From NCBI RefSeq assembly GCF_947500995.1, contig NZ_CANMUA010000001.1, positions 124,001 through 188,000 on the forward strand: 64,000 nucleotides of DNA, read 5' to 3'. The notes below the pieces were generated by a model that was not told the origin of the DNA, searched no databases, and saw only the letters and a program-made list of their open reading frames with translations. Position numbers and translations under genes: made by a program. Source of the DNA: an uncultured Serinicoccus sp. (GTDB lineage Bacteria; Actinomycetota; Actinomycetes; Actinomycetales; Dermatophilaceae). This document shows, piece after piece, positions 1 to 64,000 of this stretch. Position 1 is the stretch's first letter, and the number at the start of each line of letters is the position of its first letter.

Positions 1-2
1 AC

Positions 3-488
3 GTCGACCAGTCGCTGACCCCGGGCACCACGCGACTGGGCCGGCTCGGCGAGCCGGAGGAGACGGAGACGGACGTGCTCGCGGCCCGGGTGACCGGCCC
101 GGAGGACCACGACGGGATGACCCAGCTGTGGCGCGCCACCATGGGCCTAGGCCACTGGTGGTTCGTCGCCGTCGGCGAGACGGGTGCCGAGTCCCCCGCG
201 GCCGCCCAGATCGACGGGCAGATGATGCTGCTGACCTTCACCAGCGCCGAGCGCGCCCGGCACTTCGCGGTGCAGAACGAGATGGTCGGCCCGGACGAGG
301 ACCTGCGCGCGATCGCCCTCACTCCGCGCGAGCTCGTCGACTCCTCCTCGACCTATGCGGACGCCGGCATCGCCGGTCTGATGTTCGACCCCCACCTGTC
401 GGGCTACTTCATCCCCACCGACCAGCTCCCCGTCGTGTGGGACGCCGTGAACACCACCACCGACGCCCCGGACGACCAGACCTCCTGA
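3..488 (+). CDS. SseB-like domain protein (5' end outside window)
   Basis: The frame is open from the first complete codon of the window, so the true start probably lies upstream; a GTG at 75 is an alternative internal start. About 160 residues are visible. The C-terminal half resembles the SseB N-terminal-type fold: a hydrophobic strand ending in LLTFTSAERARHF, then ALTPRELVD, then an AGLMFDP turn and a closing PTDQLP segment. SseB was named for a serine-sensitivity effect in E. coli, but no molecular role is established in actinobacteria. The gene is convergent with the LysM gene, 38 bp away. The family assignment rests on motif resemblance only. Confidence 0.5.
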   Translation, partial: VDQSLTPGTTRLGRLGEPEETETDVLAARVTGPEDHDGMTQLWRATMGLGHWWFVAVGETGAESPAAAQIDGQMMLLTFTSAERARHFAVQNEMVGPDEDLRAIALTPRELVDSSSTYADAGIAGLMFDPHLSGYFIPTDQLPVVWDAVNTTTDAPDDQTS

Positions 489-526
489 CCGCTCCGCCCC
501 CGTGGCCGCCGTGCGCTGACCGGGCC

Positions 527-949
527 TCAGTGGCCGGGGATCACCAGCTCCTGGCCGGCGGCGATCGAGGTGGTGCTGAGGCTGTTGGCGCGCTGGATGG
601 CCGTCACGGCCCGGCTCAGCGGCAGCTCGGGCAGCTGCTCGCTCGCGATCTGGCTCAGGGTCTCTCCCCGCTCGACGGTCACGGAGGTGCTGGCACCCGC
701 CGGTCCCAGCAGACCGACCATCGACCAGATGACCGCCGCGAGGACGAGCCCGGTGGTGGCCGTGACGGCCAGCCGACCACGGCGGGTCAGGTGCAGCCGG
801 CCCGCGCGCAGACGCCGCCGTGCCGCCCTGGACGGGCGTCGGTCGTCCTCACCGACCAGCCGCAGGTGGGTGGGCCGGCGGGGCGCCACGCCGGCGGGGC
901 CGGACCCGGGCAGCGGGCTCAGGATGTCGTGTGCGATGGCGGTGCTCAT
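527..949 (-). CDS. LysM-domain SOS division-inhibitor-type protein (ChiZ/YneA/DivS-like)
   Basis: A 140-residue membrane protein. It has a basic N-terminal cytoplasmic part, one membrane segment at about residues 62-84, and a short extracellular LysM domain at about 88-138 (TVERGETLSQIA ... AGQELVIPG) that should bind peptidoglycan. The ATG at 949 is chosen because GAGGAAGG lies just upstream. It is divergent from lexA, with a LexA box between the genes. This is the arrangement of M. tuberculosis Rv2719c (ChiZ), B. subtilis yneA and C. glutamicum divS, which delay septation after DNA damage. The function is inferred from this context plus architecture; the sequences of these inhibitors are poorly conserved. 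Confidence 0.8.
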   Translation of the reverse strand: MSTAIAHDILSPLPGSGPAGVAPRRPTHLRLVGEDDRRPSRAARRRLRAGRLHLTRRGRLAVTATTGLVLAAVIWSMVGLLGPAGASTSVTVERGETLSQIASEQLPELPLSRAVTAIQRANSLSTTSIAAGQELVIPGH

Positions 950-981
950 GATGTTCACCTTCCTCGGGGCGGTGCCATGCG

Positions 982-1027
982 GACAGGTGTCCGATAGCAC
1001 GTCTGTCCTATTGATAGCACACCTGTC
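982..1027. repeat. inverted GACAGGTGT repeat with paired GATAGCAC direct repeats
   Basis: GACAGGTGT at 982-990 is mirrored by ACACCTGTC at 1019-1027. GATAGCAC occurs at 993-1000 and again at 1013-1020, exactly 20 bp apart. The block lies between the LysM start (949) and the LexA box, in a region of lower GC. Read on the minus strand it gives GTGCTATC twice, which could be extended -10 elements or sites for a second regulator of the LysM gene. No experimental support is available from sequence alone. Confidence 0.5.
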
Positions 1028-1047
1028 GGGCGACGTCGACACGCCGA

Positions 1048-1088
1048 CCGAACACATGTTTGTCTGCGCCTGTCGGCGGGCGTACGCT
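1048..1088 (+). promoter_or_regulatory. lexA promoter with LexA (SOS) box
   Basis: CGAACACATGTTTG at 1049-1062 matches the actinobacterial SOS box (CGAACnnnnGTTYG). It overlaps a good -35 hexamer TTGTCT (1060-1065), which is followed by a 17 bp spacer and a -10 hexamer TACGCT (1083-1088). LexA bound here would block RNA polymerase on the lexA side, giving autorepression, and could also control the divergent LysM gene. Confidence 0.85.
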
Positions 1089-1094
1089 GATCTC

Positions 1095-1145
1095 ATGTCA
1101 GGAACTCAAGCACCCACCACTGACATACCCTCTGACCAGCGATGA
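1095..1145 (+). other. possible 16-codon leaderless leader ORF upstream of lexA
   Basis: An ATG at 1095 lies seven bases after the -10 hexamer TACGCT, so the predicted transcript begins at or next to this codon. The frame runs 16 codons to TGA at 1143-1145, about 60 bp before lexA. Its codons are unlike those of neighbouring genes (TCA, GGA, ACT, CAA, GCA, ATA, TCT, CGA). It could be a regulatory leader peptide or simply an AT-richer untranslated leader; the codon use argues for caution. Confidence 0.3.
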
Positions 1146-1205
1146 TGCGCGCGGCAGGTGTGCCGCGACGGTCAGCAGGGTGGGCCCGGACGAGGGATGG
1201 AGACC

Positions 1206-1931
1206 ATGGCCACGATTCACGAGATGCCGGACCGCGACGGCGGCGCCGAGCTGACGAACCGTCAGCGACGCGTCCTCGACGTCATCCGCGACGCGGTGGA
1301 CCAGCGGGGGTATCCGCCAAGCCTGCGTGAGATCGGCGACGCCGTGGGCCTGACCTCACCGAGCTCCGTGGCCCACCAGCTCAAGACCCTGGAGCGCAAG
1401 GGGTTCCTGCGCCGCGACCCGCACCGCCCCCGCGCGATCGAGGTGGTCACCCCCGGCCAGGAGGGCACCGGCTACCGCCGCAGCGAGCAAGACGCCGCGC
1501 TCGGCCCGGTCTCCAGCGAGACGATCGACGAGACCGGGATCAACGACGCCCGCCCGCAGCCCTCCTACGTCCCCATGGTCGGGCGCATCGCGGCCGGTGG
1601 TCCGATCCTGGCCGAGGAGGCGGTCGAGGACGTCTTCCCGCTCCCCCGCCAGATCGTCGGGGACGGCGAGCTGTTCCTGCTCAAGGTGGTGGGTGACTCG
1701 ATGATCGACGCCGCCATCTGCGACGGGGACTGGGTCGTCGTCCGTCGGCAGCCGACCGCGGTCAACGGCGAGATCGTCGCCGCCATGCTGGACAACGAGG
1801 CGACCGTCAAGACCTACCGCCACCGGGACGGCAAGACCTGGCTCATCCCCCACAACCCCGCCTACGAGCCGATCGACGGCGACCACGCCGTCGTCCTGGG
1901 CAAGGTGACGGCGGTGCTCCGCCGGGTCTGA
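1206..1931 (+). CDS. lexA: LexA SOS repressor and self-cleaving protease
   Basis: A 241-residue protein, the usual length. The N-terminal winged helix covers about residues 17-80 ([31 protein letters not shown]). The Ala130-Gly131 cleavage pair lies in GRIAAGG. The Ser/Lys dyad is S165 in GDSMIDAA and K202 in ATVKTY. LexA represses SOS genes and cleaves itself when stimulated by RecA filaments. ATG 1206 is preferred because GAGGGATGGAG lies just upstream; an in-frame ATG at 1197 is possible. The promoter carries a LexA box, so it is autoregulated. The gene is convergent with the PRC-barrel gene across a strong hairpin. Confidence 0.97.
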
Positions 1932-1948
1932 CCCGGCTCCCCCAGACC

Positions 1949-1996
1949 GCGGCACCGCCCCTCGTCCCCTCCATCCTCGTCGGGGGGTGGTGCCGC
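1949..1996. terminator. bidirectional hairpin between lexA and the PRC-barrel gene
   Basis: GCGGCACC at 1949-1956 pairs perfectly with GGTGCCGC at 1989-1996, and inner CCCC/GGGG runs can extend the stem. It lies between the converging stop codons of lexA (1931) and the PRC-barrel gene (2001). No long U-tract follows on either strand, as is common in high-GC actinobacteria. Confidence 0.6.
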
Positions 1997-2000
1997 ATCC

Positions 2001-2333
2001 TCACCCCGACGGGGCAGGGCCCTCGTCGATGGCGTAGTAGTCGTAGAGCTGCTCCTCCTCGTCCTCGGTCAGGTGCCCGTCGCAGGGGATGTCCGGGGCG
2101 TCCTTGATCATCTCGACGGGGTAGGGCACCTCGATGTGCCCGTCCCTGATGACGGCGTTCGACACGGGGCAGAGGATCTTGCGCCCCCCGAACCACCCGG
2201 TCCGCACCGACACCCACGCCGGCTCGCCGGTCCCGTTGTCCAGGTAGACCTGGTCGAGCCCACCCACCTTGTGGCCGTCCTGGTCGACGACCTCTGCGTC
2301 ATACATCTCACCCAGCTGCTCGTAGGTGACCAC
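2001..2333 (-). CDS. PRC-barrel domain protein
   Basis: A small acidic protein of about 110 residues. Its N-terminal half (YDAEVVDQDGHKVG, LDQVYLDNGTGEPAWV) matches the PRC-barrel fold found in RimM, photosynthetic reaction-centre H subunits and many actinobacterial stress-associated proteins. GTG 2333 is chosen because GAGGAGG lies seven bases upstream; the frame continues upstream without a better signal. The very acidic tail (TEDEEEQLYDYYAIDEG) is notable. Partner and function are unknown. It lies just downstream of the sirtuin gene in the same direction (43 bp apart) and may be co-transcribed with it. Confidence 0.8.
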   Translation of the reverse strand: MVTYEQLGEMYDAEVVDQDGHKVGGLDQVYLDNGTGEPAWVSVRTGWFGGRKILCPVSNAVIRDGHIEVPYPVEMIKDAPDIPCDGHLTEDEEEQLYDYYAIDEGPAPSG

Positions 2334-2376
2334 TGGTGACCTCCTCGTCGCGGCCCGGTTGGCCGATGACCCCAGC

Positions 2377-3267
2377 CTAGCCACCGAGGTCGGCGACGAG
2401 CGCGGGCAGCACGTCCCCCACCAGCGCGTCGAGCCGGAGGGTGGTCTCGGCGTCGCCCCGCGTGGAGCCGCGGGTGACGACGGCGACGGGTATGCCGTCG
2501 CGCGCGGCCCGGCGCACGAACCGGTAGCCGCTCATCACCTGCAGCGAGGAGCCGAGCACGAGGAGCGCGCTCGCGCCCTCGACCAGGCTGAACGCCCGCT
2601 CGACGACGTCCTTGGCGACGGAGCCACCGAAGAAGACCACGTCCGGCTTGAGGCGGTCCCCTCCGCACACGAGGCATCGCGGCGTGCGGAAGCCGCTGAC
2701 CAGCGCCTCGGGGAGGGCGACGTCGCCGTCCGGCCGCACCTGCGCGGGGCCGTCGAGACCGGTCAGGAGGTCGGGGTTGGCGTCGACCAGCCACTGCTGC
2801 ACGAGGTCCCGCGAGGTCTGCTCGCCGCAGTCGAGGCAGGTGACCGCCGCCAGGGTGCCGTGCAGCTCCAGCACGCGTCGGCTGCCGGCCCGCTGGTGGA
2901 GTCCGTCGACGTTCTGGGTGATGACGTGGCGCAGCAGCCCCAGGCGCTCCAGGTCGGCGACCGCGCGGTGGGCGGCGTTCGGCTCCGCCGCCGCGAACCT
3001 CCCCCACCCGGCGAAGGCGCGCGCCCAGTACCGCTGCCGACCCTCGGCGGACGTGACGAACTCGCCGTGCTGCATGGGCTGCACCCGCCGTGTCCCGTCG
3101 GGACCGCGGTAGTCCGGGATGCCGCTGGCCGTCGACATCCCGGCGCCGGTGAGGACCACGACGTCCCCGTCCGCGAGCAGCTCCCGCAGCTCCCCGAACG
3201 CGAGCGGGTCGACCGGCGTGGGGGGTGGCAGCGTCCGGGCCAGGTCGAGCGGGCCCACCACGCTCAC
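2377..3267 (-). CDS. Sir2-family NAD-dependent protein deacylase
   Basis: About 296 residues with the full sirtuin signature: the NAD-binding loop GAGMSTASGIPDYRG, TQNVDGLH, the catalytic histidine in LELHGT, a four-cysteine zinc site (CLDC and CLVC) and GSSLQV near the end. The spacing resembles class II (SIRT4-like) sirtuins. The usual FFGE motif reads FFGG here (VVFFGGSV). It would remove acyl groups from lysines using NAD, producing nicotinamide and O-acyl-ADP-ribose. The GTG start at 3267 is tentative because no clear ribosome binding site is visible; GTG 3261 is an alternative. Substrates cannot be told from sequence. Confidence 0.9.
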   Translation of the reverse strand: MSVVGPLDLARTLPPPTPVDPLAFGELRELLADGDVVVLTGAGMSTASGIPDYRGPDGTRRVQPMQHGEFVTSAEGRQRYWARAFAGWGRFAAAEPNAAHRAVADLERLGLLRHVITQNVDGLHQRAGSRRVLELHGTLAAVTCLDCGEQTSRDLVQQWLVDANPDLLTGLDGPAQVRPDGDVALPEALVSGFRTPRCLVCGGDRLKPDVVFFGGSVAKDVVERAFSLVEGASALLVLGSSLQVMSGYRFVRRAARDGIPVAVVTRGSTRGDAETTLRLDALVGDVLPALVADLGG

Positions 3268-3402
3268 GACGACCCGACCCACGGTGCGGCCCGTCCGGAC
3301 ACGGGCACAGGGCGGCCGCGGGGGGCGGCTGGTGCGGGTGCGGGACGCGTCGACATGGTGGGTCCATCCTGCCAGCCGCACGTCCGCACGGCTCGCGGGA
3401 AC

Positions 3403-4746
3403 CTACCGCCGGCCCAGGGCGGTGACCCGCCCCGAGCCCCGCAACGCGGTCACCACCTCGGAGGGGCCGGCGACCTGAGGATGCGGAGGACGCGACGGTG
3501 CGTCCAGGCGCACCGACCCCGGGCTGTGGCGCCGCAGGGAGGCGTCGGCGACGAGGTAGCCGTGCCGCTCGAGCACCATCTGCTCGCCGGCGCTGAAGGC
3601 GTCGAGGTCGGTCCGCACCTGGTGGATCGCGCCGAGCGCCTCGGGCGCGCGCCCCTGCGGCCACCTCGCCCCGAGGGCTCGCCCGGACGCCCCCACCAGG
3701 TCGCCGGGCGACTCCAGGGACCAGGTGGCCCCGGCCAGCGTGCCCCGCGCGAAGCCCGCGTGCAGCCACCGCAGGCGCGCGGTCTGCCCGCCGCTGGAGG
3801 CGATGGACAGCAGACGCCACAGGCGGGAGAGCAACGAGCCCGGGGGGCGGCCACGGAAGACCGCGCCGCCGTCGCTGACCAGCACGCTGTCGTGGTCGGA
3901 CCAGACCGGCTCGAGGGCCAGGTTGTCGTAGACCCCGCCGTCCACCAGCTGGATCCGCCTCCGGATCGCCGCCCGGACGTCCTCGGGCTCGTCCGGGTCG
4001 GGCGCACCGCCCACGAGGCCGAGCTCGTCGCCGTCGAGCTCCAGCGGCGCGAAGAACGGGGGGTAGGCGCAGGAGGCCGCGACCGCGTCGACGATGCGCA
4101 ACCCCGGCGGCGGGGCGCAGTGGCCGAGCCGGTGGTCCCCCATCCGTCCGCGTGGCCCGACCGAGAAGGGATCGGCGAAGACCCAGGACACGCCGTAGCC
4201 GATCTCGGTGGCGCCGGTGAGCACGACGGGACCACGGCTGCGCGCGTGCTCCCGCAGGTCCGTACCCCACCACGGGACGGCCTCCTCCAGCCCGTCGGCG
4301 AGCACCCCCACGCTCGCGTCCGGTCGACCCCAGCCCCGGGGCCGGACCCGCGACAGCAGCGCGGGGGTGCGCAGGTTGCGCCGGGTGAGGTCGAGCAGCG
4401 GCGCGACGACCAGCTCCTCCAGACCGCCGACCCGGCCGGGCCCTCGCCGGGGGTCGGGCCACTCCAGGTCCGGGTGCGTGAGCAGGTTGGCCAGCACAGC
4501 ACCTCCGGACACCGCACTGATGGTGCGCAACGACCCCAGGACGCCGAGCTCGTCGAGGCGTCGGACGGCGCCGAGATGGAACAACGACGCCCGGAAGCCC
4601 CCACCGGAGAGACACAGGGCGCTCCCGTGCCGGGGTCGCAGGGCCGACGGCCCGTGGTGGGCGGTGGCCCGGGCGGCTTCGAGCTGGGCGAGGGTCGGGT
4701 CACCCGGTGGGGGCGACGGGGGCACGTGGTGGTGCGCGGCAGGCAC
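3403..4746 (-). CDS. patatin-like phospholipase
   Basis: A 447-residue cytosolic-looking protein with patatin hallmarks: the oxyanion loop SGGGFRASLFHLG at about residues 47-59, the nucleophile elbow around Ser80 (SAVSGGAV) and the catalytic Asp in LVDGGVYDN. The canonical elbow is GxSxG; here the first glycine is alanine (A-V-S-G-G). Patatins hydrolyse phospholipid acyl esters using a Ser-Asp dyad. It lies 135 bp upstream of the sirtuin gene on the same strand and is divergent from the LysR gene. The substrate is unknown. Confidence 0.88.
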   Translation of the reverse strand: MPAAHHHVPPSPPPGDPTLAQLEAARATAHHGPSALRPRHGSALCLSGGGFRASLFHLGAVRRLDELGVLGSLRTISAVSGGAVLANLLTHPDLEWPDPRRGPGRVGGLEELVVAPLLDLTRRNLRTPALLSRVRPRGWGRPDASVGVLADGLEEAVPWWGTDLREHARSRGPVVLTGATEIGYGVSWVFADPFSVGPRGRMGDHRLGHCAPPPGLRIVDAVAASCAYPPFFAPLELDGDELGLVGGAPDPDEPEDVRAAIRRRIQLVDGGVYDNLALEPVWSDHDSVLVSDGGAVFRGRPPGSLLSRLWRLLSIASSGGQTARLRWLHAGFARGTLAGATWSLESPGDLVGASGRALGARWPQGRAPEALGAIHQVRTDLDAFSAGEQMVLERHGYLVADASLRRHSPGSVRLDAPSRPPHPQVAGPSEVVTALRGSGRVTALGRR

Positions 4747-4844
4747 GTGCCCAGCACACCGCCGGCGGATGACCGGAGCATGAACGTGGCCGGTGGTGTC
4801 GGCGTCGCTCTGGTGACGGGCCCCCGACGACTACGATGCAGGGC

Positions 4845-5789
4845 ATGTTCGACGCCGCAGGGCTGCGTGTGATGCGCGCCATCGCCGAGGAGGGGTCCTT
4901 CACGGCGGCTGCGACGTCCCTCGGGTACACCCAGCCGGCCGTGTCGCAGATGGTCCGCCGGCTCGAGCAGCGGGCCGGCACCGCCCTGGTGGAGCGGATC
5001 GGACGCAGCGTGCGGCTCACCGAGGCCGGGCGCCTGCTGGCCCGCCGTGCCGTCGAGATCCTGGACCGGATCGACGAGGCCGAGGCCGAGGTCGTGGCCA
5101 TCGCCGGCCTCAAGGCCGGGCGCGTCCGGCTCATGGCCTTTCCCTCCTCGTCCGCGACCCTCGTGCCGCGGGCGCTGGCCCGGCTGCGCACCAGCCACCC
5201 CGCGGTGACGGTGCAGTTCAGCGAGGCCGAGCCCCCCGAGTCCCTCGCCGCCGTCCGGGCCGGGGCGGTGGACCTCGCGGTGGCGTTCGCCTACGAGGGC
5301 ACCGACGCCGGCCGCGGCGAGGACGACCTGACCGGGCTGGTGGTCATGGACGTCCTGGACGACCCGGTCATGCTGGTCCTCCCCCAGGACCACGAGCTCG
5401 CCGACCAGGACGAGGTAGACCTCGGCGACCTGTCCGCCGAGCGCTGGATCGCCGGGTGCCCGCGGTGCCGCGGCCACCTGCTCACCCTGGCCGACGGCGC
5501 CGGGTTCAGCCCGGACGTGACCTTCGAGACCGAGGACTACGTCGCGGTCCTGGGGCTGGTGGCCGCCGGGCTCGGGGTCGCGCTCGTGCCCCAGCTCATC
5601 CTCAGCACCGTCTCGCACCCCGACGTGGTCGTCCGGCCGGTGTCGCCGCCCTCGCGCCGCACCGTGCAGGTCGTGACGACCCCGGACCTGCAACGCGTGC
5701 CGGCCGTCGCGGCCACGCTCGAGGCGCTCTGCCACAGCGCCCGGGAGCTGGGCGGGTCCCCGTGCGCGCACGTGACCCCCACCCCCTGA
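4845..5789 (+). CDS. LysR-family transcriptional regulator
   Basis: A 314-residue protein with an N-terminal winged helix (about residues 3-62: LRVMRAIAEEGSFTAAA, YTQPAVSQMVRRLE) and a LysR substrate-binding domain (about 90-295). ATG 4845 is preferred over ATG 4836 because the -10 hexamer TACGAT (4832-4837) ends seven bases before it, predicting a leaderless mRNA, and because family members start close to the helix. It is divergent from the patatin gene, which it may regulate. The effector is unknown. It converges with comEC across a 7-bp tandem repeat. Confidence 0.92.
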   Translation: MFDAAGLRVMRAIAEEGSFTAAATSLGYTQPAVSQMVRRLEQRAGTALVERIGRSVRLTEAGRLLARRAVEILDRIDEAEAEVVAIAGLKAGRVRLMAFPSSSATLVPRALARLRTSHPAVTVQFSEAEPPESLAAVRAGAVDLAVAFAYEGTDAGRGEDDLTGLVVMDVLDDPVMLVLPQDHELADQDEVDLGDLSAERWIAGCPRCRGHLLTLADGAGFSPDVTFETEDYVAVLGLVAAGLGVALVPQLILSTVSHPDVVVRPVSPPSRRTVQVVTTPDLQRVPAVAATLEALCHSARELGGSPCAHVTPTP

Positions 5790-5847
5790 CCCCACTCGTC
5801 CGTCAGCGGGGACCAGGTCGCGATCGTCCGCGCCAGCCGCCCCTCGT

Positions 5848-5910
5848 CGGCTCCCGGCTCTCGGCTCTCGGCTCTCGGCTCTCGGCTCTCGGCTCTCGGC
5901 TCTCGGCTCA
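5848..5910. repeat. 7-bp tandem repeat (CGGCTCT)n
   Basis: Nine head-to-tail 7-bp units. Seven are perfect CGGCTCT copies from 5855 to 5903; they are flanked by one CGGCTCC and one CGGCTCA. The last unit contains the comEC stop codon (TCA, 5908-5910, read on the minus strand). The array fills most of the convergent intergenic gap between the LysR gene and comEC. Its length is likely to vary between strains. Confidence 0.95.
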
Positions 5911-8481
5911 CCCTCCCTCCCGGGCGTGCGGGACGAGCCGACCGCGCGCGTCGCGGACGACGGCGACGTCTCCGTGCAGGTCCGTCCTCAGCACCACGGC
6001 CCCGACCTCGGAGAGCAGGCTCAGCGCGCTGGGGGCCGGGTGCCCGAAGTCGTTGTCCTCCCCTACCCCGATGAGTGCGATCTCCGGACGCGCCTCGCGC
6101 ACCAGCCCCTCGTCCTGCGCCGCCGAGCCGTGGTGGGCCACCTTGAGCACGTCGTAGTCCCGACCCTCGGTGACCCGAGCGACCAGCCGGGCACTCTCCG
6201 GCTCCAGGTCACCGGTCATGAGCACCCGCGCCCCGGACACCTCGACGTCGAGGACGATGCTGGCGTTGTTGGCCGCCGAGTCTCCCGCGGGCGGCCGTGG
6301 CGTGGGCCAGAGCACGGTGACGACGGTGTCGCCCCAGGTCCACCGGTCACCCGGCTGCGCCACCCTGAGGGGTATGCCCGCCGCGCTCACCTGATCCGCG
6401 ACGGACGCCGCCGACTGGGCCGGCTCCTGGACCGGCGTGACCAGCACCTCATCCACGTCGGCCGCACCGAGCACCGCCGGGAGACCGCCGACATGGTCGC
6501 TGTGGAAGTGCGTCAGCACGAGCAGCTCGACCCGGCGCACGCCCAGCGACCGCAGGCAGTCCGCCATCGCCGACGGGTCGGGGCCGGTGTCGACCACGAC
6601 GGCCCGGCCGGCACCACTGGGGACCACGAAGGCGTCGCCCTGCCCGACGTCGCAGCCCACCACGACCCAGCCGGGAGGTGGCCACTCCTGGAGACCGGGC
6701 AGCGGAGCCACCCACCCCAGCACCGCGCAGCCCGCGGCGACGGCCACCCAGGGACGACGGCTCAGCTGGTGCGACCACCAGCCCCAGCTGAGAAGGACAG
6801 CCAGGGTCACCGCGGCCAGCGCCCAGGCCCCGACCACGCCGTCCCACCACTCCAGCGTCCCGCCGGGCAGGCGCGAGCACACCCGGGCGATGCGGCCGAT
6901 GGCCCAGGCGGGTGCCGCCGCGAGCCAGGCCACCGCTGTCGCCAGCCGTATGGAGAGCGGGGCCAGCAGCGCGGCGACGACGCCGAGGATCGTGGTCGGC
7001 GGGACCAGCGGCGCCGCCGCGAGGTTGGCCAGCACGGCGACCGTGGTGACGGTTCCCTGGAGCAGCACGATGACGGGGGCACAGATCACCTGGGCGGCGA
7101 GCGGCACCGCAGCCGCCCGCGCCGGCAGCGCCGCCCAGCGCGGCACCCTGGCGGCCATCGCGAGCCCCCACGGACGCGCCCACAGGACCAGGCCGAGCGT
7201 GGCGAGCGTGGACAGGGCGAAGCCGTAGGAGCGGGCCAGCCAGGGGTCGAGGTAGAGGAGGAAGATGACGGCCGCACCGAGGGTCGGCAGGCTCGCCCGT
7301 CGCCGACCCCCCGTGAGGGCCATCAGCCCGACCGCGCCCATGACCCCCGCCCGCAGGACCGAGGGCTCCGGGCGGCAGAGCAGGATGAACCCGAGCAGCG
7401 CGGCGAGCACCACCGGCAGCCGCCACCGGCGCGGCAGGCCCAGCCGGGCGGCGAGCAGGACGACCCCACCCGCCACGATCGCGACGTTGCTCCCGCTGAC
7501 CGCAGACAGGTGGGTCATCCCGGTGTCGCGCATGGCCTGCGTGAGGTCCGGGGGCGTCAGCGAGGTGTCGCCGATCACCAGCCCCGGCACGAGACCCCGG
7601 GCGTCCGCCGGCAGCGGGTCCACGGACCGGCGGAACCGGTCCCGGACGTGGTCCACGCCGCGCAGCAGCGCGGTCGGCCGGTCCAGGGTCGTGGGCGGTC
7701 CGCGAGGGACGAGGACCGCGACGGCCCGGTCGCCGGGTTCCGCCGGGGACCATCGGCCGAACGCCTCCACCCTGCTGCGCCACGCGGCCTCCTCCCAACC
7801 CTGCCCGGCGGGGGCGAAGAGGAGCACCGGGGTCCGCGGCCGGGCCGTCTGGCCACGGGCCGAGGCCCGCACGACGCGGGCCTCGAGGACGACGAGGGGT
7901 TCTCGCTCGTCCGCGCGCGCCAGCACCCGGGGCTCGGTGGTCACCACCAGCTCGACGCTGGTCACGGCCCGCTCCTGCGCCCAGCCGGCGACCGGACCGG
8001 CACGGGCGACAGCGAGGTGCAGCGCGGCGGCCCCGCACACCAGGCCCACGGCCGCCGCCGCGAGCGCCAGCACCGGCAGCACCGGGCGGCCCCGCCGTCC
8101 GGACCGGGAGGCACCGCCAGCCCACCCCGCGGAGCGCCCACCGCGGTGGGCGTACGGCGGGCCATCGACAGCGCCGCGGAGGGGACCGCGGATGCGGGGC
8201 AGGACCAGGAGGGCCACCGCCACGGTCAGGGCGCCGCCGGCGACCACCGCCGACAGCGCACCGGGCCCGGGCAGCACGCCCACCAGCACCGCCCAGGCCG
8301 TCACGGCAGGCAGGAGGAGACGCGCGTCGTGGGGCACCTCCCTCTTCTCACCCGCTGTCCGATCCGGCCCTGCCGGTCCCGCCGCCGCTGCCGTCCCTGC
8401 CGGGCCCGCCGGCGGAGCCGACCGCGCCGCCGCCCGGGCCGGTGGGCCCACCACGTCCGCCGGGACGCCCCGGCGACTCAC
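5908..8481 (-). CDS. comEC: ComEC/Rec2 DNA-uptake channel protein
   Basis: An 857-residue polytopic membrane protein. It has an N-terminal hydrophobic region with a DUF4131-type soluble insert, a central Competence domain of many membrane helices (about residues 290-600) and a C-terminal metallo-beta-lactamase-like domain with the intact metal motif LTHFHSDHVGG and a later AHHGS. ComEC carries single-stranded DNA across the membrane, and the lactamase domain is the proposed nuclease for the other strand. The GTG start overlaps the comEA stop (GTGA at 8478-8481), so the two are translationally coupled. The pro/ala-rich first 45 residues are unusual, so the start could be downstream. Confidence 0.93.
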   Translation of the reverse strand: MSRRGVPADVVGPPARAAARSAPPAGPAGTAAAAGPAGPDRTAGEKREVPHDARLLLPAVTAWAVLVGVLPGPGALSAVVAGGALTVAVALLVLPRIRGPLRGAVDGPPYAHRGGRSAGWAGGASRSGRRGRPVLPVLALAAAAVGLVCGAAALHLAVARAGPVAGWAQERAVTSVELVVTTEPRVLARADEREPLVVLEARVVRASARGQTARPRTPVLLFAPAGQGWEEAAWRSRVEAFGRWSPAEPGDRAVAVLVPRGPPTTLDRPTALLRGVDHVRDRFRRSVDPLPADARGLVPGLVIGDTSLTPPDLTQAMRDTGMTHLSAVSGSNVAIVAGGVVLLAARLGLPRRWRLPVVLAALLGFILLCRPEPSVLRAGVMGAVGLMALTGGRRRASLPTLGAAVIFLLYLDPWLARSYGFALSTLATLGLVLWARPWGLAMAARVPRWAALPARAAAVPLAAQVICAPVIVLLQGTVTTVAVLANLAAAPLVPPTTILGVVAALLAPLSIRLATAVAWLAAAPAWAIGRIARVCSRLPGGTLEWWDGVVGAWALAAVTLAVLLSWGWWSHQLSRRPWVAVAAGCAVLGWVAPLPGLQEWPPPGWVVVGCDVGQGDAFVVPSGAGRAVVVDTGPDPSAMADCLRSLGVRRVELLVLTHFHSDHVGGLPAVLGAADVDEVLVTPVQEPAQSAASVADQVSAAGIPLRVAQPGDRWTWGDTVVTVLWPTPRPPAGDSAANNASIVLDVEVSGARVLMTGDLEPESARLVARVTEGRDYDVLKVAHHGSAAQDEGLVREARPEIALIGVGEDNDFGHPAPSALSLLSEVGAVVLRTDLHGDVAVVRDARGRLVPHAREGG

Positions 8482-9566
8482 GGTCCGACCGTGACCAGCG
8501 GCGCCAGCTGCTCCAGGGTCCGGTCGCCGATGCCGCTCACCTCCAGCAGCTCCTCGACGGCGGTGAACCCGGCATGTTCCTCCCGCCAGGCCAGGATGCG
8601 GCCGGCGGTCACCGGGCCGATGCCGGGGAGCTCCTCGAGCTCGGCCTGGGTGGCCCGGTTGAGGTCGACCAGCGCCGGGACGGCCTCAGGGCCGGTGGCC
8701 CCGCCCCCGACGACCGCCCCCGTCGTCAGGCCCCCGGGCCCTCCACCGGCGAGCCATCCCGGAGGCGGTTCCTCGCCGGGCGCACCCACCCACACCTGCT
8801 CGCCGTCGACCACGACCCGGGCCATGTTGACCGACCCGGGGTCGGCGTCGGCGGTGAGGCCGCCCGCCGCGTCGACGGCGTCGACGACCCTGGCCCCCGG
8901 CAGCAGCTCGACGACCCCCGGCGCGGCGACGTGCCCGACCACGTGGACCAGGACGGGTCCCTCCGCGGTGGGTGCCGGGGTGCCCCCGGGCCCGGACACC
9001 TGCTCAGCGGCATCCGGATCACCCGCCCCCGGCTCACCACCCGCCTCACCTTCCGCCGCTTCACCGGCCCCCGCCCGCAGGCCGGGGACACCGCCTGCCC
9101 CGCCGGGTGCCGTCGTCGACGGTCCACCACCCCCGACGAAGCCCGGTGCCGCCGGCTCCACCTGTCCCTGTGCGGGGGCCTCCGGGAGCGCCGTGGCCTG
9201 CTGCGCGACCCACCACCACCGCCCCCCGAGCACCGCGAGCACGACCACGGCGACGAGGAGCAGACCACCCACGGACCGGGCACCCACCCCGATGCTGGCG
9301 CCGCGCCCCGCTCCCGGCACCGGCACGAGCCGCACCTCACCTCCGGGCGCGTCGGGGCCGGGCAGCCCGTCCTCCGCGTGCCCGCCGCTCACGGAAGCCT
9401 CGCCGACCTCGCCGCCCCCTCCGCGCTCCCACTCGTCCGCATGCCCGTCCGCATGCTCTTCCGCCTCCCCCGCGCCGCCGTGATCCACGTCGTCGCCGAC
9501 GTCGACCGCCGCCCGCCTCCTGCGGTGCCTGCCCTGGTGCAGGGCCTCCATGTCCCCCGAGTCCAT
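8478..9566 (-). CDS. comEA: ComEA helix-hairpin-helix DNA-binding protein
   Basis: About 362 residues. One membrane segment (GGLLLVAVVVLAVLGG) follows a charged N-terminus. A long Pro/Gly/Ala-rich linker leads to a SLBB domain (PVLVHVVGHVAAPGVVELL) and a C-terminal pair of helix-hairpin-helix motifs (DLNRATQAELEELPGIG, LLEVSGIGDRTLEQL). ComEA is the DNA receptor of the uptake machinery and delivers DNA to ComEC. The ATG at 9566 is preferred because the longer open frame upstream is low-complexity and overlaps the 30-bp repeats. The gene order degV, comEA, comEC, all on the minus strand, suggests a common transcription unit. Confidence 0.92.
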   Translation of the reverse strand: MDSGDMEALHQGRHRRRRAAVDVGDDVDHGGAGEAEEHADGHADEWERGGGGEVGEASVSGGHAEDGLPGPDAPGGEVRLVPVPGAGRGASIGVGARSVGGLLLVAVVVLAVLGGRWWWVAQQATALPEAPAQGQVEPAAPGFVGGGGPSTTAPGGAGGVPGLRAGAGEAAEGEAGGEPGAGDPDAAEQVSGPGGTPAPTAEGPVLVHVVGHVAAPGVVELLPGARVVDAVDAAGGLTADADPGSVNMARVVVDGEQVWVGAPGEEPPPGWLAGGGPGGLTTGAVVGGGATGPEAVPALVDLNRATQAELEELPGIGPVTAGRILAWREEHAGFTAVEELLEVSGIGDRTLEQLAPLVTVGP

Positions 9567-9682
9567 GGTCGGCACGCTAGGAGCGCCACGCCCCACGCGG
9601 GAGGGGGGTGGGGCGATCTGTGGACGGCCCGGCCCCGGCGGCGCAGGGTGTGGACGACGCCCGGTGCACGGGGCAGGCCCGG

Positions 9683-9742
9683 CCCGACCTGTCGCCCGAG
9701 GCCGGAGGGCATCCCGACCTGTCGCCCGAGGCCGGAGGGCGG
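9683..9742. repeat. two tandem 30-bp repeats upstream of comEA
   Basis: Two adjacent 30-bp copies (9683-9712 and 9713-9742) differ only in the last two bases. Each holds GACCTGTCGCCCGAGGCC. They lie in the 206 bp gap between the degV stop (9773) and the comEA start (9566), where the comEA promoter should be. They could be a duplicated operator or a chance slippage product. Confidence 0.9.
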
Positions 9743-9772
9743 CCCGGCCTGCACCGCGGCGACCGGAGGGGC

Positions 9773-10633
9773 TCAGCCGGCGTCGGCCACCACGACCCCG
9801 AGGGTGCCCGGGCCGGTGTGCACCCCCAGGCTGGGGTCCAGGGGCAGCACGAGCGGGTCGAGACTTAGCCGCTCCCCCAGCCGGCCCGCCAGCCCGGCAG
9901 CGGCCTCCTCCGCGTCCAGCTCGTGCACGGCCAGCCGCGGTCGCCCGCCCTCGGCGCGCACCCGCTCGACGGCGTCGGCCACCCACGCCTCCAGCCGGGC
10001 GAGCGCCTTGCCCCGGGTCCGCACCCGCTCCGCCAGCACCACCTCGCCGTCGGCCAGGGTCAGCAGCGGCTTGATGGCCAGCGCCGACCCGAGCACGGCC
10101 TGCGACCGGCCGAGCCGGCCACCGCGACGCAGGTGCTCGAGGGTGTCGACGTAGAACCAGGCGCGCGCCCCCGCCAGCCGCCGGTGCACCAGCGCCTCGA
10201 CCTCCGCCAGGGTCCCGCCGTCCGCCGCCAGCGCCGCCGCGTCCTGCGCGGCCCAGCCCAGCGTCATACCCACCGTGCGGGAGTCGAGCACCCGCACGTC
10301 GACCTCGTCGGCGACCTCCGCCGCGGCCAGCCGGGCGGCCTCGACGGTCCCGCTGACCCCGCCCGACAGGTGCACGGACACGACGGCCCGGCAGCCGGTA
10401 CGACCCACCAGCTCGCGGTAGGCCTCCACGAACTCCCCGGGCGACACCCGGCTGGTGGAGACGCTGACCCGGTGCGTGCTCGGGCGCAGGGCCTCGACCA
10501 CCTCCGCGTGCCCGACCTCGCGCGTGTCACCGCGGCGCCCGGCCACCATGACGTGCAGCGGGACCACCGACAGCGCCCGCACGGCCCCGGGGGGCAGGCA
10601 GCTGGCGCTGTCGGTGACGAGGGCGACGTCCAT
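9773..10633 (-). CDS. DegV-family fatty-acid-binding protein
   Basis: A 286-residue two-domain protein. The N-terminus VALVTDSASCLP is the DegV signature; SVSTSRVSPGEF and the SVHLSGGVSGT segment provide the Ser/Thr residues that hold the fatty-acid carboxylate. The C-terminal part (YVDTLEHLRRGGRLG, IKPLL) is typical. Firmicute DegV/FakB proteins present fatty acids to the kinase FakA; no FakA gene is in this window. It lies 14 bp downstream of leuS on the same strand, so it is probably co-transcribed. M. tuberculosis also has a DegV protein close to comEA. Confidence 0.93.
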   Translation of the reverse strand: MDVALVTDSASCLPPGAVRALSVVPLHVMVAGRRGDTREVGHAEVVEALRPSTHRVSVSTSRVSPGEFVEAYRELVGRTGCRAVVSVHLSGGVSGTVEAARLAAAEVADEVDVRVLDSRTVGMTLGWAAQDAAALAADGGTLAEVEALVHRRLAGARAWFYVDTLEHLRRGGRLGRSQAVLGSALAIKPLLTLADGEVVLAERVRTRGKALARLEAWVADAVERVRAEGGRPRLAVHELDAEEAAAGLAGRLGERLSLDPLVLPLDPSLGVHTGPGTLGVVVADAG

Positions 10634-10647
10634 GGCGGCCGGTCGGC

Positions 10648-13575
10648 TCAGACGACGATGTTGACCAGGCTCGGGGCCCGCACGACGACCTTGCGCACGG
10701 GCGCCCCGTCGAGGAAGCGCTGCACCTTCTCGCTACCCAGCGCCAACGCCTCGAGGTCGGCCGCGGAGATGTCCGCCGCGACGTCGATCCGGTCGCGCAC
10801 CTTGCCCTTGACCTGCACCACCGCCGTCACCGAGTCCTCCACCAGCAGGGCCGGGTCGGCCTGGGGGAACGGCGCGTAGGTGAGGTCGTCGTGACCGAGC
10901 CGCTCCCACAGCTCGGCGGCCAGGTGCGGGGCGACCGGGGCCACCATCTGCACCAGCGGCTCCACGGCGGCCCGCGGCACGGTGTCCCGCTTGGTCAGCA
11001 GGTTGTTGAGCTCGATCATCCGGGCGATCGCCGTGTTGGTGCGCAGCGCCGCGTAGTCCGAGCCCACCGCGTCGATCGTCCGGTGCAGCGCCTTGGCGAG
11101 GTCCGGGCTCGGCGTCTCGTCGGTCACCGTCACCTCACCGGTGTCCTCGTCGACCACGTTGCGCCACAGGCGCTGCAGGAAGCGCTGGCTGCCGACGACG
11201 GCCCGGGTCTCCCAGGGACGGTACTGCTCCAGCGGCCCCATGCTCATCTCGTAGACCCGGAAGGTGTCGGCGCCGAACTGCTCGACCATCTCGTCCGGGG
11301 TGACGACGTTCTTCAGCGACTTGCCCATCTTGCCGTACTCCTGGGTGACCGGCTGGCCCTGCCAGGTGAACGTCGAGGGCCCGCCGTCGGAGGAGGTGTG
11401 CTCCTCGACCTCCGCCGCGGGCACCGGGAAGCCGCGGGCGTCGCGGTAGACGTAGGCCTCGATCATGCCCTGGTTGATGAGCCGCCGGAACGGCTCCTCG
11501 CTGCTCACGTGGCCCAGGTCGAAGAGCACCTTGTGCCAGAAGCGGGCGTAGAGCAGGTGCAGCACCGCGTGCTCCACCCCGCCGACGTAGAGGTCGACCC
11601 CGCCCGGGTCGACAGCGCCCTCGGGGGCCTCGGGGACGGTCTCCTCCCGGGGTCCGATCCAGTAGCCCTCCACCGCCGGGTCGACCGGCGCGGCGGCGTT
11701 CTCCGGGTCCAGGTAGCGCAGGTAGTACCAGCACGACCCGGCCCAGTTGGGCATGGTGTTGGTCTCGCGGCGCACCGGCACCGGCCCCCGCCCGTCGCCG
11801 AGGTCCATCGTCGTGTGCACCCAGTCGGTGGCACGCGCCAGCGGCGCCTCCGGCTCGGAGTCGGCGTCGTCGGCCTCGAAGGTGCGCGGGGCGTAGTCGG
11901 GGACGTCCGGCAGGGTCACCGGCAGCTGGTCGTCGGGCACCGCGTGGGCCACCCCGTCCTCGTCCCAGACCACCGGGAACGGCTCACCCCAGTAGCGCTG
12001 CCGGCTGAACAGCCAGTCCCGCAGCCGGTAGGTCACGGTCGCGCGACCGCGGCCGGTCTGCTCCAGCCAGGCGATGATGCGCTCCTTGGCGTCCTCCACC
12101 CCCAGCCCGTCGAGGCTGACCTCGTCGTTGGCCGAGTTGATCGCCGGGCCCTCCCCCGTGAAGGCCTGGTCCTCCGGGTGGTCCGGTGTCGGCTGCACGG
12201 TGCGCACCACCGGCAGGTCGTAGGCCAGCGCGAAGTCCCAGTCGCGCTCGTCCTGCCCCGGCACCGCCATGATCGCGCCGGTCCCGTAGCCCATGAGCAC
12301 GTAGTCGGCGACGAAGACCGGCACCGGCGCGCCGGTGACGGGGTTCGTCGCCCAGGCGCCGCTGAAGACGCCGGACTTCGCCTTGCCCTCGGTCTGCCGC
12401 TCGACGTCGCTCTTGGCCGCGGCCTGGCGCTGGTATGCCGTGACCGCCTCGCGCGGGGTCGGCGCGCCACCGGTCCACGCGTCCTTGGTGGCGGCCGGCC
12501 ACGCGTCGGGCACGATCCGCCCGACGAGCGGGTGCTCGGGCGCCACCACCATGAAGGTCGCCCCGAAGAGGGTGTCGGGCCGGGTGGTGAAGACCTCCAG
12601 GGACGCCTCCCCACCGGTCGTGGTCGGGACCGGGAAGGCCACCTGGGCACCGGTCGAGCGACCGATCCAGTGGCGCTGCATGAGCCGCACCCGCTCCGGC
12701 CAGTCCAACCGGTCCAGGTCGTCGGTGAGGCGGTCGGCGTAGGAGGTGATGCGCATCATCCACTGCGACAGGTTGCGCTTGAAGACGGGCAGGTCGCCGC
12801 GCTCGGACCGGCCGTCGGCGGTGACCTCCTCGTTGGCCAGCACCGTGCCCAGGCCGGGGCACCAGTTGACCGGCGCCGCCGAGACGTAGGCCAGCCGGTA
12901 GCCGTCCAGCACCCGGGCCTGCTCGGCCCTCGAGAGCTCCCCCCAGGGACGACCGCCCGGGACCTCGCGGCTCCCGTCGGCGAACTCCTCGACGAGCTCG
13001 CTGATCGGCCGGGCGCGACCCGGCGCCGACTGCCCCGACCCGGGGCGGGGGTCCGCCTGGGGGTCGTACCACGCGTCGTGGATCTGCTGGAAGATCCACT
13101 GCGTCCAGCGCACGTAGTCCGGGTCGATGGTGGCGAAGGTGCGCCGCGGCTCGTGCGAGAGCCCGATCATCCGCATCTGCCGCCGGTAGGTCGACATCGC
13201 CTCCTCGGTCGTCACCCGGGGGTGCTGACCGGTCTGGACGGCGTAGTGCTCCGCGGGCAGCCCGAAGGCGTCGAACCCCATGGCGTAGAGCACGTTGGCG
13301 CCGGTCGTGCGCAGGAAGCGGGCGTGGACGTCGGTCGCGACGTAGCCCAGCGGGTGACCGACGTGCATCCCGGCCCCCGAGGGGTAGGGGAACATGTCCA
13401 TGACCACGCGGTGCTCACGCCCGTCGGCGAGCCTCGGGTCCTCCGGCGCCGCCCAGGGGCCGGCCGGGTTGGCCGAGGCGAAGGTGTCGTCCCGCTCCCA
13501 CCGGTCCTGCCAGCGGCGTTCGATGCGGCCGGCCAGCTCGGCGGTGTAGCGGTGCTCGGGGGTGCGCTCGCTCAT
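10648..13575 (-). CDS. leuS: leucyl-tRNA synthetase
   Basis: A 975-residue class I synthetase charging tRNA-Leu. The HIGH motif is in [15 protein letters not shown] near residue 70, the large editing (CP1) domain occupies the middle, and the KMSKS motif appears as GKMGKSLKN near residue 745. The C-terminal anticodon and tail regions are complete. The upstream 225 bp hold a hairpin with a short U-tract about 57 bp before the ATG (possible attenuator) and the rpsT terminator hairpin. Confidence 0.98.
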
Positions 13576-13632
13576 CGTCTGCTCTCGTCTCGTTCTCGCT
13601 GCGTGGTCGTCGTCGTGCCCGGTGCATACGAA

Positions 13633-13654
13633 AGCCCCTCACGCAGGAGGGGCT
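13633..13654 (-). terminator. hairpin with short U-run in the leuS leader (possible attenuator)
   Basis: AGCCCCTC (13633-13640) and GAGGGGCT (13647-13654) form a perfect 8-bp stem with a 6-nt loop. Read on the minus strand the stem is followed by TTTCGT, 57 bp upstream of the leuS ATG. No T-run follows on the plus strand. I do not see a T-box specifier or a Leu-rich leader peptide, so attenuation is a possibility rather than a conclusion. Confidence 0.5.
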
Positions 13655-13740
13655 GGCCGCGCTCGCAGGTCGGTCGTCTGCTCAGCGCGGCCCGGTAAGG
13701 AGGAGCTCGCAGCGGGTCGCCATGGTGCCGTCATGGTAGC

Positions 13741-13779
13741 GCAGCGGGCGCCCGCCCCGTCGGGGTGGACGCCCGCTGC
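13741..13779 (-). terminator. hairpin downstream of rpsT
   Basis: GCAGCGGGCG (13741-13750) pairs perfectly with CGCCCGCTGC (13770-13779), with further inner CCCCG/CGGGG pairing. It starts 22 bp past the rpsT stop codon (13801). No U-tract follows. It likely ends the rpsT transcript and separates it from leuS. Confidence 0.65.
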
Positions 13780-13800
13780 CGTGCTCGGGGCGAGCGTCGC

Positions 13801-14067
13801 TCAGCCCCCGAGCGCGTTGAAGCGCTTGGCCATGGCCGACTTCTTGTTGGCGGCCTGGTTCTGGTGGATGACGCCCTTGGTGACCGCCTTGTCCAGCTTG
13901 CGGGAGGCGGCGTGCAGGGCGTCCGAGGCCTTGCTCGTGTCACCGCTGTCGGCGGCCTCGCGGAACTTGCGCATGAAGGTGCGCAGCTCGGACTTGTGGG
14001 CGCGGTTGCGCTCCGTGCGGGCCGCGTTCGTCTTGACGCGCTTGATCTGGCTCTTGATGTTTGCCAC
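13801..14067 (-). CDS. rpsT: 30S ribosomal protein S20
   Basis: 88 residues, the normal length for bS20. It is highly basic with the family pattern [20 protein letters not shown] at the N-terminus and [17 protein letters not shown] near the end. It binds 16S rRNA helices during small-subunit assembly. The GTG start at 14067 is set by AGGAAG seven bases upstream; the upstream extension of the frame does not look coding. The order holA, rpsT, with comEA and leuS nearby, is shared with other actinobacteria, although here all are on one strand. Confidence 0.97.
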
Positions 14068-14258
14068 TGAGAACTTCCTGGTCAGTCGTTGGTCAGATGT
14101 CGTGAGGGCGACGCCCGCGCGGGGCGAACTGGCGTGGGGATACCTGGCGATGCCCGGTGCGCGGGATGGTGCGGATGGTCCTGCGAGCGCGCACGACCGA
14201 GCGCGCACGCAACAGCCAAGGCTAGCAGCGCGACGGCTCCTGACCCAAGTCGCGCCGA
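14068..14258. other. rpsT upstream region with a GAGCGCGCACG direct repeat
   Basis: A 191 bp gap between the holA stop and the rpsT start. GAGCGCGCACGA (14185-14196) and GAGCGCGCACGC (14199-14210) form a direct repeat with a 14 bp period. It could be an operator or upstream element for rpsT; I cannot assign a -35/-10 pair with confidence. No other gene is visible. Confidence 0.4.
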
Positions 14259-15233
14259 TCAGCCGTTGCGCTGCCGACAGACCTCCAGCACCGCGCGCTC
14301 CACGGCATACTCCGGGCTGCGGACGCTCGCCTCCGTCCGGATGCCGCCCTTGACGTCGACATCAGCCTGAGCGACGGCCTGGATGGCGCGGCCCAGACGC
14401 TCGCCGTCCCAGCCCTGGCTGACGCGTCGCGCGGCGTCCACCTGCCACGGGGCCATGCCCAGGTCGCGGGCGAGCTGGGCCGACCCGCCGCGACCGGCGG
14501 AGGCCACCTTGCCCACCTGCCGCAGCTGCATGGCCAGCACCGCCACGATGGGCACCGGGTCCAGGCCCCCGAGCATCACGTGCCGGAGCAGGGCCATCGC
14601 GGTCGCCTCGTCGCCCTGCAGGGCCGCCTCGGCGACCCGGAAACCGGTCGTCTCGACCTTCTCGCCGTAGTAGGTCGTCACGTCGTCGACCTCGACCAGG
14701 CCCTCGACGTCCCGGACGAGCTGCTCGCACGCCGAGGCGAGCTCGCGCAGGTCCTTGCCGACCGCGAGCACGAGGGCACCCACCGCCTCCGGCGCGATCT
14801 TGCGCCGGGCGTCCCGGAACTCGCCGGTGACGAAGTCGTGCTTGTCGCGGTCGGTCTTGACGGCCTTGGCCTCGATGACCCTGGCACCCCCCTTGCGCAT
14901 CGTGTCCAGCACCCGCTTGCCGCGGTTGCCCGACTTGTGCCGCACCACGAGGGTCACCGCGTCGGAGGGCTGCTCGAGGTAGCTGGTCAGGTCCTCGACC
15001 AGCGCGTCGTCGGCCTCGTCCAGGTCGTGGACGACGATGACGCTCCAGCCGCCGAACAGGCTGGGGCTGGCATGGACCAGCAGCTCGCCGGCCTGGTAGC
15101 TCGAGGGGTGCACGCGGATGAGGTCCACCTCCGGCTCGGACGCCCGCACCGCGGCGAGGACCGAGTCGACCCCGCGCTCGGCCCGGAGGTCCTCCGGGCC
15201 GGTGATGAGCGCCAGGGACGGCGGCGCGCTCAT
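14259..15233 (-). CDS. holA: DNA polymerase III delta subunit
   Basis: 324 residues with the actinobacterial HolA pattern: [17 protein letters not shown] at the N-terminus, a degenerate AAA+ fold, and a C-terminal collar domain ([18 protein letters not shown]). Delta opens the beta clamp within the clamp-loader complex. ATG 15233 has GGAGGGG six bases upstream and overlaps the stop codon of the DUF952 gene by four bases (ATGA), so the two genes are translationally coupled. Confidence 0.95.
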
Positions 15234-15655
15234 CGCTGCCCCTCCGCGGCGACCGGCTCCCAGGGCCCGAGCTCCAGCCAACCCCGCTCCACGCGGGCGG
15301 GACGCACGCGCCGCACGGCGGCCACCGGCAGCGGACCGTAGAGGTGGGGGAAGTGCTCGGACCCGGGCTCGGCAGGATCCGCCGGCTCGACGCGGACCTC
15401 CACCTCGTGCCGGGCGAGCACCGCCGGGTCGATCTCGAGCACCAGCAGCGGCTCGCTCGCCCCGGAGTAGAGGGCACGGGCGACACCGGGCAGCTGATCG
15501 GGCCGGCTCGCGTGGATGAAGCCGACCTCCGCCAGCCCGGCGCCACGGGTGGACCGGTCATAGCTCCCGGTGCCCAGCGCCCGCTCCCACTCGGCCTCCT
15601 CGGCGAGGTGCCACAGCGCCCCGAGGGCCTCTCCCGGCTGCTCCTGCTCGCTCAT
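15230..15655 (-). CDS. DUF952 family protein
   Basis: 141 residues. The pattern ALWHLAEEAEWERAL, then VGFIHASRPDQLPGVA and a final SEHFPHLYGPLPVAAV is that of DUF952, a small cytosolic family of unknown function with a conserved FIHxS motif. The ATG at 15655 is followed closely by conserved sequence. The stop overlaps the holA start (ATGA), so the gene is probably the first of a two-gene operon with holA. Confidence 0.85.
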   Translation of the reverse strand: MSEQEQPGEALGALWHLAEEAEWERALGTGSYDRSTRGAGLAEVGFIHASRPDQLPGVARALYSGASEPLLVLEIDPAVLARHEVEVRVEPADPAEPGSEHFPHLYGPLPVAAVRRVRPARVERGWLELGPWEPVAAEGQR

Positions 15656-15701
15656 GGGCGCCACTCTGCCACGCGGGTCGGACAGAGCCGGCACACGTCG
15701 G

Positions 15702-16442
15702 TCAGGCCTCGACCGGGGGCAGCGGGGCGCGGGCCCAGACCTGCCCGCCGGCCGTGACCACGAGCACCTCCGCGACGTCCTCGCGCAGGATCGCGGCGTT
15801 GAGCTCGCAGTCGAGCGGGTCGCGGGTGCCCAGGAAGCTGCCCGAGCCCGTCCGCCCACCGGACCGGTCGAGGAGCACGACGTCGTAGACCACCCCGGGA
15901 TCGGCCCCGTCGACGACCCAGACCGTCTCGGTGCCCCAGGTGTGGGCGACGACCCCGAGGTCGACCTGGACGCCTGGTGCCACGTCCTCGACCTGGGCCC
16001 GCTCGAGCGCGCCCAGCGTGCCCGGGTCCCCCTCCGGGGTGCCGGGGCGCAGGCGGCGCACGACGTCCTGGCCCACGGCCCCGGTGGCCACGAGCCCGGC
16101 GGCCGCCAGCCCGAAGAGGGCACGGCGACCCGGCCTCGGCCCGCTGTCCCCGCCCCTGCGCGCCTCCGCCAGGTCCTGCCCGGCAGGCGGGACCTCCTCC
16201 GAGGCGATCTGCTCCTGCGCCCTGCGCAGCACCGCCGGGGACGGGGGCGGGACCATCGAGGCCTCGTCCCAGCCGTCCAGCTGCTGCAGGGCCTCCAGGG
16301 TCGACCGCAGCTGGGCGATCTCCGCGTCCACGGTGGGGTCCGCCGCGCGCAGGACCGCGAGCCGCTGCCGCTGGACGTCGTCCAGCGTCCCGTCGGCCGC
16401 GGCCAGCACCAGCTCCTCCCGGTCGCCCTCAGGCGTCGTCAT
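15702..16442 (-). CDS. anti-sigma factor (RskA-type)
   Basis: 246 residues. An N-terminal cytoplasmic sigma-binding domain without the zinc HxxxCxxC motif (about residues 1-105) is followed by one membrane segment (ALFGLAAAGLVATGAVG, about 117-135) and an extracytoplasmic C-terminal domain like that of RskA (TVWVVDGADPGVVYDVVLL). It overlaps the sigma gene by 14 bp, the standard sigma/anti-sigma operon layout. It should hold the sigma factor inactive at the membrane until proteolysed. The stimulus is unknown. Confidence 0.88.
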   Translation of the reverse strand: MTTPEGDREELVLAAADGTLDDVQRQRLAVLRAADPTVDAEIAQLRSTLEALQQLDGWDEASMVPPPSPAVLRRAQEQIASEEVPPAGQDLAEARRGGDSGPRPGRRALFGLAAAGLVATGAVGQDVVRRLRPGTPEGDPGTLGALERAQVEDVAPGVQVDLGVVAHTWGTETVWVVDGADPGVVYDVVLLDRSGGRTGSGSFLGTRDPLDCELNAAILREDVAEVLVVTAGGQVWARAPLPPVEA

Positions 16443-16998
16443 GGTCGGCCTCCTCGGTGAGGATCCCGCGCAGGGCGCGCAGGGCGTAGTACATCCGGCT
16501 GCGCAGCGTCCCGACGCCGACCCCGGTGAGGTGGGAGAGCTCGTCGTAGGACAGCCCGCGCACCTGCACCTCCACGACGACCTGGCGGTGCTCGGGGCTG
16601 AGCCGGGCCAGCCCGGCCAGCAGGGTGACGCGGTCGGCCACCTGGGCGTCCACCCCCGGCTGCGGCGCCGGCTCGGGCGGCACCGCACGCACCTCCACGG
16701 GCCGCCGCGACCGGGCCCGGGCGCTGTCGATGATGACGCGTCGGGCGATGGCGACGAGCCAGGTGCGCTCCGACCCCCGCTCGGCGCGGAAGGTGTCCCG
16801 GGCGCGCCAGGCCCGCACCAGGGTCTCCTGCACGCAGTCCTCGGCCGCGTGCCGGTCACCGAGGGCGTTGACCGCGAGGCCGAGCAGCAGCGACCCGTGC
16901 TCGTCGAAGGCGCGAGCGACGTCGAAGTCCCGTCGGCTCAGCGGTCTCGCCTCCCGTGGCGCAGCGCGGTCCAGCACAGCGAGGCCGGCCGTGGTCAT
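16429..16998 (-). CDS. ECF sigma factor (SigK/SigL-like)
   Basis: 189 residues with sigma region 2 (about residues 26-95: EDCVQETLVRAWRARDTF) and region 4 (about 125-183: LSPEHRQVVVEVQVRGLSYDELSHLTG). There is no C-terminal extension. It precedes and overlaps its anti-sigma gene. Its promoter carries the motif GAACG-N14-GACGTATACCCCT, and the same motif lies before the divergent CHRD gene, so the sigma factor most likely autoregulates and drives that gene. In M. tuberculosis, SigK/RskA similarly control secreted MPT70/MPT83. Confidence 0.93.
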   Translation of the reverse strand: MTTAGLAVLDRAAPREARPLSRRDFDVARAFDEHGSLLLGLAVNALGDRHAAEDCVQETLVRAWRARDTFRAERGSERTWLVAIARRVIIDSARARSRRPVEVRAVPPEPAPQPGVDAQVADRVTLLAGLARLSPEHRQVVVEVQVRGLSYDELSHLTGVGVGTLRSRMYYALRALRGILTEEADHDDA

Positions 16999-17025
16999 GG
17001 TCCACTCCCTCCTGCTGGTCGTCGG

Positions 17026-17057
17026 AGGGGTATACGTCGGCGGGGTCCGCGACGTTC
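17026..17057 (-). promoter_or_regulatory. ECF-type autoregulated promoter of the sigma operon
   Basis: Read on the minus strand: GAACG (17057-17053), 14 bp, then GACGTATACCCCT (17038-17026). GAAC-type -35 and CGTA-type -10 elements are typical of ECF promoters. The sigma ATG (16998) is 28 bp downstream. An identical motif with the same spacing lies on the plus strand 53 bp away. Confidence 0.85.
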
Positions 17058-17090
17058 GACCAGTCTCGCAGAACGATCTGGAGTCGCGAT

Positions 17091-17122
17091 GAACGCGTGG
17101 AGGTGTGGCGACGTATACCCCT
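17091..17122 (+). promoter_or_regulatory. ECF-type promoter of the CHRD gene
   Basis: GAACG (17091-17095), 14 bp, then GACGTATACCCCT (17110-17122). This is identical in both boxes and in spacing to the divergent sigma-operon promoter. The CHRD start codon (17166) is 44 bp downstream. The match of 18 fixed positions argues that both promoters are read by the adjacent ECF sigma factor. Confidence 0.85.
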
Positions 17123-17165
17123 GCACACCGGCCCTGAAGCGGGGCCGACCACGATGGGAGTCAGC

Positions 17166-17885
17166 ATGAGCACGACGAACACCGCCCGTCCGACCCGCCG
17201 CGGCCTGACCGCCACCGCGAGCGGCCTCGGGGCCCTCGCCCTCGTGGCCGCCGGCACCCTCCCGGCCGCCGCCGAGACCGAGGTCGAGATGCCCGACACG
17301 TTCACCTCCGCCTTCTCGGTGACCGCCACGCCGGAGAACGTGGTGGACGGCGACGGCAACCCCGCTCCGGGTGAGGAGGGCGCCATGGGGATGTTCACCT
17401 TCATGATCAACTCCGACGAGGAGATCATCTGCTACGACATCGAGCTCACCGGCGTCACCGGCGAGTACGACAGCCCCGCCAAGACGGCGACCCACGTCCA
17501 CCGGGCCAACGCTGGCGAGGGCGGCCCCCCGCGCCTGGCCTTCCCCAACCCGACCGGTGACGGGGACGTGCGCACCAGCGCGGGCTGCCTGCAGGGCCCC
17601 TTCACCACCGGGCTGGAGGGCGATGACGGCAACGACACCGCCGAGGGCTTCTCGCTCGCCGAGATCGAGGCCAACCCGGCCGGCTTCTCCGCCGACACCC
17701 ACACCTCCGAGTTCCTGCCGGGCGCCGTGCGCGGGCAGCTGCAGGAGATCCCGGTCGGCGGCGCGGAGACCGGCGGCGAGGCCCCCGGCACCGGCGACCC
17801 GCTGCTCATCGGTCTGGGTGCCGGCGTCATGGCGCTCGGTCTCGGTGGTGCGATGCTGGCGGCCCGCGGACGTCGCCAGCACTGA
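17166..17885 (+). CDS. secreted CHRD-domain protein with C-terminal membrane anchor
   Basis: 239 residues. A twin-arginine-free signal peptide (LGALALVAAGTLPAAAE, cleavage near residue 36) is followed by a CHRD domain (about 45-195, including FTFMINSDEEIICYDIEL and TATHVHRANAGEGGPP) and a C-terminal membrane segment with a basic tail (LLIGLGAGVMALGLGGAML ... RGRRQH). The product should sit on the outer face of the membrane. The APGTG before the last segment is only weakly like a sortase motif. GGGAG lies upstream of ATG 17166. Its ECF promoter ties it to the neighbouring sigma factor. CHRD function in bacteria is unknown. Confidence 0.88.
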   Translation: MSTTNTARPTRRGLTATASGLGALALVAAGTLPAAAETEVEMPDTFTSAFSVTATPENVVDGDGNPAPGEEGAMGMFTFMINSDEEIICYDIELTGVTGEYDSPAKTATHVHRANAGEGGPPRLAFPNPTGDGDVRTSAGCLQGPFTTGLEGDDGNDTAEGFSLAEIEANPAGFSADTHTSEFLPGAVRGQLQEIPVGGAETGGEAPGTGDPLLIGLGAGVMALGLGGAMLAARGRRQH

Positions 17886-17900
17886 GCGACACCCCTGCGG

Positions 17901-20129
17901 CTAGGCCGACCTGGTCGCCTCCCCGGCCTCCTCCAGCTCCAGACCGAGCTGGGTGAGCCGGGCGGTGACCAGGTCGGGCGCCAGGCCGAGGTGGTCGGCC
18001 AGCTCGGTGAGGCCCACGCCCGACTCGACGCCGTCGCGCAGCTCCTCGTCCTGCTCGTCGGTCCAGGCGTGGCCACCGGTCACGGCGGTGCGGGGCGAGC
18101 GCGCCACCGGCACCGCCCCGGCTGCCTCCACGAGCGGGGCCCCGCCGAGGCCCCGCGCCCCGGGCTCGGCGACCGGCACCGGGTCGGGCGCGGTCTCGTC
18201 CAGCCGCCGCAGGGCCCCCAGCACGAGCGCGGTGTCGGTGGTGGGCCAGAAGGGGGGCAGGGAGCGCTGGAGGAAGCCGGCATACCTCGCGCTGATCATC
18301 CGCGAGTCGAGGAAGGCGACGACACCGCGGTCGTCCCCCCGGCGGATGAGCCGCCCCGCGCCCTGGGCGAGGCGCAGCGCGGCGTGCGTGGCCGAGACCG
18401 CCATGAAGCCGTTGCCGCCCATCCGGCCGATCGCCTCGGTGCGGGCCGAGGTCAGCGGGTCGTCGGGTCGCGGGAAGGGGATGCGGTCGACGAGGACGAG
18501 CTGGCAGGCCGAGCCGGGGACGTCCACCCCCTGCCACAGCGAGAGCGTGCCGAACAGGCACGCGGCGGGGTCGGAGGCGAACTCGCGCACCAGGGTCGGG
18601 AGCTGGTCGTCCCCCTGGCAGCGGATGGTGATGCCCGTGTCGGACAGCCGGCTGCGCATCTCCTCGGCCGCCGCCTCCGCGGCCCGCCTCGAGCTGAACA
18701 GCCCCAGCGTGCGCCCCCCGGCCGCCCGGACGAGCTGCTCCATCTCGTCGAAGACCGCCGGTCCGGCCCCGTCGCGCCCCGGCGGAGGCAGGTGCGCGGC
18801 GACGTAGGCGATGGCCTGGGCGGGGTAGTCGAAGGGCGAGCCGACGTCCAGGCCCTCCCAGGCCGGGGCGCCCGGGCCGCGCAGCCCGATGGTGCCCGCC
18901 ACGGCGTCGAAGGTGCCGCCCAGCTCCAGCGTCGCCGAGGTGAGGACGACGGTGCGCTCCTGGAAGATCTTGTCGCGCACCATCATCGCCACGCTCATCG
19001 GGGCGACCCGCAGCACCCCGCCGCGCCGCTGGTCGTGGGTGATCCACACGACGTCCAGCTCGGCCTCGCCGAGGACCCGCTCGCTCGTGTCGAAGACGTC
19101 CTGGACCGCGGCCATCGCCACCTGCGTCGACCCGTCGGCCTCGGCGCCCTTCTCCGGCCGGATCTCGCTCAGGGTGGCGCGGGCGGCGTCCCGGACGAGC
19201 TGCAGCGCGGTCACCAGGCGGTCCGGCAGCGCCGCGAGCTTGCCCTCGGGCAGGTCGGCCAGCGCGGCCTCCAGCAGCTCGGTCGTCTCGGCCAGGCGCT
19301 CGGCGGCCTCGCCCTTGCCCGCCCGCCGCGCCGCCACCGAGACCGTCGAGGCCGTCAGCTCGTCGGTGATGGTGGAGGTGACCCGGTCGGTGAGCTCGTG
19401 GGCCTCGTCGACGACGAGCAGGTCGTGCTCGGGCAGCATGAACCGCCCCTCGAAGGCGTCGATCGCCATGAAGCTGTGGTTGGTGACGATGACGTCGACC
19501 TCACCCGCGGCCTCGCGGGAGCGCTCGACGAAGCAGTCGGCCACGACGGGGCACCGGCTCCCCAGGCACTCGTGCGAGGTGACCGAGACCTGCCGCCAGG
19601 CCCGGTTGCTCACACCGGGCACGAGCTCGTCACGGTCCCCGGACTCGGTGAGCTCGGCCCACTCCCTCAGCCGGCTCACCTCGTCACCGAGGCGGGAGCG
19701 CTCGCGGTCCACCTGGCCCATCGCCAGCAGGGCGTCCTCGTCGTCGTCCGGGAATCCACCGACGAGCTTGTGCTGGCACAAGTAGTTGGACCGGCCCTTG
19801 ACCAGCGCGAACGTCGGCCGACGACCCAGCAGCGGCGCCAGGGCCTGCGAGATGCGCGGCAGGTCGCGGTCGACGATCTGGGCCTGCAGCGCGAGGGTGG
19901 CGGTGGCGACGACCGCGGGCTTGCCGGTCCGGACGGCGTGCGCGATCGCCGGCACGAGATAGGCCAGAGACTTGCCGGTGCCCGTCCCGGCCTGGACGAG
20001 CAGGTGCTCCTCGCGCTCGACGGCCCGCTCGACCGCCTGCGCCATCTGCAGCTGGCCGGGGCGCTCGGTGCCCCCGACCCCACCGACGGCTGCCGCGACG
20101 AGGGCGTCGAGCTCGGGGGTGGTGGGCAT
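17901..20129 (-). CDS. DinG/XPD-type Fe-S DNA helicase
   Basis: 742 residues. Walker A GTGTGKS near residue 50, Walker B DEAH in VVDEAHEL, an iron-sulfur cysteine cluster between them (YLCQHK ... ECLGSRCPVVADCF) and the C-terminal helicase motifs (SLWQGVDVPG, QGAGRLIRR) identify an SF2 5'-3' helicase of the DinG/YoaA group. The last 45 residues (WTDEQDEELRDGV ... LTQLGLELEE) are an extra Myb/GcrA-like helix-turn-helix. A -10 hexamer TACCCT (20141-20136) ends seven bases before ATG 20129, so the mRNA is probably leaderless. It converges with the CHRD gene. Confidence 0.93.
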   Translation of the reverse strand: MPTTPELDALVAAAVGGVGGTERPGQLQMAQAVERAVEREEHLLVQAGTGTGKSLAYLVPAIAHAVRTGKPAVVATATLALQAQIVDRDLPRISQALAPLLGRRPTFALVKGRSNYLCQHKLVGGFPDDDEDALLAMGQVDRERSRLGDEVSRLREWAELTESGDRDELVPGVSNRAWRQVSVTSHECLGSRCPVVADCFVERSREAAGEVDVIVTNHSFMAIDAFEGRFMLPEHDLLVVDEAHELTDRVTSTITDELTASTVSVAARRAGKGEAAERLAETTELLEAALADLPEGKLAALPDRLVTALQLVRDAARATLSEIRPEKGAEADGSTQVAMAAVQDVFDTSERVLGEAELDVVWITHDQRRGGVLRVAPMSVAMMVRDKIFQERTVVLTSATLELGGTFDAVAGTIGLRGPGAPAWEGLDVGSPFDYPAQAIAYVAAHLPPPGRDGAGPAVFDEMEQLVRAAGGRTLGLFSSRRAAEAAAEEMRSRLSDTGITIRCQGDDQLPTLVREFASDPAACLFGTLSLWQGVDVPGSACQLVLVDRIPFPRPDDPLTSARTEAIGRMGGNGFMAVSATHAALRLAQGAGRLIRRGDDRGVVAFLDSRMISARYAGFLQRSLPPFWPTTDTALVLGALRRLDETAPDPVPVAEPGARGLGGAPLVEAAGAVPVARSPRTAVTGGHAWTDEQDEELRDGVESGVGLTELADHLGLAPDLVTARLTQLGLELEEAGEATRSA

Positions 20130-20212
20130 GGCCCCAGGGTATGCCGTGGCCCCGCCCCGTGCAGACGCCGTCCACAGCCGGCTGCACGCCCCGGTCGGTG
20201 CCCCCGCCCTGC

Positions 20213-21064
20213 TCAGGCCTCGACGACCAGGACGCGCTCGCCGCCGGTGTAGACGTTGAGGCTGCGGCCCCGGTTGAAGCCGACGAGCGTGAGGCCGACC
20301 TCCTCGGCCAGCTCCACCGCCAGGGAGGACGGTGCGGAGACCGCGGACAGGACCGGTATGCCGGCCAGCGCCGCCTTCTGCACGAGCTCGAAGGACGCGC
20401 GGCCGGAGACCTGCAGGACCGCGCCGGGCAGCGGCATACCCCGCTCCCGCAGCGCCCAGCCCACCACCTTGTCGACGGCGTTGTGCCGCCCGACGTCCTC
20501 GCGCAGGCACACCAGGTCGAGCCCCGGGCCCTCCGCGCCCGGCACGAAGAGCCCGGCCGCGTGGACCCCGCCGGTGCGGTCGAAGACGGCCTGGCTCTCG
20601 CGGAGCCGGTCGGGCAGGGCCAGCAGGTCGGCCAGCCGGAGGCGCGCCCGGTCCCTGCCCAGGTCGTGGTGGCCCGTGCGCCGCACGGACTCGATGGAGG
20701 CGGTGCCGCAGACCCCGCAGGAGGAGGAGGTGTAGACGTGCCGCTCCAGTGACGGGTCGGGCGGTGCGACACCCTCGGCGAGCCGCACGTCGACGATGTT
20801 GTAGTCCCGCAGCCCGTCCGACCCGATCCCGGAGCGGTAGTCGATCTGGTCCACGTCGTCCCACGAGGAGACGACGCCCTCCCCGTGCAGGAAGCCGACC
20901 GCCAGGTCGAAGTCGTCCCCCGGCGTCCGCATCGTCACCGAGAAGGACCGGCCGCCCACCCGGACCTCCAGCGGCTCCTCCCCCGCGAGGACGTCGGCCC
21001 GCTCGCGCACGGCGCCCTCGGCAGTGAGGCGACGCACGCGCCGTCGCTGGGTGACCCTCGCCAT
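20213..21064 (-). CDS. fdhD: FdhD formate dehydrogenase accessory sulfurtransferase
   Basis: 283 residues with the CxxC active site (SSCGVCGTASIE) that carries sulfur from IscS to the molybdenum cofactor of formate dehydrogenase, and the conserved LREDVGRHNAVDKVVG and VSGRASFELVQKA segments. No formate dehydrogenase gene is in this window, so its partner is elsewhere. The -10 TACGGT (21076-21071) ends six bases before the ATG, predicting a leaderless transcript divergent from the DinB-fold gene. Confidence 0.97.
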   Translation of the reverse strand: MARVTQRRRVRRLTAEGAVRERADVLAGEEPLEVRVGGRSFSVTMRTPGDDFDLAVGFLHGEGVVSSWDDVDQIDYRSGIGSDGLRDYNIVDVRLAEGVAPPDPSLERHVYTSSSCGVCGTASIESVRRTGHHDLGRDRARLRLADLLALPDRLRESQAVFDRTGGVHAAGLFVPGAEGPGLDLVCLREDVGRHNAVDKVVGWALRERGMPLPGAVLQVSGRASFELVQKAALAGIPVLSAVSAPSSLAVELAEEVGLTLVGFNRGRSLNVYTGGERVLVVEA

Positions 21065-21070
21065 ACCTGC

Positions 21071-21087
21071 ACCGTATCCCCTAGGTT
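21071..21087. promoter_or_regulatory. divergent leaderless promoters for fdhD and the DinB-fold gene
   Basis: Minus-strand TACGGT (21076-21071) serves fdhD (start 21064) and plus-strand TAGGTT (21082-21087) serves the DinB-fold gene (start 21094). Each hexamer ends six bases before its start codon. The two start codons are only 29 bp apart, so the -35 regions overlap the opposite unit. Confidence 0.65.
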
Positions 21088-21093
21088 CGAGGC

Positions 21094-21672
21094 ATGGACG
21101 AGGCCGTGGACACCCTGCTGCGCTACCTGCGGGCGGGCCGGGACGCGGTCGTGTGGAAGGTCGAGGGCCTGGGCGAGCACGACGCGCGCCGCCCCCTCAC
21201 CCCGACGGGCACGAGCATGCTGGGCGTCGTGACCCACCTGACCTGGGTGGACTGCGGCTACCTCGGGGCGTGCTTCGGGCGCCCCTTCCCCGAGCCCGAG
21301 CCCTGGGACCTCGACGACCCCGCGACCGACCCGAACACCGACCTCGTGGCCGACCCGGACCAGAGCCTCGAGGAGATCCTCGACCTCTACCGTCGCGCGG
21401 CCGCCTGGTCGGACCGGACGGTGGCCGAGCTCGGCCCGGAGGCGACCGGGACGGTGCCCTGGTGGCCCGAGGACCGGCGCCACCCCTCGCTGCACACCGT
21501 GCTGGTCCACCTCACCACGGAGACGCACCGGCACGCGGGTCAGCTCGACATCCTCCGCGAGCGCCTCGACGGGCGGATCGGTGCGCGGGCCGACCTGCTC
21601 AACCTCGACGTCGACACCGACTGGGCCGCGCACGTCGCGCGGGTCCAGCAGGCCGCCGACCGCTTCCGCTGA
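21094..21672 (+). CDS. DinB-fold (DUF664) protein, possible thiol transferase
   Basis: 192 residues with the four-helix DinB pattern: LLRYLRAGRDAVVWKVEGL, SMLGVVTHLTWVDCGYLG and HTVLVHLTTETHRHAGQLDILRE (shown here in part). The histidine positions (T-H-L near residue 49 and H-R-H-A-G near 151) match the metal triad of this family. In actinobacteria DinB-fold proteins often use mycothiol for conjugation or isomerisation. The substrate is unknown. It is convergent with the glycosidase gene, 16 bp apart. Confidence 0.85.
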   Translation: MDEAVDTLLRYLRAGRDAVVWKVEGLGEHDARRPLTPTGTSMLGVVTHLTWVDCGYLGACFGRPFPEPEPWDLDDPATDPNTDLVADPDQSLEEILDLYRRAAAWSDRTVAELGPEATGTVPWWPEDRRHPSLHTVLVHLTTETHRHAGQLDILRERLDGRIGARADLLNLDVDTDWAAHVARVQQAADRFR

Positions 21673-21688
21673 GGAGCGCCCGTCCGCC

Positions 21689-24370
21689 CTACCGGTTCGG
21701 TATGCCGTCCGGCGCGCAGATGAAGTGCGCCACGAGGGCGGTCCAGCCGGTCTGGTGCGAGGCGCCGAGCCCGCGCCCGTCGTCGCCGTGGAAGTACTCG
21801 CTGAAGGTGGGGTGGCCGTCCCACAGCGGCCCGCGCGGGTGGTGCCGCGGGGTGCCCGGGCGGCGACCGTCGGGGCCCGGCCGGAAGAGCGAGACGAGCC
21901 GCTCCTCGATCTCGTGGGCGACCTGGGGCATCCCCGTCCTCCGGCCGGACCCGGTCGGGTACTCCACCTCCACCCCGGCGCCCGCGCCGCGGCCGTAGAT
22001 CCGCAGCGCGTCCAGCAGCAGGGCGTTGACCGGCATCCAGACCGGCCCGCGCCAGTTGGAGTTGCCCCCGAACATCCCCGAGTCGGACTCCCCCGGCACG
22101 TAGCGCAGCGACAGGTCGGCGCCGTCGACGTGCGCACCCACGCCGTCGCGGTGCGCCGCCGACAGCGAGCGGATGCCGTGCGGGGAGAGGAACTCCGCCT
22201 CGTCGAGCAACGGCCGCAGCAGCGCGGACCACTGGTCGCGGGACACCAGCGAGAGGGTGCGCCGGGCGTCCCCGCGGTGGTTGGTGTGGATGAGCGCGTC
22301 CGCGAGCTCGGGGCGCCGCTCGGTCCACCCCTGGAAGAAGTCGGTGAGGTCGGGCAGCTCGGTCGCCACCCAGTCGGGCACGAGCGAGATGCCGGCGAGC
22401 GGCAGCAGCCCGACCATCGAGCGCACCGGCATGCGATGGGCGGTGCCGTCCTCGTCGACGAGGACGTCGTGGAAGAACTCGTCGTCGGCGTCCCACAGCG
22501 AGGTGTGGTGGGTGCCGAAGTCGTCCAGCGCCTGCGCGATCGACAGGAAGTGCACGAGGAACTTGGTCGACACCTCGTCCCAGGCCGGGTCGTGCCGGGC
22601 CAGCTCGGCCGACATCCGCAGCATCTTGAGGCAGAACATCCCCATCCACGCGGTCGCGTCCGCCTGCTCGAGGCGCTGCCCGCCCGGCAACGCCTCGCTG
22701 CGGTCGAAGAGCCCGACGTTGTCCATCCCGAGGAAGCCGCCCTCGAAGACGTCCGAGCCCTCGGAGTCCTTGCGGTTCACCCACCACGGGAAGTTGAGCA
22801 GCATCTTGAGGACGATGCGCTCGAGGAAGTCCCAGTCCCGCCCGCCGTCGATGCTGTAGACCTGCCAGGCGGCCCACGGGTGCACCGGCGGGTTGACGTC
22901 GGAGAAGTTCCACTCGTAGGCCGCGAGCTGGCCGTTGGGGTTCATCACCCACTCCCGGCACATGAGCAGCAGCTGCCACTTGGCGAAGAACGGGTCGACG
23001 TGCGCGAGCGCGACGCAGTGGAAGGCCAGGTCCCAGGTGGCGAACCACGGGTACTCCCACTCGTCCGGCATCGAGATGACCTCGGCGAGGTTGACGTGCC
23101 GCCAGCGGGTGTTGCGTCCGGTCTGCCGGGTATGCCGTCCCGGTGGCGGGGGCGGCTGGCCTGGGTCGCCCTCGATCCAGCGCGGGACGTCGTAGAGGTA
23201 GAGCTGCTTGCCCCACTGCAGCCCGGCGAAGGCCCGGCGCGCGATGAGCACGTCCTGCTCGCCGGTCCCTGCGGGGATGACCGCGGCGTAGAACTCCTCG
23301 CACTCCTGCGCACGGGCGGCGAGGACCTCGTCGAAGGCGGGCGCCCCCGACGGCCCGCTGCCGGCCTCGGCCTCGGCCAGGCGCAGCCGCACCGTGACGC
23401 TCGCGCCGGGACCGACCTCGCCCAGGTCCCACCACAGCCCGACCTTGGTGCCGGTGCCGGCCGGGTTGCCCGCGTCCACCTGCCCGTGGACGACGGCGCG
23501 GCCCACCGCGTCCTTGGGGTGGGCGCTGGCGCCGTCGGGCACGGCGTCCGGGCCGTAGAGCGTGGCCAGCTGGGTGTCGTTGTCGCAGAACACGAGGGCC
23601 GGCGCCATCCCCTCCGCACCGGCGCCGCCCTCCGCGGTGAGTCGCACCCGCCCGAGCGCGTGGTGCTCGGCCAGCACCTCGGCATACCCCTCGCCCTGCT
23701 CGCCGGCCCACAGCCGGGGGCGGCGGTCGTCCAGCCCCCACGACCACGTGTTGCGGAACCACAGCTGCGGCACCAGGTGCAGCGGCGCGGCGTCCGGCCC
23801 GTGGTTGGTGGCGGTGACCTCGACGCACAGGTCGCCCGGGCCGGCCTTGGCGTGGGTGACCTGCACGTCGAAGAAGCGGTCCTCGTCCAGCACCCCCGTG
23901 TCGGCGAGCTCGTACTCCTCCTCGCCCACCCCGCGCTCCCCGTTGACCCGCACGAGCTCCTCGTAGGGGAAGGCGGCCTGCGGGTAGCGGTAGAGCCACG
24001 AGGCGTAGCTGTGGGTCGGCGTCCCCTCCAGCGCCCACCAGTACTCCTTGACGTCCTCGCCGTGGTTGCCCTGCGGGTTGGTCAGCCCGAAGAGGCGCTC
24101 CTTGAGCCGGTCGTCCCGGCCGTTCCACAGCGCCAGGCCGAGGGTGAGGAAGCCGTCCACGTCGCACACCCCCGCCAGACCGTCCTCGCCCCAGCGGTAG
24201 GCGCGCAGGTGGCTGTGGTCGAAGGGGAACGAGCGCCACGCGTCCCCGTCGGCGCTGTAGTCCTCCCGCACCGTCCCCCACTGACGGGCCGACACGTAGG
24301 GCCCCCAGCGCCGCCACGCGGCGCGCGGGTCGTCGGACTCGGCGAGACGGTCGTGCTCCGCGGTGCTCAC
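21689..24370 (-). CDS. GH63-like glycoside hydrolase
   Basis: 893 residues with an (alpha/alpha)6-type catalytic region at the C-terminal half. Conserved segments include QWGKQLYLYDVPRWIEGD, EWEYPWFATWDLAFH, EGGFLGMDNVGLFDRS, and WRGPVWMPVNALLL near the end, as in GH63 glucosidases and mannosylglycerate/glucosylglycerate hydrolases of bacteria. It is likely cytosolic because no signal peptide is seen. Substrates may be alpha-glucosides of compatible solutes; this is inference. GTG 24370 is chosen as the start because the frame upstream is the shadow of the SDR gene region. It is divergent from the SDR gene. Confidence 0.85.
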   Translation of the reverse strand: MSTAEHDRLAESDDPRAAWRRWGPYVSARQWGTVREDYSADGDAWRSFPFDHSHLRAYRWGEDGLAGVCDVDGFLTLGLALWNGRDDRLKERLFGLTNPQGNHGEDVKEYWWALEGTPTHSYASWLYRYPQAAFPYEELVRVNGERGVGEEEYELADTGVLDEDRFFDVQVTHAKAGPGDLCVEVTATNHGPDAAPLHLVPQLWFRNTWSWGLDDRRPRLWAGEQGEGYAEVLAEHHALGRVRLTAEGGAGAEGMAPALVFCDNDTQLATLYGPDAVPDGASAHPKDAVGRAVVHGQVDAGNPAGTGTKVGLWWDLGEVGPGASVTVRLRLAEAEAGSGPSGAPAFDEVLAARAQECEEFYAAVIPAGTGEQDVLIARRAFAGLQWGKQLYLYDVPRWIEGDPGQPPPPPGRHTRQTGRNTRWRHVNLAEVISMPDEWEYPWFATWDLAFHCVALAHVDPFFAKWQLLLMCREWVMNPNGQLAAYEWNFSDVNPPVHPWAAWQVYSIDGGRDWDFLERIVLKMLLNFPWWVNRKDSEGSDVFEGGFLGMDNVGLFDRSEALPGGQRLEQADATAWMGMFCLKMLRMSAELARHDPAWDEVSTKFLVHFLSIAQALDDFGTHHTSLWDADDEFFHDVLVDEDGTAHRMPVRSMVGLLPLAGISLVPDWVATELPDLTDFFQGWTERRPELADALIHTNHRGDARRTLSLVSRDQWSALLRPLLDEAEFLSPHGIRSLSAAHRDGVGAHVDGADLSLRYVPGESDSGMFGGNSNWRGPVWMPVNALLLDALRIYGRGAGAGVEVEYPTGSGRRTGMPQVAHEIEERLVSLFRPGPDGRRPGTPRHHPRGPLWDGHPTFSEYFHGDDGRGLGASHQTGWTALVAHFICAPDGIPNR

Positions 24371-24451
24371 GCCCGCAGCCTGGCACACCGGCGCGCACCC
24401 GGACGACCGGCCGACGCGACGCCGGGGTCGCGCCCGTCTAGCGTTGGGGGT

Positions 24452-25141
24452 ATGCCGCAGCGAGACCTCGCCGACCTGCGCGTCGCCGTCGTGGGTGCCA
24501 GTGGCGCCCTCGGGTCGCGCATCGCCCACCAGCTCGCCGACCAGGGCGCTCGCCTGCTGCTCGTGGGCCGCGACGAGCAGCGTCTGCGCGACGCCGGCCC
24601 GGAGGCGCCGGTCGTCGTGGCGGACCTCGTCGACGCCGGCACCGGCGACCTCGTCGCCGAGGCCGCGAGGGAGCACCTCGGCGGCCTGGACGGCGTCGTC
24701 AACGCCGCGGGCGTCGCCGCGTTCGGGTCCCTCGTGGACACCCCGGACGAGGTCATCGAGGAGGTCTTCGCGACCAACGTCATCGGCCCCGCCTTCCTGC
24801 TGCGCCGGCTGCTGCCGCTCCTGCAGGAGTCCCAGGGCTTCGTCGTCAACCTCAGCGCGGTCCTGGCCGAGCGCCCCATGGCGGGCATGGGCGCCTACTC
24901 GGCGAGCAAGGCCGCCCTCACGGCGCTGGACCGAGCGCTGGCGAGCGAGCTGCGCCGGGCCAGGGTGCGGGTGCTCGACGTGCGCCCGCCGCACACCGAG
25001 ACCGGCCTGGTCGACCGGGCCATCCACGGGCAGCCCCCGCGGCTGCCCGACGGTCTCGCGCCGGACGCCGTCGCCGCCCGCGTGGTGCAGGCCGTCGCCG
25101 AGGACGCCTCGGACCTGGGCTCGGACGGCTTCGACGGCTGA
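24452..25141 (+). CDS. short-chain dehydrogenase/reductase
   Basis: 229 residues, a classical SDR. The nucleotide-binding motif is GASGALGSR near residue 15, NAAG follows at about 81, and the active site is S (LSAVLAERP), Y and K (YSASK near residue 147). It reduces or oxidises a small carbonyl or hydroxyl substrate with NAD(P); the substrate is unknown. The ATG at 24452 lies inside the octamer GGTATGCC. A -10 TAGCGT (24439-24444) lies seven bases upstream, so the mRNA may be leaderless. It converges with hflX. Confidence 0.92.
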   Translation: MPQRDLADLRVAVVGASGALGSRIAHQLADQGARLLLVGRDEQRLRDAGPEAPVVVADLVDAGTGDLVAEAAREHLGGLDGVVNAAGVAAFGSLVDTPDEVIEEVFATNVIGPAFLLRRLLPLLQESQGFVVNLSAVLAERPMAGMGAYSASKAALTALDRALASELRRARVRVLDVRPPHTETGLVDRAIHGQPPRLPDGLAPDAVAARVVQAVAEDASDLGSDGFDG

Positions 25142-25164
25142 CCCCGCGAGGGGGCCGGCGGTGC

Positions 25165-26715
25165 TCAGACCGCGTAGCCGCTCAGCTGGCCGTGCAGGTC
25201 GGGGTCGACCTTGGCCTCCAGCCGGGTGCCCTCGGCGGTGTGCTCCTCGGTGAGGATCTCGCCTTCGTCGTGCAGCCGGGCGACGAGGTCGCCCCGGTCG
25301 TAGGGCAGCAGGACGTCCACGAGGATCTCCGGGCGGGGCAGCGCGGCCTCGACCGCCTCGATCAGCTCGGTGACGCCGTCGCCGGTCCTCGCCGACACGA
25401 CGACCACCCGCGGGTAGGCCCGGCGCAACCGGTCCAGCACCTCGGGGTCGGCGAGGTCGGCCTTGTTGACCGCCACGACCTCGGGGATCTTCAGGGCCGA
25501 GCCCTCGTCGATCTCCGCGAGCACCGCGTGCACGGCGTCCACCTGGCCCTCCGGGTCCGGGTGCGAGCCGTCGACGACGTGCAGCAGCACGTCGGCGTCC
25601 GCGGCCTCCTCCAGCGTGGAGCGGAAGGCCTCGACCAGCTGGTGCGGCAGCCGCTTCACGAACCCGACGGTGTCGGAGAGGGTGTAGCCGCGTCCGTCCT
25701 CGCTCTCCGTGCGCCGGACCGTGGTGTCCAGGGTGGCGAAGAGCTGGTTCTGGACGAGGACGCCCGCGCCGGTCAGCCGGTTGAGCAACGAGGACTTGCC
25801 GGCGTTGGTGTACCCGACGATCGCCACGCTCGGGACCTTGTGGGTCCGTCGCGAGGAGCGCTTGGTGTCGCGGACCGTCTTCATCGCCGTGATCTCCCGG
25901 CGGAGCCGGGCGATGCGGGTGTTGATCCGGCGCCGGTCCAGCTCGATCTTGGTCTCACCGGGGCCGCGCGAGCCGATGCCCTCACCGCCGGCCACCCGGC
26001 CACCGGCCTGGCGGGACATCGACTCACCCCAGCCGCGCAGGCGCGGCAGGAGGTACTGCAGCTGCGCCAGCTCGACCTGGGCGCGGCCCTCCTTGCTCTT
26101 GGCGTGCTGGGCGAAGATGTCGAGGATGAGCGCGGTGCGGTCGATGACCTTGACCTTGACGACGTCCTCCAGCGCGCGCCGCTGGGACGGGCCGAGCTCG
26201 CCGTCGCACACGACGGTGTCGGCGCCCTCCGCGGCCACGATCTCCCGCAGCTGCGCGGCCTTGCCGCTGCCCAGGTAGGTCGCGGGGTCCGGCTTCTGCC
26301 GACGCTGGATGACCCCGTCGAGCACGGTCGACCCGGCGGTCTCGGCCAGCGCGGCGAGCTCGCGCAGCGAGTTCTCCGCGTCCTCGAGGGTGGTCTGGCC
26401 GTTGTCCTCCCACACGGAGGCCAGCACGACCCGCTCCAGGCGCAGCTGGCGGTACTCGACCTCGGTGACGTCCTCGAGCTCGGTGGACAGCCCGGCGACC
26501 CGGCGCAGCGCGGCGCGCTCCTCCCGGTCGAGCTGGTCGCCGTCCCGGTCCAGGTCACCGCGCGCGCCCGGGTCCGCGCCCTCGGGCGTCTGCCCCCAGC
26601 TGCCCCAGTCGCCCTCGTGCAGGTCGATCGCGTCGTCGTCGATGAGGGCCTCGGCGCGACGGTCGAGCAGGCGGGCGCCGTCGGTGCCGGTCGGGTCGGT
26701 GCGTGGTGCGGTCAT
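25165..26715 (-). CDS. hflX: HflX ribosome-associated GTPase
   Basis: 516 residues. The N-terminal HflX domain (about 75-290) holds GSGKAAQLREIVAAEGAD, SMSRQAGGRVAGGEGIG and RGPGETKIELDRR. The GTPase domain (about 295-460) has G1 GYTNAGKSSL, G3 DTVGF and G4 NKAD. HflX splits stalled or heat-damaged ribosomes. The acidic N-terminal 75-residue extension is common in actinobacteria. It is divergent from the methyltransferase gene. miaA lies about 2 kb away, as in M. tuberculosis. Confidence 0.97.
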   Translation of the reverse strand: MTAPRTDPTGTDGARLLDRRAEALIDDDAIDLHEGDWGSWGQTPEGADPGARGDLDRDGDQLDREERAALRRVAGLSTELEDVTEVEYRQLRLERVVLASVWEDNGQTTLEDAENSLRELAALAETAGSTVLDGVIQRRQKPDPATYLGSGKAAQLREIVAAEGADTVVCDGELGPSQRRALEDVVKVKVIDRTALILDIFAQHAKSKEGRAQVELAQLQYLLPRLRGWGESMSRQAGGRVAGGEGIGSRGPGETKIELDRRRINTRIARLRREITAMKTVRDTKRSSRRTHKVPSVAIVGYTNAGKSSLLNRLTGAGVLVQNQLFATLDTTVRRTESEDGRGYTLSDTVGFVKRLPHQLVEAFRSTLEEAADADVLLHVVDGSHPDPEGQVDAVHAVLAEIDEGSALKIPEVVAVNKADLADPEVLDRLRRAYPRVVVVSARTGDGVTELIEAVEAALPRPEILVDVLLPYDRGDLVARLHDEGEILTEEHTAEGTRLEAKVDPDLHGQLSGYAV

Positions 26716-26843
26716 AATCTCCTTCGGGTCGTGCAGACGGTATGCCTGCGGCCGGCTCCCCGCCAGCCTCTCACCAGGTCAACGCCGCGGGCCACCGATT
26801 TGTTGCCTCGGGCGGTGCTGCCGACGTGGGAGACTGGCCGCCG

Positions 26844-27494
26844 ATGAGCACGGACGACGACACCCCCCAGCAGCCGGTCGACCACTACTTCTCCGCCCGG
26901 CCCGCCTCCGCGGACGCCCTGCGCCCCCTGACGGTGCGCCTGGCCGGCCGTGACCACGAGGTGGTCACGGCCGCCGGCATCTTCTCCCCCGACGGCATCG
27001 ACAAGGGGACCCGCGTCCTGCTCGAGCACGCGCCGGCGCCCCCGGCGCAGGGACGGTTCCTCGACCTCGGGTGCGGCTGGGGGCCGCTCGCGCTCACGCT
27101 GGCCCTGGAGTCCCCCGACGCCCGGGTGCACGCGGTGGACGTCAACGAGCGGGCGCTCGACCTCACCCGCCGCAACGCCGCGCTCGTCGGAGACGCGGAC
27201 GTCGTGGTGACCCGGCCGGAGGACGTCGACCCGGACGTCCGCTTCGACCTGGTGTGGTCCAACCCCCCGATCCGCGTCGGCAAGCGGGCGCTGCACGAGC
27301 TCCTGCTCACCTGGCTCCCCCGGCTGTCGGACCAGGAGGAGGCAGCGGCATACCTCGTCGTCCAGAAGAACCTCGGTGCCGACTCCCTGCAGGCGTGGCT
27401 GTCGTCGACCCTGCCGGGGTCCATGGGGCCGGTGCGGGTCACCCGGGAGGCCAGCAGCAAGGGGTTCCGGCTGCTACGCGTCGGCCGGGACTGA
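26844..27494 (+). CDS. RsmC/RlmG-type class I methyltransferase
   Basis: 216 residues with SAM-binding motif FLDLGCGWGPLALTLA near residue 74 and the N-P-P-I motif (VWSNPPIRVGK), typical of rRNA guanine-N2 methyltransferases of the RsmC/RlmG (MTS) family. It is a single-domain version, shorter than E. coli RsmC. ATG 26844 is used; an in-frame ATG at 26742, inside a GGTATGCC octamer, would add 34 poorly conserved residues. Its last 21 bp overlap the convergent antiporter gene. Confidence 0.88.
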   Translation: MSTDDDTPQQPVDHYFSARPASADALRPLTVRLAGRDHEVVTAAGIFSPDGIDKGTRVLLEHAPAPPAQGRFLDLGCGWGPLALTLALESPDARVHAVDVNERALDLTRRNAALVGDADVVVTRPEDVDPDVRFDLVWSNPPIRVGKRALHELLLTWLPRLSDQEEAAAYLVVQKNLGADSLQAWLSSTLPGSMGPVRVTREASSKGFRLLRVGRD

Positions 27495-28712
27495 GCGGCT
27501 CCGCCCGGCGGGGCGGGCGAGGAACGGGAAGATGAGCACCGTGAAGGCACCGGCGGCGACGAGCACCGCGGCGACCTCGCCGGGGATGAGGTCGCGGGAG
27601 ACGCCGAGCTCGGTGACCGCCACGATGATCGGCAGCCCGGTCGACGCGTAGAGGGCCAGTCGCCGCCGGTCGGCCGGGTCGGTCAGCCCGGAGCCGGTCC
27701 GGGTGAACCGCTCGCGCAGCCAGACGGGGCCACCGCGCAGCGCCAGGATCATGACGACCAGGGCCAGCAGCAGGAACGGCTGCTCGACGACCGCCGCGAC
27801 GTCGACGTTCATGCCGGAGGTGACGAAGAACACCGGCACGAAGAAGCCGTAGGCAGCCCCCTCCAGACGCTCCTCGTAGCTCTCGAAGCCTCGGGGGCGG
27901 ATCGCCCGGACGATGAAGCCGGCGGCGAAGGCCCCGAGCACGACGTCGAGCTCGAAGACGCTGGCCGCGGCCATGAGCGTGAGCAGCAGCCAGAACGTCA
28001 CCCGGATCGCGGTCTGGGCGGTGGTGTCGGCGCCCTCCACCAGGGCCGCCCGGATGCCCGGGACCCGCATCACCAGGCGGTGCGGGACGACCGCCACGAG
28101 TGCGGCGACCGCGAAGAAGGCCAGCAGGACACCCGCCGAGACCCAGGTCGACCGGGTCGAGAGGAGCAGCGCCATGGCCACGACCGGCATGAGCTCACCC
28201 ACGGCCCCGTGCGTGAGCACGGCCGTCCCGAGCGGGGAGTCCAGCTGGCCCCGGTCCTTGAGGATCGGCAGCAGGGTCCCCAGCGCGGTGGACGTGACCG
28301 CGATGGCCAGCACGGTCGCGGCGGCCAGGCTCTCCGCCGGGATGAGCGCCCAGGCCAGGCCCAGGGCCAGGGCGAGGCACAGCAGCCACGTGAGCGCCGC
28401 CTGCCGCCCCTGGCGGGCCCGCAGGGTCGCCGGGTCGATCTCGGTGCCGGCGAGCAGGAAGAGCAGCCCCAGGCCGATCTCGCGCACCAGCCCCACCCCG
28501 GGTCCGACCTCCGCGAGCGCCAGCACGCCCGGCCCGATGAGGCATCCGAGGGCCAGGAGCACCACGACGTCCGGCAGCAGCCCGCGCGAGGCCCGCACCA
28601 GGACCGGTGACACCACGAGGACGCAGCCGATCCAGAACATCGACAGCAAGGCGGTGTCCGAGGTGGGGGACGCCGAGGGGGCGGCGAGCGGGACGAGCTC
28701 CATGGCGCTCAT
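27474..28712 (-). CDS. Kef/CPA2-type monovalent cation:proton antiporter
   Basis: 412 residues with about 12 membrane helices and CPA2 hallmarks: LLLFLLAGTEID in the helix 2-3 region, HGAVGELMPVVAMALL, and the GAFAAGFIVRAI segment. No TrkA-N or RCK domain follows, so it is a stand-alone membrane unit. It likely exchanges Na+ or K+ for H+. Its ATG overlaps the miaA stop (ATGA at 28709-28712). Its 3' end overlaps the methyltransferase gene by 21 bp on the other strand. Confidence 0.88.
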   Translation of the reverse strand: MSAMELVPLAAPSASPTSDTALLSMFWIGCVLVVSPVLVRASRGLLPDVVVLLALGCLIGPGVLALAEVGPGVGLVREIGLGLLFLLAGTEIDPATLRARQGRQAALTWLLCLALALGLAWALIPAESLAAATVLAIAVTSTALGTLLPILKDRGQLDSPLGTAVLTHGAVGELMPVVAMALLLSTRSTWVSAGVLLAFFAVAALVAVVPHRLVMRVPGIRAALVEGADTTAQTAIRVTFWLLLTLMAAASVFELDVVLGAFAAGFIVRAIRPRGFESYEERLEGAAYGFFVPVFFVTSGMNVDVAAVVEQPFLLLALVVMILALRGGPVWLRERFTRTGSGLTDPADRRRLALYASTGLPIIVAVTELGVSRDLIPGEVAAVLVAAGAFTVLIFPFLARPAGRSRSVPADA

Positions 28713-29665
28713 CCTGCCGTGCCGGCGGCGCGCGCGACGACGTCGAGGGTTCGCGCGAGCAGGTCCGGGTCGTCGTGCTGCAACCAGACGACGCGGGGGT
28801 CGGGGCCGAACCACGACTGCTGACGCCGGGCCAGGCGACGGGTCGCGGCCGCCGTGTCCTCGACGGCCTCCTGCTCCCCGAGCTCCCCGTCGAGCTGGCG
28901 CAGCGCCTGCGCGTACCCCACCGCGCGCGAGGCGGTGCGGCCCTCGCGCAGGCCCGGCGCCTCCAGCCCGCGGACCTCCTCGAGCAGCCCGTCGGCCCAC
29001 ATCCGCGCCGCGCGGTCGCCGACCCGCCGGTCGAGGACCTCGCGGTCGGCGTGCAGCCCGAGCAGCACGGTGGGCTCGAGCAGCTCGCGGGTCGGCAGGG
29101 TCGCGCTGAAGGGCCGCCCGGTGAGCTCGACGACCTCGAGGGCCCGCACGACCCGTCGGCCGTTGCGGCGCTCGATCCGGGCCGCCGCGTCAGGGTCCTG
29201 CCGCGCCAGCTCCTCGTGCAGCGCCTCGACGCCGCGCTCCTCCAGCTCGCCCTGCCACCGGGCCCTGACCTCGGGGTCCGTGGGCGGGATGTCCAGCCGG
29301 TCGAGCAGCGCCCGGACGTAGAGCCCCGACCCGCCGACCACGACCGGGACCCGGCCCCGGGACCGGATCGCCGCGACGTCCGCGCGGGCCGCCTGCTGGT
29401 ATGCCGCGAGGCTGGCCTCCTCGCGCACGTCCAGCACGTCGAGCTGGTGGTGGGGCACGCCGCGGCGCTCGGGGACCGTCAGCTTCGCGGTGCCGATGTC
29501 CATCCCCCGGTAGAGCTGCGAGGCGTCCGCCCCGACGACCTCCCCGCCGAGCTCCAGCGCCAGCCGTACCCCCAGGTCGGACTTCCCCGTCGCCGTCGGC
29601 CCCACCACCGCCACGACGGGGTGCTGGGACCCGGCGCCGACGACGGGCGGGGTGGTGGACGGCAT
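28709..29665 (-). CDS. miaA: tRNA dimethylallyltransferase
   Basis: 318 residues. The P-loop GPTATGKSDL near residue 22 and DASQLYRGMDIGTAK identify MiaA, which adds dimethylallyl to A37 of tRNAs reading UNN codons. VGGSGLYVRALLDRL and the C-terminal ARRQQSWF segment are also typical. The ATG at 29665 sits inside GGTATGCC (29661-29668 on the minus strand). It is translationally coupled to the antiporter gene, an unusual partner. Confidence 0.97.
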   Translation of the reverse strand: MPSTTPPVVGAGSQHPVVAVVGPTATGKSDLGVRLALELGGEVVGADASQLYRGMDIGTAKLTVPERRGVPHHQLDVLDVREEASLAAYQQAARADVAAIRSRGRVPVVVGGSGLYVRALLDRLDIPPTDPEVRARWQGELEERGVEALHEELARQDPDAAARIERRNGRRVVRALEVVELTGRPFSATLPTRELLEPTVLLGLHADREVLDRRVGDRAARMWADGLLEEVRGLEAPGLREGRTASRAVGYAQALRQLDGELGEQEAVEDTAAATRRLARRQQSWFGPDPRVVWLQHDDPDLLARTLDVVARAAGTAG

Positions 29666-29726
29666 ACCCGGAAGTGTGACATCTGATGCGTGACGGGAGG
29701 GGCGGGATGGTACTACCGTGGCCTCC

Positions 29727-30077
29727 ATGACTTCACAGAACCCCTCCGGTCCCCCTCAGCAGCCGCGTGGCGGCCTCGAGCCCGCCGGGCTCAAGGCGCT
29801 CTTCGACTACAACTTCGACACCTTCATCACCCCCAGCATCGTCAAGATCGTCTACGTCATCGCGACCGTGCTCGTCGCCCTCCTGACCATCGGCCTCGCG
29901 ATCAGCGGCCTGGTCACGATGTTCGACGGTGGTGCCAGCATCTTCTTCGGCCTGTTCCTCATCGTCGCCTCGCCCGTCATCGGGCTGGTCTACCTCGCGT
30001 TCGTGCGCATGAGCCTGGAGCTCTACTACGCCGTCATCCGGCTGTCGGAGGACGTGCACCACCGCGGTCGGCTCTGA
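29727..30077 (+). CDS. DUF4282 two-helix membrane protein
   Basis: 116 residues. A Pro/Gln-rich N-terminal tail is followed by the DUF4282 domain with two membrane segments (VYVIATVLVALLTIGLAISG and FFGLFLIVASPVIGLVYLAF) and a conserved RMSLELYYAVIRLSEDV end. Function is unknown. A -10 TACCGT (29714-29719) ends seven bases before ATG 29727, predicting a leaderless mRNA. It is divergent from miaA (61 bp) and 47 bp upstream of the PPDK regulator gene. Confidence 0.88.
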   Translation: MTSQNPSGPPQQPRGGLEPAGLKALFDYNFDTFITPSIVKIVYVIATVLVALLTIGLAISGLVTMFDGGASIFFGLFLIVASPVIGLVYLAFVRMSLELYYAVIRLSEDVHHRGRL

Positions 30078-30124
30078 GGGCCGCCGCGGCGCCGGCGCCG
30101 ACGTCAGGGCATACCCTCGACAGC

Positions 30125-30979
30125 ATGTCGCGCACCCCGGTCGAGCTGCACATCATCGCCGACTCCACCGGTGACACCGCCGCCCGGGTCGCCCGGGCGG
30201 CCGCTGCGCAGTACGCCGACCACGACGTGCGCATCATCCGGCACCCGCGGCAGTCCTCCCTGGACGGCCTGCACGACTCCTTCGCCCGGATGCGGCCCGA
30301 GCAGGTCCGGACCGTCGTCTTCTCGACCGTGGTGGACGAGACCCTCCGGATGCGGGTCACCCAGCTGTGCGAGGAGCAGGGCCTGCCGCACGCCGACCTC
30401 CTCGAGCCGGCGGTGACCGCCCTGTCCGCGGTGACCGGCCAGGCTCCGGAACGGGTGGTGCGCCCCGTCGGGGTCGGGGAGGACTACTTCAAGCGGGTCG
30501 CGGCCATGGAGTTCGCCATCGCCAACGACGACGGCAACCTGTCCAACCACCTGCGCGAGGCCGACATCGTGCTCATCGGGGTGAGCCGTACCGGCAAGAC
30601 CCCCCTGTCGATGTACCTCGGCTACCTCGGCTACCGCACCGCCAACATCCCGCTGGTCCCCGGCATCGCCCCACCGCCGCAGCTGCAGGAGGTGCAGCGG
30701 TGGAAGATCGTCGGCCTGACCATCGACCCCGAGCGGCTGCAGCAGATCCGCGGCCGGCGGGTGCGGGCCATGGGCAGCCCCCAGAGCCACCGCGACGGCT
30801 ACACCGACCTGGTGAAGATCTTCGACGAGCTCGACGAGGTCGCCCAGCTGCAGCGCAGCCTCGGCTGCCCGGTCATCGAGACCACCGACCTGGCCCTCGA
30901 GGAGGCGGCCGGGAGGGTCATCGAGGTGGTGCAGCGGCGCCGTGAGGCGGCCTCCGGCGGCACCTCGTTCTCCCGGTAG
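30125..30979 (+). CDS. pyruvate, phosphate dikinase regulatory protein (bifunctional kinase/phosphorylase)
   Basis: 284 residues of the PDRP/DUF299 family. The N-terminus HIIADSTGDTA and the P-loop-like GVSRTGKTPLSMYLGY are diagnostic, as are the closing GSPQSHRDGYTD and SLGCPVIETTDLALEE segments. It inactivates PPDK by ADP-dependent phosphorylation of a threonine next to the catalytic histidine and reactivates it by Pi-dependent dephosphorylation. It directly precedes ppdK by 64 bp. The -10 TACCCT (30112-30117) overlaps a GGCATACC octamer and ends seven bases before the ATG, so the transcript is probably leaderless. Confidence 0.95.
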   Translation: MSRTPVELHIIADSTGDTAARVARAAAAQYADHDVRIIRHPRQSSLDGLHDSFARMRPEQVRTVVFSTVVDETLRMRVTQLCEEQGLPHADLLEPAVTALSAVTGQAPERVVRPVGVGEDYFKRVAAMEFAIANDDGNLSNHLREADIVLIGVSRTGKTPLSMYLGYLGYRTANIPLVPGIAPPPQLQEVQRWKIVGLTIDPERLQQIRGRRVRAMGSPQSHRDGYTDLVKIFDELDEVAQLQRSLGCPVIETTDLALEEAAGRVIEVVQRRREAASGGTSFSR

Positions 30980-31043
30980 GCTCCGTCCCACACAGGACGG
31001 CACGGGGCGACGGGGCCCCGCCCCTACCGCGAGGAGTGCAGAG

Positions 31044-33704
31044 ATGGCCGGAGCGACGCAGACCTTCCTCTACGACATGTCCGAGGGCAACGCGCAGATG
31101 CGCGGCCTGCTGGGTGGCAAGGGGGCCAACCTGGCGGAGATGAAGCGCCTCGGCATCCCCGTCCCGGACGGGTTCACCGTGAGCACCGCGGCCTGCATCG
31201 CCACGACCGCGGCCGGCGGCGAGTGGCCGCAGGGCCTGTGGGAGGACGTGCTCGCCTCGCTCGAGCGCCTCGAGGAGCGCACCGGACGCACCCTGGGGGG
31301 CGAGCGGCCGCTGCTGCTCTCGGTCCGCTCCGGCGCCGTGGTCTCCATGCCCGGGATGATGGACACCATCCTCAACCTCGGGATCAGCGCCGACACCGTC
31401 GAGGCCCTGGGCGCGGAGGCGGACAACCCGCGCTTCGCCTGGGACTCCTACCGCCGCTTCCTGCAGATGTACGGCGAGGTCGTCGAGGGTGTGGCACCGC
31501 ACGCCTACGAGGACGAGCTGACCGCGCTCAAGGCCCGCCGGGGCGTGGAGCAGGACACCGACCTCAGCACCGAGGACCTGCAGGAGCTGGTGCAGACCTA
31601 CCTCGAGGTCTCGCGCCGCGAGCTGGGCCGCGACCTGCCGACCGACCCCCGGGAGCAGCTGCGCGGGGCGATCTCGGCCGTCTTCAACTCGTGGGACACC
31701 CCGCGTGCCCGCGTCTACCGCCGGGCCAACGGCATCCCCGACGACCTGGGCACCGCCGTCAACGTCATGCAGATGGTCTTCGGCAACCGGGGCGACACCT
31801 CCGCGACGGGGGTGTGCTTCACCCGCAACCCGTCCACCGGCGCCCAGGAGCTCTACGGCGAGTTCCTCGTCAACGCGCAGGGCGAGGACGTCGTCGCCGG
31901 AATCCGCACCCCCAAGCCGCTGGCCGAGATGGAGGAGGTGCTGCCGGAGGCCTACGCCCAGCTCGTGCAGACCATGCACGACCTCGAGGCGCACTACAAG
32001 GACATGCAGGACATCGAGTTCACCGTCGAGGAGGGCACCCTCTACCTGCTGCAGACCCGCAACGGCAAGCGCACCGCGGCGGCCGCGCTGCGGGTCGCCC
32101 GCGACCTCGTCGAGGAGGGGGTCCTCACGCAGGAGGAGGCGCTGCAGCGCGTCGAGCCCGGGCAGCTGGACCAGCTGCTGCACCCCGCCATCGACCCCGA
32201 GCACGGCCGCGCGCCGGTGACCAAGGGGCTTCCGGCCTCCCCCGGGGCGGCGGTCGGCGAGGTCGTCTTCGACGCCGACACCGCCGCCGCCCGCGGCGGG
32301 GCCGGTGAGCCGGTCGTCCTCGTCCGCTACGAGACGACCCCCGACGACATCCACGGCGTCATCGTCGCCCAGGGCGTGCTCACCGCCCACGGAGGTATGA
32401 CGTCGCACGCGGCGGTCGTCGCGCGCGGCATGGGCAAGCCCTGCGTCGCCGGGGCGAGCGGCATCCGCATCAACACCGCCGACCGCACCCTCACCATCGG
32501 TGAGCACACCTTCTCCGAGGGCGACCTCATCACCCTCGACGGGTCGACCGGAGAGGTCTACGGCGAGGCCCTCGAGCTGGTGCCCCCGCAGATCAACGAG
32601 GACTTCGAGGCCATCGTCACCTGGGCCGACGAGGTGCGCCGGCTCGGGGTGCGGGCCAACGCCGACACCGGCGAGGACGCCGCGAAGGCCCGCGAGCTGG
32701 GCGCCGAGGGGATCGGCCTGTGCCGCACCGAGCACATGTTCATGGCGTCCGACCGGCTGCCCGCCGTCCGCCGGATGATCCTGGCCGAGACCGAGGAGGA
32801 CCGCGCCGCGGCCCTGGAGACCATCCTGCCCATGCAGCAGGAGGACTTCGAGGCCATCTTCACCGCGATGCGGGGGCTGCCGGTCACCGTCCGGCTCCTG
32901 GACCCGCCGCTGCACGAGTTCCTCCCCGACCTCGTGGAGCAGTCGCTGCTGGTGCAGCGCCTGGAGCTGACCGACGGCGACCCCGGGGAGCTGACCACGG
33001 CCCGGGCCCTGCTCGGCCAGGTCAAGCGCCTGCACGAGCAGAACCCCATGCTCGGCACCCGCGGCTGCCGGCTGGCCATGCTCTACCCGGAGATCCCCGA
33101 GATGCAGACCCGGGCCATCATCCGCGCCGCCCTGGCGGTCCGCGAGCGCGAGGGCCAGACGGCCGGGGTGGAGATCATGGTCCCGCTGGTGGCCTACGCC
33201 TCCGAGCTGCAGGCGCAGCGCGCCGTCGTCGAGCGCGCGGTCGCCGAGGAGCTGGAAAGCGCCGGTGCCGAGCTCGACGTCACGGTCGGCACGATGATCG
33301 AGCTGCCCCGCGCCGCGGTGGTGGCCGACCAGATCGCGCAGCACGCCGACTTCTTCTCCTTCGGCACCAACGACCTGACGCAGACCGGCATCGGCATCTC
33401 CCGGGACGACGCCGAGGGCGGCTTTCTCTCCGCCTACGTCTCCGAGGAGGTCATCCCGCACAACCCGTTCGAGTCGATCGACCGGGACGGGGTCGGGGGC
33501 CTGGTCCGGCTCGGCGCCGAGGGCGGACGGTCGACCAAGCCCGACCTCAAGCTGGGCGTGTGCGGGGAGCACGGGGGCGACCCCGCCTCCATCGGGCTGT
33601 TCGAGGAGCTCGGGCTGAGCTACGTCTCCTGCTCCCCCTACCGCGTCCCCATCGCCCGGTTCGCCGCGGCCCGGGCGGTGCTGGCGCAGCGGGACCCGTC
33701 CTGA
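31044..33704 (+). CDS. ppdK: pyruvate, phosphate dikinase
   Basis: 886 residues, full length. The N-terminal ATP-grasp part begins near LLGGKGANLAEMKRLGIPVP. The swivelling phosphohistidine domain has GGMTSHAAVVARGMG with catalytic His455 and the regulatory Thr453. The C-terminal PEP/pyruvate barrel ends in SCSPYRVPIARFAAARA. It interconverts pyruvate, ATP and Pi with PEP, AMP and PPi, here likely for gluconeogenesis or PPi-linked glycolysis. GAGGAG lies ahead of ATG 31044. Its regulator is immediately upstream. A TAGGCT at the end of the regulator gene may be an internal promoter. Confidence 0.97.
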   Translation: MAGATQTFLYDMSEGNAQMRGLLGGKGANLAEMKRLGIPVPDGFTVSTAACIATTAAGGEWPQGLWEDVLASLERLEERTGRTLGGERPLLLSVRSGAVVSMPGMMDTILNLGISADTVEALGAEADNPRFAWDSYRRFLQMYGEVVEGVAPHAYEDELTALKARRGVEQDTDLSTEDLQELVQTYLEVSRRELGRDLPTDPREQLRGAISAVFNSWDTPRARVYRRANGIPDDLGTAVNVMQMVFGNRGDTSATGVCFTRNPSTGAQELYGEFLVNAQGEDVVAGIRTPKPLAEMEEVLPEAYAQLVQTMHDLEAHYKDMQDIEFTVEEGTLYLLQTRNGKRTAAAALRVARDLVEEGVLTQEEALQRVEPGQLDQLLHPAIDPEHGRAPVTKGLPASPGAAVGEVVFDADTAAARGGAGEPVVLVRYETTPDDIHGVIVAQGVLTAHGGMTSHAAVVARGMGKPCVAGASGIRINTADRTLTIGEHTFSEGDLITLDGSTGEVYGEALELVPPQINEDFEAIVTWADEVRRLGVRANADTGEDAAKARELGAEGIGLCRTEHMFMASDRLPAVRRMILAETEEDRAAALETILPMQQEDFEAIFTAMRGLPVTVRLLDPPLHEFLPDLVEQSLLVQRLELTDGDPGELTTARALLGQVKRLHEQNPMLGTRGCRLAMLYPEIPEMQTRAIIRAALAVREREGQTAGVEIMVPLVAYASELQAQRAVVERAVAEELESAGAELDVTVGTMIELPRAAVVADQIAQHADFFSFGTNDLTQTGIGISRDDAEGGFLSAYVSEEVIPHNPFESIDRDGVGGLVRLGAEGGRSTKPDLKLGVCGEHGGDPASIGLFEELGLSYVSCSPYRVPIARFAAARAVLAQRDPS

Positions 33705-33813
33705 CCCGCACAGCGGGCCGGACCGGCGCAGGGGGACCCGGCCGGGGCAGGTCACCGGGTGAGGTCCGCCGGGCGCGGCCCGCCCGGCGCGGGCGCACGG
33801 ACGGGGGCCGCGC

Positions 33814-34599
33814 GTGAACGCACCGCAGGACGTCATGGACGACCTGTCGGCGCTCGGCGGCTTCTTCACGCTGACCGACGCGACGGGCTCCGACGCGGTG
33901 CCCTGGCACGATCTGCTGGCGGACGAGCCGCTGGCCACGCGCCTCGACCAGGTGCGGCGGGCGCTGGCCGAGGGCACCGGCCAGGACCCCGCCGACGTCG
34001 AGGTGAGGGTGGCGATGTCGGCCCTGCAGGTCGGGCTCGCCTCGCGCCTGTGGTCCGTGGGCCTGGGCGCCGCGGTGCTGCACGGGGCGGTGCCGGACCT
34101 GCGCTCCCGCCACCTGCTCGGCTCCCCCGGCCACGGCGGGGTCGCGCCGCTGGCCCTGGCGGAGGGGACGCCGTGGTGCCCCGTGCCCGGGCCGCGCGAG
34201 GCCGCAGCCGAGCTCGTCCGCAGCGTCGTGGACGGCAGCCTGACGGACCTGGACGCGGCCTGCTCCCGGGTGGGGCGCGTCCCGCCCCGGGTGCTGCTGA
34301 GCAACGCGGCCTCCAGCCTGGTCGGGGCGGCGCGGGTGCTGGGCACAGCCAGGCCCGGGGCCGCGGCCACCGCCTGGGCCGTGGCACGCCTGGTGCTGAC
34401 CGCGCCCGGGCTGGCGGCCGGCGGTGCCACCCGGTCGCGCGCGGACCTGCCGTCCGGCGTCGGCGGCCCCATGGAGCGGGCGGACGAGGCCTTCCTGCGC
34501 GGCGGCTGCTGCCTGTTCGACCGCATGCCCGGTCATGGGCTGTGCCCCGACTGCGTCCGCGCCCCCACCCACGCCCACCTCGTCACGCCCGGCCACTGA
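33814..34599 (+). CDS. FhuF-like [2Fe-2S] protein, possible siderophore reductase
   Basis: 261 residues. The C-terminal motif GGCCLFDRMPGHGLCPDC (C-C-x10-C-x2-C) is the 2Fe-2S site of FhuF ferric-siderophore reductases. The region ahead has an Ala/Leu-rich helical body with no other recognised domain. The start is GTG 33814 by frame extent; ATG 33835 is also plausible. No siderophore transport genes are adjacent, so the substrate is uncertain. It is followed by a 270 bp gap with strong repeats and the convergent amidohydrolase gene. Confidence 0.75.
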   Translation: MNAPQDVMDDLSALGGFFTLTDATGSDAVPWHDLLADEPLATRLDQVRRALAEGTGQDPADVEVRVAMSALQVGLASRLWSVGLGAAVLHGAVPDLRSRHLLGSPGHGGVAPLALAEGTPWCPVPGPREAAAELVRSVVDGSLTDLDAACSRVGRVPPRVLLSNAASSLVGAARVLGTARPGAAATAWAVARLVLTAPGLAAGGATRSRADLPSGVGGPMERADEAFLRGGCCLFDRMPGHGLCPDCVRAPTHAHLVTPGH

Positions 34600-34615
34600 C
34601 GCCCGCCGCGCACCG

Positions 34616-34722
34616 CCTGTGCACGCCCACGAAGCCTGTGCATGCCAACCGCACCCTGTGCATGCGGTAGACGGCATGCACAGGGTGCCGATGACGTGTT
34701 CAGGCCGCGATCCCGTGCACAG
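34616..34722. repeat. CCTGTGCATGC repeat array with a perfect 15-bp hairpin
   Basis: CCTGTGCAYGC occurs as direct repeats at 34616, 34635 and 34655 (periods 19 and 20 bp), then inverted at 34674-34684, with a partial GTGCACAG at 34715. The third copy and the inverted copy build a perfect 15-bp stem, GCACCCTGTGCATGC (34651-34665) and its complement (34674-34688), with an 8-nt loop. The array lies between converging genes. The hairpin probably ends both transcripts; the extra direct copies suggest a protein binding site or a decaying mobile repeat. Confidence 0.85.
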
Positions 34723-34869
34723 ACTTCCCACCGAGGCGAACGGGGTGCGAGGATCGGGGACGGGGGCATCGACGCACGATGCTCCCGAGAGGTGCTGGGA
34801 GCGAGGCCCGGCCCAGATGCTGCGCTACCGCCGCCACCTGCAGCCCGGTCGCGCGGCGGCGCCCGCGTG

Positions 34870-36078
34870 TCAGCGGGGGCGGACGGTGCCGGTCCCGCTC
34901 TCCTGGTCGTAGGCGTAGACCTCGACCCCGTCGATCCACGTGCGCAGCACCCGGGACTGCAGGTCCAGCCAGTCCCCGGACCACAGGGCCAGGTCGGCGT
35001 CCTTGCCCACGACGAGGGAGCCGACCCGGTCCTCGACGCCCAGGACCCGGGCCGGGTTCACGGTCACGGCCCGCAGCGCGGCGTCCCGGTCCATGCCCTC
35101 GCGCACCGCGAGCGCGACCTGCGTGATGAGGTGGTCGATGGGCACCACCGGGTGGTCGGTGATGATCGACACCTGGACGCCGGCCCGGTCGAGGATCCCG
35201 GGCGCCTTGGGGCTCCGGTGGCGCACCTCGACCTTGGAGCGGCTGACGATCATCGGGCCGTAGAGCACCGGGATGTCCCGCTCGGCGACGAGGTCCGCGA
35301 CGAGGTATGCCTCGGTCCCGTGGTCCAGCACGAGACGGTAGCCGAACTCCTCGGCGAGCCGGATCGCGGTGGCGATGTCGTCCGCCCGGTGGCAGTGCTG
35401 CCGCCACGGGATCTCGCGCTCGAGGACCTTGACGAGGGCCTCGCTGACGAGGTCCGTCTCGACCGGGGTGTCCCCGGCCGCCGCTACCTTCGCCTGGTAG
35501 GACCGGGCGGCGGCGAAGGCCTTGCGCAGCACGAGGGCGACGCCGAGCCGGGTGGCGGGGGTCTTCTTCTGCTCGCCGTAGACCCGCTTGGGGTTCTCCC
35601 CGAGCGCGGCCTTGATGCCGCTGGGGTTGCGCAGCACCATCTCATCGACGTAGCGGCCGTAGGTCTTGAGGGCCACCGCCTGCCCCCCGATCGGGTTCGC
35701 CGACCCGGGGTTGACGTTGACCGTCGTCACCCCCGCCCCGAGGGCGTCGTCGAAGCCCTGCTCGCGCGGGTTGATGGCGTCGATGGCCCGGGCTGCGGCC
35801 ATGACCGGGTCGGTGGTCTCGTTGCCGTCCAGCCCGGCCCAGCCCTCGCCCTCCTCCCACACCCCGAGGTGCACGTGGGCGTCGACGAGACCGGGGAGCA
35901 GCCAGGAGCCCGCCGCCTCCACGACCTCCACGTCCTCCGGCACGTCGACCTGGTCGCGTGGTCCCAGCGCGGCGATGCGCCCCTCGCGCACCACCACCGT
36001 GCCGTCCTCGATCACCTCGCCCTCGACCGGGACGACACGGGCACCGACGATGGCCAGGGACGGTCGGGGACTGGGCAC
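34870..36078 (-). CDS. amidohydrolase-superfamily metal-dependent hydrolase
   Basis: 402 residues. The metal-binding HVHLG follows LLPGLVDA near residue 65. There is an H-C-H in [10 protein letters not shown], an LDHGTEAYL strand, and TDHPVVP with the catalytic aspartate. The N-terminal composite beta-sandwich ([20 protein letters not shown]) is also present. It resembles the imidazolonepropionase/prolidase-like branch. The substrate cannot be named. AAGGAG lies ahead of ATG 36078 and a -10 TAGGGT lies at 36120-36115 on the minus strand. Confidence 0.88.
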
Positions 36079-36444
36079 AGGAACTCCTTCAGAGCGACGG
36101 ATCCGGGTGCTTCCACCCTACGCAGCGGCCGCGGCGGCCCCCGCCGCACCCCCGCTGCGGCCCCCTCGTCGCGGTGCTGGTGTGACTCATCACTCACCGG
36201 GTCGCGCGGCCCGGACGGCGGTTCACCCTTGTGCTACGGCGTGTCGCGATGGGAGGATCGGGAACACTGTCCTGGGGCCTGGCGTTGGCCCCAACAGAGG
36301 ACGCGGCGCCATACCCTGATCCGGCACCGCTCACGCAGACGGAACAACGAGGTGTCGTCGCCCGCCGGACACCCCCTGTTTCCCGGACGTGGGCGACGAC
36401 GAGAGGACGCCCCTGAACGGGCGCAGACCAAGGAGCAGACACTG
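36079..36444. promoter_or_regulatory. 366 bp divergent control region of amidohydrolase and whiB1
   Basis: On the minus strand TAGGGT (36120-36115) is a likely amidohydrolase -10. On the plus strand TACCCT (36312-36317) is a candidate whiB1 -10, which would give a leader of about 125 nt containing a perfect hairpin (36354-36400). GTGACTCATCAC at 36182-36193 is a symmetric element, but its 4-bp spacer does not fit a Crp site. I see no gene or RNA of known class here. Confidence 0.5.
36354..36400 (+). other. hairpin in the whiB1 leader
   Basis: GTCGTCGCCC (36354-36363) pairs perfectly with GGGCGACGAC (36391-36400). The loop carries CCGG at both ends, so an inner stem is possible. It ends 45 bp before the whiB1 start and would be in the transcript if the TACCCT promoter is used. 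Confidence 0.55.
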
Positions 36445-36693
36445 ATGGACTGGCGCAACCGCGCGGCGTGCCTGGAAGAGGACCCCGAGCTCTTCTTCCC
36501 GATCGGCAACACCGGCCCGGCGCTGCAGCAGATCGAGGAGGCCAAGGCCGTCTGCCGCACCTGCCCGGTGATCGACACCTGCCTCAAGTGGGCGCTGGAG
36601 ACCGGGCAGGACGCCGGTGTGTGGGGCGGGCTGTCCGAGGACGAGCGCCGGGCGCTCAAGCGGCGCAAGGCGCGCGCACGACGGGCGAGCTGA
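36445..36693 (+). CDS. whiB1: WhiB-family iron-sulfur regulator, WhiB1 type
   Basis: 82 residues. The four cluster cysteines are C9, C37, C40 and C46; GVWGG is at 58-62 and a basic tail (RRALKRRKARARR) follows. The sequence MDWRNRAACLEEDPELFFP and the convergent neighbour pdtaS match the M. tuberculosis whiB1-pdtaS locus. WhiB1 is an essential, nitric-oxide-sensing [4Fe-4S] regulator that works with the principal sigma factor. AAGGAG precedes the ATG. Confidence 0.95.
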   Translation: MDWRNRAACLEEDPELFFPIGNTGPALQQIEEAKAVCRTCPVIDTCLKWALETGQDAGVWGGLSEDERRALKRRKARARRAS

Positions 36694-36713
36694 CCCCCGA
36701 CCACCCCTGAGCA

Positions 36714-36756
36714 CTCCGCCACCGGAGGAGGCCGTGACCCTCAGCCGGTGGCGGAG
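36714..36756. terminator. 12-bp hairpin across the pdtaS stop codon
   Basis: CTCCGCCACCGG (36714-36725) and CCGGTGGCGGAG (36745-36756) pair perfectly. The right arm is coding sequence of pdtaS, whose stop is at 36741, and the left arm is 3' of whiB1 (end 36693). It should terminate both converging transcripts. Confidence 0.65.
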
Positions 36757-38246
36757 CCCCGCAGCCGCACGGTAAACCGCACGACGGTCCCGTGCGGCTC
36801 CGTCGTCTCCCAGCCGATCTGCCCGCGCAGGTCGCTGATGAGGGCCTCGACGATCTGCGTGCCGAGGCCTGCGGCCGGCTGGGCGGCGGCCTCGGGCGCG
36901 TAGCCCCGACCGTTGTCCGCCACACTCACCTCCAGCACCTCGGTGCCCCCCTCGTCCCGCGTGCGCGTGGCGCTCACCACGACCCGGGACGCCCCGGCGG
37001 GGCGCTCCCCCTCCTCGAAGCCGTGCTCGACCGCGTTGTGGACGAGCTCGGCCAGGACCATGGCCAGGTGCGTGGCGTCGTCCGGGGGCAGCTGGCCGAA
37101 GGAGCCGTCCAGCTCGGTCTCCACCACCGCCTGCGTCGAGGCGACCTCGACGGTGGCCCGCAGGATGCGCGTGGCGACGTCGTCGAAGTCGACCCGCTCG
37201 GAGAAGGCCTGGCTGAGCGTGTCGTGCACCAGCGCGACGGTGGACAGGCGCCGTCCCGCCTCGGCCAGCGCCTCCTGCGCCTTGGGGTCGTCGAGCCGCC
37301 GGGACTGCAGCCTCAGGAGGGCGGCCACGGTCTGCAGGTTGTTCTTGACCCGGTGGTGGATCTCCCGGATCGTGGCCTCCTTGCTCAGCAGCTCGCGCTC
37401 GCGCCGACGGATCTCGCTGACGTCGCGCATGAGCAGCAGCGCACCGACCCGCCGCCCTCCGTGGGTGAGCGGCACCGAGCGCAGGGTGAGGTTGACCGAG
37501 GAGGTCTCGATCTCGGTCCCCCACGGCGCGCGGCCGGTGAGGACCAGGGGCACCGTCTCGTCCACCGTCGCCCCAGGGGTCAGCCGCGTCGAGACGATCT
37601 GGGCCAGGTCGGCGCCGCCCACGTGGTCGGTGTGCCCGAGGCGGCGCAGCGCCGACACGGCGTTGGGGCTGGCGTAGTCGATGAGCCCGTCGGCCGTGAG
37701 CCGCAGCACACCGTCCCCGACCCGGGGGGTGCCCCGGCCCACCCCGGTCGCCACGTGGTCCATGGGGAAGGCGCCCTCGGCGATCATCGAGAACAGCTGC
37801 TGGCTGATCTGGAGGTAGTTGACCTCCAGGCCGCCCTGCTGGCGCATGTTCTGCAGGTCGGTGTGCCGGATGAGCACCGCGATCGGACGGCCGGTGCGCA
37901 CGACGGGGACGTACTGCTCCCGGACGTAGCCCACCTCGTCGGGGGTCAACGGGCGGCCGGTCTCCATGACCTGCGTCAGCAGACGCTCCCGCGCCGCTCC
38001 CGGGGCCTCGCCGATGACGTCGTCGTGGTAGAAGTTCGGCCCGGTGGAGGGCCGCGCGTGCGCGGCCAGGAACCACGGCGACAGGTGCGGGTCGGCGACG
38101 TCGTCGCGCTGCACCGGGAGCCACAGCGTCAGGTCGGCGAACGCCAGGTCCGCCAGCATCTGCCAGTCACCGACGAGGCGGTGCACCCAGTCGATGTCGG
38201 CACCCGACATGGACGAGCGCGACAGGGTCTCCCGCAGAACAGCCAC
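36741..38246 (-). CDS. pdtaS: PdtaS-type cytosolic sensor histidine kinase
   Basis: 501 residues with no membrane segment. A GAF-like N-terminal domain (DWVHRLVGDWQMLADLAFAD) and a PAS domain precede a HisKA_2 box (EIHHRVKNNLQTVAALLRLQ, phospho-acceptor H297/H298) and an HATPase domain (VLAELVHNAVEHGF, ADNGRGY). In mycobacteria PdtaS phosphorylates the RNA-binding antiterminator PdtaR; no pdtaR is in this window. The GTG start is preceded at seven bases by GACAAT, a plausible leaderless -10. It is convergent with whiB1 as in M. tuberculosis. Confidence 0.93.
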   Translation of the reverse strand: MAVLRETLSRSSMSGADIDWVHRLVGDWQMLADLAFADLTLWLPVQRDDVADPHLSPWFLAAHARPSTGPNFYHDDVIGEAPGAARERLLTQVMETGRPLTPDEVGYVREQYVPVVRTGRPIAVLIRHTDLQNMRQQGGLEVNYLQISQQLFSMIAEGAFPMDHVATGVGRGTPRVGDGVLRLTADGLIDYASPNAVSALRRLGHTDHVGGADLAQIVSTRLTPGATVDETVPLVLTGRAPWGTEIETSSVNLTLRSVPLTHGGRRVGALLLMRDVSEIRRRERELLSKEATIREIHHRVKNNLQTVAALLRLQSRRLDDPKAQEALAEAGRRLSTVALVHDTLSQAFSERVDFDDVATRILRATVEVASTQAVVETELDGSFGQLPPDDATHLAMVLAELVHNAVEHGFEEGERPAGASRVVVSATRTRDEGGTEVLEVSVADNGRGYAPEAAAQPAAGLGTQIVEALISDLRGQIGWETTEPHGTVVRFTVRLRGSATG

Positions 38247-38265
38247 GAGGTGATTGTCGCAAAGG

Positions 38266-41200
38266 TCAGTCGGCGGATCCCTGCCGGACCAGTCCGCGCA
38301 GGGTGCGCAGCGCCACGGAGAGCGGCGCCAGGTCCGGCTGGCTCATGCCGCTGACCGTGCGCAGCACCTGGCTGGTGCGCACGAGGGCCTCCCGGTTCTC
38401 CGCCATCCACTCCCGCACCCGCTCGAGGGAGTCCTCGGCCTCCTCGGTCCCGGTGCGCTCCACCACCGTCCGGGTCAGCCCGCGCATGACGCCGTACAGG
38501 TCGTCCCGCAGCGCACCACGCGCCAGGGAGGACCACCGGTCCTCCCGCGGTAGGTGGGAGACGTGGGTGAGCAGGTCGTCGATGCGGAAGGCCTCGGACA
38601 CCCCGAAGTAGATCTCGGCGACCTCGGTGACGTCGCGGTCGATCTCGCCGGCGAGCTCGGCGACGTCCAGCAGCGAGTAGCTGTCCAGCAGCGAGGCGTA
38701 GAGCTGCGCGAGGTCCTCCGGTATGCCGTTGGTCCTCGCCCACTCCGCCCGCGCCGCCCAGCGCTCGCGCTCGTGGCCCTGCAGGAGCTCGCCCAGTCGC
38801 GGGACCAGCTCCTGGACCGGCTGGGCGAAGCGCTCGATCTCCTCGTCCATGCCGGTCGACAGCGAACGGTTGTTGAGGAACCACCGGGTGGCCCGGTCCA
38901 GGAGCCGCCGGACCTCGAGGTAGAGCTCGGTCTGGATCTCGGTCGGCACCCGGTTGTCCAGCGCCTCCACGGCGGCCGTGTAGTCCGCCAGCCCGAAGAC
39001 CGAGCGCACCACGTGGAAGGCCCGGGTGATCTGCGCCACGGTGGCGCCGGTCTCCTCCTGCGCCCGGAAGGCGAAGGAGACACCGCCCCGGTTGACCATG
39101 GCGTTGGCGATCTCGTTGACGACGATCTCCCGCCGCAGGGGGTGCTCCAGGATCTGCTCGCGGGCCCGCTCGCGCAGCGGCCCCGGGAAGTAGTGCAGCA
39201 GGGAGTCGAGCAGCGCCGGGTCGTCGGGCAGCTCGGTCTGGCTCAGCTCGGTCTTCAGGCCGAGCTTGGCGTAGGCCACGAGCACCGAGAACTCGGGGGC
39301 CGTCAGCCCCGTCCCCGCCTTCTCGCGGCGCGCCCACTCCTTGTCGTCGGGCAGGAACTCCAGCTCGGGGTCCAGGCCGGCGTGCTCACCGAGGTAGCGG
39401 ATCAGACGCTGGTGGACCGGGGCCATGACCCCCTTCTGCAGACGCCCGTTGCCGATGAGCACGTTCTGCTCGTAGTTGTGCCGCAGGACCTTGCGGGCCA
39501 CGTCGTCGGTCATCGAGGCGAGCAGCTCGTCCCGGTCTTCGAGGGACAGCTCGCCCTCCTGCACCAGCGGGGTCAGCGCGATCTTGATGTTGACCTCGTG
39601 GTCGGAGGTGTCGACGCCGGCCGAGTTGTCGATCGCGTCGGTGTTGACGTGGACGCCGGACAGGGCCGCCTCGACGCGGCCGCGCTGGGACAGACCGAGG
39701 TTGCCGCCCTCGCCGACCACGCGGACCCGCAGCGCCCGCCCGTCCACCCGGATGGGGTCGTTGGCCCGGTCGCCGATCTGCAGGTCGGTCTCCGTGGAGG
39801 CTTTGACGTAGGTGCCGATCCCGCCGTTCCACAGCAGGTCCACGGGCGCGAGCAGGATGGCCCGCAGGAGCTCGTGCGGCGTCATCGTGGTGACGTCCTC
39901 GTCCAGGCCCAGCCGCTCGCGGACCTGCGCGCTGACCGGGATGGACTTCTGCGAGCGGGGGTAGACCCCGCCGCCCTCGCTGATGAGGGAGGTGTCGTAG
40001 TCCGCCCAGCTGGACCGCGGCAGCTCGAACAGGCGCTGCCGCTCGGCGAAGGAGGCCGCGACGTCCGGGGCCGGGTCCAGGAAGATGTGGCGGTGGTCGA
40101 AGGCCGCGACCAGGCGGATGTGCTCGGAGAGCAGCATGCCGTTGCCGAAGACGTCGCCGCTCATGTCGCCGACCCCGACGACGGTGAACTCCGTGCTCTG
40201 GGTGTCCAACCCCAGCTCCCGGAAGTGGCGCTTCACCGACTCCCACGCACCACGCGCGGTGATGCCCATGCCCTTGTGGTCGTAGCCGGCCGACCCTCCG
40301 GAGGCGAACGCGTCGTCGAGCCAGAAGCCGTAGTCGCGCGCCACCCCGTTGGCGATGTCGGAGAACGTCGCCGTGCCCTTGTCCGCGGCCACCACCAGGT
40401 AGGGGTCGTCCCCGTCGTGGCGCACCACCCGCTCCGGCGGCTGCACGTCGGTGCCGACGCGGTTGTCGGTGACGTCCAGCATGCCGCTGATGAAGGTGCG
40501 GTATGCCGCCTTCCCCTCCTCCAGCCAGGCGCCGCGGTCGACGGCCGGGTCCGGGAGGTCCTTGGGGAAGAAGGCACCCTTGGACCCGGTGGGGACGATG
40601 ACGGCGTTCTTGACCATCTGCGCCTTGACCAGCCCGAGCACCTCGGTGCGGAAGTCCTCGCGCCGGTCGCTCCAGCGCAGGCCGCCGCGGGCCACCGCGC
40701 CGAACCGGAGGTGGCTGCCCTCGACCCGGGGGGCGTAGACCCAGATCTCGAACGCCGGCCGTGGCTCGGGCAGCAGGTCGAGCTCACGCGGGAGCAGCTT
40801 GAGGCTCACCCAGGCCTTGGGGCGGCCGTCGGCGTCCTGCTGGTAGAAGTTGGTGCGCAGGGCGGCCTGCACGACGGACGCCAGCGAGCGCAGGATGCGG
40901 TCCTGGTCGAGGCTGGCGACCTCGTCCAGCGCCCGCGCGATGGCCTCGGCCACGTCCTGGGTGCGGGCCGTGCGCGCCTCGTCGTCGGCGTGGGCGTCGG
41001 GGTCGAACCGCGCCTCGAAGAGCTCGATGAGCAGCCGGGCGATGTCGGGGTTCGCGACCAGCGCCTCCTCGAGGTAGTCGAGGCTGAAGGTTCCGACCTG
41101 GCGCAGGTAGCGGACCAGGGTGCGCAGGATGACCACCCGCCGCCAGTCGAGTCCGGCCGTGAGGACCAGGGAGTTGAGCGTGTCGGACTCGGCCGACCCG

Positions 41201-43065
41201 CCCCATACCGCGGTGAAGGCGTCCTCGAAGGCCGCCGCCACCTCGTCCTCCGTGCGGTGCTCGCCTCCCGTCCACACCGACTCCGACGGGGCCCGCAGCC
41301 CGAAGTCGTAGATGTAGTCGGGCGAGCCGTCGTCGTTGGTGCCGTCCAGCTCGTAGGGCCGCTGGACGGTGACCTCCAGGCCGAGGTCGGCGAAGACCGG
41401 CAGGACGTGGGTGAGCGACATCTCCTCGGAGCGGTAGACCTTGAGCCGCCGCTCGGTCGGGGCCTCCCCCGGGTCCCGGTAGACGTGCGGGCGGGCCGAG
41501 GCGTCGCTGCCGTGCAGCTCCCCCAGCCGCTGCAGGTCCAGATAGGCGGCCTCGCCGTCGAAGTCTTCCTTGTAGGCCTCGGGAAAGGCGTCGGCGAACC
41601 GCGCCACGAGGTCGCCGGTGGCGCCCTCGTCCTCGACGTGGGCGGCGACGGCGTCCGCGAGACCCTCGACCCAGGTCCGGGTCACGGCGGTCAGGCGGGC
41701 CTGGAGCTGCCGCTGGTCGACGTCGGGCAGGTCCTTGTCCCGCGGGACCGTGATGACGAAGTGCAGCTGCGCCAGCGGCCCGTCCCCGACCCGGGTGGCG
41801 TAGTCGGCCAGCTCCCCGTCGTAGGTCTCCTCCAGCAGGCGCTGCACGCGGAGCCGGTTGGCGGTGTTGTAGCGGTCGCGGGGGAGGTAGACGAGCGCGC
41901 TGACGAACCGGCCGAACTCGTCCGCCCGGACGTAGGCCTTGGCCGCCGGCCGCTCGAGGAGACGGACCACGTCGCCGGCGGTCGCGGCGAGGTGCTCCAC
42001 CGGAGCCTGGAACAGCTCGTCGCGGGGGTAGGCCTCCAGGACGCTGAGGAGGTCCTTGCCGGAGTGGCTGTCCGGGGCGAAGCCGGACTCGGCGAGCACC
42101 TGCTTGACCTTCGCGCCGACGATCGGCAGGCGCTGGCTCGACTCGGCGTAGGCGCTCTGGGTGAACAGGCCCAGGAAGCGGTGCTCCCCGACGACCTCTC
42201 CCCGCTCGCCGAACCGGCGGACCCCGATGTAGTCCAGGGGCACCGACCGGTGGACGGTGGCCCGCGTGTTGGCCTTGGTGACGGTGAGTAGCCGGGGGTC
42301 CCGGGCCGTGCGGGCGGCCTCCGGCCGCAGCACGGTGGGCGCGGGGTCGTCGGCCTCGTCACGCAGGATCCCCAGACCGCTGCCGGCGACGGCCTGCAGC
42401 GCCAGACCCTCGTCGGTCTCGACGAGGTCGTAGCTGCGGTAGCCGAGGTAGGTGAAGTGGTGGTCGTCGACCCAGGTGAGGAAGTCGACGGTCGAGCCGA
42501 CCTCGTCGCGGTCCACGGACCGCGGGGGTCCGTTCTCGAGCTCGTCGACGATGGCCCGGGCGCGCTGGCGCATGGTCCCCCAGTCGCGGCAGGCGCGGCG
42601 GACGTCGGTGAGCACCCGGCCCAGGTCGTCCTCGAGGGAGGCCCGGTCCTCCGGCTCCGGCACGCGGTCGACCTCGACGTGGATCCAGGACTCGACCCGC
42701 TGCCCCTCACCGACGTCCTGCGGGTCGAGGTCCAGCACGTCGCCGGTGGACTCGTCCACGACGACCTGCGGGTGCAGGAGCTGGTGCACCGCCAGCCGGT
42801 GCCGGCTGACCTCGCCGAGCACCGAGTCGACGAGGAAGGGCATGTCGTCGGTGACGACCTGCACCACCGTCTGGCGGCTCGTCCAGCCACCCGCGTCGAG
42901 GGTGGGGTTGAGGACACGGATGGCCGCGCTGCCCGCCGCCCGCCCCTCGGACAGCTCGGCCATCGAGCCCGCCATCGCCTCGCGCTGCTCCTGCTGGCGA
43001 CCGGCCAGCTCGGTGGCGGCCAGGTGGTGGAAGAACCGGTCGGTGAGCGTGTCGGTCGACGTCAT
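38266..43065 (-). CDS. gdh: large NAD-specific glutamate dehydrogenase (GDH-180 class)
   Basis: 1599 residues. This class has N-terminal ACT-like regulatory modules (about 1-650), a catalytic core around GGLRWSDRREDFRTEVLGL and MVKNAVIVPTGSKGAFFPK (near residue 790-830), and a C-terminal helical region. It deaminates glutamate to 2-oxoglutarate with NAD and is mainly catabolic. ATG 43065 follows GAGGAG; a TTG at 43074 is in frame. A -10 TAGGGT (43131-43126) gives a leader of roughly 50 nt. It lies about 1.2 kb from pruA, whose product is glutamate. Confidence 0.96.
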   Translation of the reverse strand: MTSTDTLTDRFFHHLAATELAGRQQEQREAMAGSMAELSEGRAAGSAAIRVLNPTLDAGGWTSRQTVVQVVTDDMPFLVDSVLGEVSRHRLAVHQLLHPQVVVDESTGDVLDLDPQDVGEGQRVESWIHVEVDRVPEPEDRASLEDDLGRVLTDVRRACRDWGTMRQRARAIVDELENGPPRSVDRDEVGSTVDFLTWVDDHHFTYLGYRSYDLVETDEGLALQAVAGSGLGILRDEADDPAPTVLRPEAARTARDPRLLTVTKANTRATVHRSVPLDYIGVRRFGERGEVVGEHRFLGLFTQSAYAESSQRLPIVGAKVKQVLAESGFAPDSHSGKDLLSVLEAYPRDELFQAPVEHLAATAGDVVRLLERPAAKAYVRADEFGRFVSALVYLPRDRYNTANRLRVQRLLEETYDGELADYATRVGDGPLAQLHFVITVPRDKDLPDVDQRQLQARLTAVTRTWVEGLADAVAAHVEDEGATGDLVARFADAFPEAYKEDFDGEAAYLDLQRLGELHGSDASARPHVYRDPGEAPTERRLKVYRSEEMSLTHVLPVFADLGLEVTVQRPYELDGTNDDGSPDYIYDFGLRAPSESVWTGGEHRTEDEVAAAFEDAFTAVWGGSAESDTLNSLVLTAGLDWRRVVILRTLVRYLRQVGTFSLDYLEEALVANPDIARLLIELFEARFDPDAHADDEARTARTQDVAEAIARALDEVASLDQDRILRSLASVVQAALRTNFYQQDADGRPKAWVSLKLLPRELDLLPEPRPAFEIWVYAPRVEGSHLRFGAVARGGLRWSDRREDFRTEVLGLVKAQMVKNAVIVPTGSKGAFFPKDLPDPAVDRGAWLEEGKAAYRTFISGMLDVTDNRVGTDVQPPERVVRHDGDDPYLVVAADKGTATFSDIANGVARDYGFWLDDAFASGGSAGYDHKGMGITARGAWESVKRHFRELGLDTQSTEFTVVGVGDMSGDVFGNGMLLSEHIRLVAAFDHRHIFLDPAPDVAASFAERQRLFELPRSSWADYDTSLISEGGGVYPRSQKSIPVSAQVRERLGLDEDVTTMTPHELLRAILLAPVDLLWNGGIGTYVKASTETDLQIGDRANDPIRVDGRALRVRVVGEGGNLGLSQRGRVEAALSGVHVNTDAIDNSAGVDTSDHEVNIKIALTPLVQEGELSLEDRDELLASMTDDVARKVLRHNYEQNVLIGNGRLQKGVMAPVHQRLIRYLGEHAGLDPELEFLPDDKEWARREKAGTGLTAPEFSVLVAYAKLGLKTELSQTELPDDPALLDSLLHYFPGPLRERAREQILEHPLRREIVVNEIANAMVNRGGVSFAFRAQEETGATVAQITRAFHVVRSVFGLADYTAAVEALDNRVPTEIQTELYLEVRRLLDRATRWFLNNRSLSTGMDEEIERFAQPVQELVPRLGELLQGHERERWAARAEWARTNGIPEDLAQLYASLLDSYSLLDVAELAGEIDRDVTEVAEIYFGVSEAFRIDDLLTHVSHLPREDRWSSLARGALRDDLYGVMRGLTRTVVERTGTEEAEDSLERVREWMAENREALVRTSQVLRTVSGMSQPDLAPLSVALRTLRGLVRQGSAD

Positions 43066-43204
43066 CGTGCGCAAGCACTCCTCGGGTCGCGGGCGTCCGG
43101 CGCACCCCGACGTGCGCCTGCGGCCACCCTACTCGGCTCGCTGCCTGCGCATCCCCTGGGGACAACCCCCCGAGCGGCCCCCGCGCGCGCCCTAGGGTGG
43201 GCCC

Positions 43205-43723
43205 ATGACCGGGATCGACCGGCCCCCCGGGCCCACGGCCGCCCGGCAGCGGTCGGGGGCGGGACCTGCTCCCGCCACGCTGCTGCGCGCCGCCGAGGAG
43301 GTGAGCGCCCTGGCGCCGGACCTGGGGTGGTCCGAGGCCAGCGGTCTCGTGGAGGCGCTGCTCGACGGCGTCGCCCACGTCCTGGCCGACGCCGCGACCG
43401 ACCGCGACCGCCCCCGGCCGCAACCCCTGGTCGTCGGGGCCATCGGCGGGACCGACCGGCTGCCCGACCATGCCGGGTGCCGGGCCGCCGCGGGGCGCCT
43501 GCGGGCCCTGTCCGGGGAGCTGCTCCCCCACCCGGCCCCCTGGGTCGCGGAGGCCGCCACCGTGATGACCGAGCTGGGGGACCTGCTCGACCGGGTCGCC
43601 GACCGCACCCGCAGCGGTGCCCTCACCCGGGCCGACAAGGGGGTGGTCCTGCGGCGGCTGCACGGCCTGCACCGACGGTGGCGCGCTGCGCTCCCCGAGC
43701 CGGGCGCCCAGGACGTACGGTGA
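43205..43723 (+). CDS. hypothetical actinobacterial protein
   Basis: 172 residues, Ala/Arg/Leu-rich and predicted mostly helical, with no membrane segment and no motif I recognise. The -10 hexamer TAGGGT (43193-43198) ends six bases before ATG 43205, so it is probably expressed from a leaderless mRNA, which supports the start. It is divergent from the glutamate dehydrogenase gene and followed after four bases by the DUF2505 gene, whose own -10 overlaps its stop codon. Confidence 0.65.
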   Translation: MTGIDRPPGPTAARQRSGAGPAPATLLRAAEEVSALAPDLGWSEASGLVEALLDGVAHVLADAATDRDRPRPQPLVVGAIGGTDRLPDHAGCRAAAGRLRALSGELLPHPAPWVAEAATVMTELGDLLDRVADRTRSGALTRADKGVVLRRLHGLHRRWRAALPEPGAQDVR

Positions 43724-43727
43724 GGCC

Positions 43728-44231
43728 ATGAGGATCACCGAGACGATCCGCCACCCGGCGGACCCGCAGCGCACCTTCGAGATGCTGACCGACCACGCCT
43801 ACCAGGTCCGGCGCTGCGAGCGCTCGGGGTCGCTGGACCAGACCGTGCAGGTCGAGACCGCACCGGACGGCACCACGACCGTGACGACGCAGCGGCACCT
43901 GCCGAGCGACGGCATACCCGACATGGCCAAGGGGCTCATCGGTCCCCGGCTGCTCGTGGTCGAGACGGTGCGGTGGGGGTCGCCGGACGCCGACGGCGAG
44001 CGCGAGGGCGCGATGAGCCTGGAGATGCCGGGGCTGCCGATCACCTTCACCGGCGGCATCCACCTGCGTCGCGGCTCCGAGCCGCAGGTGACCGACCACG
44101 TCGTCGACGGGGACCTGGAGGCGCGGGTGCCGCTCCTCGGCCGCCGCGTGGAGGCGATGGTCGCCGAGCGGATGCGCGAGATCGTGCAGCTGGAGGAGCA
44201 GGTCGCGCGGGAGTGGCTGGCCGGGGGCTGA
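43728..44231 (+). CDS. DUF2505 (SRPBCC-like) protein
   Basis: 167 residues. The N-terminus ITETIRHPADPQRTFEMLTD and the pairs of beta strands (TTTVTTQRHLPSDGIPDMAK) fit DUF2505, an actinobacterial family related to START/SRPBCC ligand-binding folds. A C-terminal amphipathic helix follows. Ligand and role are unknown. The -10 TACGGT (43716-43721) ends six bases before ATG 43728, again predicting leaderless expression. It converges with pruA across a shared hairpin. Confidence 0.85.
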   Translation: MRITETIRHPADPQRTFEMLTDHAYQVRRCERSGSLDQTVQVETAPDGTTTVTTQRHLPSDGIPDMAKGLIGPRLLVVETVRWGSPDADGEREGAMSLEMPGLPITFTGGIHLRRGSEPQVTDHVVDGDLEARVPLLGRRVEAMVAERMREIVQLEEQVAREWLAGG

Positions 44232-44257
44232 GCCCTCGGGCCGCCCGCTCAGCTCAC

Positions 44258-44290
44258 CCGCTACCCGCTCACCCCATGTGCGGGTAGCGG
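44258..44290. terminator. 11-bp hairpin across the pruA stop codon
   Basis: CCGCTACCCGC (44258-44268) pairs perfectly with GCGGGTAGCGG (44280-44290). The right arm lies in the last pruA codons, and the pruA stop (44269-44271) is in the loop. The DUF2505 gene ends 26 bp to the left, so the hairpin can serve both strands. Confidence 0.65.
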
Positions 44291-45897
44291 TACTCCGTCG
44301 GGGGGACGAAGGTCTCCTTGATGACCCGGGTGTTGACCCACCGCTGCAGGTTGGCCGCGGAACCCGCCTTGTCGTTGGTCCCGGAGGCACGCGCGCCACC
44401 GAACGGCTGCTGCCCGACGACGGCACCGGTGGGCTTGTCGTTGATGTAGAAGTTGCCTGCGGCGAAGCGCAGCCGCTCCACGGCCTGGCCCACGGCGGCC
44501 CGGTCCTGCGCGATGACGCCACCGGTCAGGGCGTAGGGCGCCACGGACTCCATCTGGTCCAGCATCGAGGACCACTGACGGTCCGGGTAGACGTGGACGG
44601 TGAGGATGGGGCCGAAGTACTCGGTGGTGAGCATCTCGTGCGTGGGGTCCTCGACCACCGCGACGGTGGGCCGCACGAACCACCCGACGGAGTCGTCGAC
44701 GGTGCCGCCCGCCACGACCTCCACGCCGGAGTCCGCGTGGGCCCGCTCGATGACGCCGCGGTGCTTGGCAAAGGCCTTGGCGTCGATGACGGCGCCCATG
44801 AAGTTGGACAGGTCGCGCACGTCACCGACCTGTATGCCCTCGGTCGTCTGCGCGAGGTCGTCGCGCAGCGTCCGCCACAGCGACGCCGGGACGTAGGCGC
44901 GCGAGGCTGCCGAGCACTTCTGGCCCTGGAACTCGAAGGCCCCCCGCACGAGGGCGGTCCGCAGCACGTCGGGGTCGGCGCTGGGATGGGCGACGACGAA
45001 GTCCTTGCCCCCGGTCTCGCCCACGATGCGGGGGTAGGACCGGTAGGTCCCCAGGTTGGAGGCCACCCCCTGCCAGAGCCCGTTGAAGACGGCGGTGGAG
45101 CCGGTGAAGTGGATGCCGGCCAGGTCGGGGCTCTCGAGGACCACCTCGGAGACGGCCGGCCCGGTGCCGGTCAGCATGTTGATGACGCCGTCGGGCAGGC
45201 CGGCGGCGCCGAGCAGGTCCATCATCACGCTCGCCGCCCGCTGCTGCGTCGGCGCCGGCTTCCAGACCACGACGTTGCCCATGAGGGCCGGGGCGGTGGG
45301 GAGGTTGCCGCCGATCGCGGTGAAGTTGAAGGGCGTCACCGCGTAGACGAAGCCCTCCAGCGGGCGCTGGTCGATGCGGTTCCAGGTGCCGGGCGAGTTG
45401 CGGATCGGCTGCTCGGTGAGCAGCTGCCGCGCGTAGTGGACGTTGAAGCGCCAGAAGTCGGCCAGCTCGCAGGCCGAGTCGATCTCGGCCTGGGTGGCGG
45501 TCTTGCTCTGGCCGAGCATGGTGGCGGCGTTCATGCGGGCGCGCCACGGCCCGGCCAGCAGCTCGGCCGCCTTGAGGAAGATCGAGGCCCGCTCCTCGAA
45601 GGACATGGCCCGCCAGGCCGGCGCCGCCTCCCGGGACGCCTCGATGGCCGCGCGGGCGTCCTTCTTGGTGGCGTCCCGCATCGTCCCGAGCACCTCGGCG
45701 TGGGCGTGCGGCTGCACGACGTCGATCGCGGCGCCGCCCCCGGTGACGGGCGCGCCGCCGATGACGTGCGGCAGGTCCACCGGGCTGGCCGCCAGCTCGG
45801 CGAGGGCCGCCTCGAGTGCGCCCCGTTCGGCACTCCCCGGCGCGTAGCCGAGGACGGGCTCGTTGAGCGGGCTGGGGACGTCGACGATGCCATCCAT
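44269..45897 (-). CDS. pruA: L-glutamate gamma-semialdehyde (P5C) dehydrogenase
   Basis: 542 residues of the aldehyde dehydrogenase superfamily, stand-alone P5CDH type. The catalytic Cys is in FQGQKCSAASR, the general-base Glu is in VGETGGKDFVVAHP, and the N-F-T-A-I-G segment (TPFNFTAIGGNL) is diagnostic. It oxidises P5C to glutamate in proline and arginine breakdown. GAGGAG precedes the ATG. No proline dehydrogenase gene is adjacent. The nearby large glutamate dehydrogenase would take the product further to 2-oxoglutarate. Confidence 0.95.
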   Translation of the reverse strand: MDGIVDVPSPLNEPVLGYAPGSAERGALEAALAELAASPVDLPHVIGGAPVTGGGAAIDVVQPHAHAEVLGTMRDATKKDARAAIEASREAAPAWRAMSFEERASIFLKAAELLAGPWRARMNAATMLGQSKTATQAEIDSACELADFWRFNVHYARQLLTEQPIRNSPGTWNRIDQRPLEGFVYAVTPFNFTAIGGNLPTAPALMGNVVVWKPAPTQQRAASVMMDLLGAAGLPDGVINMLTGTGPAVSEVVLESPDLAGIHFTGSTAVFNGLWQGVASNLGTYRSYPRIVGETGGKDFVVAHPSADPDVLRTALVRGAFEFQGQKCSAASRAYVPASLWRTLRDDLAQTTEGIQVGDVRDLSNFMGAVIDAKAFAKHRGVIERAHADSGVEVVAGGTVDDSVGWFVRPTVAVVEDPTHEMLTTEYFGPILTVHVYPDRQWSSMLDQMESVAPYALTGGVIAQDRAAVGQAVERLRFAAGNFYINDKPTGAVVGQQPFGGARASGTNDKAGSAANLQRWVNTRVIKETFVPPTEYRYPHMG

Positions 45898-45913
45898 GGC
45901 GTGATCTCCTCGC

Positions 45914-45949
45914 GGTCGGTCAGTCGGTCGGTCGGTCGGTCGCTCGGTC
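45914..45949. repeat. tetranucleotide repeat (GGTC)n across the DUF6912 stop, ahead of pruA
   Basis: Nine 4-bp units, seven perfect GGTC and two with one mismatch (AGTC, GCTC). The repeat encodes the last residues of the DUF6912 protein (DRATDRPTD), includes its stop codon (45920-45922) and lies 17 bp upstream of the pruA ATG. Unit gain or loss would shift the frame at the end of that protein and change the spacing to pruA. Confidence 0.9.
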
Positions 45950-46414
45950 GGGCGGCGCCGTCCCTCGTCCGGCGAGCTCGGTCCGGCGGACCAGCTCCAG
46001 CACGTGGTCCAGCTCGGTGGTGTCGAACCAGGACAGCTCGATGTCCTCGGCGTCGTGGTCCGCCAGCACCGAGGGGTCGCCGGTGACGACGTCGTCGCCC
46101 AGGTGCAGGGCCGCGACCCGGGGCAGGTCCACGGACGCCACCTCGATCCACCCGTCGTCCACGGCAGGCGTGGTCACCAGCCCGGAGTCGGCGTCGACGG
46201 CGGCCAGCACGACCGGGACCCCGGCCCGCGCCAGCTCCTCGGCGGCCACCTGCGTGGCGGCGTACTCGAGCTCGTCGTCGTCCGCGCTCGGCTCCTGGGC
46301 CCGCAGCACCTCGGTCACCGCCGTCGCGCGCACCGGACCCGCCAGGCGACGGTCCTGCGCGAGGGCGGTCAGCTGGTCGCCGGTCAACGGGACGTAGCAC
46401 CGCACGGTCGTCAT
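45920..46414 (-). CDS. DUF6912 family protein
   Basis: 164 residues. The N-terminus TTVRCYVPLTGDQLTALAQ and a later ELEYAATQVAAEELAR match a small actinobacterial family of unknown function. The rest is acidic, with no membrane segment or catalytic motif that I recognise. ATG 46414 is favoured because it starts the conserved strand; the frame opens 24 bp earlier. The C-terminal tail is encoded by the GGTC repeat. It lies 22 bp upstream of pruA on the same strand and may be co-transcribed with it. Confidence 0.75.
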   Translation of the reverse strand: MTTVRCYVPLTGDQLTALAQDRRLAGPVRATAVTEVLRAQEPSADDDELEYAATQVAAEELARAGVPVVLAAVDADSGLVTTPAVDDGWIEVASVDLPRVAALHLGDDVVTGDPSVLADHDAEDIELSWFDTTELDHVLELVRRTELAGRGTAPPDRATDRPTD

Positions 46415-46445
46415 CGCCGACCTCCTCGTCAGGGTCACCGGGCCG

Positions 46446-46463
46446 GGCCGCCGGGCGGCGGCC
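46446..46463 (-). terminator. hairpin downstream of the TadZ-like gene
   Basis: GGCCGCC (46446-46452) and GGCGGCC (46457-46463) form a 7-bp GC stem with a 4-nt loop, about 60 bp past the TadZ-like stop (46523). No U-tract follows. It may close the SAF-TadZ transcript. Confidence 0.4.
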
Positions 46464-46522
46464 TCACCGTCATGGTGTCAGACGTGGGGCCGGTCCCGAA
46501 GGGTGGGGCGACGGGCCGCAGG

Positions 46523-47938
46523 TCAGGTGCGGGCCCGGCGGGTCGGCCACCAGCGAGAGCGCGAGGCGTCCGCGGAGCCGCGACGCCCGCTGACCAGATG
46601 GGCCAGGGTCCGGATCGACTCCCGAGCCGGGCTGGCGGGGCGTGACTCGGCGAGGGTATGCCCGTGCAACAGGGCCGCGTCCAGGGCGTCACGGTCCTCG
46701 GGGACCAGGTGCACCTGGCCGACACCGGCGAAGCGCCGCAGGGTCTCGGTGATCCGCCGGCCGGGCTCCGGACCGACCGGCCCGGGACGCACCCGGGTCA
46801 CCACCACCTGGGCCTTCGCCCGGGTGAGCCCCGGCAGCTGGTCGACGCTGCGCACGAGGCGCTGCAGGCCCACCGGGTCTCCGGTGCCGACCACCAGCAC
46901 CCGGTCGGCCTCCTCCAGGGCGCACAACGCGGCCCCGTTGCGCCGCGGCGCGCTGGTGTCGAACGACAGCTCCTCGTCCTGCTCCACCGTCGGCGCGACG
47001 TCGACCACCACCCACCGGGCGACGGACCGGGCCTGCTGGAGGATGTCGGCGAGGGCGCTCTCCCGCAGCTCGGTCCACCGGTCGGCGCGGGGCAGCCCGG
47101 TGAGGACGAGCAGCCCGGGGCGTACCCGCGGGGCGAGGCGCACGAGGTGGTCCGCGTCCAGGGTGCCCTGGTCGGCGGCACGGGCGGCCGCCGCGACCCC
47201 GGGCGACTCGTCGAGCACCGCCAGCGCCTGCGCCACGCCCGCCCCGTAGGTGTCGGCGTCCACGAGCAGGACCTGCGTCGTCGCGGACGCCAGCTCGGCG
47301 GCGAGGTTGACGGCCACGGTGGTGCGCCCGGTGCTCCCGTGCGGCCCCCACACCACCACGACCTCGCCCTCGGGCGAGCCGTCCTGCCCGGAGATGTCCT
47401 GCTGGTCCGTCCCCGCGGCCGGCCCCGGCCCGGCGTCGTCCTGCCCCGCACCCTCGGGCCCCGCCTCGACCAGCAGGGCGGCCGGGTCGGTCCGCCGTCC
47501 GGAGTCAGCACCGTGCTCAGCGTGGCCGGGCCCACCCTGCCCGGCCGGCGTGCCGGTCGGTCCGCGGTCGTCCCCGGAGGAGTCCGCCCGCCCCAGCGAG
47601 GCGAGCACCGCGTCGAGCTCGGGCGTGGTGCTCTCCACCGCCAGCAGCGTGGTGACGCCACGCCGTTGCAGCGCGCGCGCCGCGTCCGGGTCGTCGCGCG
47701 GGTGCACCCCCACGACCTGCACGCCGTCGGCGCCGAGGCCCAGCACCGCGTCCCGGTCCAGCCCGCGCAGGTCGTGCGAGAGGAGGACGACCTCCGCCAG
47801 GCCCGCCCGGGTGACGCCGAGCAGCTCGGGCAGGTCGGCGCACCGGCGCACCAGCCGCGCCTGGGTGGACCCGTCCAGCAGGGCCGCGACCTGGCTCTCC
47901 CACCGGGGGGCCACGGCGGTGACCAGCGGACGGCTCAC
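46523..47938 (-). CDS. TadZ/CpaE-like (MinD-superfamily) ATPase-like protein
   Basis: 471 residues. An N-terminal receiver-like domain without a clear phospho-acceptor (about 1-120) and a Gly/Asp-rich linker precede a MinD/ParA-like domain (about 200-440). The nucleotide loop reads GPHGSTGRTTVAVNLA: the signature lysine of the deviant Walker A is missing and the GK is GR. VLLVDADTYG and VVVDVAPTVEQDEEL follow. CpaE/TadZ proteins place pilus machinery at the cell pole, but no pilus genes are adjacent. The GTG start overlaps the stop of the SAF gene (GTGA). Confidence 0.82.
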   Translation of the reverse strand: MSRPLVTAVAPRWESQVAALLDGSTQARLVRRCADLPELLGVTRAGLAEVVLLSHDLRGLDRDAVLGLGADGVQVVGVHPRDDPDAARALQRRGVTTLLAVESTTPELDAVLASLGRADSSGDDRGPTGTPAGQGGPGHAEHGADSGRRTDPAALLVEAGPEGAGQDDAGPGPAAGTDQQDISGQDGSPEGEVVVVWGPHGSTGRTTVAVNLAAELASATTQVLLVDADTYGAGVAQALAVLDESPGVAAAARAADQGTLDADHLVRLAPRVRPGLLVLTGLPRADRWTELRESALADILQQARSVARWVVVDVAPTVEQDEELSFDTSAPRRNGAALCALEEADRVLVVGTGDPVGLQRLVRSVDQLPGLTRAKAQVVVTRVRPGPVGPEPGRRITETLRRFAGVGQVHLVPEDRDALDAALLHGHTLAESRPASPARESIRTLAHLVSGRRGSADASRSRWWPTRRART

Positions 47939-48624
47939 CCGCCCTGCTCCTGCTCCCCCTGGGTGCGGGGCGCCGGGACCAGGGTCAGCCGCGCGTCCTG
48001 GTCCACGGCCGCGATGACGTCGCCCACCCGGTCCGCCGGGACGACGAGGGCCACCGGGGTCCGCCCCAGGGACCCGCCCAGCCCGCCGGCCTGGTCGGCG
48101 ACGCGGTCGACGACGGCCCCCGGCAGCAGCAGCTCGGGGTCGCGGTAGACCTCGCCCGCGGCCTCCGGGTCGCGCCGGCTCACCCACACGTCGACCGCCG
48201 TCCCGACCTGCAGGCCGGCGACGGTCGAGGCGTCCACCGGGACGTTGACCGTCTTGTCCAGCGCCTGCCGCTGCGTGCCGACCGCGGCCGCGGGCACGAT
48301 CTCCCCGGCCGCGACGCGGCGCAGGAGGTAGGTGCCGCCCGCCACCGGGTCGGTGGCGTCCAGGTAGTGCTCCGCGGAGTCACCGAGCCGCACCTGGACG
48401 GTGACCAGGTCCGCGTCCGCGATCGGCTGACCTGGCAGCAGGTCGCGCGCCGCCGCGTAGACCGGCCGGGTGTCGTCCAGGCCGGACACCAGGCGGACAC
48501 CGCCGGCCACCGAGAGCACCACGAGCAGCACCCCCACGACCAGGCGCAAGTCACGCCACCCCGGCGCCTGCAACCGGCGCGCGGTGCGCCCCGGCCCGTC
48601 CGACGTCGTCGCTGTCGGTCCCAT
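47935..48624 (-). CDS. SAF-domain (CpaB/RcpC-like) membrane-anchored protein
   Basis: 229 residues with one N-terminal membrane helix (LRLVVGVLLVVLSVAGGVRLV, about 26-47) followed by a SAF domain (VYAAARDLLPGQPIADADL ... LLRRVAAGEIVPAAAV) and an extracytoplasmic C-terminal part. CpaB/RcpC proteins line Flp-pilus secretion complexes or bind peptidoglycan. It is coupled to the TadZ-like gene by a 4-bp overlap. A -10 TATCGT (48667-48662, minus strand) lies upstream. ATG 48624 is used; GTG 48627 is adjacent. Confidence 0.85.
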   Translation of the reverse strand: MGPTATTSDGPGRTARRLQAPGWRDLRLVVGVLLVVLSVAGGVRLVSGLDDTRPVYAAARDLLPGQPIADADLVTVQVRLGDSAEHYLDATDPVAGGTYLLRRVAAGEIVPAAAVGTQRQALDKTVNVPVDASTVAGLQVGTAVDVWVSRRDPEAAGEVYRDPELLLPGAVVDRVADQAGGLGGSLGRTPVALVVPADRVGDVIAAVDQDARLTLVPAPRTQGEQEQGG

Positions 48625-48767
48625 CACGAGGCCCCCTTCGTCCCTGTCGGCCCGAACGGCACGATAGCGCCCCGGGCCCCCACCTCACCTCCCCTCGTCC
48701 ACAGGCACCTCACGGCGTGGGGAGGGATCCGTACCATCGTGGTCAGGACCGACGAGAGGAGACCCGC

Positions 48768-48983
48768 GTGGCCGGGCCCAGATTCCTGACCCTCACCGAC
48801 GTGGCGGACACCCTCAACGTGTCCCTGTCGCAGGTCAAGGCCCTCGTGCGGTCCGGGGACCTACCCGGGGTCAAGCTGGGGGGTCGCGGCGTCTGGCGGG
48901 TCGAGGCGGCCGAGCTCGAGGCCTACATCCAGCGCATGTACACCCGGACCCGCGAGTCGTTGCACCTGGGCGACGGGCCCTGA
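48768..48983 (+). CDS. MerR/BldC-type helix-turn-helix protein
   Basis: 71 residues: a single winged helix (FLTLTDVADTLNVSLSQVKALV, then SGDLPGVKLGGRGVWRV) with a short C-terminal helix and acidic tail. The fold is that of excisionase-like and BldC-like regulators. GAGGAG lies seven bases before GTG 48768 and a -10 TACCAT at 48732-48737. It is divergent from the SAF-TadZ operon, which it may control. No phage genes are near, so a role as a chromosomal regulator is more likely than as an excisionase. Confidence 0.85.
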   Translation: MAGPRFLTLTDVADTLNVSLSQVKALVRSGDLPGVKLGGRGVWRVEAAELEAYIQRMYTRTRESLHLGDGP

Positions 48984-49011
48984 GCCAGCACCCCTGCCCG
49001 ATCCAGAGCCG

Positions 49012-49557
49012 TCAGAGCCGCTGCACCATCGCGATGGCGTCGTAGGGCAGGGCCACCACCCCACGGACCGCGCCCGGTCGGCGCGGCTCGTCGTCCGCGT
49101 GCCGCGCCAGGTCCAGGTGGTCGGCCAGGGCCCGGTCCACGGTGCCGCTCGTGTGCTCGCCGCCCTGGTCGAACACCCGCACCCGCGCCCGGTCCCGGCT
49201 CAACGCGCGCACGGCGTGCCGCAGTCCGTAGCGACGCGGCCGGTCGTCCACCCGACCGCTGAGCCCCTCGACCGAGAGCAGGGCGGCGGTCGGGACCAGG
49301 CGCTCCTGGTGGGAGGAGGAGCGCGCCTCGTGCACCAGCACCCAGTCCGGGCCGACGTCCACCAGCCGCGCCTCCAGGACGCCGACCCCTCGGACCCCCA
49401 GGCGCACCAGCCGACCGACGTCCGCGGCCAGCCGGTCCCCCAGGAGGACGCGACCTCGCTCGGCGCGGGTGTGCTCGGCGGTCTCGGCCGCCCGCTCCCG
49501 CCGCTCCCAGTCCGCCTGCTGGCCCTCGAGGTCCGCGAAGAGCTGCTCCCAGCGCAT
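49012..49557 (-). CDS. hypothetical actinobacterial protein
   Basis: 181 residues. The N-terminal quarter is a charged helix likely to form a coiled coil (WEQLFADLEGQQADWERRER). The rest looks beta-rich (VLEARLVDVGPDWVLVHEA, VVALPYDAIAMVQRL). I do not recognise a family with a known role. It converges with the HTH gene (28 bp) and is divergent from the LysM membrane gene. Similar small proteins are common beside SAF/LysM genes in actinobacteria, but this is recollection rather than a search. Confidence 0.65.
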   Translation of the reverse strand: MRWEQLFADLEGQQADWERRERAAETAEHTRAERGRVLLGDRLAADVGRLVRLGVRGVGVLEARLVDVGPDWVLVHEARSSSHQERLVPTAALLSVEGLSGRVDDRPRRYGLRHAVRALSRDRARVRVFDQGGEHTSGTVDRALADHLDLARHADDEPRRPGAVRGVVALPYDAIAMVQRL

Positions 49558-49609
49558 CACCCCATGGTGCCAGGCGTCAACGCACCCGTCCGTCCGTCGT
49601 CCACAGGTC

Positions 49610-49639
49610 TTGACGCCTCTGCCGCACCGCTCGTAGATT
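49610..49639 (+). promoter_or_regulatory. promoter of the LysM/Rv3235-family operon
   Basis: TTGACG (49610-49615), an 18 bp spacer and TAGATT (49634-49639) make a good housekeeping-type promoter. The predicted start of transcription is near 49646, about 65 bp upstream of ATG 49711. Confidence 0.7.
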
Positions 49640-49650
49640 GCCGTCATCGA

Positions 49651-49675
49651 ACGCACATGAACGCAAACGTACGCA
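49651..49675 (+). promoter_or_regulatory. three ACGCA direct repeats at 10-bp period
   Basis: ACGCA occurs at 49651, 49661 and 49671, so the copies face the same side of the helix. Each is preceded by A or T and the block is AT-richer than its surroundings. It starts at the predicted transcription start of the LysM operon, a position suited to a repressor that binds head-to-tail, such as a BldC/MerR-type protein. Confidence 0.5.
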
Positions 49676-49710
49676 TCGTGCACCCACGAGCGTGGTGGAG
49701 AGGGGACGCC

Positions 49711-50454
49711 ATGGACACCACAGGGGGGCGGGTCGGTGGCCCGCCGGTCGGCTGGCGGGCCAGCGCCTGGGGAGGGGGTGGCGCCGCCGCCGCGCTGGGG
49801 GCCGCGGTGGTGCTGGGATCGCAGGCCACGACCGCGTGGTCGACCAGCGGGACCCCGGACCCGGGAGACGCCGTGCTGGGGGCCATGCTCACCCTGGCGA
49901 CCGCCCTGCTCCTCTGGGTCGCCGCGGTGCTCCTCGTGGCGGCGTGGCGGGTGCGACCCGCCGCCGGCCCCGCACTCCCGCCCACCTCGGCCTCGGTCCG
50001 CGTCGCCACGGCGCTGCTCGTCCTCCTCGCGACGGGCGCCGGCGGCACCGGGGCCGTCGCCGTGCCCGTCTGCGCGACGGCCCCGGGCGGGGCGGAGGGC
50101 GGGGCGGAGGACCACGGTCCGGACGACCACGTCGACGCCGCCGGGGACGTGCCCCTGCCGGGATGGACCCCCGCCCCGGTCACCGCCGGGGCCTCCGGAC
50201 GCGGCGAGGTCGACCTCGTCGGCGGGCGTGCCGCCGCGCAGTGGGACCTGCCGGAGCACGTGGTCGTCCGTCGTGGCGACACCCTGTGGGACCTGGCCGC
50301 ACGGCACCTCGGCCCCGGGGCCACCTCCGCCGACATCGCCCAGGAGTGGCCACGGTGGTACGCCGCGAACCTCGCCACCATCGGCCCGGACCCGGACCTG
50401 ATCCTCCCCGGGCAGGAGCTCACCGTGCCCGGAACCGCGGAGGGCGGGCGGTGA
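49711..50454 (+). CDS. LysM-domain membrane protein
   Basis: 247 residues. Three hydrophobic segments lie in the first half (ALGAAVVLGSQATTAW, AMLTLATALLLWVAAVLLVA, VATALLVLLATGAGG), and the C-terminal part is a LysM domain (VVRRGDTLWDLAARHLGPG ... PDLILPGQELTV) expected on the outer side to bind peptidoglycan. GGAGAGGGG lies upstream of ATG 49711. Its stop overlaps the next start (GTGA at 50451-50454). Function in envelope growth is inferred only. Confidence 0.85.
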   Translation: MDTTGGRVGGPPVGWRASAWGGGGAAAALGAAVVLGSQATTAWSTSGTPDPGDAVLGAMLTLATALLLWVAAVLLVAAWRVRPAAGPALPPTSASVRVATALLVLLATGAGGTGAVAVPVCATAPGGAEGGAEDHGPDDHVDAAGDVPLPGWTPAPVTAGASGRGEVDLVGGRAAAQWDLPEHVVVRRGDTLWDLAARHLGPGATSADIAQEWPRWYAANLATIGPDPDLILPGQELTVPGTAEGGR

Positions 50455-50981
50455 ACGAGGCGGCCAGGACGCCCGGCGTGCTGCACCTGCGGCTCGTCGA
50501 CGTCCCGGAGCCCCCCGCCGAGGGCGCGGACTGGACCCGCCCCGAGGCTGCGGCCCCGCCGCACGGGGACGACTACGTCCAGGGGACCCTGGCGGTCGAC
50601 TTCCGGCACGAGGCCTACGACAGCTACTTCGGCCCGCAGGCCACCACCACCGACGACCTCCCGGAGGCCCGCGCCTGGGCGGACCGGATGATCCGGGCCC
50701 TGCTGGAGATCTGCGCCGGCACCCGACCCGTCCACCAGCTGTCCCGCTGGTTGGCGCCGGAGGTGCGCGACCGGGTCGCGCGCCGGTCGACGCTGGCCCG
50801 TCGGCGGGGGCACTGCCGCAGCGGCCCGCCCGTCGTCCGCGCCCTCCTGACCTGCCATCCCGCCGACGGCGTGTGCGAGGTCGCGGCGGTGGTCCACCTC
50901 GACGGCAGGGTCCGCGCCCTGGCCCTGCGCATGAGCGGCGTCGACCGGCGGTGGGTCATCACCGCCCTCGAGCTGGGCTAG
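50451..50981 (+). CDS. Rv3235-family protein
   Basis: 176 residues. The pattern WADRMIRALLEICAGTRPVHQL, LSRWLAPEVRDRVARR and a final strand AVVHLDGRVRALALRM with a closing WVITALELG matches the Rv3235 family, which in M. tuberculosis is also near secA1. It is a soluble alpha/beta protein of unknown function. Translation is coupled to the LysM gene by the GTGA overlap. It converges with secA; a 14-bp palindrome (50991-51004) lies between them. Confidence 0.82.
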   Translation: MNEAARTPGVLHLRLVDVPEPPAEGADWTRPEAAAPPHGDDYVQGTLAVDFRHEAYDSYFGPQATTTDDLPEARAWADRMIRALLEICAGTRPVHQLSRWLAPEVRDRVARRSTLARRRGHCRSGPPVVRALLTCHPADGVCEVAAVVHLDGRVRALALRMSGVDRRWVITALELG

Positions 50982-51009
50982 GTCCTAGGTCCCGGCCGGC
51001 CGGGGCCGC

Positions 51010-53748
<2,739 letters not shown>

Positions 53749-53753
53749 GCGTC

Positions 53754-53760
53754 TAGGCTA
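53754..53760. promoter_or_regulatory. overlapping bidirectional -10 shared by secA and the triple-GNAT gene
   Basis: TAGGCTA reads TAGGCT on the plus strand (53754-53759) and TAGCCT on the minus strand (53760-53755). Plus transcription would start at ATG 53767 and minus transcription at GTG 53748, each six or seven bases from its hexamer. The two start codons are only 19 bp apart. Confidence 0.65.
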
Positions 53761-53766
53761 ACGGGC

Positions 53767-55530
53767 ATGGCTGAGGATGCCGCATCGAGCGTGGGGCCGG
53801 TGCGCCAGCAGGAGGGGTGGCGGATCGTCCCGCCGCACGAGGGGCACGTCGCGCTGCTGCTGGACCTGGGGGCTGACGAGGAGGCGCGCCGGTGGGGCGA
53901 CGCCGTCCCCGTCCGGGACCCGGGGGCGGCACGGGCCTGGGTGGCGGTCGCCCGCGACGGGTGGGCAGCCCGGCACCGCTGGGCTCCGCGGCGCTGGGCC
54001 GTGGAGGGGTCCGCCGGGGCGGCCACCGGGGCGGGTGCGGATCGCGGATGGCGTCCGGTCGGCGTGGTGGAGTACCGCCCGGACGGCCACGGGGGCGCCG
54101 AGGTCGGGTATGCCGTCCACCCGGACCACCGCGGCCAGGGGGTCGCCACGCGGGCGCTCGGTCTCGCGCTGGACCACGCCTTCGAGGAGGACGACGTGGT
54201 CCTGGCGCGCTGGCGTGCCGAGGTCGGCCACCGGGCCTCCCGGCGGGTCGCCTGGCGGCTGGGCTTCTCCGTGCCGGTGCACGTCCGGGGCCTGCTGCCG
54301 GGGTGGGACCAGGACACCGCACCCCGCGACGGGTGGATGGCGACGTTGCACCGGGACGACCCGCGGGAGCCGGCATACCCGTGGCGGGAGATCCCGGTGC
54401 TGGCCGAGCAGGACGGTGACGTCCGGCTGCGTCCCTGGCGGGCGGACGCCGACGACACCGCGGCCCTGATGTCGGTCGACGACGTGGCCCGGCAGTTCGT
54501 CGGCCCGGTCCTGCCGGGGTCCGGCGAGGAGGCCGTGCGGGCCTGGACCAGGGCCCGGCTCGAGTCGGCCCTGCTCGGGCACGGCCTCACCTGGTGCATC
54601 GCCGACGCGCGCTCCGACGTGGCGCTCGGCGGCATCTCCCTCTTCGACCTGCTGGACCCCTTCGCCCACGGGTGCGCCGAGGTGGGCTACTGGCTCCTCC
54701 CCGCCGGTCGCGGGAGGGGGGCCGTGACCCAGGCGTTGCGCCTGGTCACCCGGTATGCCGCGGCCGAGCTCGGCGTGCACCGGGTCGCCGCCCAGACCGA
54801 CGAGCGCAACGAGGCCTCGCACCGCGCGCTCCTGCGCGCGGGCTTCCGGTGGACGGTCACCGAGCCCCAGTCGTGCGTCTACTGCGCCGGGGGTGAGAGG
54901 CACGGCACCGCCCGGTTCGCGCTGCTCGGCGACGACGGGGCCGGGTCACCGGGAGTCCCGGCACCGCTCCCGACGCTGCGTGCCGACCCCCTGGTGCTGC
55001 GCCCGTGGCGCACCGGCGACGAGGACCGGATCGTCGAGGCGGTGACCGATCCGCTCAGCCGGCGATACCTGCCGCAGCTGCCCGACCCCTACGGCCAGCC
55101 GGATGCTGCGACCTTCGTCCAGGCCTGCGCCGAGGCCGCCGAGCGCGGCGAGCGGCGCACCTGGGCGGTGGCGGACGCGGCCGACGACCGGGTGCTGGGC
55201 GCGGTCAGTCTCACCCAGGCGTCCGCCTCGGGGCCGCCCGGGGAGATCGGCTACTGGGCCCACCCGGACGCCCGCGGCCGCGGCGTGACCACGGCCGCGG
55301 TGAGAGCGGTCGTCCGGTACGCCCTGGCGCCGGGGGCCGAGCAGGGTCTGGGCCTGCGGCGGGTCTGGGTGCAGGCGGCGGGCAGCAACCTGGCCAGCCA
55401 GCGCGTCGCGGTCGCGGCGGGGCTGCGCGAGGTGGGACGGGACCGTCAGGCCGAGGTCCTGGGCGACGGCACGGTCGAGGACCTGGTGCGGTTCGACCTC
55501 CTGGCGCAGGAGGTGCCTGCCCCGGGGTGA
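53767..55530 (+). CDS. triple-domain GNAT acetyltransferase
   Basis: 587 residues made of three GNAT domains in a row. Each has a recognisable acetyl-CoA loop: AEVGYAVHPDHRGQGVATRA (about residue 113), AEVGYWLLPAGRGRGAVTQA (about 303) and EIGYWAHPDARGRGVTTAAV (about 495). Domains 2 and 3 look like RimJ/RimL-type (VRLRPWR, LVLRPWRTGDED starts). One or two GNAT domains are common in this family, three are rare. The substrate is unknown. It is transcribed from a promoter that overlaps the secA promoter. Confidence 0.88.
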   Translation: MAEDAASSVGPVRQQEGWRIVPPHEGHVALLLDLGADEEARRWGDAVPVRDPGAARAWVAVARDGWAARHRWAPRRWAVEGSAGAATGAGADRGWRPVGVVEYRPDGHGGAEVGYAVHPDHRGQGVATRALGLALDHAFEEDDVVLARWRAEVGHRASRRVAWRLGFSVPVHVRGLLPGWDQDTAPRDGWMATLHRDDPREPAYPWREIPVLAEQDGDVRLRPWRADADDTAALMSVDDVARQFVGPVLPGSGEEAVRAWTRARLESALLGHGLTWCIADARSDVALGGISLFDLLDPFAHGCAEVGYWLLPAGRGRGAVTQALRLVTRYAAAELGVHRVAAQTDERNEASHRALLRAGFRWTVTEPQSCVYCAGGERHGTARFALLGDDGAGSPGVPAPLPTLRADPLVLRPWRTGDEDRIVEAVTDPLSRRYLPQLPDPYGQPDAATFVQACAEAAERGERRTWAVADAADDRVLGAVSLTQASASGPPGEIGYWAHPDARGRGVTTAAVRAVVRYALAPGAEQGLGLRRVWVQAAGSNLASQRVAVAAGLREVGRDRQAEVLGDGTVEDLVRFDLLAQEVPAPG

Positions 55531-55564
55531 GCGCGCGCGCCGGGCCGGCGGGCTGGCGACGATC

Positions 55565-56779
55565 TCAGGTCGGCAGGTCGACCCTTCCCAGGCCCAGCCA
55601 GCCGGCCATCGTCTCGAGCTCGGCGACCAGCCGGGGAGCCGCGTGGGCCACGTCGGTGCCCTGCTCCCAGTGGACGGCCCGGGACCGCAGCACCCCCGCC
55701 TCCCGGTCCGCCTTGAGGTCGACCCGCCCGACGAGGTGCTCGTCGAGAAGGAAGGGCAGGACGTAGTAGCCGTGCACCCGTTGCGGCGCAGGGACGTAGA
55801 TCTCCAGGCGGTAGCGGAAGTCCCAGAGCTGCTCCACCCGCTCGCGCTGCCAGACCAGGGAGTCGAACGGGCTCAGCAGCGCGCAACCCTCGACCCGGCG
55901 GGGTCGTCGGGCCCGGGGATCCAGCCACACCGGCCGGTCCCAGCCGTGGACGCGCACCCGCTCGGCCCGGCCCTGCGCCTCGAGCCTTGCGAGGGCCGCC
56001 GTCACGACCGGTCCACGCACCCGGAAGTAGTCGGCCAGGCAGCGCATGCTGCCCAGCCCGTGCGCCCGCAGCGCGACGGCCAGCAGCTCCACCACCGACT
56101 CCAGCTCGTCGGGCGCGTCCGGCTCACCGGGTGCACGACGCAGGACGTCCGGGGGCAGCACCTGCGTGGTGCAGGCATACCGCCGCTCGAACTGGCTGGT
56201 GCGCGCGGCGCTGGTGAGCTCGCCGGTCGCGAAGAGCGACTCCAGGGAGGTCTTGACCGCCGACCAGTTCCACCCCCAGTGGTCGTTGCGGCGCGTCGCG
56301 CCGTGCGGCAGGTGGACCTCGACCTCGCGGGCGGTGAGCGGCCCGTGCTCCGCCACCACCTCGCCGACCGCCTCCAGCAGTCCGGGATGCTCCTCGCGCA
56401 GCTGCCCACGACGCGCGAGCACGCGGGGACGCCGCATCCGGAAGCCGAGCAGGGGCCAGGTCGCCAGCGGGACGAGGGACGCCTCGTGCGCCCAGACCTC
56501 GACCATGCGGCGGCCGGCGCGGGCGCGGCCGCGCACCCCGGCGCCGTCCCGCATGCGGTCCAGGGACGCCGTGTCGTAGGCGCCGAGGCGGGAGAAGAAC
56601 GGCAGGTACTGGCTGCGGGCGAGGACGTTGACGCTGTCGATCTGGACGACACCGAGGCGGTCCAGGACGCCGGTGAGCTGGCGGGTGCCGGGACCCTCGG
56701 GGCGGGCCCGGCCGAAGCCCTGGGCGGCGAGCGCGACACGGCGGGCCTGCGCCGGGGTGAGGGTCAGCACGGGGACCAC
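55565..56779 (-). CDS. YcaQ/AlkX-family winged-helix DNA glycosylase
   Basis: 404 residues of the HTH_42 family. The signature QIDSVNVLARSQYLPFFSRLG near the N-terminus includes the Q-x-D catalytic motif of YcaQ. WAHEASLVPLATWPLL and the C-terminal LLDEHLVGRVDLKADR are also conserved. YcaQ unhooks interstrand crosslinks and removes bulky adducts. The start is taken at GTG 56779; GTG 56770 is equally possible. It lies between hpf and the GNAT gene, so the usual hpf-secA neighbourhood is interrupted here. Confidence 0.88.
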   Translation of the reverse strand: MVPVLTLTPAQARRVALAAQGFGRARPEGPGTRQLTGVLDRLGVVQIDSVNVLARSQYLPFFSRLGAYDTASLDRMRDGAGVRGRARAGRRMVEVWAHEASLVPLATWPLLGFRMRRPRVLARRGQLREEHPGLLEAVGEVVAEHGPLTAREVEVHLPHGATRRNDHWGWNWSAVKTSLESLFATGELTSAARTSQFERRYACTTQVLPPDVLRRAPGEPDAPDELESVVELLAVALRAHGLGSMRCLADYFRVRGPVVTAALARLEAQGRAERVRVHGWDRPVWLDPRARRPRRVEGCALLSPFDSLVWQRERVEQLWDFRYRLEIYVPAPQRVHGYYVLPFLLDEHLVGRVDLKADREAGVLRSRAVHWEQGTDVAHAAPRLVAELETMAGWLGLGRVDLPT

Positions 56780-56870
56780 CCTGCCAGTGCCCTCCGACGC
56801 ACCGGCCCCGGGGCCACCGCAGGCGGGTGGTCCCCGGGGCCGGTCCGTCGGACCCGTGCGGGCCCCGGGC

Positions 56871-57593
56871 TCAGGAGGCGACCGCCTGGGCCCGCTCTCC
56901 CGTGCCGTGCTGCGGCTGGACCGCGTGCTCGTCGCCGTCGGTGTCGCCGTCGGCGTCGACGGCGTCCAGGCGCAGCACGCCGTAGGACCAGCCGCGGCGG
57001 CGGTAGACCACGCTCGGCCGGTCGGTGTCCGCGTCGTGGAAGAGGAAGAACTCGTGGCCGACCAGCTCCATCTGGGACAGCGCCTCCCCCACGGTCATGG
57101 GTGGCGACGCGTGCACCTTCTCGCGGATCTCGATGGGGCTGTTGCCGCGCGTCTGCAGGGCCTCGTCGACGGCCTCCTCGGGGCTGCGCGCGGCCGCGTG
57201 CTCACGGTCGTCGTCCTGGTCCGCGAGCGGGTCGGTGGGCAGTCCGAAGGTCGCCTCGGCGACGGAGGGGAGACGGTGCTTGCCGGTGTGGGAGACCCGC
57301 CGCTTGTCACCGAGCCGTCGCAGCCGCTCGGCCAGCTTGCCCATGGCGAGGTCCAGCGCGGCGTACTCCTCGTCCGCGGCGGCCTCGGCCCGGACCACGG
57401 TCCGGTGGACGTAGCAGGTGATCTCGCAGCGCTCGGCCTCCTTGGCCTGGCGCGGGTTGGTCTCGCGGGTCAGCACCACCTCGGTGCGACGGACCCGGGG
57501 GGCCAGCTGCGGGACCTTGTCCAGCTTGTCCTCGATGTGGCGGCGGAAGCGCTCGGGCACGTCTCTCTTGCGACCAGTCACGCTGAGTTCCAT
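56871..57593 (-). CDS. hpf: long-form ribosome hibernation promoting factor
   Basis: 240 residues. The N-terminal HPF/YfiA domain (about 1-105: ELSVTGRKRDVPERFRRHIE) is joined by an acidic linker to a C-terminal dimerisation domain (about 175-225: MTVGEALSQMELVGHEFFLF). Long HPF pairs 70S ribosomes into inactive 100S dimers in stationary phase. GGAGG lies seven bases before ATG 57593. The tail after the dimerisation domain is unusually long and Asp/Gly-rich. A -10 TAGTGT (57709-57704) would give a leader of about 100 nt. Confidence 0.96.
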   Translation of the reverse strand: MELSVTGRKRDVPERFRRHIEDKLDKVPQLAPRVRRTEVVLTRETNPRQAKEAERCEITCYVHRTVVRAEAAADEEYAALDLAMGKLAERLRRLGDKRRVSHTGKHRLPSVAEATFGLPTDPLADQDDDREHAAARSPEEAVDEALQTRGNSPIEIREKVHASPPMTVGEALSQMELVGHEFFLFHDADTDRPSVVYRRRGWSYGVLRLDAVDADGDTDGDEHAVQPQHGTGERAQAVAS

Positions 57594-57706
57594 CAATAAC
57601 CTCCATGCAAGACGGTGTGGTTCGGGGTATGGCGTCGGCGACGGCGCCTGCTCTCGACCGGCCTCACCCCCTCACGTCTGCTCGCGAGGTGCTCCATGAA
57701 CCCACA

Positions 57707-58456
57707 CTAGTCCGGCTCCCCCGTGCGCGATAGGGCAGGCTCGGAGTCGGCGCGCCCGCGGCGGGCGGTCGCCGCCACGGTGGCCGCGACCACCCTTCCG
57801 GCCCCTGCCTGGCGCAGCGCGCGAGCACACTCGGCGAGCGTCGCGCCGGTGGTGACGACGTCGTCCACGACGACGCACGGCACGCCCGCGAGAGCACCGA
57901 CCAGCCCGGGGCGCACCCGGACGGCGCCGCCGAGGTTCGCCGCCCGCTGCCCGGCCGACAACCCGGCCTGGTCGGCGACGGCCCGGGTGAGGACGAGGGC
58001 CGGGACCACGGCACGCCGCGTCCCGGCCGCGACGACGGCGAGCTCGCGCACCGGGCAGCGACCCCGGGAGCGGGTGCTGGCCGCGGCCGACGGGGCGGGG
58101 AGCACGGCGACCGGGCGGCCGGCCCGGAGGGCGTCCCGGTGCTCCGGGGAGCCCGCGACGGCGGCTGCGACCGCCCCCCGCAGCACGTCGCCGAGGGCCC
58201 CCGTGAGGTCCACCCGGTCCTGCTCCTTCCAGGCGACGACGAGGGCGGGCAGGACGCCCTGGTAGGCCGGGCCCGACCAGGTGGGCGGGAAGCCGGGCGG
58301 GCATGGTGTGGGGCGCCAGGGGCGGGGCCCCGTCGCGTGCAGCTGGCCCAGGCAGTCAGGGCACAGACGGTGCCCCGAGCGCCCGCAGCCGGCGCACCCC
58401 GCCGGGGCGACCAGCTCCAGCAGGGCGCGCAGGTCCTCCCCCGGCCGCCACGGCAT
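57707..58456 (-). CDS. ComF-family phosphoribosyltransferase-like protein
   Basis: 249 residues. An N-terminal zinc-ribbon (CAGCGRSGHRLCPDC) is followed by a phosphoribosyltransferase domain with the PRPP motif VVVDDVVTTGATLAE. ComF assists DNA uptake in naturally competent bacteria, and comEC/comEA are present in this same window about 48 kb away. ATG 58456 lies inside a GGTATGCC octamer; the frame extends to GTG 58522 without a ribosome binding site. Order lpqB-comF-hpf is as in M. tuberculosis. Confidence 0.9.
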   Translation of the reverse strand: MPWRPGEDLRALLELVAPAGCAGCGRSGHRLCPDCLGQLHATGPRPWRPTPCPPGFPPTWSGPAYQGVLPALVVAWKEQDRVDLTGALGDVLRGAVAAAVAGSPEHRDALRAGRPVAVLPAPSAAASTRSRGRCPVRELAVVAAGTRRAVVPALVLTRAVADQAGLSAGQRAANLGGAVRVRPGLVGALAGVPCVVVDDVVTTGATLAECARALRQAGAGRVVAATVAATARRGRADSEPALSRTGEPD

Positions 58457-58531
58457 ACCCCAGGATCGCACCCTCGGACCCGACGTGCGGCTGTCCACAC
58501 CGATGCCGAGCGCGTCCGGCACCGACGCGCC

Positions 58532-60310
58532 TCAGCCGCCCGGGACGACCACCTGGTCCCCGTTGCGGACCGGCTGCCAGCCCCGTTGCCCCTCGGGGAC
58601 GTAGACCCCGCCGTCCTGCGTGCGGGCGATGACGTCCACCCCCGTGACCCGGGGCACGGGGGTGGCGTCGACCAGGCCGGGGAGCTCGCCCAGGGGCTCC
58701 AGCCACCCGCCGAGCGCGAGCCGGAAGGCCTGCGGCTCGAGGTCGTCCTGACGCTGCCCGACGACGACGAGCTCGCCCGCCGCGCTCCAGTGCGCGGCCG
58801 AGACGTCACGCAGCGTCGTCGCGACCGGCAACGGGGTGGTGAGCTCGCGGGGGCGACCCGCGGAGTCCCGGACGATGCCGCTGACCAGCAGGCGGCCGAC
58901 CGTCGGCTCCTCGGTCTCCTCGGTCGTCGTCGGACCCACGACCAGCGCGGCCCTGCTGCCGTCGGGGGAGATCGACATCGCCTCGACCCGGTCCTCGTCC
59001 TCCAGCCAGTCGGCCTCCACCGGACGTGCCACGGCGTCGAGCTGCGCGGCGTCGACCACCCAGACCCGGGGGGTCTGGGTGCTGCGGTGCACCCCGCCGA
59101 CCCAGAAGGCGCCCTGGGGGTCCACCGCCGGGGCGGTGAGCCCGTCGCCGATGCCCTCGTTGGTGTGCACCCGCTCCCCCCGCCAGCGACGGAAGGCGGT
59201 GCCGTCGACCGAGACCGCGGCCAGGTCGTCGAGCCGGTCGGTCGCCGCCAGGCCGGTCCAGCGCAGCTCCACCTGCGGCAGCGCCACGTCGTCGGGGACG
59301 TCGAGGTCGCGCAGGGCGTACTGGGAGGGGTCCACCAGGATGAGATCCTCACCGACCCGCAGCAGCACCTCCGAGACCTGCCGGTCCACCTCGGCGTAGG
59401 GCAGCTCGGTGGCGGCCGCGATGGGACCCTCGGCGCCGTCCAGCCGCAGGGGCTGACCGGACGCCTGCACCTCCACCCCGGCCACCGAGCTCAGCCCGAG
59501 CAGGCTGTGCGCCAGCTGGCTGCTGAGCCCCTCGGCACGCGTCTCGTCCTGGGCCAGCGTCGCGCCCTGCAGGTTGACCGTGGCGACCAGGGTGGAGGGG
59601 TCGACGGGGACGGCCGGCGTCGCGAGCCGGACGGACTCGTTGGCGGCGGTGCTGACCGCCCCCTCCAGGTAGGCGGGCAGGGGTGCCAGCTGGGCGCGGG
59701 TGACCGCCGTGGGCAGGCCCTCGCTGTCGGCCAGCCACCGCAGCTCGGGGACGAAGACGTCCTCCTGCGTGTTGAGGTAGGACAGCACCGTCGGGCGGAA
59801 GACCCGCTCGAAGGCGGTGTCGGAGAGCCACAGGCCGGCGTCGTCCGGGAAGGTGCTGATGCGCGGCTCGCCGTCCACCTCGGTGAGGCCGAAGGTCTGC
59901 GTCGAGGACTGCGGGGCCTGCTCGGTGAGCCGCCCGTCGGCGTCCACCCGGCCCACCACGTCCAGCTCGACGCTCACCTCGTCCTCGGAGAGCAGGGTGA
60001 GCTCGGCGTCGCCCTCGTAGATCAGGACCGTGGCGGTCGGCACCCAGCTGCTGGCCAACTCGGAGGCGAGGTAGGAACGGGACACGTCGTCGTCCCCGGC
60101 GAAGCCCTCGCTCGCCCGCAGGAACCCCTCGACGACCTCGATGGGGCCGGCACCGGGCCGGGCGGGGGGCAGCAGACGGTCGACCTCGCGCTCGGACTGC
60201 TGGGAGACCGGCAGGCCGGCCCGCGGTGCGGAGCTGGTCGGGAGCTGCCCCGAGCAGCCGGTGGTGAGGAGCGCGGTGGCGGCGAGCACCGCGACCAGGG
60301 GGGTCCGCAT
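58532..60310 (-). CDS. lpqB: LpqB lipoprotein of the MtrAB system
   Basis: 592 residues. The lipoprotein signal peptide has lipobox L-T-T-G-C near residue 19. A GerMN domain (about 40-280) is followed by a beta-propeller (SISPDGSRAALVVG, SAAHWSAAGELVVVG). LpqB interacts with the extracellular part of MtrB and tunes its activity. The ATG overlaps the mtrB stop by one base (TGATG), indicating coupled translation. Confidence 0.95.
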   Translation of the reverse strand: MRTPLVAVLAATALLTTGCSGQLPTSSAPRAGLPVSQQSEREVDRLLPPARPGAGPIEVVEGFLRASEGFAGDDDVSRSYLASELASSWVPTATVLIYEGDAELTLLSEDEVSVELDVVGRVDADGRLTEQAPQSSTQTFGLTEVDGEPRISTFPDDAGLWLSDTAFERVFRPTVLSYLNTQEDVFVPELRWLADSEGLPTAVTRAQLAPLPAYLEGAVSTAANESVRLATPAVPVDPSTLVATVNLQGATLAQDETRAEGLSSQLAHSLLGLSSVAGVEVQASGQPLRLDGAEGPIAAATELPYAEVDRQVSEVLLRVGEDLILVDPSQYALRDLDVPDDVALPQVELRWTGLAATDRLDDLAAVSVDGTAFRRWRGERVHTNEGIGDGLTAPAVDPQGAFWVGGVHRSTQTPRVWVVDAAQLDAVARPVEADWLEDEDRVEAMSISPDGSRAALVVGPTTTEETEEPTVGRLLVSGIVRDSAGRPRELTTPLPVATTLRDVSAAHWSAAGELVVVGQRQDDLEPQAFRLALGGWLEPLGELPGLVDATPVPRVTGVDVIARTQDGGVYVPEGQRGWQPVRNGDQVVVPGG

Positions 60311-61977
60311 CAGTCGTCCTCTCTCGTGGCCAGCGCCAGCACGACGGGGGGCACCTCGGCGTCCCGGGCGGCGGTGGCGCCACCGACGGGCCCCGGCCCG
60401 GAGGGCACCTCCGGCGGCTCGTCGGCGATGACGTGGGTATGGGCGCGGGGCAGCAGCAGGCGGAAGCAGGCGCCCTCGCCGGGCCGGCTGCCGACCTGCA
60501 ACCACCCTCCGTGGACGCGGGCGTCCTCCTGGGCGATCGCCAGGCCGAGCCCGGTGCCGCCGGTGGTGCGGGTGCGGGCGGGGTCGGCCCGCCAGAACCG
60601 GTCGAAGACCTGGTCGCGCTGCTCCTCGGTCAGCCCGATGCCGTGGTCGCGCACGCTGATCGAGACCACCTGGGGGTTGGTGGCCACGGTGACGTCCACC
60701 GGCAGCCCCTCGCCGTGCTCGACCGCGTTGGTCAGCAGGTTGCGCAGGATGCGGGAGACCCGGCGACCGTCCATGCAGACCTCGACCCGCTCGCTGGGCA
60801 CGTGCACCCGCAGCACCGTGCCCACCTTGTCGGCGAGGGTCTGCACCCCCTGCACCGCGGCGAGGACCGCGGGCAGGATGTCCTCCTCGTGGCGCTCCAC
60901 GGTGGCGGCACCGGAGTCGAAGCGGCTGATCTCCAGCAGCTCGGCGAGCAGCTCCTCGAACCGGTCCATCTCCTGGTCGAGCAGCTCGGCGGACCGGGCG
61001 ACCGGCGCCGCGAAGTCCTCCCGCGAGGCGTGCAGCACGTCGCCGGCCATCCGCATGGTCGTCAGCGGGGTGCGCAGCTCGTGCGAGACGTCGGAGACGA
61101 AGCGCTGCTGCAGCTGGGACAGCGAGCGCAGCTCGCGGATCTGGTGCTGGATGGAGTCGGCCATGGTGTTGAAGGAGGTCGCGAGCTGGGCGATCTCGTC
61201 GTTGCCCACGACGGGCAGCCGCTCGTCGAGGTGCCCCTGCGCCACCTCCTGGGACGCCTTGGCGACCTCCTCCACCGGCCGGGTCACCATGCGCGTCGCC
61301 AGCAGCGCCAGCCCCACAGCGAGGGCGAGCAGGCCCAGCCCGCCCAGGAGGAAGAGCTGCCGGACGAGGTCGAGGGTCTCCTGCTCGCGCAGCAGCGGGT
61401 AGACGAGGACGAGGTCGTACGGCCCCGCGCGCAGCAACGACACCCGGGAGCCCACCACGACGGCCGCCGTGCTCTCCTGCCCCTCCCCGAGCGACATCGG
61501 CACCACCATGACCTGCTGGTTGGCCGGGTCCTGCGCGATCGCCTCCTGCAGCGCGGCGGGGACGTCCTCGGCGGAGACCCCGGTGGACATGCGCTCCACC
61601 ACGCCGCTGGTGTTGCCGAGGGCCGGGAGCAGCAGGGCCCGGCGCCCGTCCGCGGCCGACGGACCGCTCATCGACTGGATCTGCTCCTCGGCCAGCCCCC
61701 GCAGGCCGCTGTCGTCCCGGCGGTCCGTGGAGTCGAACGCCCGCTGGGCGGTGGCGACCTGCTGGGAGGCGTCCCGCTCCGCGCTGTCCACGGCCTGCTC
61801 CACCAGGCCCCGGGAGACCTGCTGGTAGAGCAGGGTGCCGAGCAGGACGGCCAGCAGGGTGCCCACCAGGACCGTCGAGGTGATGACGCGCGCCCGCAAC
61901 GAGCCCCGCCACCAGGTCAGCACGCGCCGCCCGGTGGCGAACGGGTCAGGGGTGTCCGGCCTTGTATCCGACGCCAC
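60310..61977 (-). CDS. mtrB: MtrB sensor histidine kinase
   Basis: 555 residues. Two membrane segments (about 31-52 and 187-210) flank an extracellular domain. HAMP (ATRMVTRPVEEVAKAS), HisKA with H299 (VSDVSHELRTPLTTMRM) and HATPase (NLLTNAVEHGEG, DHGIGL, GGTGLGLAI) follow. It phosphorylates MtrA to control cell division and wall remodelling genes. GTG 61977 lies within the end of mtrA (32 bp overlap). Confidence 0.96.
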   Translation of the reverse strand: MASDTRPDTPDPFATGRRVLTWWRGSLRARVITSTVLVGTLLAVLLGTLLYQQVSRGLVEQAVDSAERDASQQVATAQRAFDSTDRRDDSGLRGLAEEQIQSMSGPSAADGRRALLLPALGNTSGVVERMSTGVSAEDVPAALQEAIAQDPANQQVMVVPMSLGEGQESTAAVVVGSRVSLLRAGPYDLVLVYPLLREQETLDLVRQLFLLGGLGLLALAVGLALLATRMVTRPVEEVAKASQEVAQGHLDERLPVVGNDEIAQLATSFNTMADSIQHQIRELRSLSQLQQRFVSDVSHELRTPLTTMRMAGDVLHASREDFAAPVARSAELLDQEMDRFEELLAELLEISRFDSGAATVERHEEDILPAVLAAVQGVQTLADKVGTVLRVHVPSERVEVCMDGRRVSRILRNLLTNAVEHGEGLPVDVTVATNPQVVSISVRDHGIGLTEEQRDQVFDRFWRADPARTRTTGGTGLGLAIAQEDARVHGGWLQVGSRPGEGACFRLLLPRAHTHVIADEPPEVPSGPGPVGGATAARDAEVPPVVLALATREDD

Positions 61978-62623
61978 GCACCGTCACCACGATCTGGGGG
62001 TTCTCCGGGTCCTTCTCGATCTTGCTCCGCAGCCGCTGGACGTGCACGTTGACCAGCCGGGTGTCCCCCGCGTGGCGGTAGCCCCAGACCTGCTCGAGCA
62101 GCGACTCCCGGTCGAAGACCTGGGTGGGCTTGCTCGCCAGCGCCACGAGCAGGTCGAACTCGAGCGGGGTGAGCGGGATCTGCTCGCCGGCCCGGGTGAC
62201 CTCGTGCCCGGCGACGTCGATCTGGACGTCACCCACCTGCAGCCGGGTGTCGTCGCCGGACTCGGTGCGGCGCAGCCGCGCCCGGATCCGGGCCAGCAGC
62301 TCCTGCGGCTTGAACGGCTTGACGACGTAGTCGTCCGCACCGGCCTCCAGACCCAGGACGACGTCCTTGGTGTCCGTGCGGGCGGTGAGCATGACGACCG
62401 GGATCCCGGACTCCGCCCGCAGCTCACGGCATACCTCGATCCCGTCCTTGGACGGCAGCATGACGTCCAGGAGGACGAGGTCGGGACGGAACTCGCGGAA
62501 CATCGGCATCGCCCGTCCCCCGTCGGCGCAGCTGGCGACCTCGTAGCCCTCCTTGCGCAGCACGATGCCCAGCATCTCGGCCAGGGCCTGGTCGTCGTCG
62601 ACCACGAGTACTCGAGCGCTCAC
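61946..62623 (-). CDS. mtrA: MtrA response regulator
   Basis: 225 residues. The receiver domain has D9/D10 acidic pair, phospho-acceptor D53 (LVLLDVMLP), T and K103-type lysine in VVKPF, and an OmpR-type winged helix (LTPLEFDLLVALASKP, VNVHVQRLRSKIE). It is an essential actinobacterial regulator of division and replication genes. AGGAGG lies before GTG 62623. It follows sahH by 34 bp on the same strand; the tmk gene found between them in M. tuberculosis is absent here. Confidence 0.97.
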   Translation of the reverse strand: MSARVLVVDDDQALAEMLGIVLRKEGYEVASCADGGRAMPMFREFRPDLVLLDVMLPSKDGIEVCRELRAESGIPVVMLTARTDTKDVVLGLEAGADDYVVKPFKPQELLARIRARLRRTESGDDTRLQVGDVQIDVAGHEVTRAGEQIPLTPLEFDLLVALASKPTQVFDRESLLEQVWGYRHAGDTRLVNVHVQRLRSKIEKDPENPQIVVTVRGVGYKAGHP

Positions 62624-62657
62624 GGGTTCCTCCTGCGTCTGTGCCCCTGCACCAGCA

Positions 62658-64000
62658 TCAGTAGCGGTAGTGCTCCGGCTTGAACGGGCCGGCCACGTCG
62701 ACCCCGAGATAGCTCGCCTGCTCCTTGGTCAGCTCGGTCAGGTCGGCCGCGACCGAGGCCAGGTGCAGCCGCGCGACCTCCTCGTCGAGCTCCTTGCGCA
62801 GCGTGTGGACGCCGAGCGGGTAGGCCTCGAGCCGGGTGTGCAGCTCGATCTGGGCCAGCACCTGGTTGGCGAAGCTCGCCGACATGACGAAGCTCGGGTG
62901 CCCGGTGGCGTTGCCGAGGTTGAGCAGGCGGCCCTCGGACAGCACGATGATCGAGCGACCGTCGGTGAAGGTCCACTCGTGCACCTGCGGCTTGATCTCC
63001 ACCCGCTGCACGTCCGGCACCCGCGCGAGACCGGCCATGTCGATCTCGTTGTCGAAGTGCCCGATGTTGCCCAGCACGGCCTTGTCCTTCATCGCCGCCA
63101 TGTGCTGCGGGGTGACGACGTCCTTGCACCCGGTCGCGGTGATGACGAAGTCCGCCGAGCCGATGACGTCCTCCAGCCGGGCGACCTGGTAGCCGTCCAT
63201 GGCGGCCTGCAGGGCACAGATGGGGTCGATCTCGGTGACGATCACCCGGGCACCCTGACCGCGCAAGGCCTCCGCGCAGCCCTTGCCGACGTCGCCGTAA
63301 CCGCAGACCACCGCGACCTTGCCCCCGATGAGCACGTCGGTGGCGCGGTTGATGCCGTCGATGAGGCTGTGCCGGCAGCCGTAGGTGTTGTCGAACTTGC
63401 TCTTGGTGACCGCGTCGTTGACGTTGATCGCCGGGAAGAGCAGCTCCCCGGCCTCGTGCAGCTGGTAGAGCCGGTGCACCCCGGTGGTCGTCTCCTCCGA
63501 CACCCCGCGGATGCCCTCGGCGACCCGGGTCCAGCGCTGCGGGTCATGCGCCAACGAGGCGCGCACGGTCTCCAGGATGACCTTCCACTCCTCCGGGTCC
63601 TCCTGCTGCGGGGTGGGCACGGCCCCCTGCCGCTCCCACTCCCGACCCTTGAGCACCAGCAGCGTGGCGTCGCCCCCGTCGTCGAGGATGAGGGTGGGGC
63701 CGGCCCCGTCCGGCCAGAGCATGATCTGGGTCGTGCACCACCAGTACTCCGGCAGGGTCTCGCCCTTCCAGGCGAAGACGGGGACGCCCTGGGGCTCCTC
63801 GGGGCTGCCCTGCGGGCCCACGACCACGGCGGCGGCCGCCTCGTCCTGGGTGGAGAAGATGTTGCAGGAGGCCCAGCGCACCTGCGCGCCGAGCGCGACG
63901 AGGGTCTCGATGAGCACGGCGGTCTGGACGGTCATGTGCAGCGACCCGGCGATCCGGGCGCCGGCCAGCGGCTGCTCGTGGGCGAAGCGTTCGCGCAGCG
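62658..64000 (-). CDS. sahH: S-adenosylhomocysteine hydrolase (5' end outside window)
   Basis: About 446 residues are visible and the start lies beyond the right edge. NAD-binding [20 protein letters not shown], substrate residues in [13 protein letters not shown] and the C-terminal PFKPEHYRY dimer motif are present. The insert after WWCTTQ is of the long bacterial form. It splits S-adenosylhomocysteine to adenosine and homocysteine, relieving product inhibition of methyltransferases. It is probably the first visible gene of a sahH-mtrA-mtrB-lpqB transcript. Confidence 0.97.

What the first reader, a model, noticed from the sequence alone, without database searches (positions are those of the whole stretch)
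2489..62435. Octamer GGTATGCC about tenfold over-represented and independent of reading frame
I count 27 exact copies on both strands of 64 kb. At about 73% GC with independent bases, roughly two would be expected. The octamer is AT-richer than its surroundings and brings in codons that are otherwise almost absent: ATA in G-I-P (2489, 6371, 20355, 21699, 38720, 43911), TAT in G/R-Y-A (18279, 23681, 54107, 54752, 56174), GCA in A-Y (12432, 27347, 29398, 35304, 40500, 54372) and GTA in V-C (62428). Use of several frames argues for selection on the DNA word itself. Candidate roles are a Chi-like recombination signal for AdnAB or RecBCD, a methylation or restriction site, a segregation or nucleoid-protein site, or a spreading small repeat.
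Basis: partly seen in the sequence, partly recalled or inferred. Interest (0 to 1): 0.78.

Follow-up and report, generated by a model that had tools for sequence, protein, structure and literature searches.

The report
Strand-spaced genome-wide self-DNA word
A short DNA word is repeated over a thousand times through this bacterium's chromosome on both strands; several relatives use altered versions of it, copies on the same strand keep about a kilobase apart, and it may be a tag by which the bacteria recognise their own DNA, perhaps when taking DNA up.

Summary
The count is right: 27 GGTATGCC in the window, 1415 in the 3.8 Mb genome (reversed control 8). It survives a codon-aware null: 147 coding copies against 12.4 ± 3.4. 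The real unit is a strict core GTATGCC with softer flanks, kept better than its flanks between Serinicoccus species. Within the order sampled, the large excess is confined to one family (119 genomes, 6 to 2228 copies). Some low-copy members carry another word instead: CGTACGNCG (up to 5280 copies), GGATGCCG, CGAAGGGG. So there are dialects. Words fall in all frames, show no replication polarity, are denser between genes in 4 of 5 genomes, and are absent from a conjugative element. Unexpected: same-strand copies repel each other up to about 1 kb, while opposite-strand copies are independent. E. coli Chi is polarised and showed no such repulsion, which argues against Chi. Three methyltransferase families are missing from two high-copy genomes, which weakens a methylation model. 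Best reading: uptake-sequence-like self marks, read strand by strand over 0.3-1 kb and kept by biased DNA uptake (comEA-comEC lie in the window). The uptake part is inferred: comEC is also in wordless relatives, and no reader protein was found. The searches listed found no description in print.

The parts
2489..2496 (+). word GGTATGCC
6371..6378 (+). word GGTATGCC, inside comEC
12432..12439 (+). word GGTATGCC, inside leucyl-tRNA synthetase gene
14304..14310 (-). core GTATGCC without the leading G
18279..18286 (-). word GGTATGCC
20138..20145 (+). word GGTATGCC, outside genes called
20355..20362 (+). word GGTATGCC
20433..20440 (-). word GGTATGCC
21699..21706 (+). word GGTATGCC
23129..23136 (+). 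word GGTATGCC
23681..23688 (-). word GGTATGCC
24449..24456 (+). word GGTATGCC
26739..26746 (+). word GGTATGCC, outside genes called
27347..27354 (-). word GGTATGCC
29398..29405 (+). word GGTATGCC
29661..29668 (-). word GGTATGCC, outside genes called
30108..30115 (-). word GGTATGCC, outside genes called
35304..35311 (+). word GGTATGCC
38720..38727 (+). word GGTATGCC
40500..40507 (+). word GGTATGCC
43911..43918 (-). word GGTATGCC
44832..44838 (+). core GTATGCC without the leading G
46655..46662 (+). word GGTATGCC
54107..54114 (+). word GGTATGCC
54372..54379 (-). word GGTATGCC
54752..54759 (+). word GGTATGCC
56174..56181 (-). word GGTATGCC
58452..58459 (-). word GGTATGCC, outside genes called
62428..62435 (-). 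word GGTATGCC
5908..8481 (-). comEC (Competence + metallo-beta-lactamase domains): candidate DNA-uptake channel; link to the word is inferred
8478..9986 (-). comEA-like (SLBB + helix-hairpin-helix); mechanical ORF, the true start is probably further downstream; link to the word is inferred

Best explanation
The word is a self-DNA mark of the uptake-sequence type, with species dialects, read one strand at a time. Proposed mechanism: during natural transformation through ComEA/ComEC (perhaps with a Tad pilus, as in Micrococcus luteus) strands or fragments of roughly 0.3-1 kb that carry the word 5'-GTATGCC-3' are favoured; the word therefore spreads and is kept by molecular drive wherever the gene tolerates it. 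A second word on the same strand within one fragment adds nothing, so same-strand copies thin out; the other strand is judged separately, so opposite-strand copies are independent. Shown: excess, dialects, conservation, absence of polarity, strand-specific exclusion. Inferred: that the process is DNA uptake, the length of the fragments, and any reader protein.
For: Codon-aware excess in coding DNA, all frames, both gene orientations. Denser between genes in 4 of the 5 genomes tabulated (G000, G097, G013, and G098 with its own word), as reported for uptake sequences (PMC2346458 and PMC1939737, passages). Exact conservation G000 to G330 59 of 65 aligned sites against 6253 of 9016 sites of same-composition octamers; to G013 41 of 59 against 3290 of 8754; flanks not raised. 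Family-limited within the order sampled, with dialects some of which differ by one or two bases, as DUS dialects do in Neisseriaceae (PMC3630211, abstract and section on dialects). No replication polarity, as said of known uptake sequences (PMC1939737 and PMC2346458, passages). Zero words in a 20-kb stretch with conjugation genes; the other 19 G000 stretches of 16-20 kb have 8-17. Same-strand pairs at 20-800 bp 170 of 593 against 294.6 ± 12.5 (nine genomes), opposite strand near 1. A toy loss-gain model with strand-specific recognition and mean reach 300-1000 bp gives this pattern; an orientation-blind one thins both classes. comEC and comEA-like genes are in the window; a TadA-type ATPase locus is in the genome.
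Against: comEC is in 115 of 119 family genomes, wordless ones included, so gene presence does not track the word. PilM in 5 of 119, four of them partial matches, so no ordinary type IV pilus to carry a ComP-like receptor. No receptor found; Tad-type genes are also in wordless G031. H. influenzae uptake is reported independent of USS orientation (PMC1939737 passage), so strand-specific spacing is not a known USS trait. G330 shows no intergenic enrichment (0.45 against 0.46 per kb). Repulsion is not significant in G117 (P 0.23) and G127 (0.10) and borderline in G067 (0.05), and under 200 bp it is not seen in G098 and G070. The listings I saw named no natural competence in this family; only 15 of 119 papers were listed.
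Confidence: 0.45

Rival explanations
1. Strand mark for DNA repair: a non-palindromic site, modified or nicked on one strand, tells repair which strand is old within about 1 kb; each strand needs its own mark (a non-palindromic analogue of the HIP1 mismatch-repair model).
For: Same-strand exclusion with about 1 kb reach and independence of the strands; the HIP1 model expects saturation near one site per 1000 bp (PMC4390886, section 3.4, first part read).
Against: High-copy G012 (2180 copies, one contig) and G037 (938) lack PF01555, PF00145 and PF07669 methyltransferases. Type I and Dam-type families were not tested.
Confidence: 0.18
2. Chi-like signal for AdnAB or RecBCD, acting in one orientation, needed on both strands because both ends of a break must be processed.
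For: Asymmetric octamer, strand-specific, one per 2.7 kb in the genome, absent from a conjugative element; related Chi words differ among Proteobacteria (PMC8022716, passages).
Against: No local strand bias in 107 stretches of 11 genomes (X2 49.5). Consecutive sites change strand in 931 of 1443 cases, 752 of 1184 without the two palindromic-core dialects, the opposite of the polarity criterion in PMC8022716 (passage). E. coli Chi in 450 kb is 77 to 14 and has 14 same-strand pairs at 20-1000 bp against 13.7 expected (small numbers).
Confidence: 0.15
3. Binding site of an abundant nucleoid or partition protein with no link to DNA transfer.
For: Coverage of the chromosome, denser between genes in 4 of 5 genomes.
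Against: A protein binding double-stranded DNA would hardly exempt opposite-strand neighbours from exclusion; no word stood out in 100 kb each of relatives G111, G087, G116.
Confidence: 0.12
4. Mutational or repair bias that creates the word without function.
For: Excess alone would allow it. Some single-base neighbours are below expectation: GGTATGCTG 0 against 4.0 in G000 and 0 against 2.3 in G097, GGTCTGCCG 6 against 11.8 in G097.
Against: No neighbour is depleted enough to be the source of 149 copies; exact conservation above controls; spacing memory over 1 kb needs interaction between sites.
Confidence: 0.05

Closest known systems
DNA uptake sequences (DUS) of Neisseriaceae and their dialects
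   Same: About 10 bp, non-palindromic, around a thousand or more copies, family-limited, dialects differing by few bases, and some genomes of the family without an obvious word (PMC3630211, section on dialects)
   Different: Different sequence; a monoderm actinobacterium without the type IV pilus marker; copies repel each other only on the same strand; uptake not shown
Uptake signal sequence (USS) of Haemophilus and Pasteurellaceae
   Different: USS uptake is reported orientation-independent; overlapping inverted pairs, known for USS, are seen here almost only in the two palindromic-core dialects (59 pairs under 10 bp in G098 and G070)
HIP1 of cyanobacteria
   Same: Octamer at high density, with alternative words in some relatives (PMC4390886, abstract)
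   Different: HIP1 is palindromic and generally goes with a cognate methyltransferase; this word is not a palindrome, and three methyltransferase families are missing from two high-copy genomes
Chi (GCTGGTGG)
   Same: Asymmetric octamer, strand-specific
   Different: Chi is polarised and showed no self-repulsion in 450 kb of E. coli; this word is the reverse on both counts

Membership tests
DNA uptake sequence (DUS/USS) | Hundreds to thousands of copies of a short non-palindromic word, far above a codon-aware null | tested here: met
DNA uptake sequence (DUS/USS) | Taxon-limited with dialects | tested here: met
   nothing outside the order was counted except 4 named genomes
[quoted passage not shown]
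   (local balance per stretch; origin and terminus not located)
DNA uptake sequence (DUS/USS) | Scarce in recently acquired DNA | tested here: met
   three low-density stretches inspected (L049, L161, L023), all with transposase or conjugation genes; no systematic test
DNA uptake sequence (DUS/USS) | DNA carrying the word is taken up or transforms preferentially | not testable with these tools
   needs a bench assay
DNA uptake sequence (DUS/USS) | Competence machinery present in word-bearing genomes | tested here: inconclusive
   comEC 115 of 119, but also in wordless ones; PilM 5 of 119
DNA uptake sequence (DUS/USS) | Action independent of orientation (reported for H. influenzae; not strictly defining) | tested here: not met
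   only indirectly, through spacing: same-strand repulsion, opposite-strand independence
Chi recombination signal | Polarised on the leading strand, consecutive sites on one strand | tested here: not met
Chi recombination signal | Alters AdnAB/RecBCD activity | not testable with these tools
HIP-type palindrome | Palindromic word | tested here: not met
   GTATGCC and GGTATGCC are not palindromes; only the CGTACGNCG dialect has a palindromic core
HIP-type palindrome | Cognate DNA methyltransferase in word-bearing genomes | tested here: inconclusive
   PF01555, PF00145, PF07669 all absent from G012 and G037, sporadic in the other 31 of 33 genomes; other classes untested
KOPS/FtsK-type segregation sites | Polarity from origin to terminus | tested here: not met

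The most novel reading that the evidence does not exclude
A strand-specific self-DNA code in monoderm Actinobacteria: each single strand must carry its own word within about a kilobase, because the cell judges incoming (or parental) DNA as single strands; the family has at least four words, some related and one unlike the rest, for what looks like the same task. This would be the first uptake-type word outside the Neisseriaceae and Pasteurellaceae that I know of (recall), and the first with strand-resolved spacing.
Probability: 0.4. Interest if true: 0.92.

Novelty: new variant of a known kind. Interest (0 to 1): 0.8.

Why it matters
If the words are uptake marks, natural transformation with self-recognition exists in a large, mostly environmental actinobacterial family for which the listings I saw named none, and dialects would set its barriers to gene exchange. 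The strand-specific spacing gives a statistical fingerprint of how the mark is read, testable on any genome, and separates uptake-type, Chi-type and strand-mark models.

Tried and rejected
Tried without result: gene presence against word count with ComEC, PilM and T2SSE (118 of 119); none discriminates. Tad-type loci of 8 genomes: clusters I read as TadA and TadB/C in 8 of 8, Flp in 7 of 8 (not called in G098), TadE- and TadF-like in 4 of 8 (G000, G117, G067, wordless G031); small genes may be missed by my gene finder, and except for TadA (PF00437) the names are my reading, not a family search. No receptor candidate. Methyltransferase families PF01555, PF00145, PF07669 in 33 genomes: sporadic, no match to word presence.

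Rejected: chance or composition; codon-pair effect (frames; the frame-bound word CGAGCAGC served as contrast); polar signals; hairpins as the cause of alternation (pairs under 20 bp were excluded and the effect reaches about 800 bp); mutation bias.

Weak points kept: G086's word CGATGCGG is enriched in coding DNA only and G009's GTAGCGGC rests on 77 kb. The Janibacter melonis word does not resemble the others. G098 and G070 were left out of the permutation test because their core is palindromic; they are in the pooled figures. Of the four control words, three change strand in 0.42-0.48 of cases, but the rare GGTACGCC in 34 of 56 (0.61). CGTACGNCG is 4 to 6.5 times its reversed control in the four g2 genomes counted as wordless (G031, G082, G111, G133), so a weak dialect there is not excluded. 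Genomes of one family are not independent, and the Fisher test is not corrected for descent. Single control octamers can be as well conserved as the word (CAGCTGCA 24 of 26). The script stopped with an error at G098 after finishing G000 and G097. The E. coli stretches were chosen, by recall of the origin, on one side of the chromosome.
Full report
Observation. The window lies at 124001-188000 of contig 1 of a 3.8 Mb, 45-contig genome with 1415 copies, 752 + and 663 -, against 8 for the word read backwards. Codon-aware: shuffling synonymous codons within genes in 460 kb gives 12.4 ± 3.4 coding copies, observed 147; in 400 kb of G097 14.2 ± 4.5 and 99. In a scan of all octamers against the same null, the word and its overlaps lead in G000 and G097. 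Single-base neighbours of GGTATGCCG show that the seven bases GTATGCC tolerate almost nothing while the flanks are soft; a few neighbours are below expectation (GGTATGCTG 0 against 4.0, G000), none by enough to be the source of the 149 copies.

Who has it. The nearest named records are Serinicoccus (leucyl-tRNA synthetase 96% in S. chungangensis). Counts in named genomes: Serinicoccus sp. 1468, S. chungangensis 1375, S. kebangsaanensis 1764, three Ornithinimicrobium 705, 817 and 1283, Phycicoccus elongatus Lp2 1300; but Phycicoccus jejuensis 18, P. sonneratiae 15, P. endophyticus 15, Nostocoides sp. 23, Janibacter melonis 6, Dermacoccus abyssi 41. G097 is P. elongatus Lp2 by equal contig length and counts. 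The genus holds 38 to 2180 (31 of 31 genomes), the family 6 to 2228 (119 genomes, 53 genera). In the order sample of 198 genomes, 14 are of this family; the rest lie near the control or up to about fivefold above it (for instance G155 111 against 24). The family is, by my inference from the names, Dermatophilaceae in the GTDB sense; no call named it.

Dialects. A word scan that asks for excess over synonymous shuffles in several frames and for excess between genes was run on stretches of 17 genomes; extensions are. G000, G012, G013 give GGTATGCC/GTATGCCG; G097 and G117 GTATGCCG; G127 CGTATGCCG; G045 CGTATGCC with a longer repeat; G098 GTACGGCG; G070 GTACGCCG; G056 GGATGCCG; G067 CGAAGGGG; G009 and G086 give weak candidates; G111, G116, G087 and G055 give none that stands out in 100 kb each. 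Genome-wide, CGTACGNCG reaches 1500 or more in 10 of 119 genomes, up to 5280, all of them with at most 142 GGTATGCC; among the 65 genomes with at least 200 GGTATGCC its maximum is 899. Genus g26 holds both: G124 with 1694 GGTATGCC, G098 with 11 GGTATGCC and 4872 CGTACGNCG.

Conservation. Over 184 kb of the window's contig, 65 sites align to G330 (93.5% identity overall) and 59 are kept, against 6253 of 9016 sites of 1679 other octamers of the same composition; to G013 (83.4%) 41 of 59 against 3290 of 8754. Flanks of the sites are no better kept than average. Sites do turn over: of those alignable in all three genomes 35 are shared by all, 17 by G000 and G330 only, and 22 are in G013 only.

Layout. 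Sites fall in both gene orientations and several frames, at 0.92 per kb between genes or at gene edges against 0.36 within (G000); 4 of 5 genomes show this, G330 does not. Each 20-kb stretch has nearly equal numbers on both strands, in fact too equal: X2 49.5 on 107 stretches over 11 genomes. Following this up, consecutive sites change strand in 931 of 1443 cases, 752 of 1184 without the palindromic-core dialects of G098 and G070. The pair correlation explains it: pooled same-strand pairs are at 0.49, 0.59, 0.49, 0.59, 0.69, 0.85 and 0.95 of expectation in bins from 20 bp to 1.5 kb, while opposite-strand pairs are near 1, with an excess under 200 bp; three control words show no same-strand deficit. 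With labels permuted on fixed positions in nine genomes (G098 and G070 left out), 170 of 593 pairs at 20-800 bp agree in strand, against 294.6 ± 12.5; seven of nine genomes have P of about 0.05 or less, G117 and G127 do not. The Janibacter word leans the same way (13 of 37, P 0.05), which suggests that the unlike word does the same job. E. coli Chi in 450 kb is 77 to 14 by strand and has 14 same-strand pairs at 20-1000 bp against 13.7 expected.

Mechanism. A site loses its value when another on the same strand lies within about a kilobase, and not when one lies on the other strand. So what counts is each strand separately, over a short reach. A toy model of loss and gain gives this with strand-specific recognition and mean fragments of 300 to 1000 bp, while with orientation-blind recognition both classes thin out. 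Single-strand entry through ComEC would supply such a rule (inference); comEC and a comEA-like gene are in the window, a TadA-type locus is in the genome, and Micrococcus luteus, which has comEA and comEC, needs Flp/Tad pili to transform (PMC6370729, passages). But comEC is in 115 of 119 genomes, wordless ones included, the type IV pilus marker PilM in 5 of 119, and nothing here shows uptake. A strand mark for repair fits the spacing equally; against it, G012 and G037 lack three methyltransferase families, though not all classes were tested. Chi fails the published polarity test (PMC8022716, passage) in the opposite direction.

Self against foreign. Of the stretches with fewest words, G000's L049 (0 words) carries a TrwC relaxase, a TraG/TraD-type coupling protein and an ISL3 transposase; G330's L161 and G097's L023 (2 each) carry transposases. 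I inspected only these three, and not all of their genes.

Literature. Searches listed no paper that, by title or abstract start, describes this word or uptake sequences in this family; several lists were capped (40 of 400; 15 of 119; 12 of 300). The three papers that hold related words were not opened. The library holds open-licence papers only. I saw abstracts, named sections or passages of PMC4390886, PMC3630211, PMC2346458, PMC6370729, PMC1939737, PMC7811141 and PMC8022716; that even spacing was noted for USS is from a passage in PMC1939737, which also says they are not as even as chromosome-compacting sites would be.

Noticed in passing
L049 (G000 contig 2, 1-20000): Conjugative element with a TrwC relaxase carrying primase-like domains, TraG/TraD-type coupling protein, M23/SLT/NlpC hydrolase and an ISL3 transposase, with no word at all.
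   Followed up: partly
G045 stretches L222-L226: CGTATGCCGCTG sits in a longer dispersed repeat (shared flank after it, 18 copies in 100 kb), so in this genome the word may be carried by a repeat element.
   Followed up: no
G117 contig 1, 3438581-3439376; G118 contig 1, 1314184-1314974: The comEC match is split over two pieces in these assemblies; G117 still has 1527 words, so it may be sequencing error or a recent loss.
   Followed up: no
G055 contig 2 near 210707-221974: A member of genus g26 has a full PilM match and a full-length T2SSE ATPase of the type IV pilus kind, rare in this family.
   Followed up: no
L227 (G000 contig 1, 683000-697000): Tad-type pilus locus (TadA by PF00437; TadB/C, Flp, TadE- and TadF-like by my reading) beside a helicase-like gene.
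   Followed up: partly
G082, G087, G047, G081, G098 (places): Sporadic N6/N4 methyltransferases across the family, in word-bearing and wordless genomes alike.
   Followed up: no
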